64,000 nucleotides of DNA from Morchella semilibera. Lineage: Eukaryota > Ascomycota > Pezizomycetes > Pezizales > Morchellaceae. The notes beneath the pieces were generated by a model. That model was not told the DNA's origin. It saw nothing but the letters and a program-made list of their open reading frames with translations, and made no database searches. The position numbers were made by a program, and so were the translations under genes. Numbering within the stretch: position 1 is the stretch's first letter; every line of letters starts with the position of its first letter. The stretch spans positions 1,200,001 to 1,264,000 of the forward strand of contig WBVU01000004.1 in the NCBI GenBank assembly GCA_009192285.1, read 5' to 3'. Shown one piece after another: positions 1 through 64,000 of the stretch.

Positions 1-1
1 G

Positions 2-1064
2 AAGGGCGATTCATTACCCTCAGGCGCAGGGCTGTCTGCACATGTTCGTCTTAGCAAAATAATGGGTGACGTTGTCAACAGTAAGTCATTAACTATGTGC
101 CCCAGTACCTGTGTTAGTTTCTAACTGCTTCAGGGGTTTACCGCGTCCGAAGAACAACCAATGGTTTTGGGAGGGAAATTGGCGATGTTGTCGGTGTAAT
201 TGAGAATATCCATAATGACCTGCGATCCTGGGAAGAAAGTCTTCCACCAGAACTTAAACTTATTAACGGTGTTGCTCGGGAACGTTCCGTTCTCCTCTTG
301 CACTTCCTATACAATCAGGTAATTGCACTCCACTCAGGAGATTGGTTTTTGTGACGCCTTATCTAATGTTGGTGAAGCTTCATATCTTAACAACCAGACC
401 CTCCCTCTTACTGGCAGCCAAACAACGGACAGCAGCCTTTTGTGTTTCTTCCGGAAAAATTCCTCAGATGCCACCACATATTGAACAGCACGTTATTATC
501 TGTTCAAATGCCGCTCGTCGGAATATAGCCTTAGGAAGACAGCTTGAATCTTCTGGGTGGATATCTCATCACTCTTTCACGGACTATCATTACCTCTTTA
601 ATGCAGCCATAATACTCTTGCTGAGTCGTCTATTTGGTCAAGAGATGCAAGAATGTACTTGTGCTACTGGTGCCTGCAGCACGCCAAGTAATGATGAAGA
701 TGACATACATTTTGTCATCACGCTCCTCTCTAGCCTCGGTGAAAGAGGTAATGAAGCGGCGGCTGCGAGCTCAAAGACAGCCTCAGAGCTTAGTTTCATT
801 GTGGAAAGAATGATTTCTGCGAGAGATAATACTCCCCCGGTTCCTGTCTCCCCACCAAGTCCAACCCCATACCCAAACCACGAAGTGTCAAATGTCGCTA
901 TCAATGGACAATTTGAGGTTCCTGGCTATTTTTCAAGCCACTACAGCGTTACAGGAAACCCTCCGGATCCGGTAATTGGTTACGCAACGAAACAGTTGTA
1001 CCATCAGAATCTTGAAGTCGAGGATGTTTATGCATGGCTTCAGAGTGGCCATTTCGATAGGTGA
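2..1064 (+). CDS. Fungal-specific transcription factor (Zn2Cys6 type), 3' part only
   Basis: This is the C-terminal part of a fungal binuclear-zinc transcription factor, cut by the window start, so the DNA-binding Zn cluster is not visible. Exons are 2-80, 134-318 and 378-1064; both introns (53 and 59 nt) have GT-AG ends and keep the frame. The first exon encodes HVRLSKIMGDVV, followed by LRSWEESLPPELKL and the LHFLYNQ / LHILTTRPSLL block. This is the classic 'middle homology region' (fungal_trans domain) thought to control activity and ligand response. After it comes a helical region with LFNAAIILLLSRL and a Pro/Ser-rich linker, ending in AWLQSGHFDR before the stop TGA. The family acts in the nucleus as pathway-specific regulator; the target genes cannot be inferred. 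Family call is strong, the exact member unknown. Confidence 0.85.
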
Positions 1065-4021
1065 TCTTTTTTTTTTTTCTCAGCGCGGAGCTCTTTTCAT
1101 AGGCGTTTTCATTTTGGTCTGTTGCATTTCTGTACCTCATCCGGGGAAACCCCATTCCCCACAATTTCCCCATACTTGAATTTTTTGATGTCTTTCCGCT
1201 ATGCCTGTAAGGAGAGCGGAGTTGAATTTTTTGAATGGCGTTAGAATCTCCTCAATATCTCGTTCTACCACATTCTTCCTTGTTTTATTTATATGCGTGT
1301 AATCGTGGACCCTGAGAAAAATTGTTTGCTGTGGCACCAAGAATTATGGGGGCCTATGGTTATTTCTTACATGGATTTTCGAAATTGTTTATAGTGGAGA
1401 TATGTATCGTTTTTCTGAGTTATCGAATTGTATTTGAGACTGAACTTGAATTTGTTGAGCAGAGCAAGGGCCTGTTTGTTTTTGTGTTTTGTAACTGGAG
1501 ATTATTGCGCTCCATAATGACTTAAAGCATAAAGAATGCCCCGTATGCGTACTTTCAAACTAATCTTTGTACATTGAGGTCGCATCCTTCCTTCGGGGTC
1601 TTGGGGTAGATATATACGAGTACCGTAGCACGGGCCCCCTAGATGGAATATTAGTAGGCTTAGAGCTAAAGATACCGGACCGATTTCACCCGACAAGGCA
1701 GAGTGTTTCAATTGTACCCATGCAAACAGGAGAGGTTAATTGGTGGCGGTTGAGCTTTAGTGGTCCTGTTTTCTATGTCGAGATGAAAGCGGGAGGAACG
1801 TATGTACGTATTTCAAGCAATCAAATTTTCTCCGGCCTAAATCCTAGCGTTTGCCTCCAGATTCATTTACCGTTTCTCCGAAATTATAATCGGCAATAAG
1901 TTAGCTTGTACAACGTTATGGCGAACAGCGTCGGTTTTTCTTTCTGCAGGTCCACTCCAAATTCATTCGGTAGCGCGTAACTGCATGGAACTTTCCGTAA
2001 TATGAAGTGTATCCAAACACATAGCTTTCGAATACAGCATCTTCCAGAGGAATGAATAGTCCACGAGGTAAAAGTGCTAAGTATCTAATGCAGGGACCGT
2101 GGCCCCATTAGCTACATGTAGTACGGATGCAAAGCTGGTCTCCCGCCCTAAAGCTCAATTGCTCTTTCTAGATTATTTCCAAAAGAAACGCTCTACATTA
2201 CCTGCAGATACTTCGGAGCCCTTTCCGGCTTCTCTTCCCCCGGTTCACCTTCTTGCAGTAAATCGTTTTATAGCCGGTAAATATTGAGCCCGCCTGATAT
2301 TCTCATCTGCTTGGCAACCGACCGTGTACTGCATGCCATTGGTCCTTCTTGGAATGGCGCTAGGGTGTGCGACCCGTTATCAAATACGGCAGCTCTTCTC
2401 CATGGCCAATAGAAGCATTCTGGTTTTGCCTAGAATATTAGGGTAGTTAGTGTTTTAAGACTCGACATAGAATAATCACACTCACCGCTCACGACGTCAT
2501 GATCACACTCTATCACTCGCTAGAGCGCAAAATACTCTGCCCTCTAAGCATAGGTTGAAGCAAAGAAACAATCTCCCAATAAAAGAACCTAGTTTGTCGA
2601 GACAGAATATGCGTAATTATAATCCCAGATGACCGTACGATAACTACCCCGCACGTTAGTGGGGCGAGTACGGGGTGATTGCAAAAACAAGAATTAATGC
2701 TTCATGTGTAGTACTACTTACTAGTCACGTCGAGGGAAAGCCCCATAAATAATTATCAGCATCATCTGCCTGATTCTGTATGCCACCAAGCAAAACAAAA
2801 AGATCTCAAGGACGAGGGGGGGGCGAGGGGGGGATAGCGGGAGGAAGGTTCTCACCTAGCGAAGACAGATCAGTCACTACATACTTCCAGTAGCCGCATA
2901 TACCCTGAATACGAAGTAGTGGCCATTGTCACATTCAGATATCTGGGCCCATGTTATTGAGTGTATTCCGTAGTGTAAGTGCATATAGCAAAAATTTCTA
3001 TCCCCCGCTGGTCATGAGAAGTGGATTAGGAATCGATATCGGCTGATGGGGCAAGCGGTATAGCATGAGAGTGTTACTATCACCGAGACTGGGGTCGAAA
3101 GGAAAAATATGTAGGTACACTCAGCCAACGTAACTACACGTAACAGTGTCTGTACTAGCCTACCAGCGCTTGACCTCATTCAACAACTCCGTTTAGGTAA
3201 ATGTACCCCGGATGTTGGAAAGTGATGTACTTTTTGACTAGACAACGCCCAAATACATGTACTTTATCACAATACAACAAAGTCGTACAGAACCTCTCTA
3301 CCATACCTGCATGTGGGTGCTGAGCATATACTTGATGAAGAGTACCTGTACACTCATATTTACCTTGAAATAGCCTGGTGTGGGAATTGATTCCCGTGTG
3401 GCTATGAAACCATCTTTCCAACACCCTGGGTACACTTCCGAATCTACAAGTAAAACATGTATCTACATGTAGTACTGGAATATCACTCGTTGCGTATAAT
3501 TTTTTTTTTTCGCCCGCACGCCAAAAGATAAGAGCTACAGTTTACGAAATTCTAATAGTGCTTAGAACCTTCTCGAAGCTAATACCCGGCCACGGTACCC
3601 GTCAAATTATATCAAACTGTCCAGGCGTTTATTTTGAGGCGCCTCGCCTTGCAGGATGAGTACCCTTAAAAAATAGAGTTAAATGGCAAGTCCCACAAGG
3701 CGATACTCTAAGTACCATTCTACAAGGTTACGCTGCAATGGAATGGAGGACAGAAAATTATAACCAGGGTTTTTTTTAAGGGAAGTTATAACCGTTAGCC
3801 GAAGCTTCAACTAGGTTCCCGAGTCCCCCCGTCCCTTAGCCGCAGCGAGAATATTCTTTTTTCTATGAAAACGATTCCGGGGGTATTTAGGAGCTGTAGA
3901 TATTGCTTCTGCATGGAACTTCGCTTGAAGGGGTAAATTTAGGCAATTCAGTCTAATTCTCAATTTCATTTGATTTATAACCAAACAAAAAACTTCATGG
4001 AACCTTTGTGGTCTTTATAAT
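1065..4021. other. Gene-poor intergenic region
   Basis: About 3 kb between the regulator and the peroxiredoxin. Open frames here (for example 1567-1899 and 3176-3424) are short, have no recognisable motifs and no supporting splice pattern. It contains three or more TACATGTA palindromes (one at 2112-2121, one near 3255, one at 3463-3472), a G-rich patch near 2815-2840 and short T runs near 3500 and 3770. No RNA gene or terminator could be recognised. Confidence 0.6.
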
Positions 4022-5043
4022 TTAATTCTTCAGGGTAGTAAACCTCAGGTATCTACACAGAGATTTCAGTAAATTTAAACACGAAAAGGAACGCGGTTTA
4101 AGGGAAACTTACGGCTTCAATACCCTAACGTTGTCCTTCCCAAACTTCGCCTTAGCATCCTCAGTAGAGACGCTTGGCGGCACAATCACATCTTGCCCAA
4201 CACTGTTCACCAGTTAATCAATCGTTTCCCACCACAAACCCGGACAGCTCTCTAAAATTTTACTCACGTCCAATCAATGGGAGTGGTAACTCCATTCTTA
4301 TCCGCAGTTTGCAAAGAGTCAACGACCCTCAAAACTTCTGCAGAGTTTCTTCCGGTGGAAGCTGGATACATCATCATCAATCTAATCTTCTTCTTGGGAT
4401 CAATGACGAAGACGCTTCTAATAGTGAACGCAATGCCCTTCTCATCGATGTTTTTCAAATCTTGCGAGTCAACCATATCATACAGCCATGCAACCTCTCT
4501 GCTCTCGTCAGCAATAATAGGGAAGCTCTGCTTTCCAGTGAATTCGCTGCCAGTGACTTCGTCAATGTCCTTGATCCATTTGTGGTGGCTCTCGAGCCCG
4601 TTGGCTGAGAGACCAATGAGCTTTACTCCACGCTTTGTGAACTCGGGCTGGAGCTTAGCGAATGCTCCAAGCTCGGTGGTGCAGACTGGGGTGAAATCGG
4701 CGGGGTGAGAAAAGAGAATTGCCCAGTTGTCACCAATGAACCTGTGCTACATTTTTAGATTTTTGTTTCCTGAGCAGTGTAGTACTAGTTAATGGGCTTA
4801 CTCGTGGAAGTTAATCTTGCCATGAGTAGTCTCCGCGGTGAAGTTAGGGGCCTCAGTACCGAGACGAAGACGAGGCTGTTCACCGGTCTTTGAGCCAGCA
4901 AGATTCTGGAGGGCTCTAATGGGAGCCACGGAGCGTTGGAATTGGGGACGGAATTGAAGAGGTGCCCGCACAATTGGGGTGGTGAGAAGCCCAGAGGAGG
5001 GGCGTAGAAGGGAACGAAGGGGTGCAGCAAATGAGGGGCGCAT
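4022..5043 (-). CDS. prx1: 1-Cys peroxiredoxin, mitochondrial type (Prx6/Prx1 group)
   Basis: A thiol peroxidase that reduces hydrogen peroxide and organic peroxides, predicted 278 aa. Exons (minus strand) are 5043-4802, 4741-4268, 4202-4113 and 4052-4022; coding length 837 nt, all introns GT-AG. The first ~45 residues are Arg/Ser/Pro-rich without acidic residues, as expected of a mitochondrial presequence. The peroxidatic motif HPADFTPVCTTELG places the active Cys at residue 101, and the Prx6-type C-terminal domain has TPIDW, DVIVPPSVSTEDAK and ends in KPYLRFTTLKN. The last nine residues lie in a 31-nt exon: reading through the donor at 4112 would give a protein ending at LKP, so the small exon is inferred from the conserved KPYLR ending. 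No resolving Cys is expected in the 1-Cys class. The gene is isolated; its upstream region carries no clear promoter motif that I can name. Confidence 0.9.
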
Positions 5044-7070
5044 TTTTGTGTTGATTGAGGTTATTTATTCGACCGTGAAGATTTGTAAATATCTAGATGA
5101 TGTTGATGGCGGGGCGAGAAAAAACCCTGGGCAGGTTTTGTCATACGTGCTACCCGATCACGCATCGCCTTATCACTTCCACTTCGTACTAGAAAAGTTA
5201 TTAACAGCTAATACTAAATCTCATGGAAACAACTTTTATTCTATAGTAACTCTACTACCCACTGAAAACGAAAGAAACAAATCGAAAGAATAAGCCAAAC
5301 AAACTGCATTGCATGATGCATAATCTTGCAGGAACATACATATGAATGATGACTAATCATTTGTGGAAGCTCTGTTCCCATTTAGCGTAAGTACCCCTGT
5401 ACCTACATCATGTCCTACTCGTCCCAATCGCAACTGTACGAAGAAAATTCTTTACAATATCACCTCTAACCGGGTCAGATGTGACGAAGTACATGTAGTT
5501 CTAAGCCCCCTCCCTACAATGCCAAAAAGACTCTAGATATGAGTGTGACGTTTTGATGAGTTTTCATTGGTGGAGTGATATCCTATGATGTGCTTGCTTT
5601 GTACCCACATGTACCACTTAACATGTACAGCCCCGTTCGAAAAGTCCTAGCACCCCCGGGTCAAAAGTACGAGGGTGTTTCTTCTATTTTCTAATTCTCC
5701 CATTACTATGACTATAATAACAGAGAGCTACAATGTCTTCATTACGGCCATACACATCAATTTTTGAGTATGGGCAGAAGAAATGGTTGTTGGTTGGTTA
5801 GAATTCATAAACAGATATAATATAGCAGGGTGCCGGGACTTTTCGAACAGGGCTGTACGTGTTAGTACCTACAGTAGTAGTGTCTACCGGATAATTCGTG
5901 GGCACATGTAACCCAGATGCGGCGTCCAGCGTCCACACGTACCTACCTACATGCTTTGGCCCTCCAGCCTCCATAGGTCAGGAAAAGGCCGGCGGCTCCC
6001 CCGAGGCCGTGAAGTTTGCTCTGGGATAAACATGTATTTATATACATGTCCCTACACCCCCAAAATATCATTGTAGATGTACCCACTGAGGATCACCCAT
6101 GGCCACCGAGAGACAGAAGGGTCGGAAAAGGATCAAGCACCAAACCCGACAACCGACACGACTATGGGAGGAAAAATTGGCATTTCCCCTCAGTAACCTA
6201 GAGATCTTAATTTTCCTACAAGTGATTAGCAGAAGACCACCTGGGATTGGTAATGTAAGCACCAGCATTTTTAGCACGCTTACATATATTGACACTAGCC
6301 TTGTGGCACCATTTGAGCTCGGGGTTAGGGTTTGACCAAACATACCGATCGAGGCCTGCCCACCGAGCCTGGTACGGAAGAATGAAAAGTATTCTTGGAT
6401 TTCTTGCTAGGCATAACAAACCATATATATTCCGGAAAGAATCGAGCCCTTGGTGGCTGCCGGATCACCCACCACAGTTAACCCTCGATCATGAACGTGT
6501 GTAAACTTCGGCGTTTGCAGCCAATCAGTCTATAGAAATTAGGAGATCTACTCCCATAATTGTACTAGCGCCTAGCCTAACGGTCTAATTCCCATACAAA
6601 AAAGATTCCTCTGCGGTTTACACACCCACCCCCTATGCCCCCTCGTGCCATATATCCACGGAATTTGATTAGAAGACACTGGTCTTTTCTTGCATATATA
6701 CATAGTTCTTGTGGCTTGCGTCGTAAACCAACCATACACCTACCAGAAGTGAGCAGTCTCTCCCAACGGAACTTCACGGTAGTCTAATACTGTAACTACG
6801 ACGTCATGTCGAAAATCTCCATCATGAGCCCGCACTCAATCGAGTGATAGCCCATGAACCTGACCCCCCGAACCTTTACAATCCACCTAACCCAAAGCCT
6901 AGAGTAAACCACCTTTATTACCATAAAAAAAAGAATTCAAACCAGCTAGTTAGCAAGATAATTATCCCCCCTATTTATGCACCCACAAACGCCGCCTCCC
7001 AATATTTAACGGCATAAAAACACACATATAGGCAACAAAAAAAAAGAATGAAAAGAAAGTCCCAGCACCA
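5044..7070. other. Intergenic region with MITE
   Basis: About 2 kb separating the 1-Cys peroxiredoxin from the GH128 gene (upstream of the former, downstream of the latter). Apart from the MITE at 5628-5855 it holds several ACATGTA motifs (near 5490, 5609, 5622, 5905 and 6030). Short open frames such as 6068-6343 and 6577-6777 show no protein-family signature and are treated as chance. Confidence 0.55.
5628..5855. mobile_element. MITE family 1, apparently complete copy (TA target duplication)
   Basis: A 228-bp non-coding element. Its ends are inverted repeats of about 28 bp: the left end reads CAGCCCCGTTCGAAAAGTCC and the right end reads the reverse complement of CAGCCCTGTTCGAAAAGTCC, continuing inward to CACCC, with about three mismatches in all. 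It is flanked by TA on both sides (5626-5627 and 5856-5857), the target duplication of Tc1/mariner-type transposition. There is no open frame for a transposase, so it is a non-autonomous element. Two degraded relatives occur at 19091-19298 and 24684-24785. Confidence 0.85.
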
Positions 7071-8089
7071 TCAAAGCATCCCCAAAACCACGGCCCCCAC
7101 CCCCATGCCAATCACCAATCTCCACTGCACCCCCGCCGCCCCCGACGCCGCTCCCGACGCCGCCCCATCAACGCCCAAATACCATCTCCCAATGTCCGTC
7201 AGCTTGCCATTATCATCGAGCATTGCCCCGCTGGGGCCCACGTTGCTAACGTCGGCGCGGAAGGAGCCAAACCAGCTGTATCTCTCGACGTAGTCGAGGC
7301 CGTCGAGATAGCTCATGGTTGCGTTAAAGAAGTCTTCCGTTGTTTGCCTTTTAGTGGGTGGGCTGTTAGTATATATATATATATTGATACTTGGATGAAA
7401 AGAGGGGGGGCAAGGGCCGGGGGACAAACAGGTCCTGGTGGGCATATCCTAGCTCTGTGATCCACAGCTTCTTATCCGGGAACGTGGCGTGGTAGTTCCC
7501 CAAATGCGAGGCCAGTCCCTCGAAATTACCATACCAATGGACCGGTATGAAATCAAACGTGCAGTCACCGCACGCCGCAAAGAAGCTACCATCCTCAGAA
7601 TTAGCCCTGCGACAGCAAACCCAAATTTAAATTAACTACTCACCTCTTCAACCAATCCATCCCCCACGGCGCACTACTCACTGCCGGCGCCCCCAGCTTC
7701 ACCATCCCCTTCAGCGGCTCTATATCACTCCGCCAGATCTCTGCCGCGCGCTCCGGCGTAATGGCTGAGCCACCGACGTCGAGCGACATCTCGGGCTCGT
7801 TGAAGCCGAGGACGTAGTTGACTGCGGGGAGTTGTGCCGTTACGTCGGCGATGAAGGTGTTGGGGTGGTCGCCCCAGAGCATGGGTACAAACTCGAGGTT
7901 TGTGATGGCATTGGAGGGCTGCGATTGGTAGGTGTAGTACCAGGTGATGGAGGTGTCGGTGGAGAGGAGGGCTTGGTCGTCGCTGGGGTTTGTCGGGGAA
8001 AAGTAGATGAGGCCGCGTTTCGAGGACTGGGCACAGAGAGGAGTGGATAGGAGGAGGAGAAGGAAAAGAGGTAATAGTAGTGGCAACAT
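7071..8089 (-). CDS. GH128 glycoside hydrolase (Asl1-like), GPI-anchor-like C-terminus
   Basis: Secreted beta-1,3-glucan hydrolase family, predicted 299 aa. Exons (minus) are 8089-7644, 7606-7430 and 7347-7071; coding length 900 nt. A Leu-rich signal peptide covers residues 1-20 (ending near LCAQSS). Family motifs follow in order: KRGLIYFSP, FVPMLWGD, VLGFNEPEM (containing the acid/base Glu of the NEP motif), WGMDWLKR, FDFIPVHWYGNF, LWITELGYA (nucleophile Glu) and YSWFGSFR. The C-terminus has a small-residue stretch (GAASGAASGAAG) followed by a hydrophobic tail, consistent with GPI anchoring to membrane or wall. The first intron is only 37 nt, unusually short. The second (82 nt) contains a TA repeat and a CTAAC branch site. 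The role is inferred to be remodelling of fungal wall glucan. Confidence 0.88.
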
Positions 8090-8878
8090 TGTAGAGTGAT
8101 GTAAGTATTAAATTAGTTGTTAACTTGTTTGTGTGTAGTTTTATTTGAAGTATTAAGTACTGTCTGTGTAGAGAAGAGTATCAAATGTTTCACGAGAAGT
8201 ACCAACCAAGGTGTATTGAGGACAGGTATTATTAAGTTTCTAATTATCAGGCTGGAGGGGGGACGCAAAGCTTCTTATTTAACGACTTTGAGTTCCATCA
8301 AGCCAGTTCTCCAGGCGCAGTACCTACATACATTTACTAACTCTCTGTTTCGCCCTGTCGCCTCCCGTTTCGCCTCCCGAAGTGTCTATCAATTCTTGGT
8401 AACCGTGTAATATTTCCAAGATCTTGGACCCAGCTCCTGGTTGGCTGCCATATCGCGTGTAGCTGCAGATCACTGTATTTATTATTCCCAGGATGTTCTT
8501 GTTTTCTTCTACACGGAAAAGAAAAAAATAAGGTATGTACTCCAGTCGGGTAGACTATTTTACTTTAGCTACACCTTGCGGATGGGCCTAAATTTGGTCT
8601 AGGGCTGTAATTGGCTGGTTGCGCTGGGCTGAAACCTTTTGACATCCAGGGCCAGGTACCGCGCGTATGAAGTTTGCAGCCCGCTGTTAAGGCTGGGGTG
8701 GGTGAGCACACTCTGTGACAGTAGTGGCGGTAAAGAAGTGACATGACAGGCGATCTAAAACAAGATAAATATAAGTAGAAGTACATCCCCGTTTCACACC
8801 AAGAGTTCCGGGGTAATACATGTAGTAACAGGGATCGGAAAATTAATAAGCTGTAATATAGTTGTTAATTGGCATGTA

Positions 8879-8900
8879 GAGCAGAGCAGAGCAGAGCAGA
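8879..8900. repeat. GCAGA pentanucleotide microsatellite
   Basis: About four copies of the pentamer GCAGA in the divergent promoter region. Slippage-prone simple repeat with no evident function. Confidence 0.8.
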
Positions 8901-9138
8901 GTGGTGCTGATCTTTCAATGCCTGCATTCATTATTCCTTGTTTGCTCGCTGACTGACTCACGCAGTACCTACATTTACTGCCCCCCAAATGAATTTCTAC
9001 CACAATGGTCGAAAACTTGGATGTAGATGCTGTCGTCCTCTACCCCCCCACTTTCAATCTGGCCTGGCCGTTAAAGTAAATGTCATGTAATGCTATTACC
9101 TACCTCTACCTACTTCTACCTACATGTAGTCCAACACT

Positions 9139-9146
9139 TATAAAAG
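9139..9146 (+). promoter_or_regulatory. TATA-like box of HAD hydrolase gene
   Basis: TATAAAAG lies 104 bp upstream of the ATG at 9250, a plausible distance for a fungal TATA box. A TACATGTA palindrome lies just upstream at 9121-9128. Assignment by sequence match and position only. Confidence 0.45.
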
Positions 9147-9249
9147 CCATACTGAAACCCTCTCGTGCATCACGATCCACAAAGGCCCTCATCTCGCAAT
9201 CTTTATAGTACGTAGCTCTAGCTAGATCAATATCCCAACCCAACCCACA

Positions 9250-10011
9250 ATGTCCACCACCGACACCCCCTCTCTCGAGCCCTTCAAGCTCCTCTCCTTC
9301 GACGTCTATGGCACCCTAATCGACTGGGAAAGCGGCCTCTACGCCGCCGCCCAACCCCTGCTGGAGCACTACTCGCCCACGACCACCACCCTCTCCCGCG
9401 AGGAGTTCATCAACCTCTACAACACCCTCGAGGGCTCCCAGCAGAAGGAGACCCCCGACATGAAGTACTCGGAAATTCTCTCGACCGTGTACCTGCAGCT
9501 CGCGTCGGCGCTGTCGCTCCCCGAGCCGTCGCGGGAGGAGGCGGACGCCTTTGGCGCCTCGATCAAGGACTGGAAGGCGTTCCCGGACACGGCGGATGCG
9601 CTGCGCAGACTCAAAAAGTACTTCAAGCTCGTGGTGCTGAGCAATGTCGACCGCGACTCGTTTGCGTCGTCGCTGCCGCAACTGGGTGGGGAGGGGGTGT
9701 TTGATGCAATCTTGACAGCGCAGGATATTGGCAGCTATAAGCCGGATTTGAGGAACTTTGAGTATTTGCTCAAGGAGGTTAAGGATAGGTTTGGTGTGGA
9801 GAAGGAGCAGGTGCTGCATACTGCGCAGAGTCTGCATCATGATCATGTCCCGGCGGAGACTATGAAGATTAGGAGCGCTTGGATCAGCAGGAAGGGGGCA
9901 ACAATTGGGGCACAGGATAGAGAGTTTGTAAAGGTGGGCGCATGGGAATGGAGGTTTAATACGTTGGGTGAAATGGCAGATGAGGTAGAGAAAAGACTTG
10001 GGGGTGTTTAA
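9250..10011 (+). CDS. HAD-superfamily hydrolase, haloacid dehalogenase type II-like
   Basis: Intronless gene for a 253-aa cytosolic hydrolase. The four HAD motifs are present: nucleophile Asp18 in LLSFDVYGTL, motif II LVVLSNVDRD, motif III Lys in IGSYKPDLRNF, and motif IV around TAQSLHHDHVPA. The spacing and the DVYGTL form match (S)-2-haloacid dehalogenases, but many fungal members of this subfamily have unknown natural substrates, so dehalogenase activity is only a family label. The start ATG follows a CA-rich leader (CCCACAATG). Codon use changes inside the gene: C-ending codons dominate up to about 9690, then G/T-ending codons take over with strong C depletion. It is convergent with the Prx5-type gene 276 bp downstream. 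Confidence 0.88.
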   Translation: MSTTDTPSLEPFKLLSFDVYGTLIDWESGLYAAAQPLLEHYSPTTTTLSREEFINLYNTLEGSQQKETPDMKYSEILSTVYLQLASALSLPEPSREEADAFGASIKDWKAFPDTADALRRLKKYFKLVVLSNVDRDSFASSLPQLGGEGVFDAILTAQDIGSYKPDLRNFEYLLKEVKDRFGVEKEQVLHTAQSLHHDHVPAETMKIRSAWISRKGATIGAQDREFVKVGAWEWRFNTLGEMADEVEKRLGGV

Positions 10012-10287
10012 TATAGAGCTTTTTTAAGTCTATGGACCATATAACATTGCGATTAATAAATTCCAATTCGCTAGATGCAATTTCATAAACATTCTTAATC
10101 AATTCAGAGCATTGCCTTTAAACAGCTGTTATAGAAAGGCAACTTATCTGGCCAAATCGTCAAAGCATTCAATCAAGCTCAAAGATCAATTACTGGGGAA
10201 AAAACAGAAAAAAGCACGAGTAGATCAAAAAAGCAATGGTTATTTCAATTAATGATATCTACCGCTTATTTAATCAGATTCGAACCT

Positions 10288-10959
10288 TTACAAACTGGCA
10301 AGAACCTTTTCGGCAGCAGTAACAGTAATGCTCGGAGCTTCATCCTCAACAGACAGGTTCTTAACCTTTCCATCCTCAACGACGAGGGCGAAGCGCTTGG
10401 AGCGGGCGCCCCCAAGCAGACCAGTAGCGTCAAAATCAAGCCCTAGAGACTTGATGAACTCACCTATATATATCAAGTTAGTCGGCTGATTACACGGCTG
10501 GGCGTGAATTGTGCTTACCGGTGCAGTCAGAGACGAAGTGAACCTTTGAGTCCTTTCCGAGCTCCTCCTTCCAGGCGTTGACGACGAACTTCGGGGTGGT
10601 TTCGTCAGTTCTATTGACCTATACAAAGCTAGAATAGATAATTTCTGTGGGGGAAACTCACGATGTCGTTCACGGCAACAATGTAGATGTCGCTAACACC
10701 CTTTGCGGCGAAGTCATCGTAACTGGAGAGGTATCCAGGGACCTGAGAGGAGCAGGGGGCTACAATTGGGTCAGATCAGACAATTGATAAAAAAAAAACG
10801 GATATTAGCTATAGAGGAGAGGGAATACGAACGGGTGAAAGCTCCAGGGACACCAACGATGATGTACTTTCCAGAGGCGGGAAAGACAACAGAGTTGCCG
10901 TCAGACTTCTCCCAGAGCGACTTGGGAGGAGCGGGGACAGAACTTCCAACGGAAACCAT
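10288..10959 (-). CDS. Peroxiredoxin, Prx5/AHP1 type
   Basis: A small thiol-dependent peroxidase of 166 aa. Exons (minus) are 10959-10833, 10759-10662, 10618-10519 and 10463-10288; coding length 501 nt. The peroxidatic loop VPGAFTPPCSSQVPGY puts the catalytic Cys at residue 45, and a second Cys at 107 in FVSDCTGEF may be the resolving Cys. Other family blocks are YIVAVND, RFALVVEDGKVK and ITVTAAEKVLASL at the C-terminus. There is no clear targeting signal and no terminal peroxisomal tripeptide (the protein ends ASL), so a cytosolic location is most likely. Intron 1 uses an unusual GTTCGT donor; the join restores the conserved FTP-PC sequence, which is why I accept it. Alkyl hydroperoxides are the usual substrates, with thioredoxin as reductant. 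Confidence 0.88.
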
Positions 10960-13208
10960 TGTGATTGTTTAAAATTAGCTGGGTTTTTTTTTATATTGTG
11001 ATGGGATGGAAGATTGCTGGTAGACGATGATGGACGAGAGAAGAGGAGAAAGCTGAGGTAGAAATAAAGCCTAGGGCTGCACAGGGAACCCACCCCACCA
11101 ACACCCCGCAACTAGCTAATGATGTCATGTAAGCACGCCAGGGTAATATGGGGTGGGGTGAGGGACGTGCGAATACAAAGTATTTGGAATTACTCCCTTT
11201 CCCCATCATAATTTACCTATTATCGCGGCGACTCCGCGGGATGCCCTACAATTGCAAACAAGACTTGAAAGTGCGGTTCCTTACTGTAAATGTTTTTGAT
11301 GGGATGTGCGCGGGTCGGAGCGGAGCATGTGCACTTATTACTATTGAGGCAGAGTAAAACTTTGACAGGTTGAACGAACCCTGGCGCGGTGCCGATCATT
11401 AAATGACAAATATCACAGCGTTAACGTTAATCCCACTATTAATAAGCCCCGCTATATCAACGATATCGGGACGACACCTAATGAATACATGTAGGTATAA
11501 TTTAATCATCTTTCCCTTTATTACAGCTGTTTATGAGCACTCCATCTCTCGTGTGTTCTTGCAATAATTCACATTCTAATCTATGGTAATTCTCTAGACT
11601 CGTTAAAAACCTATCTCCATCGGCCTCCAGACGAAACCCACAAGCATCTTCGGCATTATCTGCACCACACGACCCATCATATAAATCGGAGTTAATAAAT
11701 ATAATATCCTTCACTCATATAACATCTTAGACAAGGTTCCCAGTCAGCAAAAAAAAAAAAAAAAAAACAGGCAAGAATAGCCTACATTCAAATTGTTTAC
11801 GCAGGCTCCCACCTACCTGAGGGGAAAGAGATTTGGAATCCCCACTACATCATCCGGGTATCCGCCCACGCCAAGGCCGGCTTCTCGAATCTGCAAGGGC
11901 CGTCCGTATCTTTCTGCAGCACTGTAAAAGACATGATTACTCGCCCTGTTTAGACATCAACCGGGTACGAGGGTTTTTGATAGATAATGACATCTGATCC
12001 AAATATTTGGAACTCCTACACCCGCATCGTCGGTTTGGGCCCTGTACAATCTAGATGAGTCCGGAAAAAGTTGGGTTTATCCTCAAGTACGACTCCCATT
12101 CCCGTTCTATTCAGGAACACTTTACACCCCTCGACGAGTGCGGTCCAGAACACCCAATAGCCTTCATCTCCACCAGCACCAATCGAACCCAACTCACGTG
12201 GGTCCGAGTGATCCCACATGATCACACCTCTGTACCTGCCTGCCTGCTTACGTACCTACATACAACCCCCACCCCCGATCTCCCCACCCGCTCCGACTGG
12301 CCAGCGCCCACGCCCGCTGTCGACGCCTCCATCTCGATGAAGCGGAGCCCTGGGTTTCATAGTCAAACAGGAAGGACCCTGCGCGATGAAGAAGTTTCAC
12401 TGCGTGTGTGTCCATGGCTTCCAATTGGGCCCGCGCACACCGCTGAATCAAGTCTAAAACTCCTCTGGGGGCGTGTGTTTGAGGGTAGAGTAGGTTTTAG
12501 CTTTTTTTCCTTTTTTTTTTGCTGGTAGTTAGTTACCTTCGGCAGAGAGGGGACATGCGTTCATCATCTTGGCCGGTGCGGAATTGCAATTGACGCCTTG
12601 ATACTTACTCGATGTAGGTACATGTAGTTGGAGAGGGTCCAATGACTGACTGACCGAGCAACCCGCCCTCCTCCTGAGACTTACACCTTGCACTTCCTCC
12701 TCCTTCCTCGGGGTCTCCCCACAGCCAACTACGTGTACCCCACCCTCCCATTTGCCCAAGCCCCCCGCCCAATCGGCAGGCACTCTACACCCCATTACCG
12801 TTATGAGTGAGATAAGCACAGCCATCGCTTATCTGGACCAGTTTTTTCCCCCCTTTCTCTGCCGTGCGGGGGATTTTTCCATTCGTTCAGGGGCCATGCA
12901 TGTGTATATATTTTTGGACCAGTGAGATGAGAGGTTAATTGTTGATATAAAGTTCAATTCTGACTGAGCTCTTAGTTTACAACCCCCCCAATCTCTGGTA
13001 GTAGAGGGGTGGATATAATGGTTTTCTTTTCTTTTCCTCCCCTTTGGTAGTAGAACAAATGAAAAACAAATAACAAAAAAAAAACTACAAGACGTGTAGT
13101 GCTAGTGGTGGTGGTTAATATAACAATTTAAAAAAAACGAATATAAAAAAACCGAAACAGAAGCAGAAACAGAAGTAAAAAAAAAAACTCCTATACAAAA
13201 ACCCCCAA
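10960..13208. other. Intergenic region
   Basis: About 2.2 kb between the Prx5-type gene and the 3' end of the ferric reductase. It contains an A tract at about 11750-11767, TACATGTA copies near 11489 and 12619, and A/T-rich low-complexity sequence at 13060-13190 that is probably the 3' untranslated region of the reductase. The open frames at 11502-11714 (minus) and 12055-12528 (plus) lack family signatures and I do not call them genes. Confidence 0.55.
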
Positions 13209-14984
13209 TCAGTAACTCTCCTCAAAGTACTGGACATGCCTCCTATCCGCATCCAAGCAGTCCACCACCGACTGCCTGACAATATCCACCAACACGGCCG
13301 GCCCACACGACAAGATTGCCATTTTGCCCACGAGCCGGGCCTGCTCGGCCCGCAGGATGGCCCCAATGTCGGGCCGCTGGTACTTTACGCCGGGCAGGCG
13401 CTTCTGGCCCTCCCTGTTGCGGGTGATGTAGAGCTGCATGCTGATGTCGCGGCGCGTCAGGCACCCGCGGGGGAAGCGCTTCGCGACCAGGTTCTCCACC
13501 AGCTCCTCCTCCTTGGCCGTCCACAGGAACACCAGGCGGCGCGTGAGCGTCTTGCGCTCCGACCCGCGCGCCCGCTCCATGTAGTCGTTGAGGTACGGGA
13601 GGATCGTGGTGATGCCGACGCCGCCGGCGATCAGCACCACCGTCTCGTAGAGGTGCAGCGGGTGGTTGACGCCGTATGCGCCCTCGATCAGGCACTTGAT
13701 CTCGAGCTCGCGGCCCCGCGCAAAGCCGTGCACGGCGTTCTGGCGCTCGTGCTCGCGGATGCGCTCCGCGAGCGTGGCCGTCATGCCCTTGCGCGGCTTG
13801 ATGAAGAAGGTGAGCTTTGGGCGCTGCTTGCCCTTGCGGGCCGTGCTGGCGATGGTGCTGGGCACGCCCTGGCGGATCACGACCGGCAGGTCGTATTCCT
13901 CGTCGTCGTCGTCCGCGCCGTCGTCCTCGTCCACCTGGGAGGCTGTCACCGTCACTGCAACCTTGGCCGTGGTCTTCTCGCTCTCGCTGCCGAAAACCGT
14001 CTTCTCGTCGCCGGGGAAGTCCTCGTCGGATTTCTCCGACCGGTTTCCTCTTTCTCTTTCTCTCCTGCCGCGGCGGCTTCCACCCCCGCCGGTGCCGATG
14101 CTGCCTCCCTTCTCCGTGCTCGCGGCGAGCGTCTCGCTCTGTGAGAGCTTTCCGCTTTCGCTGGACTTTTCGCTCTCGGAGCTGCGGTCGGTGCCGCCGC
14201 CGCCCCCGCTGTCCGAGCCCTTGCGGGAGCTCTTTGATCCCTCCCTGCGTGGCTTCCTAGAGCTACTCTTGCTCCGCTGTGATCCGGAGCGCTTTACGCT
14301 CCTCTTCCGCTCCGGGGGCGCAGGCGTCAGCGGCTTCACGGTGCTCCCGGCCATGATGACGATGCCCGTGGCCTCCTTGACAAGGTATATATTCTTCTCC
14401 TGGCGCTTCGGCTTCGGCGCCGCAAGCTCCTTGAGCGCCCCCGTCTCCCTGAACGGCCCCAACTCCTTCACCGTCGTCAGGCCCCCCTGCATCTCCCTCT
14501 TCAGCTCTGCCGTGCGCGCCCTCGGCGGGAGCCTCGGCTCCCTCAGCGACTCCTTGAGCGACCCGGACAGGCTGCGCTTGACGCGCGGCGAGTACTCTGG
14601 GATCATGGGCCCGCTCGGGCGCCAGGCGGCGGCGGTGAATGGGTGCGACTCCCAGAAGCGCCAGGTGCCCGTGAGGAAGACAAAGTAGTGGGCGCCCGGG
14701 AAGAAGTTGACGTCCTCGGCCGAGGGGTACACGGTGAGCTGGATGACGTCGGTGCCCTTGACGAACTTTGCGCGGGCCAGGTGGTGCTTCTGCGGGTTGC
14801 GCGAGAAGGCGCCGTAGTTGAGGATCACGATGCGGAGGAGGCGCGTGAAGCGGTCAAAGGCCCACATGGCGATGCAGGCCCAGAGCCACGGGTTGTACAT
14901 GCGGGTTGCAGAGAGCTTCAGGTGGCTGTGGTGGTGCGGGGGTGGTTAATATTGATATTGATGTAAATTATTCAGAGAGCCTGT

Positions 14985-15018
<34 letters not shown>

Positions 15019-15995
15019 AATGGACTTACTGGTAGAGGAATATCAAAAACACCATGACGCCAATGATGTGCGTTATGAGAAAGAACTCGTAGGCCTTCTT
15101 CCGGATTGGAAATATCGACAGCACGAGAATCAATCCCATCACCAACATGGCCTACAAAAATCCATCCACGTTAATAAATTGTTTTTCCCCCCCAATATCA
15201 CAAAATGCACATACCGAAACGCCATTCCACCAATACGCCGGATTCCATCTTCTCGCCTCATCACCAACTATCACCCGTCAGCACATTGCATCACACGCAA
15301 TCACTCACCCCCGCCCCCGCCCCCCCAAAAAAGTGAAGACCTACTCTGATACATATAGACCGCATACGCCACCGAGTGGACCATTCCCATGAGCGCGGAT
15401 ACCCTCGCGATCCACTTATGAAAGACATGGAACGTGCCATAACTCCACCCAGTCAGCCAGACCAAGAAGTCGTTCCTCCCCGCCAGCAGGAAGAATATGG
15501 GCATGTTCCACAGCGAGAGCACGCCCGCGCGGTCGGCGAGTATCTTTGTTGCGTCGATGCCGCGGTCGGCGGTGCCGTGCTTGACAAACAGGAAGGCGAT
15601 GTTGATGAGCCAGTAGCCCGCGACCAGGACCGTCTCGAGCCGCGTCGGGAACGTCAGCCACCCGATGGGCTCCGAGTGGCTCTTGCCGAACAGCGCCGGG
15701 TACACGAGCTTGCGCGAGAGGAGGTTGGAGAGCGCGCTGGGCGGGTAGACGCGGCGGGTGCGTAGCCGGGATTCCGGGTCGGTGGGCGGGAGGCGGTGCG
15801 AGCGGTAGGCCGTGTACAGTGTGCGGACTATGCCGGTGAAGATGAGGAGGGAGGGGAAGATGTAGAGGTAGGAGCCGAAGAGCTGGGGGGACACAGGTTG
15901 CGGTTAGTCGGGGTGGGGGGTCAATTGAGGGGCCGGGTTGGAGGGGTTTTTAGATATGGATGTATATACCCTATTTATACGCTGTTCTTCGGCAT
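13209..15995 (-). CDS. Ferric reductase (FRE/NOX-like) with long disordered insertion
   Basis: Plasma-membrane flavocytochrome that reduces extracellular ferric iron using NADPH, FAD and two hemes. Exons (minus) are 15995-15981, 15882-15345, 15267-15215, 15151-15030 and 14925-13209, giving 814 aa. Several membrane helices precede heme-binding His residues in VFHKW, MVHSVAYA, FFLITHIIG and FLYHHLK. FAD is bound by HPFTAA (residues 337-342), NADPH by GGVGITT (677-683) and the C-terminal SCGPAVLVD. Between about residues 346 and 606, inside the FAD domain, lies a roughly 260-residue insertion rich in Ser, Lys, Arg, Glu and Asp, far longer than usual in the family. The first Met used here (15995) is provisional: an in-frame stretch upstream (YHNH before GMPKNS) and an acceptor near 16012 suggest that a further 5' exon is missing from my model. 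A (TG)n repeat lies in the last intron. Confidence 0.85.
14985..15013. repeat. (TG)n microsatellite in ferric reductase intron
   Basis: A run of about 14 TG units inside the intron 15029-14926 of the ferric reductase gene. Simple slippage repeat; read on the gene's strand it is a CA repeat near the donor. Confidence 0.9.
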
Positions 15996-16640
15996 CCCGT
16001 GGTTGTGGTATCGGTGATCCAAGTGAAGCCTAAGGTGGGTTATCAGTATATAAGCTTCAATGGTGAAAATATGGGTATAGATAGATTGATATATGAAACA
16101 TGATGCCATCTCGAGGGATGAGTGAAAAAAAACCTACCATAATTGCTTTGTATACCTAAAAATTAAGATTTCTGTATTCCAGCGCAACTATTTTCAAAAG
16201 TAAAAAGGGTCACAAGAAAACGAGAGTCTATATCGATCCACGCCCGTCATTAATAATTAAGACACCCACAACCACAACGGAGGAGCTAGGAAGAAGGGGA
16301 AGCTTCCATGGGGGGGGACATACCCAGCTCTATAGTAGTAATAATAATAATAAAGAGGGGGGGGGGGGTCGAATTGGAAAGGAAGGAAAGAAAGAAGAAG
16401 AAGAAGAAGGAGAAATATAAAAGTACAACGGATACAAGAAAGAAAGAAAGAAAGAGAAAGCGCTGTAGAAGTACCCAGCCAGTACTCCCCAAGTGCCAGC
16501 AACAGAAGCAGCAGCTTCTAATAGCGGATAGCCAAGGTAAATTAAATAGACAAAAAGGAAGAAGGGGGGGGGCAGGCAGATAACCAGCTGCACCTTATAT
16601 CAACGTCCGACTAATGTATGTATGCTCGCTCGACTCCCGG

Positions 16641-16665
16641 GGAGAGAAAGAGAGAGAGAGAGAGA
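16641..16665. repeat. (GA)n microsatellite
   Basis: Mostly perfect GA dinucleotide run in the region upstream of the ferric reductase. Confidence 0.85.
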
Positions 16666-17050
16666 ATGAGTGTCGATGGCATGTATGTACTTACCATACA
16701 TGAACATACATGAAGTGAGGTTTCACCCTTCGTCCCCCCCCCCTTAGCTTACACCCCCCCCCCCTCCCTTCCCCCACAACCACAGGTTATTAATATCTAG
16801 ACGTCATGAAGCCCTTTCCTGGCGATAACTCAATGATCTTCTGCGTTCCTCCCAAAACACACGGGCCGTCCCGGTTTTCCGCCAGGAAGTAGGTCCAGAA
16901 ACACAATTCGCGCGGAGGGGGAATGAATTGAATGCAACATGTGTTGTTGCTGCTGCTGCTGCCGCTGCTACTGCCGGCGCGGTTCAGTTCAGTTCAATTC
17001 AGTTTCAGGGTTCGATCATCATCACCAACTCTGGATTATTATTGAAAAGG

Positions 17051-17076
17051 AAAAAAAAAAAAAAAAAAAAAAAAAA
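17051..17076. repeat. Poly-A tract (26 bp)
   Basis: Uninterrupted run of 26 A. No retroposed sequence could be recognised next to it and no flanking duplication was seen, so it is listed as a simple repeat. Confidence 0.85.
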
Positions 17077-18502
17077 CCTATGGTAGTGGGGTAATAATAA
17101 TATCAGAGCTAACTTACCACAACAGGCCGTATAACCCAACTGATTAATTGCCCTCTCTGGTCTGCATAAACTGTATTAGGAACCCGCAACACCCCTTCCT
17201 AGGGTAAACATGCGTTTCATGACCCCCAATCCTACACAAGAAACCGTTCAATTAGAAAGGCCGTCATGGCCAAAATATCTGCAGGACGGGTGGTCTGTGG
17301 TCTGCCCACCCACACAACAACTACACCCCGGCCAACCAGAGGCCCCCAAAACCTACGTGTACCTGCGTCTTTGTAAAAGGGAGAGAGAGATTCGGACGAG
17401 TAGGCTTCGACCACATCGCATATTAGCACCGTATATTTCCATGCAGGGAGCTTGCTGCTGCTGCTGCTGTCTTGGAAGGAGAAAAAAAGACATTGTATGA
17501 ACATGTCATTACTAGTAAGGCAAAAGGAAAGAAAAAAAACAAGTCAAGGCAAGACAGACCAGGGTGAAGAAGGGACCGACGGAAGAACGTTAACGTTGAG
17601 CCGCGCAGGCAGCACCATCGAACCATAGCCACAACCATCGAATCGAATATCCATCCATCTCCATATACGAAGAAGAGGCAGGCCCTGATGACTTTTTTTT
17701 CTTTCTTTCATTCTCACCTTCCTCTCTTACCTGTGAGCACTCCAAACTACTACATTACCATATAGCTATGTACCTACATACTCTAGGTACCTTTCTCCCC
17801 TACCCCTCATCTCACCCCCGCCATTGGCCAGTGCACACCAACGCCCTCCTTGTCACGCTGGCCCCAATTGAGGCCGCAGCGCACGTGTGGGAGAAGCGCC
17901 CAAGAGCCGATTTGGGGCAAGAGTGTAGGCAGTGTAGTGTAGAGTGTGTAGTGTTATCCTCAAACCCCTGGTGGGCGGTGGTTCGCTAAACCCCCCCCTG
18001 ATCATCATCAATCCCCATTCATGGACCCTGAATCGCAGCCCTAACCCTCGAGCGAAGGATTACTGGCGGGGTTAGCGAGGGGGGGGATTCCAGGAGGGGG
18101 TGGCATTGTCTTTTACCCCTGAGTTTTGGGTTTGCAGTGGTGGGATGAGAGGGAGTGTGTAAGGTTGACTTTACTTTCGGTTTCCTCAGTAACTGAGGAT
18201 TTGAGTATGTATGTAACGTAGGTATCATGATGTATAATCTATCTACTCTAGCTTCAATGTCTTGTCTCTGGTTGCAAAACGGTCTTCCTGATCGCCGGCC
18301 AGGATCATATCGTATCGTAGAGTATGTACTGGCGCAATTAATGATTCCCCCCTTTTCTCCGAGACAGTGTCTAGGGCTCTTTGGGTAGGTACTTGGGTAG
18401 AGAGATAGAATTAGCGCTTACATAGATAGATACAGGCCTGCCTGCTGCTCCCTGATCAGAGCAGAGCAGAGGGGAGGAGAGGAGAAGAGTCCCCTCTACA
18501 AT

Positions 18503-18523
18503 ACACACACACACACACACACA
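18503..18523. repeat. (CA)n microsatellite
   Basis: About ten CA units in the intergenic region. Confidence 0.85.
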
Positions 18524-19090
18524 TGCGCCATGAGGCAAGCCAAGCAAGGGAAACTGCACTTTCACTTTCGCCCTCCACCCTAATCACCAGCCATCACTCG
18601 ACTGGCTGCGAACCACCAGTCACAAGTATTGTACTAACTGCAGCCCGATCGTGGGCGCTTAGTTGAGGGCGCTGACACGTTGGTGAGATATCTACCGAGA
18701 GGAGACCATAGAGTATTCTATGCAGTCGGGAGGGCGCGACCCGATGGCCTCGCCGGCCGGGGCCGCAACATCATCATCAGCAGAGTACAGACAAGTACTT
18801 ACTACACAGTACTTGTCTGCATCCCAACCAAGTATTCTTAAGCTCACCAACTCTCAAACCGGCCTGCCGTGTTTCTGCTCGGGAGAGCCGGCAGGCCAAT
18901 CAGCAGCAGATGCGCCCTCACACACACCACACGCCCAAGTGGATAATAAACCCCAGGGTTAGGGTTGGGACATTTGATTATTGAATCTCTCCCACTTGGA
19001 TACTGCTCATCACCATAGTGGGGAGTGACTTGTATGGGGACTCTGCTGTTCTGAAAGGGGGGACTTTACTGTTCCGAAAGGGGATATCGG

Positions 19091-19298
19091 GGGTTCGAAG
19101 GGTCCTGGCACCCCCGGGTCAAAAGTACGAGGCCGGTGTTTCTTCTGTTTTCTACTTCCCCCATTACTGGCTATAGTGACAGAGAGCTGCAATATCTCCA
19201 TTACGGCCGTACGTACCTAACAATCTTTGGGTATGCAGGAGAAACGACTGTTGGTGGGTTAGAATCCATAAACAGACACAATATAGCGGACAGGGCTG
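19091..19298. mobile_element. MITE family 1, degraded copy
   Basis: Aligns by eye along most of its length with the copy at 5628-5855: shared blocks include CACCCCCGGGTCAAAAGTAC, CAGAGAGCT, CATTACGGCC and ATAAACAGA. The left inverted repeat is shortened and mutated (GTTCGAAGGGTCCTGGCACCC) and the right end keeps only ACAGGGCTG. No TA duplication can be recognised, so it is an old, immobile copy. Confidence 0.8.
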
Positions 19299-19568
19299 CA
19301 CACACATAATCTACTCTTTCTGGGGCCGGGGGTCGGCATCTTGCTGACGGAGGGTGCGATGGTATAATATAATACGGTTCAGAGGCCTTGGTTTTCACAA
19401 CTGGAATAACTAAAGGGCCCTTCTCCACTGTAATTACTACATACCCAGAGTAACAGCCCGGGTATCAATGATTACCCCGCCCACAATCCAATACCGAGGT
19501 CCGGCACTCAAGATATGAAATATGGATATAAATATATATCTAATTACCCATATGCACAAACAACCCCA

Positions 19569-20114
19569 ATGACGCTCCTCTGCGCCCTCCCCGCCGACCC
19601 CCCGTCCACAAGCAAGCCCAGCGACGAGTGGCTCGAGGTCAGTGAATTCTCTTCCCCCAATCACTCACCATAGTACTAACAAAACCCGGCCCGCAGTTCG
19701 CAAAGACGACGCCGCTGCCCGAAGACCTCAGCGGGCCGGACATCATCGCAACCCGCACTGAGCGCAACCGGCTCCTAGACCTCTACCTCTCCTCGAACCC
19801 CGCCTACCTCTGTGATTAGGATGTGGGTGTCTTTTTTTTTTTTTTTTTGGTTGTTTTTTTGGTTGTTTGGGGGCGGCGGGTGATGGGTTGTGATGGAGTG
19901 TGCAGGTGCTGACAGATACCCCGGAATGCCGCATGCGTTCCATAGGTTCAAGCAGATGAAGACTGCGCAGGACTTTAAGCTTCACCTGTGCGAGGGCATG
20001 CAAGAGCTCATAGACTTCCACAACCAGCCAGCCAGTAAGGTTTTTTTTTATATTTTTTTTTATTTTTATTATTATATATAAGTGGACTGGCACCCAATTT
20101 ACTATACTCCATAG
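19569..20114 (+). CDS. Short alpha/beta-hydrolase (fold-3) remnant
   Basis: Model with exons 19569-19637, 19697-19811, 19906-20034 and 20083-20114, giving 114 aa with all introns GT-AG and phase-consistent. The third exon encodes DRYPGMPHAFHRFKQM followed by a helical KTAQDFKLHLCEGMQELI. This is the C-terminal end of fungal alpha/beta-hydrolase fold-3 (HSL-like) enzymes, where the GMPHAF His is the catalytic His. The upstream exons do not contain the oxyanion HGG or nucleophile GDSAG motifs, so more than half of the fold is missing. It is either a deletion-derived pseudogene that kept an open frame or a mis-modelled fragment. It lies tail-to-tail with the P450 gene, 55 bp apart. Exon 3 is well supported; the other exons are tentative. 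Confidence 0.45.
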
Positions 20115-20169
20115 CCCAACACAAATAAAAACGAAATAGACAAATATACACTCATAGCTTCCCATCTGC

Positions 20170-22215
20170 TCACACATTCCGCTCCTTCAGGACGAGGTTC
20201 ACATCCCCCATGTAGAGGATAAACAGGTCCTGGGCATCGCGCGCCAGTTTTGCCTCATCCATCCCGTCCGCCAGCTCCATCGTGAACCGCCGAACCATCC
20301 GCGCGGTTACGATCCGGAGGTGCATGTTTGCCAGAGGTTTTCCGGCACAGCTCCATGTTCCTGTTTTTTTTTTGTTAGCTGGCTGGCATCGATAAGGGGG
20401 GGGGGGTGAATACCGCTCCAGAATGGGATAAAAACTTTCTGATCGCGTGTGATTGGGTACTTTGACGACTTGTACCACCTCTCCGGGATAAACTCCGTTG
20501 GCCTCTCAAAGTGTCGGGGGTCTAACAAAATATGCGTGATTAGTTTCTTCAATCAGGGGATCAGAGAATATCAACCCTTGGTTTTTTTTATTCCCCCCGT
20601 TGGAAGATATACATACCTCTAAAGATCGTGTGCATGGGGGCATAGATGGCCGTGTTCCCGGGCACATATGTCTCGTCGACCATAACCCCCTCCGGCGGCG
20701 ATATCCTCTGCGGGCTCGAAGGCAGCACGGGATGCAGCCGTAGCACCTCGCTGATGACGCCCTCCAGATGGTCCGTGTTGTCGCACTTGCCCGTGGCGAG
20801 GTCCTTGAAGAGTCTGTCCTCGTTGCCCTGGTACAGCGAGTACAGTGCATCAACCTCCTCGCGGAGTATCTTGAGCTGGTCCTGGCTATTGGAAAGATGG
20901 AAACATATGTTTGTGAGTGTTGTGGCCGTCGTGTCACTGGATCAATGGAACAAAGTTAGTAAGAAGACGACGCCCATTTAATTAGCCACCCGGGGGATTC
21001 AAAGTCAGATAGACATACCTTCCAGCAAGAATTGCCAATCGAGCTTCATTCGCCATGCCAATTCCAGCCATTGTCTTTTTATCCCCCGTCAACAGGTATG
21101 AAAACACATCTTTCATCTCCGGATTCCTCTACACAAGAACAAAAAAAACATTAGCACTATATCCTTCCCCCTAGAATCATTGGCAACACAAACGTACCCC
21201 CCTCCTCTCATTCACCAATTCATCGCACCACCTCAAAAAGCCCTTATAGTCCCTATTCGTACCCGGTATCAGGTCCAGGATATGTGGCAGATACGGCACA
21301 TGCCCAAAGATTGCGAGGCCCGTGGTGGCGTTCTTTGTGATCTTCATGTAATCGTTCTCCTTGCCGTGCGTGGGCAGCATGTTGAATGACTTGCTGAACG
21401 TGGCGTCCCCCATGCTGTCCCACATGTAGTAGTTGAAGTACTCGGAGACGTTGGCGGGCGTCTGCGTCGCGAGGATATCGAGGAGCTCCGTCGAGCGCAC
21501 CATCAGCTTGGGGAGGTACTGGAGCACGGCCTCCGACGTGAATGCCTTGTCCCATAGACGTCGGTTGGCCCGGTGCACTTCGCGGTCCCGGGTCAGCTGG
21601 GTAGAAGGTTTGGGCTTCCCGAGGTTGTACCAGGGGCCTTTCGATAGTTTGACAATGATGGGGATCATGGATTCGCGGTTTACGGAGAGCTCATTGGGGC
21701 CTGATAGTCATATTAGAATCAAAAGGGGGAGGAGAAAAAAATCATTGCTACGGGGGTCACATACCGGTTCTTACAAAGTCACCATACTTTGCATGTAAAT
21801 CCATACCAAGCTCGTGGTTCTGCAGTGTCTTTGCAGCATTCATCACGCTCCACCACTTTGTGACCTTCGCGCCAAAGGGCCCCGGGAACTTGCGCAGTGG
21901 GTGAAAAAACAGGCGGTAGGCGATGATGCTAGCCGTCAAGCCTCCTAGAAAGCTAGACCATATCGTCCCGGTGAGGGTAAGGGCCTCAATCGTGGCTATA
22001 CCAAGATGCTGGTTGAATACGCCGAAAATGAGGGATGGGACGAGGAAGAGGCCTATGAAAAACGGCCCAGCTAGGTGATCGTGGTCGCCATGGATAAAGT
22101 AGAATAAATGAGAGTTTATGCCTAGTAGGGTGGAATATAATACGAGCTTGCTCGTTGGAATGGAGGCAGCTTGCTCGAAGAGCGCGGTAATGTAGCTTCC
22201 TACGAGACCCGACAT
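20170..22215 (-). CDS. Cytochrome P450 monooxygenase
   Basis: Membrane-bound heme monooxygenase of 560 aa. Exons (minus): 22215-21765, 21700-21198, 21128-21019, 20936-20617, 20521-20414, 20360-20170; total 1683 nt. The N-terminus has several hydrophobic segments (residues ~15-105) before the proline-rich hinge HPLRKFPGPFG, more than the single anchor of most P450s. The I-helix oxygen-activation motif is AGSDTT (353-358), the K-helix ExxR is EVLR (418-421), the PERF-like motif is IPERWY, and the heme loop is FWSGTWSCAG with the ligand Cys502; an intron splits this loop. The layout resembles fungal P450s annotated as 'high nitrogen upregulated' or tryprostatin-hydroxylase-like, but the substrate is unknown. 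No backbone biosynthetic gene is nearby, so a secondary-metabolite cluster is not indicated. Confidence 0.92.
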
Positions 22216-22266
22216 TTTCTCTCTCCGGAGCTATGAAGATATAATTTTGGATGGTGAGGCTGTGGG

Positions 22267-22274
22267 TTTATATA
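22267..22274 (-). promoter_or_regulatory. TATA-like box of P450 gene
   Basis: On the minus strand the sequence reads TATATAAA, about 52 nt upstream of the P450 start codon at 22215. Match and position only. Confidence 0.4.
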
Positions 22275-22693
22275 GAAATCTCAAACGTGGGTATGTATAG
22301 GTAGGTATGTGTACCAATGACATTGGTGAAACAGAAAGTGGAGTCTGGACTCCAAGGCGGCGTCATGAAGTGCATTCGATTCCTGCATCTAATGGACTGG
22401 ATGTAAGTCAAGGGTGTTGGGAAGAATTCAATCTAGCCCTCTACATATCGTTCCGACCCCCTAAGCCTGATGATCGCCAGGGTCGATGGTGGGGATACCG
22501 AGGGGATCTCAAAGTTAGTTGGAAATTAAAGCGTATGCATTAATAATTGATAGGGAAGTGTGTATGTGTATGCGCCTATTCGCCTAAGGTGATCTTTTAA
22601 TATAACCTAATTTGGATGTTTTTAAGATAAACATCTTACTTCTCCATGCACGGCAGATCAGAGCTATAGTCGCTATCAGTTTTCAGTACGGTA

Positions 22694-23055
22694 TTCGGTC
22701 CGTCAATGCTGATCCCCTATAATAGAGTAATTAAATTTGTATAAGAGATCTATTGGAGGACTTCCCACGTTCTATCGCCCAGCATGCAGAAGAAATTCAG
22801 ATGTCCTATCAAATAGAACGGGAGGGTCTACTCGCCTGTTAAAGGCCTCCCCAGCCCCTCTAGAAGCGGGGATCCCTACCGACCTTAAGATGCCCAACCT
22901 GTATTGGCAGTCGATTATATCATTCCCATATAATATGTTCTATCCCTTACGGGAAGTCCTCGAGTTCCATTATTTGATATAGAAGAGAGATAACGAGATC
23001 TGTTAGTAAAGCCACATTTTCTGGCGGTCAGCATTTTAAATTTACTGATAGACGA
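22694..23055. mobile_element. MITE family 2, degraded and interrupted copy
   Basis: The left part (about 22694-22750) matches, in reverse orientation, the right half of the element at 47009-47164: CGTCAATGCTGATCCCCTAT and AATTTGTAT...AGATCTATT. The right part (about 22985-23053) matches its left half: GAGATAACGAGATCTGTTAG, TAAAGCCACA, GGTCAGCATTTTA. Between them lie about 230 bp with no counterpart in the 156-bp copy, so this copy is either a longer family member or carries an insertion. Ends have decayed. Confidence 0.7.
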
Positions 23056-24683
23056 TGGAATAACTACATTTAGGGCTGCCTGAAATATAGCCGCCAATTC
23101 CCAATCAGGTTGCGGCTTTGTGCATTATCAGCAGCTGGAGATAAAAGTCCAGATCAATATAGAGGAGGTTGACTAGTATTGATACAGTGACCCACAGAGC
23201 ATAATCCCTGCTACCCGGAACGCTAACTCAAGTGTGATGCTGAATTTTGAATTTTTGAGCTGAAAGACCAGCAAACGATATGCAGCCATAAGGCTGTATG
23301 TTGAAGACTCATAGGCGCTGTAGATCTAGGCCGCTGCTGTTGGACATGTTTACGTACTCACACCCCGATTGATGGGGGGGGAGGTATTTGAGACTTAAGC
23401 TTAAACTACTTGAGTATAGATAAGTAATCATGATCAGCTCTTATATAGCTTAAGCTTGCGTATCGCCTTGAAGATCTGTAGATTGCCGAGAGCATGATTA
23501 GATATTTTTTGATGCCTACTTACATACATGTACTTGGCTGTTGGACTGGAATTCTAGGCGTCATCATGTCAACAGAGCGGATTTAGGTTCCGTAAGGGAG
23601 GGAGAGAGAGTAACCTTGTGCATGTCCGTGTTGGATGGGCTGAATCCCGGAGATCGGGAGGCTCGGGTTAATGCAAAATATAGCCTATGAACAGTGCTTG
23701 CGATTAGATTGGTGAGCCAATGGATCACCTAAACATTCAGCAATTGATAATAGAAACAGACCTACATGACAGTCCAATAGTTATAGTCAATAGGGGAAGG
23801 ATTTTAATTTAATAATCTCCCCTTTCATACATACATGTAGTTAGTACACCAATCCCACCACACACCCCCCCCCCCGCCGCTCTTGATGAAGGTCAATTGT
23901 CCGGAACCGTTTACACGTGAATTTTCATGTGTCTTAAGTCTTTCCTCCGAGGCTAGGTGGCGAGAATAAAGACGTGTATTCACTCACTTCACGTAAACCC
24001 AAATAGTAGGGAAAGTGGCCACTCGATCATGGGTTGGTTGGTTGTGTGGAAGCGAGTCTCTGTCTTTCTAGCTCGGCAGCTTAGCCTCAGAAAAGTATGA
24101 GTTTTTGATGGCAGGTTCCGCCCCCTCCAATGCTGTGCGTCCATGTACTCTTTTAGGTGCGACTCGGTCGCGCCCTTAGTCTTAGATCTGGTTAAGAATG
24201 ACTATGGGTGTAACTTCATTGCCTTGTAAGTTGTAACGACAATCACAGCCAATAATTGTTCGCTTTGCCACAAACGACTGCCTGCTCCGAGGATAGCTGC
24301 AGAATTCCATGTGAGTATACCTATTTGTCATGTAGATTAAGCCGGCCTGTTCCTGTACTACATATTTAGCGGGTACATATACTTCGCGAATGATACGGAA
24401 AAGATTCTCGCCCTAGGAAGCAAGGGATAAGATCTACAAACACTGCTCACGAGGTCACACCATCTTATCTTCGGGTTTATGAAACAGCCTTGCAATGGGT
24501 AATATGATCAAGGTAAATTATTGGTGTCGGTGGGACTGTTTTGCCTTACATGAGCTAAGTGCTTTTGATGACCGCGTCTTGGTAACGGCCAATAAGGTAC
24601 ACGTGTGTTGGGTTGATGTTTATTCGTATGGCCGTTGTAACCCGCTCCGAGTGACCTCCTGTGAACATGTAAATACAAAATGT

Positions 24684-24785
24684 CTTGGCACCCCCGGGCC
24701 AAATCTACGAGGTAGTCCTTCCTGCTTTGAGCTGGAATATCTCCTCTTTGGGTATGTGCGGGAGTAACAGTTTATTATGGGCTAC
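24684..24785. mobile_element. MITE family 1, fragment
   Basis: A short, strongly diverged relative of the element at 5628-5855; the shared order is TTGGCACCCCCGGG, AAATCTACGAGG, CCTGCTTT, GAGCTGGAATATCTCC, TTTGGGTATG. Both inverted-repeat ends are lost. Confidence 0.6.
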
Positions 24786-24994
24786 ATCTCGACATGACCA
24801 GGCCCAGTGTGGTAGAGGACCGAATGTGTCTGCACGATCGAAGAATTTAGTTCATGGATTATCACTCGATTCATTCATTTAGTAACATAAGAAAGTCGTA
24901 AGTTAAATAAATACTGTTTGAAGGGCCAATAAAAAATCTCATGAAATTATTCTTCAAAAATAAACATTTCATCTCTTTTTATTCTTAGTTTTGG

Positions 24995-26923
24995 TTATGC
25001 AGTTGTTGTACCATTGGCATCAAGCCCTGGGATATCAAACGGGACGCACTTCTCGAAGATTGACTTTTCATACTTCTATAGTGTGGATTAGTAATTATGG
25101 CACTATAAATCTCCGGATAGTAGTTCTTACCAACAAGCTAGCAGTAAAAAGCGTGCCGGCATCAATGATTGAACTAGGCCCAAATTTCCCATTCACATTT
25201 ACCACCAGGTCCAACAAAGCCTTAGACTCGACACCAAAACCTGTCTTTGACGACGAGCCGTCACAAGCACCAGTCTCGTTAAACTTTGTCGCGAGTTCAA
25301 TTCCAACTTTTGGCAGCCCAAGATTCAGTCCAACCTCCAGTTTACCGATCCCGACAACCTCAACCCCAAATGTTAGCTTTGGACGCGATATGGCCATGAC
25401 ACTCATGGCCACTGAGCCTTCTACAAAATCGAATATAGGATTAAATGTTGCAGTCTCGAATCCGGTCGCAGTGCTGGAGTCAATATTAGCGAGGTCGACG
25501 ACTATATGTGCTCCGTTTGGGACCGTGCTTTGTAGCCCAAAGGTGAAGTTTGCTTTTCCGGCAATGGTGGACTCAACGCCCACCTCATAGGCCATTGATG
25601 TGCCGAGATCGAAGATACCTGGGACAACAATCCCGGCGGCGGGGACGGCAAAACTGATTATCTCTTTGGTGAGTTTTAGGCTGGCGGGAGCGGAGGCAGT
25701 GGCAGTGATTGCGGCAGAAAGTTTGAGTGTGGTGTTGAAATCTTGAGGGGTAGTGTCGAGGGTGAAAGCTTTCACGGCGAATTTTTTGATAGAAACCCGG
25801 CCTGTAAGTTTAAATTTACCAGTAATGTAGCAATCGATACAGTCTAATACTAAGGCGGGGTTTGTGGGGCTATTAAGGTGTGAGTAGGGGTTTATTTTCT
25901 CGGGGGGGTTGCGTGGGTCGGGTAGCTTACTTGGTCGGGTCCGTGAGGACGTTGAACCTTTTTCCTGGGGTACCAGAAGATACATCGAACACCACATCCC
26001 CATTTGCGATGTCTTCCAGAAAGTCATCAATAGTTCCAATCAAACCGTCATCATCGTTGTCATCATCACCCTTGATAGCATCACCGATATCATCAACAAC
26101 ACCAGTAACAGCATCTTCAGCGTCACCAATCGCCTTTCCGGCGCCACCAATCACTTTAGTGATTCCGTCCATAAAGTCACTAAAGCCACGGGACATGAGA
26201 CGCCTAGCAGCTCCCGGTGACACGGCAGCACTCCCAAAGTCCAAGTCGAAAGTGCCAGCAACTTCCGACCACGGCGCAACCTTAGCCGTGAGGATTGTCA
26301 TCAGACTTGCCTCTTCATTATCAACCTTTGAAATACTAAAGATTAAAGTATTAGCTAATCATAACCCAGGAGTTTTTGCGCACCATTCAAACATACGTAT
26401 AAGCCTGCCTCTCATCCGCAGCACCACACCCATCATGGTTCGCAATAAGTATGAAGGTATCATCATCCTTCTCATTGATGAAACTCCACTTGTTCACCGC
26501 AGCATCAAACGCCTCTTTTGATGTGAAATTCAGTGACATAACCCCGTCGTCGCCCTTACAGTCGACGGCAGATGTTAGACCCTCAAAGCTTTCCATCATG
26601 ACTATTAGTTGCCCGTCAGGAGCATACAGGGTCATGTTTGCAAGGAGGATACTACTGCCGTTATTACCGGGAGAGCCATATATGAGCTCGGCTTTTGAGG
26701 CAGGGTCTAAGCGGGAGAAGTCGACTGTGTCTCGTACTGAGAGCCCAGTGACGTATTTGAAGGCGTCAAGGTTAATGGGCTTGAGGATGTTGCTCGATGT
26801 GCTGCTAGGGCTAGGGGTTATAGATGCGACTTCTAGTACTGGAACTGGGGTTCTTCTGATTACGGCAGCGGACGTGAGGGTGGTAAAAAGAACCAAAGAA
26901 AAAATGCCGGTGAGGAACCTCAT
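24995..26923 (-). CDS. Secreted fungal protein, DUF7029/DUF7223-like
   Basis: Predicted 583-aa extracellular protein with exons (minus) 26923-26397, 26335-25931, 25869-25131 and 25075-24995; 1752 nt, every junction GT-AG and in phase. The start at 26923 is chosen over upstream in-frame codons because it gives a clean signal peptide (MRFLTGIFSLVLFTTLTSAA). The N-terminal ~200 residues form a Ser/Thr-linked globular region (FKYVTGLSVRD, WSFINEKDDDTF); a Gly/Asp-rich linker follows (GDDDNDDDG); the C-terminal part begins with VLDCIDCYITGKF and is rich in beta-forming sequence. This two-part layout matches uncharacterised secreted ascomycete proteins with DUF7029 then DUF7223; that label is from memory and not checked. 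The last exon ends FDIPGLDANGTTTA. Function unknown; no catalytic motif seen. Confidence 0.75.
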
Positions 26924-29900
26924 GGTTTCGTGTGATTTATAAAACTTTTGGACGTGTTTCTGTATTGCTGATGAAATAGACTTGAATATCTTCCGGAAGG
27001 TATTCGGTGTACGTAAGACAATCAATATCGTATATCGAAATAATATCTGACAAGAATATAGGCGTTAAAGGGCGAAATGCGTGAATCAATCACTGCACAA
27101 GAAAAAGAGTGATTTTTCCACAGGTCTCTCGGGATGGTGCCGCTTCTTCGAGGGAAGAAATCATCTCTATATACTCATCAATAAAAGAGGTTAAACCTCT
27201 CAGAAATCCAGTGAAAGGGGTTGTTGACACCCCCGGTTAGAGCAAAGGGCCGACAAGCTTAAACTCAACCACATACGGCTTCATACTGTATCGATGCTAT
27301 AGCTAGCGCTAATGGATACAAGAATTCAAAATCATTTAAGGTTGCAGGTCTAGGATTAACTAACCAACTGATCCCCTACATTTGCTGCTATGAAACCGCC
27401 GAAACGCACAGTGGGGTTGCCAAGGAATTTCAGCTGGGGAATCGCTGGGCGCTAGTAGGCCAGCAGTTGATTGATTCAGGATACTCAGCCCGTTTTTAGC
27501 TAGAAGTGGCAGGTTTGAGGAGGTAGAGTATCTGAGGATATTAGGAGGTTGACAAGATGCTGACTACATGTGGTTTACTTTTGGGGGCCACTACCAGTTA
27601 TTTCTTAATTTCACGCACATACTCAATGCTCCAAAGCAAGGGAACGAATGGCATTTTGGAGTGCTCTTATCGAGGGACTGTTAGTTGGTGTATACGGATC
27701 ATTAGGGATTATCGTGAGAACTCTAGGCATCAGAGTAGACGACTGTTTATCCAGGTATCTTTCTCGATAACGCTCATTGGAGCCTATTATCTGGCTCCGC
27801 ATCAATTCAAATTCGTGATACTTAATGAATAGCGGGAACGCGGGAAAATCTATATTAAGCGCCTCGGCCCGAGCCGAGAATCGTGCATAGCCGCCGAATC
27901 GAGTGATGAGCTGTCATATTCGAAGAGGCACCTATTGCGTCAATTAATTTTATTTCTTCAGGTCTTTGACCCGAGATAGGCTATTTGGCCTAATACTTCG
28001 TGACATGGAGTCCAATGGCATTCTTGTCGGAAACTTCGTCACAGTATTAGCGCCGGCGGAAGATGTCTCTGGTACTAAAGGACAGAAGGAAGAAAGGTTT
28101 AAATTTAATTTTATAGAGTTCCCTTCTTAGACGAACCCGCGTCAGTTGTTCCTTTGAGAGGCGTTCGGATTGTCAATTGAAGACTAGGATATAGATGCCG
28201 GTGGTAATATCAATGGTCTTCAATGTACGACCGTAGACACTTCTACTTCCGCTAAAAGAGCGCGTAGATCCCTCCCTACTGGATATAAACCAAGAGTTCG
28301 CCCCTTAATACCCCCTGAAGGCTTTTCGCGGAAGTCTCCGGTGAATCTTGTCTCGAAATACTTTTGAACCCCTAAAATCTGTGCATGTTGATATATAAGC
28401 GGCAATCGCGGGTCGACAATACCTGCAGACAACAAATAAAGGGCCCGGGTAGTTGTGACTAGACTTAAGCAGGATATTGGCAGTGGTGAGGTTGGTCGCC
28501 GACAATGGTTCTTTGGAGGTATTAGAGACTTCAGTGGCATAAACAGCACTCTGTTCTGAAATAAGCTCTGGTTCAAATCCATAGCATATTGCGCTCGTTT
28601 ACAACGACTAGTGATTCTTGATATAAATTTCATCTTAGTAATAGGGCTCTGGGTCTGAATCTTAAGAGCTCTGGATCGCCTAGGCCCTCTGTTGGAATAT
28701 TAAAACTCGTAGGCATTAATTAATATATGAAAACACCCATCTCCTGAAAAACCTATCCAGGTGCCCCCGCTGGTTATCAAACTGCTACAAGTACCTGCAG
28801 GCGGGTGAAGCGCTTAGAGCATCCACAACCAGCACCTCCCAAAGTTAGCCTTCATAATAGGCTATAGAATCCCATACTCTGAACCGTGCGGCCCGCGATT
28901 CTAATATATCAAGTCATGCTATGAAATTTCTAACACTTAAAGCACATTTTACCCCAGCACAAAGGGTGGAGTTCTGGCACATGCATCTAGCATGGTAGGT
29001 AGTATTTGTTATTGACCCCCATTCTTGTCTAGTGTTATTTTGAAAATAGATACAAAGTGGGAACACAGGCGTTAAAGAAAAAAATTGGGCACGCGCGGCT
29101 GCAAGATGTTGTGCAGCTTGAGCTAGCTACATGTATCTGTGAACTCTGCTCAGCGGTGTTGTTTTGAAAATGGATACAAAGAGGAACACAGGCGTTAGAG
29201 GAGAAATTGGGTACGCGCGGCTGCTAGATGTTGTGCAGCTTGAGCTACATGTAGCTATCTGTGAACTCTGCTGGGCGGTGTTTGAGCACATCTTCAGTCA
29301 TAGAGTATCACTCACTCTATCTGAGGTAAATACATGTATAAACCCCTTTTCCGTGATCATGTTTATAGCTCATTTCAACTAAGCCCTAACAACCAGGACC
29401 CCAAAATCAACTAATTTATCAGCCCCAGACAATGTAAGTAGATGGGGCTCTCAAAAGATATCGCGCGCCAATATATAGAATTTTTAGTATTAGGCGAGTA
29501 TAGTTGAGTTTTGAGAGGTGGTTACTCTTGTATATGGGTACATAGGTGTACTTGCCTGGTAATTCCGACACGATTTCCCATCATAACTTAGCCCTTAATT
29601 ACAAGGAGAATCTCGAGGAACGTTCACCCCCGACTCCATATCCTAAATTTATACTTGGGAACCAGTCGCCAACTTTCATGTGGCCCCGAAGCGAAAGGCA
29701 GAATTAAGATCAAACGAGCCATGGAAACCGATTAGGTAGATCTAGGCGTACGTGGTGCTAGTCTTGACCAATTGACCCCAATACATTTCCTATGTTTACC
29801 TGGGGAGAAAAGCTGCTTGTATGGACGGGCACGAGACTGGAGTTTACGTAATGTTCATGAACTCTGACTCGATACAAGGCCTTAAGGGCTAGGGGACACT

Positions 29901-31877
29901 ATCATAGTAGTTCGTCTTTCGATCCCTTTCGGGGCATCATAGTTTCAACAAATACGCACAAGGGAGTAATTTAACGTTATCTGGTAAGTTAGTGTTGGCA
30001 TTGGCACTCGCTTCTTCTGGGTTCTGGGTTCTGGGTTTTCCCAGAATAGTCCACACTTCCACAGTTATAGGCTGGGCGCCGTGAACAGCAGTTCCGGAAT
30101 CTGCACGTGCGTCCTATGTACCAGGGAAATATTCAAGCACCCAGCGAAGTTATGGCTGCGCTTTGACTCCTGTAGCCGAGCCTGAAGGAAACTTCTGTCG
30201 GGAACAATTAAAGTTCGAGGGCTGTGCAGTGCTATCTTGGGCGATGAGCTATAATTGTTCTGTGGGGTTCTAGAAAGGTTGTATGCAGCCAGATCTAACC
30301 AGACGCGAGATCAAGGTCTGGAGGCGTTCCCGAAGTTCCCCAGGTCTACCTAAATCACAAACAGCTTCGGGAATCTGTTTCCACCGGGTTTTCTCTTATT
30401 TATTTTATTGTTTTGTTTTTGAGCGGTAAACGGTGCCCAAGGAACGGCGGCTTGATGATATATATCGGCCCGCACGCAAATGTGCCCGGTTGTGCCTAGA
30501 GTAGGCTCGTTCCCAACCACTCTTATGTCGGAGGAGTAATTATAACATCACTCGTATGAGATGGGACTACCAATGGAGGCTGTATTGCCCACTCAGTTGC
30601 CCAACGAGTAACTTGTCCAGAAGATATTGGAGGCTCCGCATATCACTGGCCATGGAGGTTGAAATAAGCTGCTGCTATTGCAGAGTCTCCATCACGAGGG
30701 AAAAAAAAAAACGACATATATACTGTATATATCGGATACCTGTGCCCGTAGCAGGAGCTACAACACACCTACCTACATATCTCAACTTTCCTTGTGGGTA
30801 GTGCGGCTCTCCCAAATCTCCGGCCGGGGTTTCAGTTTGACCCTCACTAACCCACTTGTTGTTACGGCCACGCGATAGAACATTTGCTGGCCCCTGCCAA
30901 GGGTTGATAGCAAGGATTTGTGTTGACGGATCCCATGTTCCCGACTACTCCACCCTGAATTTGGGCCCAGAGCCTGGGGTTGGAACGAACAATGATCGGA
31001 ACTCGGCCGGGGAAACCACACATACACACACACATATGTACCTTCCAACACTACGAGCCATTAGGAAAAAACTTCAAAAAGCTGATCGATGCTCAGGATG
31101 AGAAAGTGCTGGATCAAATAAAGTGTTGTACTCCTCATTGGATCGTATCATAGGGCCTTTAAATCATATCACGAAATTGAGTGCTATGTGCTTCCGTGGT
31201 TGTAATGTCTATAAATGGGAACTGCGCACGGAACGTATGACCAACAAAGCACAGTCAGTCATGTATGTATCGGCTCGGAGTCCACAAGGAATGAATCTAT
31301 ACATAACAATGAAGCTCCTGGATACTAGTCACAGTATTGAATTTTGAGTGATACTGTTGACTCTAGGTTTCTGGGCATCTAGATGTGCACTAAGCTTATA
31401 TGTCCCACTCATATGTTAGCAAAACCTGGTAACAAGCAGTATTCCTGTTGCATGTAAAAAAACCATCGACCGGTTACTGCGCCTATCGGGTTCAGTAGAG
31501 CACTTAGATACTTGCATGTAGTAGTAGTGGGGTCGCATTGTTCCAAATGGATATCCCGGCACGTCAGTCGCAATTTCTTCCAGCTTGAGTAAAAAAAGTG
31601 AAGGCATGGCGTACGTATCCCCTTGTCCATCTCCCGCGTCCCGTAAAGCCATCGATCCTTGTTACCTACGTTAGACATCCCCGACTATTGGCGTATTGCG
31701 TGTAGCTGCTACGAGTCTTTGCAGATTTGAAGATCATAGTGTTTACCAATTTAGTAGCGATTCTCTATTTATCTCCTTTTTCAGGGGAGAAATATCACTC
31801 ATATAGATATGTGATATCCCTTCTCCCCTCCTTCCCTTCTCTTTCTCCCAGAAAAGAGGGTCGCAAATGCAAACAGT
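26924..31877. other. Gene desert (about 5 kb)
   Basis: No supported gene. The longest open frame (28220-28633 minus, 137 codons) has no recognisable motif. The region holds the tandem duplication at 29032-29277, several TACATGTA copies (29130, 29246, 29333) and a CTGGGTT triplication near 30020. It also has mixed AT-rich sequence that may be decayed repeats, which I cannot assign. Confidence 0.5.
29032..29277. repeat. Direct tandem duplication, two units of about 123 bp
   Basis: Unit 1 (29032-29155) and unit 2 (29156-29277) start with GTGTTRTTTTGAAAATRGAT and share AACACAGGCGTTA, ACGCGCGGCTGC and GATGTTGTGCAGCTTGAGCT. They end with TGTGAACTCTGCT and GCG. Identity is about 85-90 percent by eye. 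Each unit contains one TACATGTA copy whose flanks differ. A third start (GTGTTTGAG) follows unit 2 but does not continue. Confidence 0.9.
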
Positions 31878-34015
31878 ATGATATCTCTATATACGTTTAG
31901 TAGACGCCGATTAGGCCTTCCAGAAAGCCGTTTCACTAATGGCTGGTCTCAGATATCATTCCAGACTCGTTCTTTGGCGTTTTTTGCGATATTCACATTT
32001 TCACTCACCCTCTATTATTTCGTATACTTCAACAAATTCACAACGAATCTGAATATTGGCTTCAGTAGTTTCTATGTCGTTAAACACAACATTCCAGACC
32101 TTATGGCAGCTGGGCAAGAGAAATGGAACTTAATGCTATCCCGTCAATCCAAGACCCTCGAAGAAGCAGTGCAAGAATATAATCGCCGGTACTCGATGGC
32201 ACCCCCAGATGGATTCGATGACTGGTTCAACTATGCAAAGTCGCAAAACGTAGTACTCATCGATGAGTTCGACGAGATGATGAACTCCCTCGTACCCTTC
32301 CGAAAACTTGGGCCAGAGGAGGTCAGAAGGAGAACGGCAATCCTGAACCGCATACCAAGTGATGTGAATCTTCTTCGCGTCAGCGGAGACGGGAATGAGT
32401 TCAAGTATGATATGGTGCTCACGAGCGGAGCGAGGACTGAGAGAACAGAGGGACTAATCTCAATGCTGAGGCCGGTGGAGAAGCTTTTGGCGAAGCGGAA
32501 GTGGAAGGAATTTGATGTAGTGATTAATGAGCTTGCTGAGAGTAGGGTGCTGGGGGGTGATTGGAATAGTGCGGTGCTGCGCGGAGGTAAGGAGGCGGAG
32601 GGTTTGGAAGGTTATGCGTTTTCCCAGGAGGTATGGGAGGCTCATGGTTTTGGGGAGTTGAGCTTGATTAGGAGTGTTGTGAAGGCCTGCGGGAAGGATA
32701 GTGAATTTGCAAAGGCGAACCCAACGTTTAGAGTTTCGAAGAATGTGGAGGAGAAGGAGGATATGGAGAGTGGGGATGAGGAGTGGGATGATATGGAGTT
32801 GGAGAGTAATGGTGTGAAGGTTGAGGTGGAGATGGTGGAGATGGCGAAGTTGGAGGGGTTGGAGTGGTTGGAGGATATTGACGTTTGTAACCATCCCGAG
32901 CTCACTCAAGTATGATTCAACCCCCCTCTCCTTAATCTTTTCTCTTGACTTTGGGTTTTAACAAGATCCTATTTTAGTACCATTCCGGATTCCGTACAAC
33001 ACACTATACCACTCGCGGTCTCTATCCAATCCTCTCGTTCGGTGCTCCAAGTGCCTATAGTGACATTCTATTCCCAACAAGCTACCAGTACGGTGGTAAT
33101 CCAGACTATAAATATGTTCCTGAGGACGATATGCCCTGGGATAAGAAAGAGAATGGATTATACTGGCGCGGCAGTCCCACTGGTGGCGGCTATGGTGATA
33201 AAGAATTTAGATCCGTAAGAACACCTTGCCATTCAAGGCACCCTAATAAGATTTATTCTAAGTGTACCAGATGCACCGACACAGGCTCGTTACAATGACA
33301 AACCCGCCCATGCCCGCTCCACCAGAAGGGACAGAACTAAACTTCACCCTCATCGGCGCGGACGCAGAAAACAAGATGCTTGCAAGATACATCTCAAAGA
33401 CCGACTACGACGAACAGTTTACAAACGTCACATTTGTCGAAATTGCAGAGGATAACTGCAACTTCTTTGAGTGCAACGCCCTCAACTCATTCTTCAAGTT
33501 TGGCGAGCACAAGCCGCTGAAGGAGGTCTGGAGGTGGAAATATGTCATCGATGTAGACGGCTGGGGCTACAGTGCTAGGTGGAGGGCACTCATTGCCTCA
33601 AAGAGCCTTGCATTGAAAAGCACAATCTACCATGAGTGGTACTCGGAGAGAATGGTTCCTTGGGTCCATTTCGTCCCTATAAATGCGAAGATGGATGAGC
33701 TCTACGATGTGTTGGGATACTTTCTTGGAGGCGGCGAGGACGCACCAGAGATTGTGGCGCATGAAGAGGAGGCGAAGAAGATTGCAGAGGCCGGGAAGGA
33801 CTGGGCAGATAAAAATATGAGAAAGTAAGTGCTCTACTGATATCTACCAGTGCTGAGTTTATGGCTAACTTTCTTTGTCTAGTGAGGACATGATAGTATA
33901 TGTCTGGCGACTCATGCTAGAGATGAACAGGATCTACAACGGAGAGGATCAAATTTACAGAATACCTACAGCCTATGAGGAGGCTATAAGGGCGGACGCA
34001 ATGTCCGACAAGTAG
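31878..34015 (+). CDS. CAP10/GT90 family glycosyltransferase
   Basis: Type II membrane glycosyltransferase of 651 aa, probably Golgi. Exons are 31878-32909, 32978-33214, 33271-33824 and 33883-34015; 1956 nt, all phases agree. An N-terminal hydrophobic anchor (about residues 33-52, FFAIFTFSLTLYYFVYF) precedes the lumenal part. The family blocks are GFDDWFNYAKSQNVVLIDEFD, shortened here to GFDDWFNYA and VLIDEFD, then GLYWRGSPTGG, FTLIGADAENK, WKYVIDVDGWGYSARW and LKSTIYHEWYSE. These match fungal CAP10-like proteins and animal POGLUT/KDELC enzymes (GT90), which transfer xylose or glucose; in fungi several act on wall or capsule glycans. An acidic, Val/Glu-rich, cytosine-poor segment (about 32750-32890) is unusual and may be an expanded loop. 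Family call strong, sugar and acceptor unknown. Confidence 0.88.
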
Positions 34016-35151
34016 AGCTAGAGAGATTCTGAAGAAAGTTTTTAAAATCTTTGGGAGGACGATGGCGTTATTACGGATAAAGTTTGGGAAGCGATTTTTT
34101 TTTTTTTACTATAAATGGGTTCAGCATTACGTTTGCCTACATGTGGATATCTTTTTTTTTTGTTATTTCGTAGATTATCTTCGATCAAGTCAGGGTCTCC
34201 GTTTGAAGAGACTACTACCGCGAGGGGTAATTAAATGATATTGGGTGCTTTGAAAATGCATATATTACGTCCCCTTGCAAGCCGCGTCATCAACTAACAT
34301 TGATGGACCCCAGACAATTAATGCCTGCTAAACTAAAGACCACACCCACGAAATGTGGGGTGGCGCGCACTAAAGGGCGAGCGGTGATTAGTATTTGGGG
34401 GTCTTGATGCATATGGGCGAGTGATGGGGTGTGCAGATACTTGTTAAGAGCGGCGATTCCCGCTTGCCGGGGTGGACTGGCGAGTGATCTGTGGTGATTT
34501 CTAACTTTTCTTTTCTGGTACTGGTGACCTCGAAGATATTTGTCTTGGGTAAATGTGAGGTCTATATATGACTGGCCTTTCCTTCCAAGTATCGAGTGGA
34601 GTGGAATCGGCTACAATTATATGGGCAGGTCCCTATAGCTAGTGGCGTTGATAGCCCTGCAGCTGGAGCGTTTTCATAAAAGATTTTATTCAGATAGTAC
34701 ATATTGCTGGAATGTCTCCATATAAAGAAGCTGACGAATCAGCTATTTCTTTATCTCTTTGTGTTCTCTTTATAGACATCGCTTTTCCTTATACAGATAT
34801 TTTTCCTTATACAGATATTTTCATATTTTTGATTACTATAAAAGGAAAGACGATATCCACTTTGGATAATCATCATAGAATCAATCAATTCACTCCTTTT
34901 GACGATCCTACTGCCTATTTTTGAGCAGTCCATATCCTATTATCTGTCACATATCACTTGTTTTGCAATTGAAAGTCTAATATATTTTCCATTCTGCCAT
35001 ATCATTCATTAACCCAATATCCAATATCATTATGGAGGGTATATTATATATGCAAGCCAAAGGTACGTACATGTACTCCATCCGCAACCCAATCATCATA
35101 TACAAAACAAACACAGCAAAAAACAAAAAACAAAAAAAGAAGACCCTGCAC
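34016..35151. other. Intergenic region between convergent genes
   Basis: About 1.1 kb downstream of both the GT90 gene and the M28 gene. It contains T runs near 34097 and 34152, two adjacent copies of CCTTATACAGATATTTT (34786-34820), and a TACATGTA copy near 35071. No gene or terminator structure is supported. Confidence 0.5.
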
Positions 35152-36721
35152 CTACATCGCCGTAGGGTCACCGCCCCACAACGCTGTCTTTGCCTGATGA
35201 GGCGTGGAACTCCTCTTCTGCTGCCAAGCTTTCCGAGGGATTCCCGTCGTCGATACCGCATACGTCGCAATCGCATGCGCCGCTGCCTTCGTGTTCTCGA
35301 CCCAAGCACCAATATTCAGGTTTGAGATATCGTCCCCTGTAGCGTTAAGATACGTGGGGTCAAATGCGGGGTCAAATGCGGTACCGGCTTTACCACCCCA
35401 CCACTTCGCCTGTTCGGCGGTCTTGAGCTCCTCCGCCCCGGCGAACAGACCGCCGACAGGAATATTGGACACCATAAAGGGCCACTCATCAGAATTTACG
35501 TCAAGCGTAGTGGGAGCTGTCTTAATACCAACTTCAGAAAAATAGTCCTCGAAGATGTGTTCAATATGGTCGGAGCCAGGGGGTCCGGTGGTGTCGAAGC
35601 TTGAGCCGTCACCGTCGGAGATGAAGATTCCAAAATTGGGGGAGGCGATCATGTCGAAATTGAGGTAAAGAGAAATGTTGTAAAGCTCTGCTGCATCGGT
35701 TTCGAGAACGTAGTGCGTGGATCCAAGAATATTAGAGGCAGATGCAGACCAGAAGCCGAAGCGGACTGCGTTAATGACGCTGAACTTTGTGAGCTGAAGT
35801 GCAATCTCTAGGAGGGCCATAGACCCGGAGCCGTTATCATTGAGGCCGGCGCTGCCTAGAACTGAGTCGGAACGGGCACCCGAGAGAATAACGTTGGATT
35901 GATTTCCGCCCTTGGAGGTTGCGATTACATTGTTGGTGTATCTGGTCTCGCTAGGTAACTCAACATCTATTCCTAGCTTTGCAGTAATGGAAGTTCCATT
36001 TCCAAGTTTGTAGACCAAGTCGAAACCATCTTCGTAAGTAATTCCAGTAGCTGGAACGTATTTTCCTTCGGGGCGTTCATCCGGCATGAGGGTTCCAGAG
36101 CCAAAAGGCTCACCAGGGGTATCATTATAGATGATAACCCCCTTGGCTCCGGCAGAACTGGCTAGCGCCACTTTCACCCCCAGTTCACAGGTTCCACGGA
36201 GAATAAGGGCAATGTTTCCGGAAACACTTTCCGGAAAGTCGTACTGTTATTTGGAGTTAGTTAGTACTGTATAGATTTTGGAATAAAGTGCATACAGATT
36301 CGCAACCCCAATGGTCAACAGCAATCAAAAGAGCTTCAATAGTTCCAGCAGGACTGTAATGTAAGTACTCTGGTGCATATGAATAATTGCCGATTTCAAA
36401 CGAAGCATCAGCGACGGCACATAGATATTCAAACGGCTGGAGCTCGACATCATAGTATCCCGTATCAGACAATGTAGAGTATATATAATCTACGGTCATG
36501 TTATGACCGTGGCCACCGGCGAAGCGTGATTTTTCAGGAGTGGCATCTGCAAACTCCTGTAATTTCTCTGCACGCGCATAAAGTGCTCGTTGTGAGATTC
36601 GGCGTCTCAATTGGTTGCTGTCTACAAGACCACGAACTCCGTCCTTATAAGAATAGATAAACGCACTAGTACTGGAGGCTGCGAGGGTAAGGAGCCCAAT
36701 TATTATTGAAAAAGACTTCAT
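35152..36721 (-). CDS. Secreted M28 (aminopeptidase Y-like) protein, probable pseudo-enzyme
   Basis: Predicted 505 aa, exons (minus) 36721-36296 and 36243-35152. A signal peptide (MKSFSIIIGLLTLAASSTSA) is followed by a PA domain (residues ~120-250, with GVIIYND) and an M28 peptidase fold. Overall length and order match vacuolar/secreted aminopeptidase Y. However, the active site is largely gone. The first zinc His of GAHxDSV is Arg266 in GARSDSV. The catalytic Glu and adjacent zinc Glu of WWAAEE are Ser310-Ala311 in FWSASAS. The last zinc His (CYHxxCDD in yeast) is Leu441 in TYLNATGDD. The bridging Asp278 (NDNGSG) and Asp339 (NFDMIAS) remain. The frame is intact and the fold residues are conserved, so this looks like a functional non-enzyme rather than a decaying gene. 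Its role is unknown; binding of peptides or of wall material is possible. Confidence 0.87.
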
Positions 36722-38496
36722 CGTGATGGGTATATAAAAGGCTCCCAGGTACTAAGCGGGGGGCGGTGGGGGTTCGAGGTCGAGTGTACGTGAAGAACAG
36801 GAACGCTTACCACCAAAAGGATCAACTTATATACATGTATTCACACTCGGGAGAGGTATTCTAGGGAGACTACATGTAATTGTAATGCTCATGTACGTGC
36901 AATGTCACTCATGCATGTCATGTAGTACCACCTAAGACATAGTTTAGAAAAACACCGCCATTAAACAATCGATTCGTGCAATGAAGACCAACCCTGATTG
37001 AGTGTACTGCCACTACTGGAAGTTTATGCATACGCGCATTCCTATCGATTCTGTAAGAGATCATTCAGCCAGCGGTACGCGGTACAATCGTCCCCCTGTC
37101 CCTGCTATCGTGAATAAGCACTAAGAGAATTTGAGGCTCCGTTGCTCGGTTATTTTTGCGGCTGTGTAATATAACCGGCTCAATTAATCTTCATGAAAAC
37201 AGAAGATAATATAGCCAATATTCTGAATACAAGGCGGGATGTTGGTGATAACTGGCGGTGATGTACACGAGTTGAATTGTACCTACATGTATGTACCCAG
37301 TTCTATTAACTCGTGTAAATTCTAGCAAGGGAAAAGCTTTTGTCTTAGAAAACCTTATTGCCTTCCCCATGTGGCCATGGAAGAAACCCCCCGGCCCTCT
37401 ATCGCCAAGAGAACCAATCTTACTTGGTGTATGTACTTATGTATCGGCACCTCAAGAATGTTATTTACTCTATGTTTAGTAACGACCTTTCCTCAATTGA
37501 TCAAAAAGACCTTACTTCAAAGCTCGCTATAGTACCTATTCCCGCAAGCCACAATATAAGCCGAGGGCACAGATCAATGCCCGCTACATACTCTAGAGCA
37601 ACTGATCTAAGTAGAATATGCTTAGATCCACCTGGTGATATTATACCGCGGCTTAGCGGGTATAGGGGCCCATTTTCCTAGTCTCCACCAGATTTGTATC
37701 TATTTCAGTCAATATGTAACCGGCTAACTAGAGTTCTGGAGAGTAGTTGGCGAATAAGGCCCGACGGATATAAAATTAAAAGGATCTATCTACCTGTACG
37801 TTGTATTTACTACATATGCCTCGGCTTGCTTAGTAATAGGGTAGATCGAACAACGCGTAGGGACAGCCGAGTGATCCTACGTGATTTTGTACGATTATTC
37901 TAGATCACGCTGTAGGTAACATATGTACCTCCTACGCGCTCTCTCCACCCACCTACCAATACTATCCAGTTTTTAATTCGGCTCTTCTTCCGACAGGGTC
38001 TAGCTTCAGGGATCCATCACGCGCCTGCATTCCAAAGGTCGATCCAGGGACGCCGCATTCCAGAGGTACCCGTTGGAACCATCTTCAGCTCATGGTCGGC
38101 AACTATTTGAGTAAGGTAGATGAGGTTATGATGCTAGACCTGCGAACTCTTCTGTATTGTGCTTCAAACCCGCGGTGGTAATAAAGTACATACAGTTCTA
38201 CACCCCTTAGGGTCTTGGCCTTCGAGAATCTTTAATCTACGTGGCGCTATCCCAGTCCTATGTTAATCATTAATCATACCCTTGCCGGGAAACCGGATAT
38301 GGGGGGTGTAGGAGTTTGTGGACCTAGCTCGTGGGTTCCTGAGCGTGAGCTCACCATCATCACTCCGCCCTAGGTAGAGTCCCTCGTTTAGCCCTTCTGG
38401 TTGCTCGGCCACTCGTATGGACCGAGCAAGAGGCGGAGCCTCTAAGGTTCTGGATCTACATGTGGTTGCAAGGTCTCCGGTCATGAAATCTGAGCC

Positions 38497-38545
38497 CAAT
38501 ATTACTTTGATAAGGGAGATAACGAGGATCTGTTTGAGGGTAAGG
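38497..38545. mobile_element. Possible fragment of MITE family 2
   Basis: On the minus strand this reads AACAGATCCTCGTTATCTCC followed by CTTATCAAA, close to AACAGATCCGTTATCTCCC TTGTCAAA in the element at 47009-47164. Only about 40 bp match; ends are not recognisable. Confidence 0.4.
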
Positions 38546-40497
38546 AATCTAAGCCCTAACCCCATTAATCACCATTAGGCTGTGGTGACAGTCATAACTA
38601 CCCCTAACCCTGAGATCCTTTAGAATATTGTGTAAGACCACATTCCCTTGCGATAGCTACGGTAGCGACATGTACCACCTAAATGTGCTCTAATCATCAT
38701 CCTCGGATACCATTGCCACGCTTCGCACTCGGGTTCCCACTTTCTAAAAGATGGGTGTACCCCAGACAGCAACGGTTTTGCCCCACTCTCTAGATAATCA
38801 CCACGATAGGACAAAATTTAAACTATATGAATTGGTCTTAATGTGAGTAGTTTCCGACATAGAACTATCTTGCTTTTTTTGATTGAATCGCGATCGATCA
38901 GTTTTCGAGGTTTAAACTATTTTTCTAGTAACTGCAGGTATACCGTGGTGTCACGCGACATCACAGTAGCGTCATGCACTATCACTCGTAGCTCTTCCTC
39001 CCCCTTTTCACTCATTTTTGTCCTAGTGCAAGTCACCAAGGTCCGGCCGGCAACGAAATCTGTCTGCGGGGTTTAAAATTCTGCTCTTAGTCTCGGGAGC
39101 ATACTAGACCATCCCAACTAACCACGTGGGGGCTTATATCCACGTCTCGTCAACCTAATTTCCTCGCCTATACATCCAAGAAGATAAGCAAATGTAGTAT
39201 CCTCGTGAGCTGTAATGCTCATTGATTTAAGGTGTTACTACGAAGCGCGCGGGGAATTTCCTGGTCACAAGAAAAAAGCTCGTGTAGCCTTACCTGGTCT
39301 TCCCCCTAAGCCTAGGGTTAGGCTTAATTGGCCCCCGGGGGGGTTTCGGAGCATATGCACCATCATAAAAACTCTCTTTTGGACTCAAGAGTGGGAGCAG
39401 GTCTGGGGGGATATAGGTGCAGAGGGAGGTGAAAAGTGAAGGGGTGTGCACATGCAATGATGCTCTTCATATCGTCACATTGCCACGGAGTGCTTGAGGG
39501 CGCTAGTACAGCAATCCGGCGTCTTAAAGGCTTGCTTGAGGGTATATACCAGCTCCATAAGATTCTTGATTTTACCACAAGATCTTCATGTAGTTACGGG
39601 GCTTCTAATTCATCATGCGGCGAAGAGAAGGGAGTTTAGAACCTGAAGTTAACCTAGTCCGTCATAATCTCTACCTAACCAGCTATACTCTGGTCTTGTG
39701 AACATCACTAGGTTTCCGTTTCCCGCATGAATTGGCTTGATAAGGTTAGAAATAGCGTTTTACAATGCTAGAACTTTCATAAGCTATCACTCGCACATCT
39801 CTCGTAATATACATATGATAATGTATCAGGGATGGTTTTTTAAACTTGTTTTAGCAAATGATAAGCTCACCTCAATTCGCCCTTCAAAGTCACCAGCTTT
39901 AATATTTAGAAAGTTAAAGCCCAACTGACCAGATCACAATATTTCAAGTCTCAGTCATGCCAGGAACATACATGATGTTCTTAGTACCATAACCCATGTT
40001 TTTGGATAACAACTGACTCAATCATGTACATTATCAATCACGGGAAGGTCTATATCACTGAATATTTATTAAAGACTTACAGCTTAGGATGACCGTTGTA
40101 TTCCTGGTAGATCACGCCTCGGATAGGGTTCCTATTTGGGGCATTTCTCCGGGGAAGCCTTCGTTTCCTTTAGTCATCTTCCCCATAAGATGAACCCCTT
40201 CTCCTCGTTAAAATTTACTTTTCTCACCTCATGATGTTTTATAAATACCACTTAAGGTTTCGCAAGAGCCTGAAAGGTGCAATTATCACATGCATGAATG
40301 GGGAGTTAGACAACATACGCATCGCGTGCAATATCGTAACGTTAAAGAATGTGGGGAAAGCATTATTAAATCGAGGGATCATTGGGCATTTTATGTCAGT
40401 GTATTATCCCTACGTCGGTAGCACGTCGGTTGATCGGGTAATTAACTCGTTGGTTAAACACAAATTTTCGGTTAATATAATACTAGAGAGTTGAAAC

Positions 40498-40750
40498 AGC
40501 TACTACATGTAAGTACATAGTTGAGAGGTCACGCAGAAGAAAAGTGGGGAAGCTTAAAGAACATGACTAGCGAAGCAAGTCTCAAATGCTTTACGAGGAC
40601 TCCTCAGCTATGGTCCTCTGAGTTGATAATAGATCCCCAATAAGTGAGTCAACAATGCCAATATCATCCTACATGTAGTCTCAGTAAGCTTCATAGTAAT
40701 ACGGCATACATGTAGGAAGTATATGTCGCTAGTCAAATACATGTAGGGAC
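40498..40750. repeat. Cluster of TACATGTA palindromes
   Basis: Four copies of the octamer TACATGTA within about 250 bp (near 40505, 40670, 40709 and 40739), one of them the full decamer CTACATGTAG at 40669-40678. The sequence between copies is not repeated, so this is not a tandem array. Confidence 0.8.
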
Positions 40751-41790
40751 TACGGGCTCAGAGTATGGATAGTCCTAGAAGACCAGTCCTCTAGACTTTT
40801 GTAATTACAAATATTTTTACCTCCCGAGTTAGAAATAAGTATCTTGTTTTCTTCCTCAATACTCTAATTTTGTATCTAGAATAGAGTTTGTGTGTTGGTA
40901 TCGGGTATCTCGGGTTGTTTTGGTAACAACTAGGGCATCCGGCCGGTACACCAGAACTAAATTCAATCTAATTGTATAGGGAGATCTCATGATTAAAGCT
41001 ACCAGCGAGTGCAGGCTTACCATCTGCAAGGTTGGAGATCACCCGCACTTGCAGCTCCAACATCTCAGCACTCGGTGTTGTGGGGATCGGCGTGAGATTG
41101 AGATGAGGCTGTTGTGTAATTACATGGTTGTTGATCCTGTACCGCACATGCGCGTAATCCTATTTCTTTAATCCGACTACGTACCTCATCACAACCCATC
41201 TCAGAGGACAGATATAAATACGCCAGTAAATGCCAATCTGGACTACCATTCTCAAGCACACACATATTCCCATCAAATATAACTTTCGACATACAAGCAC
41301 TCGACTCGGACAAACAGCCTAGGCACTTGCTACTCTTTAATTCACAGAACAGTGCTAGCTACTGGTACAGCGATACATACATAGGCTATAGGGTCTTCTA
41401 AAGGTAGGATATGTCATATTTCTTATTCATCGCTCATGAAACCCACACTACGTGCCCTGTATATCATCTTTCCTGTTGCGGGTGTTCCTGCGTCCTGTCC
41501 GTGCACCTGGTATGGAGATCCAACCTCGTGAGACAGTCCCGGTATCTTGGGTCTCTCTGTACGACATACATGCCCGGAATGAAAAATAGCTACCGGAGGA
41601 ATGTCCTGCTATGGGAAATCTTCAGGAGATTACCAAGTCAACAAATGTTCTTATTTATTGTCGGAAAAACCCCCCGACATGCACGTTTTCTTTTCCAACC
41701 TTCCGCCATTCAACCTACATATGTGAAGATAGCAACGTGGAGTCCGTTATATCTGGCCATCTTTACATGGTCAAGTATTAAGTATACAAG

Positions 41791-41799
41791 TATATAAGG
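41791..41799 (+). promoter_or_regulatory. TATA-like box of GH81 gene
   Basis: TATATAAGG lies about 155 bp upstream of the GH81 start codon, followed by a pyrimidine-rich stretch (41855-41905) typical of fungal transcription start regions. Position and match only. Confidence 0.4.
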
Positions 41800-41953
41800 A
41801 AGTAATTGGGGCTGCCTTGTTCCATGAGTTCTAACATTTAGGCCGCATACATCCCCTTTCCTTTCCTCTCTATCAAATCATTTCTTTTTTTTTTCTTTGA
41901 TTCCCAGATATCCAACTTCCGCTCCTTTGCTCGTCAATTCGTTTATTTAAAAG

Positions 41954-44906
41954 ATGACCAAACTAACGACAATGAAGAAGCTATTTGGAACCCTCATTGC
42001 GTTCCTAGGGATTATATCCATATACCTCGTACCATCAGTCAACGGTATACCCTCTACCCAGCCAGCACACAAAAAACTACGGCGATTCTTATTTGATACA
42101 AAGAGTATCGAATATCAGTGGCAACAAAGTTGGTCTTTCACAAGCAGTTCAGGAAGTAAGCCCGGCGCTCCGCCCGCAATTGATACTTGTATCCCCCCAG
42201 GCTTCATCAGAAATCCCATTATGTCGACTTTCTGCCCTTATGCGGCTGGCAGCACGCAGCTCTTTGATAGCCCAATATCAACAGGAGCTCCCTTGGGAAT
42301 GTTTGCCAGAGTTCAAAATAAACTACCAAGAGACTCGTTTCAGGGTGTAAGTGCTGATGCCCCTGTATCAACAAATAAGTATGATCAGCCCTTTCAAATG
42401 CATTGCTATCAATTCGCATGTGGTACTGACTTGAGGCTTTTCAAGGTTCTATTCGAACTTGTTTTTGGGAAAGAAAGATATGGGAGTATGGACAATTCCG
42501 TATATGCTTTGGGTCCCCAGAGATCCCGCTAGGGCGACTCGTTTCGGAGCAAGTATTTCTCATGCCACTGAGGAAAAACGGGTACGTCATCTAACTTCCA
42601 TTACGTATAATCAGGAACAGCTAATACGAAATTAGGGGGTTGGTGATAACCCAAATGATAACCCGATCAGATTTTACATCAATGCCTTGGGAATTAATTC
42701 CATCACTTTTGGTGCCCAAGAGTTCTCTTTCTCAAGATCCACCACCACATTAACCAACCCCACGCATGCCTCTGTTGAACTCAACCTTCATGCCGATATC
42801 TCCCAGTACGGCCCCGATACCAAAAAGATCCAAATGCCTTTGTTCCAAGGTATGGGCTTCGTTACGGGGCGCTATAGAGATCTCACCCCCATCCTCTCTT
42901 CTGGAGTATTGTATAGAAGATTTGAGGAAGTGAAGTCCCCGCGGGATGGCCTCCAAAAATGGAGAATCATCCAAGAGGATAATAGCATCTGGCTCCTTTA
43001 TGCCCACAGCGAAACTGGCGCCCGGTTAAACCTAACTTTACGAAGCAACAGTGAAATCTCTGCATCATCTTCTTTCACCGGCTTTCTGCAGATCTCAAAG
43101 CTCAGTAAAGACGGTACGCAGAACGCCGGCCTCGAATGGGTCATTGATTCTACTGCCGGTGCCTTTCCGATAGGCATGGAAATCTCTGGAGTAGCCGAAG
43201 GGAGTGTTGGGACGTACCATTTCAACTGGAACCGATATGGGTCAAACAATGCAAATGGTCTGTTGACATATGCATTGAAACATCATCTTGACTCTGAGGT
43301 TACCGCTGTGAGAACTGGGCTGCAGTTAAACAGCCCGACGAAGGGTAACGCAGAGGCACTAATTGGGGATAGTTGGACATTGGTGGAGCCGGGAATGCCG
43401 ACCGATACTGGATTTTTCTGGGGAACATCATTTACGGCTGCCCAGATCGCAGTGATCAAACCGATTTTGGAGCAGGAGTTAGCGCAAGACATGGGACACC
43501 AAACATACCTGAACAGTATGTACTTTAGTGGAAAGGTATGCGCAATTTCTTTGCCCACAGGTTTAACGTGGCTGACTCTTCGTCAAGGGGTTTCAAAAGT
43601 TCGCGCAGCTTGTTATTGTGGCTGCACGTATCGGCGAACTCAACCTGGCCAGAAGGGGATTGGAAAGGCTGAAATCGGCTTTCCAGCCCTTTTTAACCAA
43701 TAAACAACAATACCCACTGGTTTATGACCGTACGCTCACCCGTTCTTGAGATACTAAATTTTGGTAACTAATGACTTTATTCCATGTTCAAGTTACCTGG
43801 AGAGGCGTTATTTCAGGTGCAATGTTCACCAACGGCGATGCCATGTCAGATTTTGGTAATGGTTTCTATAACGACCATCATTTCCACTGGGTTCGTACTA
43901 TGTATTGTATATGACCCTTCCACTTGTATCTGCCGCTAAACCTGTATGTATAGTCTTACTTTCTATTCACCGGCGCTGCAATTGGACAACTCGACAAGGA
44001 ACTGAATAACAGTCAGACTTGGCTCCAAACCAATAGACCCTGGTTCGAAACTCTGCTCAGAGATGTAAGTTCCCCCTCGCGCCTCATAAAATTGAATACT
44101 AACTTTGATAGATGGCAAACCCATCCTCCTCCGACCCATGGTATCCTGTTTCCCGAGCCTTCGATTGGTACAGTGGTCATTCTTGGGCTAAGGGACTCTT
44201 TGAATCTGCCGATGGAAAGGACCAGGAATCTACTTCGGAGGATATGAATTGTGGCTACGCTATCAAGCTATGGGGGAACGTGGTCGGTGATGCAAAGATC
44301 GAAGGGAGAGGAAATCTCATGATGGCTGTGATGAAACGGAGCTTCAATGAGTACTTCCTGTTGAAAGCCGGGAACAAGGCTCACCCATGGAACTTTATCG
44401 CTAATAAAGTTACCGGAATTGTAAGTCTCTTGTTATGTTCACTCTTAGAGTAATAACATATATGCACACATGCATGTATGTACTAACCTGATTATTCTTA
44501 GTTATTCGAGAATAAAGTCGACCACTCCACCTATTTTGGAGCCAAAATCGAATACATACAGGGGATCCATATGATTCCGCTGACCCCTGCATCCGCTTAT
44601 TACAGAGATGCCCAGTTCTGCAGCGAAGAGTGGGAGCAGTGGTTCTCGAATAGAACAGCAGGAATCACTGATGGCTGGAAGGGCATATTATATGCTAACG
44701 TTGCATTGTTCCAGCCACAAAGTAGTTGGCTGTTTTTTGCTCAGGATGGGTTTAAGAATGAATGGTTGGATGGAGGCGCGAGTAGAAGTTGGTATCTGGC
44801 GCAAGCAGCTGGTAAGTGGTTGCAACATTTTTCCTTGGCGGTTTACTAACTTATTGTTGTTGTAGGGCTCGGTGGTGGACCAACACAGGCATACGGATAT
44901 CAATGA
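41954..44906 (+). CDS. GH81 endo-1,3-beta-glucanase
   Basis: Secreted endo-beta-1,3-glucanase of 823 aa that cuts wall glucan, for example during septum splitting or spore release (Eng1-like). Nine exons: 41954-42378, 42446-42581, 42636-43535, 43588-43729, 43793-43890, 43954-44064, 44112-44420, 44502-44811, 44866-44906; 2472 nt. A signal peptide lies at residues ~7-31 (the second Met at 41972 is an alternative start). Family blocks: PVSTNKFYSNLFLG, VWTIPYMLW, FGASISHATEEKR, YDLTWRGVISG, FYNDHHFHWSYF (Asp562) and DWYSGHSWAKGLFES, followed by DGKDQESTSEDMN with the ExxxE pair Glu643/Glu647 that matches the catalytic Glu pair of the family. Exon 5 ends at a GTTCGT donor. The first intron was placed so that the STNKFYSN block is kept. 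No binding module is attached. Confidence 0.92.
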
Positions 44907-45707
44907 TTGCCTTGGAGACTCAGAATGTTTCGCATGCGTGTATACCGGCGCTTTGTTTTTGTTTTTTTGTCCGAGGCTACTAGACTTTGTGATTTCCTTT
45001 TGCATCATATTTATTAACTACATATACAAGTATATCTATATAATGTTTTTTTCTCATTCAAATAGAATTTATATGATCTTTTTTTCTTTCTTGATTCTAG
45101 AATTGTGCTTCAATGCGAGTCTGGAGTTGAAGTTATGAACTTGTATATACGCTAACTACAGGTAAGAGTCAAGCCTCGAATCTCAGCCCCAACACAGCCC
45201 TCACCGCACTCTCCATTCACACAGACCGAAAATCTCACTACATGTAGTTACCTTATCATTGAGCTTGACCAGCTAGGAGTTGAAAGGCCATGTCTCTATT
45301 GGCTTGGTAGGAATATGATGTGCATGCCCCTCTACCGTGGTAACTGCCCAAGATTGGCGGTTTTTAAAGATAGATAGAGCCATAAATGATTATCCGGAGC
45401 AGTCTTATTCTTTGTGCGCCCACCAGAATGTTATTTTTCGCCAGTACAGTTGGGATCTCTCGTCCCGCCCCCTACACTCATGTAGAATATAATTGTAAAG
45501 TTTAAAATCTATTGAATGCATTGATGGCTTCGAATCAGCAAACATTCATTTCAGGGCATCACAGTCGCCTTAGAATAGGACTAAGTGGCTTCTAATTGGG
45601 CCAGGGGTGGTCATAATAGTACAATCATAACGGAAGGCATTGTAATACGAATTTATTCTAAATTGTGCATTTGTTAATACTTAATAACCAAAGAGAATTT
45701 CCAAAAC
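44907..45707. other. Intergenic region between convergent genes
   Basis: About 800 bp, AT-rich, with CTACATGTAG at 45238-45247. It contains the 3' untranslated regions of the GH81 gene and of the small unknown gene. No gene recognised. Confidence 0.5.
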
Positions 45708-46306
45708 TTAATCCACAATGTCATCTAAGTATTCAGGAAACTCATAGGGCCCTCCTTCCCACCCGCCATCTTCAGATTGCTTAAGCCATCCCCAGTCGAA
45801 ATACTGTTTACCCATAGGGGGTCGGGTCCCCGGGACCGGATCTTCCTTCAGATCTAGGGCTCTGTCTCCCATTTGTCGTGACCATCCATATTCGAAAAAC
45901 CCCGTGGGTTTGGGAGATACTGGTTTTAGGGCAGGAGAAGTGAATGTGGCCTGTGGTAGCTCTGTACTGTAGATAGTGGACTGTAAATAGCCCAGCAACT
46001 GTAAAGAATTATATATCAGTTGGTTTTCCCTTTTTTTTTTATAGCACTAGGAAGTGTATGTGGCTTTCTTACCATTTCACGGTCTGCAGGAGAGACCGTT
46101 ACCCGGGCCTCATTAGCTCTATGAAGACGGCGGAGATCTTCAAAAATGCTTTGATATTCTTCTTCTTCCTCGGCATAGCGGAGTGATGCTCTTGCACTGT
46201 CTGTTGCACTCCGAGTAACCTGAGGCCAAGTTTTCCATTCATAGCCCCTGCTCCAGTCAAACGGAGTGTACACTGTGGTTGCAACTTTAAGAAGCTGATA
46301 CAACAT
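45708..46306 (-). CDS. Uncharacterised 174-aa protein with aromatic motifs
   Basis: Two exons (minus) 46306-46073 and 45998-45708 (525 nt), joined by a 74-nt GT-AG intron that keeps the frame. I do not recognise the family. The N-terminus has TPFDWSRGYEWKTWPQ, followed by a charged helix (RYAEEEEEYQSIFEDLRRLH). The second exon has two related aromatic segments, TGFFEYGWSRQMGDR and KQYFDWGWLKQSEDGGW. Together these give three Phe/Tyr-x-Trp-type repeats. The end is acidic (FPEYLDDIVD). An in-frame extension upstream of 46306 (residues such as NLILFAFTIPIYSYN) could add a membrane segment if an upstream start or exon exists. The clean splice and internal repeats argue for a real gene. Confidence 0.6.
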
Positions 46307-47544
46307 GTTATAGCTATATATGGGGATGGTAAATGCAAATAATATGAGATTTCCCTGGTGTTCGCTACCAGGTCGATGATCAAACCAAGCTGGAGAAGAA
46401 AAACCGTGGTGAGAGTGCAATGTTTAAATAAGGTCCATGAGTAGGGGCCCTTCGTTTGTATTTAAGGCTCTTGATTGAGTTTGAATTTGTGATCGGATAC
46501 TATTTAATGCCCCCGATATGTATTTTCAATTGGGGGAATAGATAATTATATCCACAGAACATGCAATGTACAACGATAATATCGTATCAGTCGGTATCAG
46601 GATCATTAAAAGTTTTGTCTGACGTTTCAGGTCTTCTTCAGTCACGTGCAAAGGCCCCTCAGCAGAAGCTGCAATCCGCCAATCTCTGCTCCTAGTGAGA
46701 CCGGGTAAAGTCTTTCATTTGTACTCACCAGCAAACTCAAGTATACATGTAGTCTTGGGGTGTCACTGAATACATGTAATTACATAGCCCAAAAGATAAG
46801 AACCTCTACCACAGGACCGGGGAAGGACTTTTGAGGTCTAGAAACATGTATGTACCTACGCACATATATCCACTTTAAGACCGAAAGATTTGAAATCATA
46901 GATTCTATTGCTTAAAACTTCTTTGAAACATGGTTTATATAACACGAGCCCATTGTAACCCTCCTAGGCTATGTGGGGATTGGCTCACACAAAGATTTAC
47001 AGGGCTTATCCCTTAGTCTGTCAGTAAAATGCTGACCCCCCAAGAAGAAGCAAATCTTGTGTGGCTTTACTAACAGATCCGTTATCTCCCTTGTCAAATA
47101 ATAGATCTTCCATACAAATTTAATTCCTCTATTATAGGGGGGTCAGCATTGACAGACTAAGGGATAGCAACCACCGATTTCACTCTGTTAGGCCGGCTTT
47201 CATACATGTATGTTACCTTGATCACAAACTAGCACTCGTACCAACCTTGGCGTAGACTAGGCTTTTTTTTTAATCCCCACGAGATAATAGAAAACGATTT
47301 TTTTCTTCTCGTTTTTTAAAAGTCTATTTTCTGTTAGTTTGGCTGGTCTTGATTTTTAAAGGCCTGTGCCAGCACGAGCCCCCCTTAGGCATCCACATCA
47401 AGGCTGTTTGAATGCCCACACCCCACTACATAACCGCACTCTCATCCACTACTATCCATCACCATCATCTTTCGAAAGCCAACTCTTCATCAATTCCCTT
47501 CACGAAAACCTCGACCTCTTTTCCACCGCCTTTTCTAGGCAACC
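46307..47544. other. Intergenic region with complete MITE of family 2
   Basis: About 1.2 kb with TACATGTA copies near 46743, 46770 and 47207, the MITE at 47009-47164, and the probable promoter and leader of the SAP-domain gene (pyrimidine-rich, 47440-47540). Confidence 0.55.
47009..47164. mobile_element. MITE family 2, apparently complete copy (TA target duplication)
   Basis: A 156-bp element with inverted ends: left TCCCTTAGTCTGTCA, right TGACAGACTAAGGGA (15 bp, perfect). The next inner block is also inverted (AATGCTGACCCCC / GGGGGGTCAGCATT) with a 4-5 bp offset. It is flanked by TA on both sides (47007-47008 and 47165-47166). There is no coding capacity. Related, more degraded sequences are at about 22694-23055 and 38497-38545. 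The family is distinct from MITE family 1 but shares the TA target. Confidence 0.85.
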
Positions 47545-49008
47545 ATGAAAGATTACACTGACTTGACTAAGCTCGAGCTCATCGAGCTGCTCAAAAACCG
47601 TGGGCTCTCGCTCCTTGGAGTGAAAGATGCTCTCATCAGTCGCCTAGAAGAGTACGATCATACCCATGATCCGTCTCCATCACCACAGCTCCACAACTCT
47701 CCTATCGCTTTCAGAGCTGAAAGGCCAGTGGCCCCCCAACGCCCACCCGCCGCTGTTCCGGTCGGCCGCTCCTCGCTCTTCTCCAGCACCATGACCAGCG
47801 ATGAGGGGGACTATGCCAATTGGGAAAAGACCTACGGCGATGCAAGCAAATCTCCTGACCTTGAGTCTAAAAAGAAACCCGTACCAAAGTTCCAGCCAAC
47901 CTCCAAGATTTCCTTCAGTATGCCAAAGCCGGAATTTGCTGCTTTTGTCACTACTGAAGAGGCCAGTGGCACTGGCAAGAACCCTCAAACCCAATCGACA
48001 ACTGCCATTTCTGGCGCCCTTCCTGCCGACAGAGTCACAAAAACTGGTTTTAAATTCAAGTCTCTTGCTGCAGAGTTCTACCCGGCAGAAAAGAAGACTA
48101 CCATCAATCCTACAACCAACTCTACCCCAACCCCCAAGCTTTCCCTTAAATCATACTTTGGCGCCTTTGTTGGCGATGTCACCCCTAAGGTTCCTGCCAG
48201 TACAGCTTCGACTGGTAGCGCTGTTTCTTCAGCTGGAACCCTCGATCATCTTAAAATTCCCTCTGTTGATATCCCCAAAGCCTTCATTGAAGAGATTCAT
48301 ACAGCTTCAACCACTAGCGCTCTCTATGGCCCCCCCAAAGAAGCCGCCGAACCCAATCTTCCCATGAGGCCTGAATCCTTGAAGATCACTAAGTCTGGAT
48401 TCAAGTTCAACTCAATCGCTGCCCTTTTTCCTGAAGGCGAGAAATCTCCCAGACCTTCTAGCCCGTACGACCCTCCGACCAAGGCCGGTGCTTCTACCGT
48501 CACAAACAAGCAACACCCGGCTGGGAACATGGCTACTACAACAGCGGTCAATACTACACCAAATACCGGGCCCCAAGCCAGGCTTACCGAGGCCGAGAAA
48601 CTTTCTCTGCGTGCGAGGCGATTCAGCATCCCCTCAAGGGACGAAGTCCCTACTACTACAAAGGCCAGGCGGGAGGGTCGTTTTGGGGTTGCGGAAATCG
48701 TCGACAGCTACGAAAGGATCAAGGACCATGGAAGGTCTCACAAGTCCGAAAAAGAGAAGGAAAAAGAGGGGAAGCAGGACAGGGAAAAAGAGAGGGAGAG
48801 GGAGAGGGAGAAGGAGAAGGAAATGGATAGGGAAATGGATAGGGAAAGGGAAAGGGAAAGGGAAAGGATTAGAAGGAGGGTCAGTGGTGGTAAGAGGGGG
48901 AGAAACGAGGACGAAAATGAAACCTACCACGATCGTGAGTACAGGGGCATTCGTCAGCGGCAGTTCCGCTCTAGCATGAATAATGATCGTCGTGGCAGGT
49001 ACGATTAA
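47545..49008 (+). CDS. SAP-domain protein, Tho1/SARNP-like
   Basis: Intronless gene for a 487-aa nuclear, probably RNA/DNA-binding protein. A SAP domain covers residues ~5-39 (DLTKLELIELLKNRGL...GVKDALISRLEEYD), a helix-extension-helix that binds nucleic acid. Residues 347-360 (LTEAEKLSLRARRF) resemble the C-terminal Tho1/MOS11 motif of mRNA-export factors. The middle is disordered, Pro/Ser/Thr-rich and contains a duplicated motif at 165-184 (TKTGFKFKSLAAEFYP) and 282-301 (TKSGFKFNSIAALFPEG). Residues ~400-445 are an Arg/Glu/Lys/Asp repeat. The role is inferred to be mRNP packaging or export. It is much longer than yeast Tho1 (218 aa) because of the middle region. The start ATG follows the leader CTAGGCAACC. 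Confidence 0.85.
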   Translation: MKDYTDLTKLELIELLKNRGLSLLGVKDALISRLEEYDHTHDPSPSPQLHNSPIAFRAERPVAPQRPPAAVPVGRSSLFSSTMTSDEGDYANWEKTYGDASKSPDLESKKKPVPKFQPTSKISFSMPKPEFAAFVTTEEASGTGKNPQTQSTTAISGALPADRVTKTGFKFKSLAAEFYPAEKKTTINPTTNSTPTPKLSLKSYFGAFVGDVTPKVPASTASTGSAVSSAGTLDHLKIPSVDIPKAFIEEIHTASTTSALYGPPKEAAEPNLPMRPESLKITKSGFKFNSIAALFPEGEKSPRPSSPYDPPTKAGASTVTNKQHPAGNMATTTAVNTTPNTGPQARLTEAEKLSLRARRFSIPSRDEVPTTTKARREGRFGVAEIVDSYERIKDHGRSHKSEKEKEKEGKQDREKEREREREKEKEMDREMDRERERERERIRRRVSGGKRGRNEDENETYHDREYRGIRQRQFRSSMNNDRRGRYD

Positions 49009-49560
49009 ACGCTCTTACTATGTACTTATATGCATTCCCCTTCCCAACTTACTCCAATGCTACACAAGCCGCTCTTTTCTTCTTTTTTGTACTTCAAACA
49101 TTTCCCATGAATGTTAGATTCCCCTGATCGTTGAGCAACGAAACTACATGTAGCAGAATAACACATATACAGAATTATTACATGTAATACCATAGAACTC
49201 AGGCACTATATCTTACCTCCACGCAGATATTACATGTAGCAGAAGTGGCCATGTAACTTTCCCATTTCTAAAATTTCTTTGTTTTTCTCTTTTGTCGAGT
49301 ATCCTGCCAATTTCATTATAATTCCATAAATGCATGATACTGGGGAGTACTATTCAAGGAAGCGAAACAAAGAAAGGAGGGAAAAAAAGAAGACTATTAA
49401 CCAAGCTAAGCAAGTGTAACGGGGGACGAGTGATCACCTGTGCTTTAATAAAACAAACCGTCTCTCAACGCAATGCAACCGAGTCCACGATACAAAAACA
49501 AAACGATTTCCATTCAAAAAAATACATATATAAAACCGGTAAATGAACCCCATTATTACA
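49009..49560. other. Intergenic region between convergent genes
   Basis: About 550 bp containing 3' regions of both neighbours and three TACATGTA copies within 100 bp (49145, 49180 and 49232). No gene seen. Confidence 0.55.
49143..49241. repeat. Cluster of TACATGTA palindromes
   Basis: Three octamers TACATGTA in about 100 bp in the 3' region of the SAP-domain gene, including CTACATGTAG at 49144-49153. Confidence 0.8.
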
Positions 49561-51239
49561 CTATGCGACCCCCCTATGATCCCTCAACACCTTATTCAGT
49601 GTATCCCTATGGATGCAGTTTTCAAACTTGAAGCTCTGCGCCAGCTCATCCAGTTGCTTTTCATCCATACCCTCAAAGTGGTCCGCCCATTCCTTGACCA
49701 TAAATTCAGCCAGCAGAATGTTACGCGAGATACGGGCGATACGATCTTTGAACTTCCACACGGGGGAGGGGTAGAGGTTTCGATATTTAGGGTCAACGTT
49801 ATCAGTGATGAACTGCTCAAAGGGCTCCATGACATCACGAATCTTGGAATCGTCAGCACCCCAGGCATCGATGGCGAGACGGAACTTCTTGTCAAGGAAG
49901 CTTCGGAAGAGCTTCATGTACGGTGTGTCAGGGCTAATATAGACCATTCCTGTTGTGTTTTTGTGTGGTTAATTCCTGGTCTATATACGATCTATGGAGA
50001 GTACACTCACCCTGGTAGCCAATGTCCTTGTAAAGCCAAATACTCCATGAGATTTGGTCCTCGTCGTAAACTTCCAGTTGGTCTTTCAGGAGCGTGATCC
50101 TACTCTCGTTGATCTTTGGGGTTTCCTCCTCACCATCATACTCCTTCCTGGCATACACTGGACCAAACTCTCCGTTCCAGATCGGAAGGTTATTCTCCTT
50201 CATCCACTGTACCTTCCTGAGATAGCTTCGCTTTATTCTCGCCTTCTGTCCCTCAGTCCCAGTGTATGTCTCCGAAGAGGCTGGAAAGCCGTAATTGGAG
50301 TAGTCGTGCACGGAGTACACAGTGTTCTCCCACTTTTTGCATGTCTCCTCAACATTAAAGTGAGAAAAGTCCGACGCAAACGTGTTTCCGTCCAAGAACA
50401 AGATATGGTCTGGGTCGATCTTCCTGATAGCAGAGTAAACTTGATGGTACCAGGCCTGTAGCCTCTCATGTGTCGGATCACAAGGCTCATTTAATGGGTT
50501 ATATCCAGCAATCCACGTATTACCCTTGAAGTGCTCTGCAATCTTCTCCCACAGCCATATGGAACGATCCTGGAAGTCCTTGTGGTTCCAGAACTCCGCA
50601 ACATGGTGAGCGGAGTCAGAGTGCCAATCTCCGTTTTGGCCTCCTGGAACAGTATGCATGTCGAGGATAGTATAGATGCCCTCAGCGGCGCAAAGGTTGA
50701 CGATACGGTCGAGCCACTTGAATCCATCAGGCTTGAGAACGCGGGGGTTCATATCATCTTCGAAGTGGCGGTAGTTAAAGGGGACACGGATACAGTTGAG
50801 ACCGAGGGATTTGTAGTATTTTGCATCTTGCTCCGTGAAGAAGTATTCGAGGAACTAGAAGGATCTTAGCGCGGCGAAAGAATACCATTAAGAAATTTAG
50901 TACCTTATCGAAGAAAAATTGAGCTTTCTCTTTTCCAAGCACCTCTGCGAGCGCTTGTCGGATCTGGTATTCTCGTCCTGGGAAACCAGTAATGAAGTTT
51001 TCCATATTCGCCCATCCTCCTACACCAGCCTGGACATACCATCAATACTATTAGTAACTTTAAAATACCAATTGCGTAGTTACAATTGGGTTACATACCC
51101 CGCGCAAAAGGACTTCCTTTCCATCAGTATCAACAATCTTTGTCCCCTCGACCTTCAAAATACCAACAGACGCCATATTCTTTTCGCCTGAGAATGCAAC
51201 GCTGAGTCTTTTTCCAAAATTTGCAAATATTCCAGACAT
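49561..51239 (-). CDS. GH5 glycoside hydrolase
   Basis: Predicted 499-aa glycosidase. Exons (minus): 51239-51099, 51029-50904, 50854-50011 and 49949-49561; 1500 nt. It has the GH5 TIM-barrel order: LLRGAGVGGWANMENF, SLGLNCIRVPFNYRHF, TILDMHTVPGGQNGDWHSD, then acid/base Glu212 in YNPLNEPCD, FLDGNTF, VYSVHDYSNYGF, nucleophile Glu318 in IWNGEFGP, and ISWSIWLYKDIGYQG. There is no obvious signal peptide (MSGIFANFGKRLS), so it may be intracellular or leave by another route; this is unlike secreted cellulases and more like the intracellular GH5 groups. The C-terminal ~130 residues after the barrel (KLFRSFLDKKFRL to HRGVA) are an extra helical region. The exact GH5 subfamily and substrate are not settled; beta-glucan or glycolipid are options. 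Confidence 0.88.
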
Positions 51240-53129
51240 ATTAAAATCAGGATATGATGTCTATCTTCTATGTCTGGCAGAAAACACGCTATATATACAT
51301 GTACCTATCCCTGCCCTCTATCCATCCACACCTTCTCTCCCCTTCCCCGCGTTCTCCCCACCCCATACTGTCATCGCGTCCCTACTACCGTCTTTTGGCT
51401 AAAGACCAAAGAAGCCTTTTTCCATCCCCGGCTCTTGCGCATCACCCAAGTGTTTGGCTGAATTCAGTGGATAAATTGGAATATCGGAAAATTTTAGAGT
51501 TGGGTGGGGTGCAGCGCAAGCAGGTTGTGCGGGCCTCGAACCGAAGATCGCGCCGTGGGAACATGCAGGGAAGAGCCATGCTTACAACGTGTATATAATA
51601 GCCTTAAAGGATATCAGTTCCAGTAACAGATATCTAACGCCCCAGAAAGTGTAGCTCATAAGCTCATGTAGCTTCGTTACTAGAAGGAAGGCCGAGCATA
51701 AGAGCCTAATGGCCTAATTGACTTACCCGTCGTTTCGATCAGCACCAGCTCATCAGTTTAAGGTATCGACATTTACAGTGGGAGTGATTATGAATGTGAG
51801 GAGGTAAAGACTTACCGCGAATCAATACCGGGGTTCCACCAGCCAACTACATGTAAACTAGTGGTGATGAGAGTTTATCCATTTAGCCAGAGACACACGG
51901 TATCACTCGGTCGGCCCGAAGGAAACGCTGCAACCACTAATAGTACGCAAGACATACAAGAAAAAAGAAAAAGTCATATGAGCGAATATCAAATCAAGAA
52001 CCAAACTTTGCACTATTCTTGTTCTCGATCTGCGTGCGACGCTGGCACGGTAGATGCGAGCACCTAATACGAGGGCTCCCCGGTCCAGTGATGATTGAAG
52101 GGGATTTTATCTTAAATACTATGTACGATAAATATTTTAAGGAGCATTTATTTTATATACTTTATACACGCCCCATTTTTTTATATAAATAAACATCTGT
52201 TAAGACTTCATATAGCCACCTACTTAACTCCTTTCTCGACATGGCCGCAGCACGCGAAAGTAATCCACAAATAATACTTCCTTGCAGCGTGGGGGCTTGG
52301 GTGGGTGCTAAGGATTTTTTGAGCACTTCGGATCCTTTGTCCCTATGGATGCCTCGATTTGTCATATTAGGAGTGTCGCCCGGGTGATTTTCTATGTTGA
52401 GGATATTTTATTGGTCAAGTGCCGTGAATCGACTAAACAGCGCAGCCCTTCCTCTTTGCGAGCGGTAAGATCATACGTATCAGCCTACCCACTACTACTA
52501 CGATCTCGGACAGGCAGATCAAAAACATCATGCTGAGGAAGAAGACATGGACATTGAGAATGCAAAGATTGAAACATAAACAGTTAAGAGGCAACAACTT
52601 CTGTTGTACTGAAACAACGTTCATTTCCCCTTGCGTTGAAGGATCTCACCGGTCGGTCAACGTGCATACATCTGAGAAACTAGGAACTCTTAATTCTGCG
52701 TAGTCCTATAGAGCTATAGCAGGATGGAAGGATCAAAAGCCAAAATATTCTACTAATTAGAAAGATTAAAACCAAGTACCAAAGGCCCTCTTTAAGTTCT
52801 CATTGGTCAATTGGTCTGGGCGACCGAACTCTACCACTGGCTAGGGGAATAGAATAATATCTACGGAAAACTTAACAATTTCCAGGCCAAGATAAGCTCT
52901 CCACGTCTCGTACTATAAACTCAAAAACCCCAACCCCGACTCCATCATAGAATATCACTCGTGATAAATTCGTTGGATTCAGCAGGCCTCTCTGTTGTTG
53001 TTATCCTTGTGTATTTATAAATTCAGTAGGCACTCCTACAAGTTTATAACCGAAGGATATATAATTATCTCTATGAATCAGAGCGGTTGATGGCTGATCT
53101 GGATAGCTGCCAAGCTTGGCATAAACTGT
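51240..53129. other. Intergenic region
   Basis: About 1.9 kb between the GH5 gene and the LINE insertion. It carries the GH5 promoter and a TACATGTA copy at 51848. Short open frames (51254-51598, 52345-52536) show no family signature. Nothing else recognised. Confidence 0.5.
51290..51297 (-). promoter_or_regulatory. TATA-like box of GH5 gene
   Basis: TATATATA about 50 nt upstream of the GH5 start codon, directly next to a TACATGTA palindrome at 51297-51304. Match and position only. Confidence 0.35.
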
Positions 53130-53147
53130 TCATATAAAGTTCGTGCT
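53130..53147. repeat. LINE target-site duplication, left copy
   Basis: TCATATAAAGTTCGTGCT, identical to 56480-56497. The final T overlaps the poly-T run, so the true length is 17 or 18 bp. Confidence 0.9.
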
Positions 53148-56100
53148 TTTTTTTTTTTTTTTTTGTTTCATAATTTCATTGATTTCTAGGTACAAGAATG
53201 TTGCATGCAGGGAAGCCCTATGGCATAAATAAAACCTATCCCCAACTAAACCTAACCGCCTCAAATCATAACTCGTTACGTAAAAAGAAAACCTTACTCT
53301 TCCCTATCCAGCTCCAAACAAAAAGAAGAAACAGAAGACAAAGTAGAAAGTGACGAAGACGATGAAAGAGAGTAAAGTGGTGATTTAGCAACCTGATCTT
53401 TAACTGGAAAAGCAGTGCGAGTAGCCCTAACATACTGTCCTAGGGCATCCGTCGTTTGTTGATTCGCAAAAAGATCCTCTAGCGAGGAAGCAAAGGCAAT
53501 ATAAGTTGCTCGAGCAGCGGAACGTGCTGGGCATACAAGAATAGCATGATGGAAATCTTCGTCCTCCTCTTCGCATCGAGGGCAGAGAGAGGGAAGGTCG
53601 GGGTTCATCCATGAGGGGTGAGCAGCGAGGTAGCTCTTATGGGCTCGCATCTGGCATATTCTGCCCGATATAAACTTGCCAAGGGCTAGGTGAGGGTGTG
53701 GTTTATTGGTTATTGGCCATTGGTAGTAAGCCGGGGTGGGAAGGGACTTCCATAATTGTATAATATGTTTCTTGATTAGAAGACCAAGAGTGGGATTCGG
53801 ATTCTGATTATTGGCAAAATCCGGAGAGTTCACAAGCAGCAGGTGGCAGAGTTCATCTATAGGGAGGCGGGCTACGCCTTTCCTACTTGAATTCCAGAGC
53901 TTTGGGGGGTTGGGTATGCCTCTTAAAAGAAGACGATTCGAATTATTCCTAAATTCGCTCGTGGCAGGAAATGAAGCAGGGAGACGGGCGGAGACAGGGT
54001 TATATTTGGGGTCGGCATTTAAAACTCTGGCCGTGTACCGTAGTTTTAGAGAGATAAGATAAAGATCAATAGGGGCACACGAGGCCTCGGCTTGAATAAT
54101 AGAGATAGGAGTAGACCGAAAGCAGTTGGTGACCCATCTGAGAACGGAGTGCCAGGCGGTGGAGAGCATTTTAATTGTTTTCTGAGATGGGGCGAAGCAG
54201 GTAGCCCCATATGTCAGAATGGGAAGTATGGCCATAGTGGCAAGCCTTCGACAGTTAAGGGCGGTGAGGCCTTTCCCTGCGGATGAAAATTGACGTATCA
54301 AGGCAAAGGAGGCCATAGCCGCCTTCACTCTTTTCTGAAAATGTGGGTGGGGATCGAAAGTGGGGGTGCATTGATATCCGAGCCATCTAATCTCATGAGA
54401 GGGCTGGATGGGGTGGCCTTGAAGGATCACTGGGGTATTATCAACTGCCGCCTTATCTTTTGGAGTGCGCCAATGAACTAAGTCGGTTTTGGGGAGAGAA
54501 AAGTAGATATTCATAGGCTGTCCTGTGGTTGTCGCTTTATCAAAGCAATCTTGCAGGAGTTGGGAGTTTTGAGCATATGAGGAAGAGGCAACAGTGAAGG
54601 CAAAATCATCCACGTAGGATAGAGTAATACCAGGAGAGGGGTCAATGTGTAGAGGGGAGACGTATATACAGAATAGCAGAGGGCTGATGGGGGAACCCTG
54701 AGGGACACCCACATCGACCGCTAGGGGGATTCTAGGAGAGCCGGGAAAAAGAAGAGTGCATTTCCTCTCGGAGAGAAAGGAGAGGACCCAACTAGTTATA
54801 TAGGGAGGAGTATTGTGTTTGTTGAGGATATCTGCGAGGACGAGGGGGTTAACGTGATCAAAGCCACCCTTGACATCCAGAAAAAGGGTGGAGACTCTAA
54901 GTTTGGCCCTTTGAAGAAGCCGGATTTCGTGTTGTAAGGTGGTAAAGGCATCTGCGGTTGAGAGGCCCCTGATAGAGCCGCATTGATGAGGGTGAATGAG
55001 CCTGACTTCCCTCGCAAAGGTTGCCAGCCGGTAGCACACAATTCTTTCGAGAACCTTGGAAATAGTTTCCAGGAGGACGATAATTCTGTATGCAGAGGGA
55101 GATTCGTAGTCTGGTTTATTTGGTTTCGGCAGGACCACCCCGTATGCTGTCTTGAGCTTAAGTGGGTGATATCCAGTCTTGAGAAGCGGGCTAAGAAGCG
55201 AGGGGAGGAGAAGAGGATTTGCGGCATGGACCTTTTTCCAAACCATTGGAGGAAAGGTGTCAGGGCCCGGAGCTGAGTTATTGGAGGCCGCTGCAAGGGC
55301 GGTGGAGACTTCTAGCGGGGTAATATCTTCTACGTCCCTGAACTGAGACACAGACGGTTGAGAGGGGGAAGCAGAAGTAGGTGGGAAAAAGTGTGATAGA
55401 AGTGCGTCATTCACTTCCGACGGGGGTAGTGGCGTTTGGAAATAGTGGGAGCTTTTGAGTTTTATCCCTTTTGGCTGCCCGGGTAAGCCGCCAAACCTGC
55501 GATGAATTGGCCTGAGCGACGTAGTTGTTCCAGTAAGAGTCTTTCTCTTTCTGAATGGCGTTAAAATATTGATTTTTAGCCGCTTTTAGGGCGAAGGGAG
55601 GAGCGAAACCGCGCTTGTAATCCCTGGCGACTGAATGATATATTCGTCTCAGCTGGCTGAGATAGGGAGACCACCAGGGTTTAGACCATTGACTAGGCCT
55701 TTTCCTTGGTGTGAGATCAATAATGGGGCCGGTAATTGCGCCTAGGGCGGACTCAAACCAGGAGTCCATTTGATCCGTGGGTGGGGGAAGTTGCAGATCC
55801 TTCAGGGTATCCTGGATTAAGGGCCAAGGGGCGTCTTTCCAGTTACGAAGGGAGGAGGAAAAGGGAGGTGGTGAGGAGTCCCAGTGAAATCTAAGTCGAA
55901 TGGGAGTGTGATCTGAACCTGTATAAGGGAGCCTATTGGTCCATGAGGGCGATAGGGCTTGGGCAGTCGCATTCGCAAAAGCGAGGTCGATTACACTATG
56001 TCTTTGAAGAGGATTAGGGGAGATGCGTGTGGCAATTCCTGGTGTGTTGAGAAGAGAAAACCCCTTTTGATGGGCTGCATTAAAAATATTGACTTGAGAG

Positions 56101-56479
56101 AGCTTCCTCTCTTGAGGAAAGGGCTCTTCGTGGATCGGCGAAACGAGAGTGAATATTCAAATCTCCGCAGACAACAACTGGTTCGTTGGAGGCAGGGAAG
56201 AGAAGGTCCGGTGGAAGAGAACGAGAGGAGGGAGACAGATGCCTATTATAGGCATTGATCACCGTAAAAGACGAAGGAGTAGGTATTTGTGAATTATTCC
56301 AAGAGAGAGTTAGGGCCATAACATCGCCTCGAAGGAGAGAATGGATCTGAAAGGAGATCTCCGTGCTCCAATCAGTCAAAATATAGATAGCCACACGAAT
56401 CTTATCAGTGGCGTTGCGGTGAGGAAGAATAAGTTGGTATCTAGGAGCAGACAAAGGGAAATTGTTGAATAAATACGGC
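53148..56479 (-). mobile_element. 5'-truncated LINE (non-LTR retrotransposon, Tad/I-like)
   Basis: A 3.3-kb insertion on the minus strand. The 3' end is a poly-A tail (T run at 53147-53164 on plus). An 18-bp target duplication, TCATATAAAGTTCGTGCT, lies at 53130-53147 and 56480-56497. From 5' to 3' the element has the rest of an endonuclease domain (VVCGDLNIHS, HSVIDLAFANA, TGSDHTPI), a linker, and a reverse transcriptase. ORF1 and the start of the endonuclease are missing, as expected from incomplete reverse transcription. The endonuclease frame shifts near 56100 and another shift lies near 55430-55480 just before the reverse transcriptase, so at least two frame changes exist. No RNase H motif was seen. 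An exact duplication and a long reverse transcriptase frame suggest a fairly recent insertion. Confidence 0.9.
53294..55414 (-). pseudogene. LINE reverse transcriptase ORF (706 codons, 5'-truncated element)
   Basis: Open frame for the reverse transcriptase of the LINE. It has the palm motif A (TLFLDVKGGFDHVN, Asp180), GVPQGSPISPLLF (about 237-249) and the catalytic YVDD box (residues 267-270, SYVDDFAF). A thumb-like WLGYQCTPTFDPHPHF follows. Near the C-terminus is a CCHC-type finger, CPRCEEEDEDFHHAILVC, common in fungal LINEs. The frame stays open to the stop at 53294, leaving a 3' untranslated segment of about 130 bp before the poly-A tail. The frame runs open upstream of 55414, so that codon is not a true start. 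It cannot mobilise itself because the endonuclease is incomplete. Confidence 0.92.
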
Positions 56480-56497
56480 TCATATAAAGTTCGTGCT
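56480..56497. repeat. LINE target-site duplication, right copy
   Basis: TCATATAAAGTTCGTGCT, identical to 53130-53147; marks the 5' truncation point of the element. Confidence 0.9.
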
Positions 56498-57183
56498 AAG
56501 CCTCCCTGAACTATATTTATTTGATAGTCCCGCTATGTGAGTATGAGATGTTTAAACCCGTATCCCATTATTCGAATGGCTGGCTCCTCGTGTGCTGTCT
56601 AGTATCTTGGGTATCAGTGGAGGTCGGGTATCCTCGCGCTATTCACCCATTACATGTGTGTGCGTCGTCTAGTTCCTACATATGTAGCTACATGTAGTTC
56701 ATTACGAACACTAACTAGAAACCCACCCTCTTGAAACGGCTGCATTTGTTTTGTGTGATTTTTGAGAAACGCCCCTAGATCCCCCGATGCCATATTGGCG
56801 ATGTCCTAGTCACCAGTAGCTACCCAGGCCAACTAGTTTGCACGACCTATATAGCAGAAACGCTCTTATTACATAGCGAAGGCTACAAAGCTTAGCAATC
56901 ATTCTTAATGGGCATTACAAAGATTGCTTGCCGTTATCGGTTGAATCAATCAATCAGCTTGCTGTGAGTACAATTAATGAATTAAGCAAAAAAAAAAAAA
57001 AAACAGTCACCGAGTGATTCCCCGTGACTGACTCGAAAGCACTAACATTAACTATTTTGAGGGATATATACAGGGATCTAGAAACGTCCTGTTTATACGA
57101 CAGCTAATTACCAATAATACATGAAATGCAATCCTTCTAATACCCGACAAGGAAAAGAGCTCCCAAAGCATACGCGATAAATA
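56498..57183. other. Intergenic region
   Basis: About 690 bp between the LINE and the 3' end of ctf18, with CTACATGTAG at 56688-56697 and an A run at about 56989-57003. No gene recognised. Confidence 0.55.
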
Positions 57184-60100
57184 TTACATTAGCCCATTCA
57201 TAAATTCATCCAGCGTAACGCCCTTCCTAACCGCATTACTGAAACCTTCATGAAAACTGAGCCATACTGTCTCGCTCTTCTCTTCTTGTACCTTTTTCCT
57301 CTTCCCACAACGTGCTTCCTCCTCTTCCTCGCCTACTTGGGGTTCGTCGACATTGATGACACGCCCGAAGAAGTCTTTCTTGACTTCATTCTTCTTGCGC
57401 TTCAACATTTTTTCAAGATTAACCGCCATCTTGAACTGCGGGGCCTCAAGAGATGTGCCCATGCGGGTTTGTCTGGATGCTTCGCGTTGGAGGAGCTGTT
57501 GCTTTCGAAGGGATTGGGCGAGCACCTGACGGATGGCATAGCGGACAGGTGCGGGAGCCGTCTCGCCGGGGGGGGTTGTAAATGTGCGGAAAGTAGTGAG
57601 TGAGTCAAGCGGGCTATCCATGATATGTTATTACAACTATACATACCCCACAAGCTGGGAAGGGGAAACTCACGGCTCCATCCTGTAAACCCAGCCCCAT
57701 CCTACACTACCAATGCCCTCGACCTTTACCTTTTCAAACTCTACACCTAGCCCCATCATGACCTCTACACCCCTCATGACGAGCTTCTTTTCTCCTTCTC
57801 GTCTTACACTTGCTATTCCTCCCTCTGGCCCGGACCCACCGACCACCACCGGTCTTACATTTGGAGAAAGGATTCGAGAAACCCATGGCGCCAGCTCCAT
57901 AGCTACATTTTCGGCAGCTTTAAAAGCTTGATGAAGCCTTATTTCGTTATGCATGCATTCATGCATCCTTGCTATTAAGGCTTTGTTCTCTTTGGTTCCC
58001 TCACGGACCTCCCATTCCGCCTGCGGCCCCGAAAACGGCGCTTCCTCTTCCTCCTCTTCTGGGTCGTTACGAGCATATTTGTTCTTTTGGGTAGGCTTTT
58101 GACGTACTGGGCTAGAAAAAAGGTGGTGAAACGCAAGAATTGGACTTGAGAGATATCCACTCAGCTCATATTCCTGCTCTTGAAACACTTTTGCGCTTAG
58201 GAGATCATGGAACCAGAGCCATTCGCTCGTGGCGTTGGGTTTTGTCAGGTATGGATCGTCGTGGTAGGGGCGTGTGAGGTATGTCGCAAAGCAGTCTGAC
58301 ATGATCTTGTCGAACTCACCCAGCCCCTCTACCACCTGGCGCAGCTTTTCTATGTTGACCTTCTTCCTATTTCCGCTTGTTTCTTTTTTACCTCTCGCCG
58401 CATCATCAGTAAAGAAAACTCTTTCTACTGCTTCTTTAACACTCCCTCTCCCACCACTTCCTCCTTTGCCATCTGTTTCTCCAAGCCCACCATCACCAAA
58501 CTCCTCCTCTACTATTTTTCGTGTAAGGTATCTCCTCTCGCTTGGATTTTTGCTTACTTCCGCTGCAGCACGCAGCCGGGTTGCGATCCACTCACACCCC
58601 ACCATGGCAGCTCTAATATCTCCGCCAGCCTTCCCAACACTATCCGTACAACTCAACTCTACCAATCGCCTTACTGCTCCATCTTCTACTCTGAATCCTT
58701 CGAAGTTCAACACACTCTTAAGTCTACCTACCATTTGCCCCGCCGGAGGTTTTCGCATATAAACAATTTCCGCCAGGGGTCTTAACTCCTTCAATGCAGG
58801 AGCGTAGAGATCATTACAAATAGCCACTATAGGCCTCCGTAAGTTGAATAGATCTTTCTTCTTTTTCTTTTTCCTTGAGACTCCAGATGTTACAGAACTG
58901 GGTGTTTCCTGATCAGCTAGTACCAGCCCAACGAGCGCATTAACGAAGCCGCCCTCATTCGCAGCACCTCCGCCGGTGACGCCATCAATTTCATCAACCA
59001 CCAGACAGACTGGCTTGTTCAATGTTACTGCGCCGCTAGAAACACTATTCTTTACACCCATGCACTTGACGCCCTCATTAGAAAGGATGTTCCTCACACG
59101 GCCTTCCACCACCCCCGCAGAACGCTCGTCTGAGGCATTGACTTCAACAACGTCATAGCCAGCCTGCTTCGCAGCCACATGAGCTAGGGTTGTTTTCCCC
59201 CAACCCAGGAGGGCCGTGAATAAGCAGAATCTTCCGCATCTCTCTCTCATCGGCGGCCTCCTCCGTTTTTTTTCATTTTGGAATTTGTAGATGGGAAGAC
59301 GATCTTATCCCACGCTTTGAACCATCGTAGCACTTGTCTGTGGGTCCGTTCGTCTCCTACAAGGTCGGTGAAGCGCTTCGCGCGATATTTTTCAGACCAC
59401 AATAGTGTTTTCGTACATTTTGTGTTGGAAATCTCCAAATCAGATTTGAGAGCGGCAGCGAGGGCCTCATCCGCAGCTTTGTCCGCAGCCTTGAGCGCAG
59501 CTTCCTCTTTTTGTGTTTTCCGTACCCGTTTCTCGGAATTGTAATCGTTGAGGAGGGTGCCTATATCAACCCCAAAATAACTCTTTTTCAGTCCGTCCCC
59601 TACACCTTCAGATACGCCCCCGGCGTCGGAAGATAGGTAAAAGTTTTCCCTTGTGGTATACATTCTTGGTGGCTTTTGTCTAATATGGAGGGTCTCCCCC
59701 GAGGTAAGCACAACAGGGACGGTAATAGACGAATATAAAGAAGCTGGCACCACGGGAACTGTAAATTTAGATACAGTAGCTCTAGGTGCCAGCTTCATTG
59801 AAGCTTTGAATGCCTCAAAAGACTCTTCGTCTGCTGGCGGGAGCTGAGGCGGGGGGTGTCAACTCCGTCCGAAAGTTGCTTAGTCCATCCGACGCCGGAC
59901 CTTCGGCCGTGAGGTCTATTTCCGTAGGCTTTGAATACGATGTTTTCGTCCCAGTAGATACAAACCTTTTACTAAACAATCCGCCCGATAACGGTAAGTC
60001 AAACACCGGCCTCGAAGGTGCGGTGGGAGTCTTCAAAGTATCTTCCTGTCTGGGTAGCCGTTGTAAACCCCCGCCTTCTCCGTTGACACTCTGGCGCATG

Positions 60101-60675
60101 AGCTCTTCCTCCTCATCAGAATTTGGATAATCGAAAGCCTCATCTTCAGTCTCTGTAACCCTTTGGTGTTTAGCTAGCTGGTGCACGGCCGAGGGAGGTG
60201 AAGACCGGGGATATATGAGTGCCGAAGAGTCAAATTGCATTGCTGCTGCTGCTGCTGCTGCTGCTGTTCGTGGCGTTGTCGGAGATGAGATTGGTACGTC
60301 TCCTGGGATAGGTGATGATGTCGGGATAACCCAGGTGTTTTTGCACTTTGTTGAGCTTTTGGTTGGCGTCTCTACAAATAAATTTCCTTATTAAGATTAA
60401 GAATAAACCTACTTAACGCGTTCCGTTCACTCACCAGGCGGCAAACTACTGCTTCTAAAAGCAGGTTTCAGGCCTATTTGACGGTGCCTAATCACAACAC
60501 CCTGTTCGTCAAATCTCTGCCTCGTCTCCTTCGCCTGGAGTTCGATAGCTTCTAGCTCGTCCGAGTAGGACTCTTCTGGTTCAAGCGACTGAGGCGGATA
60601 GTCGGATGACTGGGTGTCAGGGAGGTAGTCAGAGAATACAAGTGCTGGATCAAAATCAGACGGGATACCAGACAT
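57184..60675 (-). CDS. ctf18: Ctf18, alternative clamp-loader large subunit (frame broken at three homopolymers)
   Basis: Large subunit of the Ctf18-RFC clamp loader, a nuclear AAA+ ATPase that loads or unloads PCNA and supports sister-chromatid cohesion. Exons (minus) 60675-60435, 60371-57674 and 57613-57184. Features in order: acidic N-terminus; poly-Ala run from a GCA repeat; SEKYRAKRFTDLVGDERTHR; P-loop ILLIHGPPGLG / GKTTLAHVAAKQAGY; VEVNASDERS; Walker B CLVVDEIDG; RRPIVAICNDLYAPALKELR; a KAGGDIRAAM sensor 2; helical C-terminus ending DEFMNGLM. The long exon is not open. The frame changes at a G6 run (59851-59856 on plus), a T8 run (59266-59273) and a C5 run (59197-59201); each looks one base too long. 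The last shift lies in the P-loop. With those three bases discounted the coding length is divisible by three (about 1121 aa). Sequencing error is the simplest cause; true inactivation is possible. Confidence 0.88.
60240..60266. repeat. CTG/CAG triplet repeat coding for poly-Ala in Ctf18
   Basis: About nine triplets; on the gene strand in frame they read GCA, giving about eight Ala before AMQFDSS. Length variation here would not shift the frame. Confidence 0.85.
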
Positions 60676-61278
60676 ACCGGATTGGGCGGCTTTGTGTGCT
60701 TTAGTACCCGTTTCCGAGGTTTGGGGTTATAAAGATACTTATGTTGAAACGCGTCGTGGTGCTAAAGTGCCTGATGGACGCGTTCAGATTAGATGATCAG
60801 ATAAGATAACTACATATCGAGATGCATTCGCATGGATTCTCACTCACTACTTTACATGTACCCCGGGGTCCTCAAAGTGATGCAACGGCGACAAAGGACC
60901 ACAACCCCGCAGCTACGTGCCTAAAGGTTGGAGACCCGTGTGATTTATGTAGATCGAATTACGCCAGACAGAGCTAATACCCGGAAACAAAATGGAAAAA
61001 GTTAATTGGGTCTAGCTTTGATGGTCGTTGCGTCACTTTAAGGGCCCCTAGGGTACATGATGATAGTAGTAACCTTCTTTGCTCTTTTAACCTGATGAAG
61101 GTACCCTCTTTCAGTTTCTTTGTCGAGCATGCTTACAGCAATAAATTCTTTTAAACTATATACATTATATTGAGAAGTATGGAAAAGAAAAGAAGAATGA
61201 GATGGGACGAGATAAATAAAACAGGGTCGATAGAGACTAGATCCAGCCTCAAAGGCAGTTACACTTGCTTTTAAGCTT
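60676..61278. other. Intergenic region upstream of ctf18
   Basis: About 600 bp; probable ctf18 promoter and the 3' region of the next gene. TACATGTA near 60853. Nothing else recognised. Confidence 0.55.
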
Positions 61279-62156
61279 TCAAACCATTAAAATGTCCATC
61301 TGCAGCTCGGATTCAGGAACAGCCTCATTGTTATTCTCGCAAACCATCCCTTCGAACCCCTTATCCGGTAGGGAAACCAACCGCATCATGTTGACAAGCT
61401 CTGATTGTTCTGAGCTCTGCTTGGCTCGGTCAAGGGCGCGCGCTTCCTTGCAAGTCTTTACCATGTCAATATCCTCTGCATGTACACCCTATGTCAGAAA
61501 CTAAGAAATAAAATAAAATAAATAATACCTTCAAACCTACCAATAACCATTCCTTCAAAACATTCAGATATATCCCGTATCTTCCGATCATTGGAGATTT
61601 TCGTGCCTCTCTTACTCAGCCTGGGTTTCGTAACCCCGTTTTTTCCTGCTTTCCTCTGCAGCAAGTTCAAAGAATCACCCTTACATTTTTTATCCTCACC
61701 CTTAAATTCCTCAAACATAGGCTTCTTATTCTTGGGTATATGATTACTCGCCCTTTTCCTCGATTCCGCATCTTTTATTATAGCTGCTAACCCTTCCTTG
61801 AAGTAGAAGACCTCGTGCGCGCAACTCGGCTCAAAAATGCTCGCCTCTTGAAAAAAAAGGGTAGGTGGACTGAGAAGGAGGATTCGAGTTCGGAGGCTTA
61901 AGTGCGTTGTGACCGTACGTGTTTGTTGCAGTGCTGGCCTCAAAGGGTGTGCTTCTGGACCCTCGCTCTCTTCGACATAAATATCCACTACTTCCGAAGG
62001 GGCGGCAGTATCAAAGGGGTCCACGAATGGTATCACGTGGATGTATTTACTGGGATGCAGCGGTTGGGAGCTCCTGCTAAGAGCTCGGTTTTTGTGCGTG
62101 GCTAGTGAAAAAATGGATTCTGATTGAGTGGTCATTCCTCTTCTTTCTTTTACCAT
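61279..62156 (-). CDS. Uncharacterised 270-aa protein
   Basis: Two exons (minus) 62156-61541 and 61475-61279, 813 nt, joined by a 65-nt GT-AG intron (donor GTAGGT, acceptor TGCAG) that restores an open frame (GMVIEDIDMVKTCKEAR). I do not recognise the family. The N-terminal half contains IHVIPFVDPFDTAAPSEVV and hydrophobic-aromatic stretches (LLLSPPTLFFQEASIF). The middle is Lys/Arg-rich (SRKRASNHIPKNKKPMF, KPRLSKRGTKIS), suggesting nuclear location. The C-terminal part is helical and acidic. The motif FEGMV occurs twice, once on each side of the intron (ECFEGMVI and KGFEGMVC). The ATG at 62156 is the first in frame; upstream in-frame codons lack an ATG. Its orientation is the same as ctf18, about 600 bp upstream of it. 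Confidence 0.6.
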
Positions 62157-64000
62157 CGTTTTTATCGTTAGCAAACTTAAACTTCCTCCTCGATGAACTT
62201 TTTATCTAAGGACTGATGCTTTTCATGTATAGAGCAGATGGAAATATTCATCACTAGTAAACTCGCAGGGGTACTAACTTACTCGCCACTAGCCTTCCAC
62301 AGCTGGGAAGACTTCGAGTCAGGAAGAAAAGAAAGAAAAAAAGAAGAGAAGAGAAGGAGGAGAGGAGGGAGGAGAAAAAGAACAGTGAGATAAAGCCAAC
62401 CCAATGAAATAGGACTCAAGTGAGGTTTTGCTGGACAAGAGATCGTGCGCCGGTATTCGTCGAGCCCTCACACATTGGTATTTATAGCTGCCAAAAGGGC
62501 ACCAGAGACACAGACCACACCCGAATGACGTCGCCACCCCGAGGTGCCACCCACAGCACAGAAGCAGCCACTTCCGCGCGCTGAATCCTTAGGGAATAGT
62601 GTAAACCAGTTTAGACTTATGATCAGATGGGGATCACCTAGGTACCAAAAGGATTTCGTAAGGTTCTATAACAGGGTTGGTTAAGCTTGACTATATCGGT
62701 TGAGTGAGTGGTAGCCGTAATTCAATCATTGACCTTCAACCAGCTTTGAGCCTTTGATACACATGTATGTAGTAGACACCAGCTCGACCTGAATCATCAT
62801 AACTACTAGATACGAAAATCGACATCTGGGAAAACTGTTTCATACATTGCGGTAGAAAAGTATACTTAAAGCCGTCCTAGACACCCAAATATTAATCTCG
62901 CCTTTTTCTATGCATATATACATATACGGCTTCTCAACGTAGCAATCATTCCAACCAATGGCCTCAAGAGAGATCGCAAGAGAAAAAAGAAAACGAAATA
63001 GGATAATCGATTGTGAGTGGGGCATGTCTGATTACCCTAATATGATTTGAGAGAATACTCTCTTAGCGTGCCTCCCGAAATTTTTCCGAATTGATGTCAT
63101 CTATCGCGGAGATACTAGCACGCATTAGGGAAAGAATTTTTCCGCATCACTTGTAATCTTCCGTAGTTCAAAACACATTGGGTCGGGGAAGAGAGAGCTA
63201 CCTCTACTTCGACCTAGTGGTAGGCTTCAAGTTGCCCCAACCTAAGGCTTTAACAGGAAATCCAATTGATACTGGTTGCCAGCAGGCTGGCTACCCCGAA
63301 TGTTTCTGGAGCATAGCATTGTCATCCATGGCAACACACAACTTTATCATGAATATACTTACCCAAAATCAAACTCAGTCTAATATACGAATAAGTCGGA
63401 ATTCACAAGCCGCTAGCGCAGCTTATAATTATGAGCCCTCCCTTCTCATTTCAGCAGTTAGGTGTGGTTGGAAAAAGGTTTGGGCTTGAAACTCAAGACC
63501 GATGATTAATCATTGTACTAAACCCAAGTACATACATAGGCAACTTTACAGGTACAATACCTCCTACGACCCCCTGTGTCTTCGACATTCGGGCACGGGG
63601 CATCAGTCTAGAGAGCCGATACCGAGTTGTGATGAGAACCTCCCTTCCGGTTACCTGGCTTAAGAAGAGAGCCTGAGAAGCCTCGAGTAGAGTCGAGAGG
63701 GCTATGGTGTATCGGAAGGGTACGGTGTATCGGAGTAAATCGCTTAGACACTCTAGAGGATAAGCGCGAGAGAGCAGGTAAATTGGTATAAAATTTCGGT
63801 AAATACCAAACTTGAGTTGAAAAGAAAGCTTCGAAAGGCACATATCAAGGGCCGATCAAATACAAGTGATGCAAAAAAAAAAAAAAAAAAACGAGAAAAC
63901 TCCGTGCTTTAGTTCCAGCATCCACTATTACAATATCACAATAAAACACACCGTCCGTTCCATGCAAGGTATAAATGCCACTACCGCAACCCCCCCCCCC
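62157..64000. other. Intergenic region to window end
   Basis: About 1.8 kb. It contains a purine-rich GA/AG tract at 62320-62385 just upstream of the unknown gene, an ACATGTA motif near 62762, an A run at about 63872-63890 and a C10 run at the window end. Open frames 63178-63489 (plus) and 63493-63843 (minus) have no recognisable motif and are not called. Confidence 0.5.

Follow-up and report, generated by a model that had tools for sequence, protein, structure and literature searches.

The palindromic octamer TACATGTA has previously been described in oomycetes. Seidl et al. (2012) reported it as motif-1, an abundant and conserved element in the upstream regions of 12,070 Phytophthora genes. 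They linked its presence to expression at the infection stage, and the word was matched to an Irx homeodomain site (PMC3520976). The same octamer corresponds to motif M93 of Roy et al. 2013 (PMC3597505). As related by Seidl et al. from Berger et al. 2008, TACATGTA is the preferred site of the Iroquois (Irx) TALE homeodomain (PMC3520976). The same paper gives taCATGta as a rare excision footprint of Tc1 in C. elegans. Palindromic ChIP motifs are also described for MoISW2 in Magnaporthe. For true fungi, no report on TACATGTA was found in the open literature, only the oomycete papers being relevant. A preliminary description of the DNA studied here had stated that no described function was known for the word in such fungi. 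This holds for true fungi as far as the open literature goes, but the Phytophthora/Irx and Tc1-footprint leads are published.

The window analysed here is a whole stretch of 64 kb of fungal DNA. Its TACATGTA sites resemble Phytophthora motif-1/M93 in being the same palindromic octamer, very abundant outside coding DNA and not part of a repeat family. However, motif-1 is found in upstream regions and correlates with expression, whereas no upstream enrichment was detected for the sites of the window. In addition, the host is a fungus and not an oomycete, and the extended consensus is TAAC..GTTA. The Phytophthora sister motif TACCGGTA (M94) has 0 copies in the window. The two motifs may be analogous rather than related. 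The likeness to the Irx TALE homeodomain site consists of the identical preferred word TACATGTA. The Tc1 footprint is likewise an identical TA-bounded octamer, and the window contains an inverted-repeat element of the form CAG...CTG with TA on its flanks. In contrast to this footprint, which PMC3520976 presents as rare in C. elegans, the octamer here would be a dominant and near-invariant scar, found about once per 2 kb.

An over-abundant, sharp and gene-avoiding palindrome

The window contains 32 exact copies of TACATGTA (Table 1), eight of them within the decamer CTACATGTAG. An order-1 Markov model of the window predicts 0.78 and 0.04 copies, respectively. In non-coding DNA the expectation for the octamer is 0.77, 1.2 and 2.2 at orders 1, 2 and 3, and that for the decamer ranges from 0.04 to 0.13. 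The Poisson probability of 32 octamers is 4e-40 at an expectation of 0.77 and 4e-26 at 2.2, and that of eight decamers is 2e-12. The excess is about 15-40 fold, and it is carried by one single word. Among palindromic octamers of the window TACATGTA ranks first, the next two having 8 copies apiece, and CATG is the one strongly enriched centre of TA-N4-TA words (32, runner-up 8). The density amounts to one site in every 1.2-1.5 kb of non-coding DNA, or about one per 2 kb overall. The preliminary description had counted about 30 octamers and eight decamers by eye, against a chance level of about one octamer and far below one decamer per 64 kb. The exact counts agree with these estimates, and decamers were recovered at every position listed there. 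The comparison of 8- and 10-mer counts with a Markov background, which it had proposed for the whole genome, confirms the excess within the 64-kb window.

Table 1. Positions of the TACATGTA copies and of the tandem duplication in the window.
Feature	Position	Strand	Context
TACATGTA	2113..2120	.	in CTACATGTAG (2112-2121)
TACATGTA	3254..3261	.	
TACATGTA	3464..3471	.	in CTACATGTAG, start 3463
TACATGTA	5490..5497	.	
TACATGTA	8817..8824	.	
TACATGTA	9121..9128	.	in CTACATGTAG, start 9120; ~100 bp upstream of HAD-hydrolase ORF
TACATGTA	11486..11493	.	
TACATGTA	12619..12626	.	
TACATGTA	23525..23532	.	
TACATGTA	23832..23839	.	
TACATGTA	29128..29135	.	tandem duplication, copy 1
TACATGTA	29246..29253	.	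in CTACATGTAG, start 29245; tandem duplication, copy 2, shifted 4 bp in unit
TACATGTA	29331..29338	.	
TACATGTA	35068..35075	.	~80 bp 3' of M28 peptidase ORF
TACATGTA	36832..36839	.	~80 bp upstream of M28 peptidase gene span
TACATGTA	36871..36878	.	
TACATGTA	37284..37291	.	
TACATGTA	40504..40511	.	cluster
TACATGTA	40670..40677	.	in CTACATGTAG, start 40669; cluster
TACATGTA	40707..40714	.	cluster
TACATGTA	40738..40745	.	cluster
TACATGTA	45239..45246	.	in CTACATGTAG, start 45238
TACATGTA	46744..46751	.	cluster
TACATGTA	46771..46778	.	cluster
TACATGTA	47203..47210	.	
TACATGTA	49145..49152	.	in CTACATGTAG, start 49144; cluster
TACATGTA	49179..49186	.	cluster
TACATGTA	49231..49238	.	cluster
TACATGTA	51296..51303	.	
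TACATGTA	51848..51855	.	
TACATGTA	56689..56696	.	in CTACATGTAG, start 56688
TACATGTA	60853..60860	.	adjoins MITE-like inverted-repeat element 60861-61054
Tandem duplication	29032..29282	+	unit ~124 bp, 86% identical; octamers 4 bp apart in unit

TACATGTA is a sharp word, since its indel forms are not enriched and its substituted forms only modestly so. The 24 one-base substitutions pooled occur about 47 times versus 25 expected. In the window the one-base-deletion forms (TACATTA, TACAGTA) are at background, with 9 versus 7.3 and 7 versus 7.2 expected, and the one-base-insertion forms are near zero, with the exception of TACTATGTA (3 versus 0.6). The degenerate form TACNNGTA has AT as NN in 32 of 49 cases, the remaining 17 being near background (12 expected). 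Regarding half-site geometry, only ACA-TGT at spacing 0 is enriched (51 versus 13), and other spacings are near background. A symmetric flank preference was also found, with G, T, T and A at +1 to +4 (P of 6e-6, 1e-4, 3e-4 and 0.02), giving the weaker extended consensus TAAC-TACATGTA-GTTA. Alignment of the sites revealed no flank homology past about 4 bp, local tandem duplication apart, and the copies are therefore not one dispersed repeat family. A single dispersed repeat as carrier of the octamer is accordingly ruled out, and the homologous long flanks expected of a MITE family were not seen. The remark that the flanks differ thus stands beyond about 4 bp but has to be amended for the first four bases, which are non-random. 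The shared long-flank repeat that would have contradicted the preliminary description was looked for and not found, two copies lying in the tandem duplication. Per-site palindromic extension does not exceed what column composition predicts, which sets long hairpins aside as an explanation. Rfam and tRNA searches of the window gave no matches.

Gene models were obtained with a simple codon-usage HMM and Pfam and are approximate. By the HMM, the coding share of the window is 25-27%. Pfam matches comprise ferric reductase, GH81, GH5, GH_cc, M28 peptidase, P450, GT90, AhpC/TSA, DUF7029/DUF7223 and a LINE-type reverse transcriptase, and genes seem broken into multiple ORFs. Both features fit a filamentous fungus. 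None of the 32 octamers falls inside predicted coding sequence or inside the approximate gene spans (24.7 kb in total), which is even stricter than the earlier statement that nearly all lie outside coding exons. No promoter bias was found, at the low power given by 32 sites and approximate gene models: 3, 8, 12 and 17 upstream sites lie within 300, 600, 1000 and 1500 bp of a gene versus 3.2, 6.0, 9.3 and 13.3 expected, and 8 versus 8.8 within 1 kb downstream. The local clusters noted previously are real, as 7 neighbouring pairs are less than 100 bp apart versus 1.9 expected (P of about 0.002). A 10.9-kb region at 12.6-23.5 kb is devoid of TACATGTA, and it includes a spacer of about 4 kb at 15.9-20.2 kb.

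Other dispersed and mobile-element-like features of the window

Another over-represented motif, the bipartite (A/T)TCA(C/T)R-N4-ATCACTCG (WTCAYR-N4-ATCACTCG), occurs at about 25 places and consists of two TCAY half-sites 10 bp apart. Examples are at 2512, 6841(-), 12205(-), 18593, 24861, 34481(-), 37868(-), 38981, 39786, 51902, 52954 and 57011(-). Its part ATCACTCG is found 17 times on both strands versus about 1 expected. The motif is non-coding, belongs to no repeat family, shows no promoter bias in the window and looks like a protein-binding site. Its presence in the same spacers suggests that dense, dispersed binding-type motifs are a trait of these regions. Co-localisation of TACATGTA and ATCACTCG is not significant (2 sites within 30 bp versus 1.06 expected).

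A MITE-like family with the terminal inverted repeat (TIR) (TA)CAGCCCYGTTCGAAAAGTCC (CAGCCCYGTTCGAAAAG-type MITEs) is represented at 5626-5857, 19093-19298 and 24665-24720. The element at 5626-5857 has TA on both sides, CATG and CGTG beyond these, and TIR arms identical at 19 of 20 positions. A second MITE-like element lies at 60853-61060 (body 60861-61054), with the TIR CCCYRGGG...AAAGTGAYGCAACG. Its body is flanked by TACATG-TA ... TA-CATG, perhaps a CATG target duplication. Arms resembling this TIR are present at 3204/3431, giving a possible element at 3204-3432. A third inverted-repeat pair, with the TIR TCCCTTAGTCTGTCA...ATGCTGACCCCC and a TA duplication, is found at 47007-47165 and 22698-23063, the two copies being mutually inverted. 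A LINE-type element with endonuclease and reverse transcriptase is encoded on the minus strand at 53294-56532. It is probably a disrupted copy, since it is spread over several reading frames. No relatives of its reverse transcriptase were detected in the bacterial/archaeal genome and viral collections, and the MITE TIR pattern had no match in the viral collection.

Binding site, excision scar or by-product

The octamer is most economically read as a protein-binding palindrome, being sharp, symmetric, gene-avoiding and clustered, without repeat context. The exact core, symmetric flanks and sharp specificity characteristic of an Irx/TALE-like homodimer are all present at TACATGTA. A DNA-binding protein acting as a symmetric dimer would recognise the dispersed octamer, the extended form TAAC-TACATGTA-GTTA contributing more weakly. 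An Iroquois-like TALE (Homeobox_KN) homeodomain protein is a candidate binder, and any symmetric-dimer regulator reading TACATGTA would fit. Sites would build up and last in intergenic DNA, alone or in homotypic clusters. At the genome level such a protein would act as a general regulator or chromatin organiser and not as the activator of one pathway. However, for a transcription factor a site every 1.2-1.5 kb of non-coding DNA is a very high density, and the lack of promoter bias also counts against a binding site. For these two reasons we give the putative homodimeric sequence-specific protein about an even chance. The preliminary description had offered a binding site, a methylation or modification target, and a mutational bias. 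Among these, the binding site is the best supported, as a putative one, and a simple mutational bias is disfavoured.

As the main rival reading, which we consider possible but unlikely, Tc1/mariner-type elements or MITEs could have left the octamers behind as excision footprints, making them a fossil record of transposition. A CA...TG-ended element would enter at TA, be cut at its 5' ends 2 nt inside the element upon excision, and leave CA + TG between two target TAs as TA-CATG-TA, the flank bias then reflecting target choice. The accepted model indeed places the 5' breaks 2-3 nt within the element (PMC2642840), and taCATGta is a reported Tc1 footprint (Eide and Anderson 1988, as cited in PMC3520976). 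The TA-bounded form of the octamer, CATG as sole strongly enriched TA-N4-TA word and the lack of promoter bias agree with this origin. The MITE-like element at 5626-5857 has TA-CAG...CTG-TA ends, and its 2-nt-overhang scar could be TACATGTA; diverged members of its family occur at 19093 and 24665. However, the true target site duplication of the element at 5626-5857 is ambiguous (TA or CATG). Since CATG lies outside TA at two elements, the real target duplication may be CATG and not TA; together with CATGTACATG, which a TA target requires and which has 0 occurrences in the window, this weakens the tie to Tc1-type scars. The tandem duplication is equivocal as well. Its copies at 29032-29160 and 29156-29282 read GAGCTAGCTACATGTATCTGTG and GAGCTACATGTAGCTATCTGTG, and removal of TACATG (6 bp) from each yields identical GAGCTAGCTATCTGTG, as if CATG + TA had been inserted at two TAs. 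Yet it fits equally well one 8-bp inversion (GCTACATG), a 4-bp gain in both copies starting from GAGCTACATGTATCTGTG, or the loss of 4 bp in both from a 16-bp palindrome. The 2-nt product TACATA/TATGTA is in excess (71 versus 37), but this is confounded by TACA repeats and a general TANNTA excess, TATATA and TACCTA among them. End-joining scars are usually heterogeneous, whereas no family of imprecise scars, 1 nt shorter (TACATTA, TACAGTA) or longer, was found in the window, which disfavours an end-joining origin. For the same octamer in Phytophthora, the authors rejected the footprint reading owing to its conservation.

Two further explanations appear less probable. In intergenic DNA rich in TAC/GTA, mutational or low-complexity dynamics might yield TACATGTA as a by-product, with no specific recognition. 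Throughout the window, non-coding DNA shows an excess of TANNTA, TACNTAC and GTANNTAC (51 versus 13 for the latter), with TA steps each 4 bp. This over-representation, with its 4-bp-period TACN repeats, points in that direction, and the flank preference of the octamer is partly due to a TA two bases off. However, the excess of these words is 1.5-4 fold and spread over many variants versus the 15-40 fold of the lone octamer, TACNNGTA with other central bases stays near background, and hairpin arms are no longer than expected. Since the excess is confined to one exact octamer whose near-miss indels are not enriched, we regard such a bias as improbable. It is very improbable that the octamer is the tip or target site of an inverted-repeat (MITE) family, marking element ends. 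CATG does lie directly outside TA on both sides of two elements, as AACATG-TA...TA-CGTGTT (5626-5857) and TACATG-TA...TA-CATGAT (60853-61060), one of these four outer CATGs being mutated to CGTG, and in the non-coding background CATG follows TA in just 1.6% of cases. Nevertheless, neither a recognisable adjacent TIR nor flank similarity is present at 30 or more of the 32 sites.

Significance for filamentous fungi and oomycetes

We tentatively propose, as a possibility that is less likely than not, that intergenic TACATGTA numbers tens of thousands of copies in a filamentous fungal genome, maintained by a hitherto unrecognised general DNA-binding factor or laid down as uniform transposon scars, in parallel to the situation in oomycetes. 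If the density seen in the window holds genome-wide, the octamer would count among a fungus's most abundant sequence-specific elements. In that case it would offer direct access either to a general regulatory or chromatin protein of these fungi or to a record of past transposition that can be counted. As TACATGTA has been put forward as a regulatory motif in Phytophthora too, settling the matter in a tractable fungus would also bear on Phytophthora.
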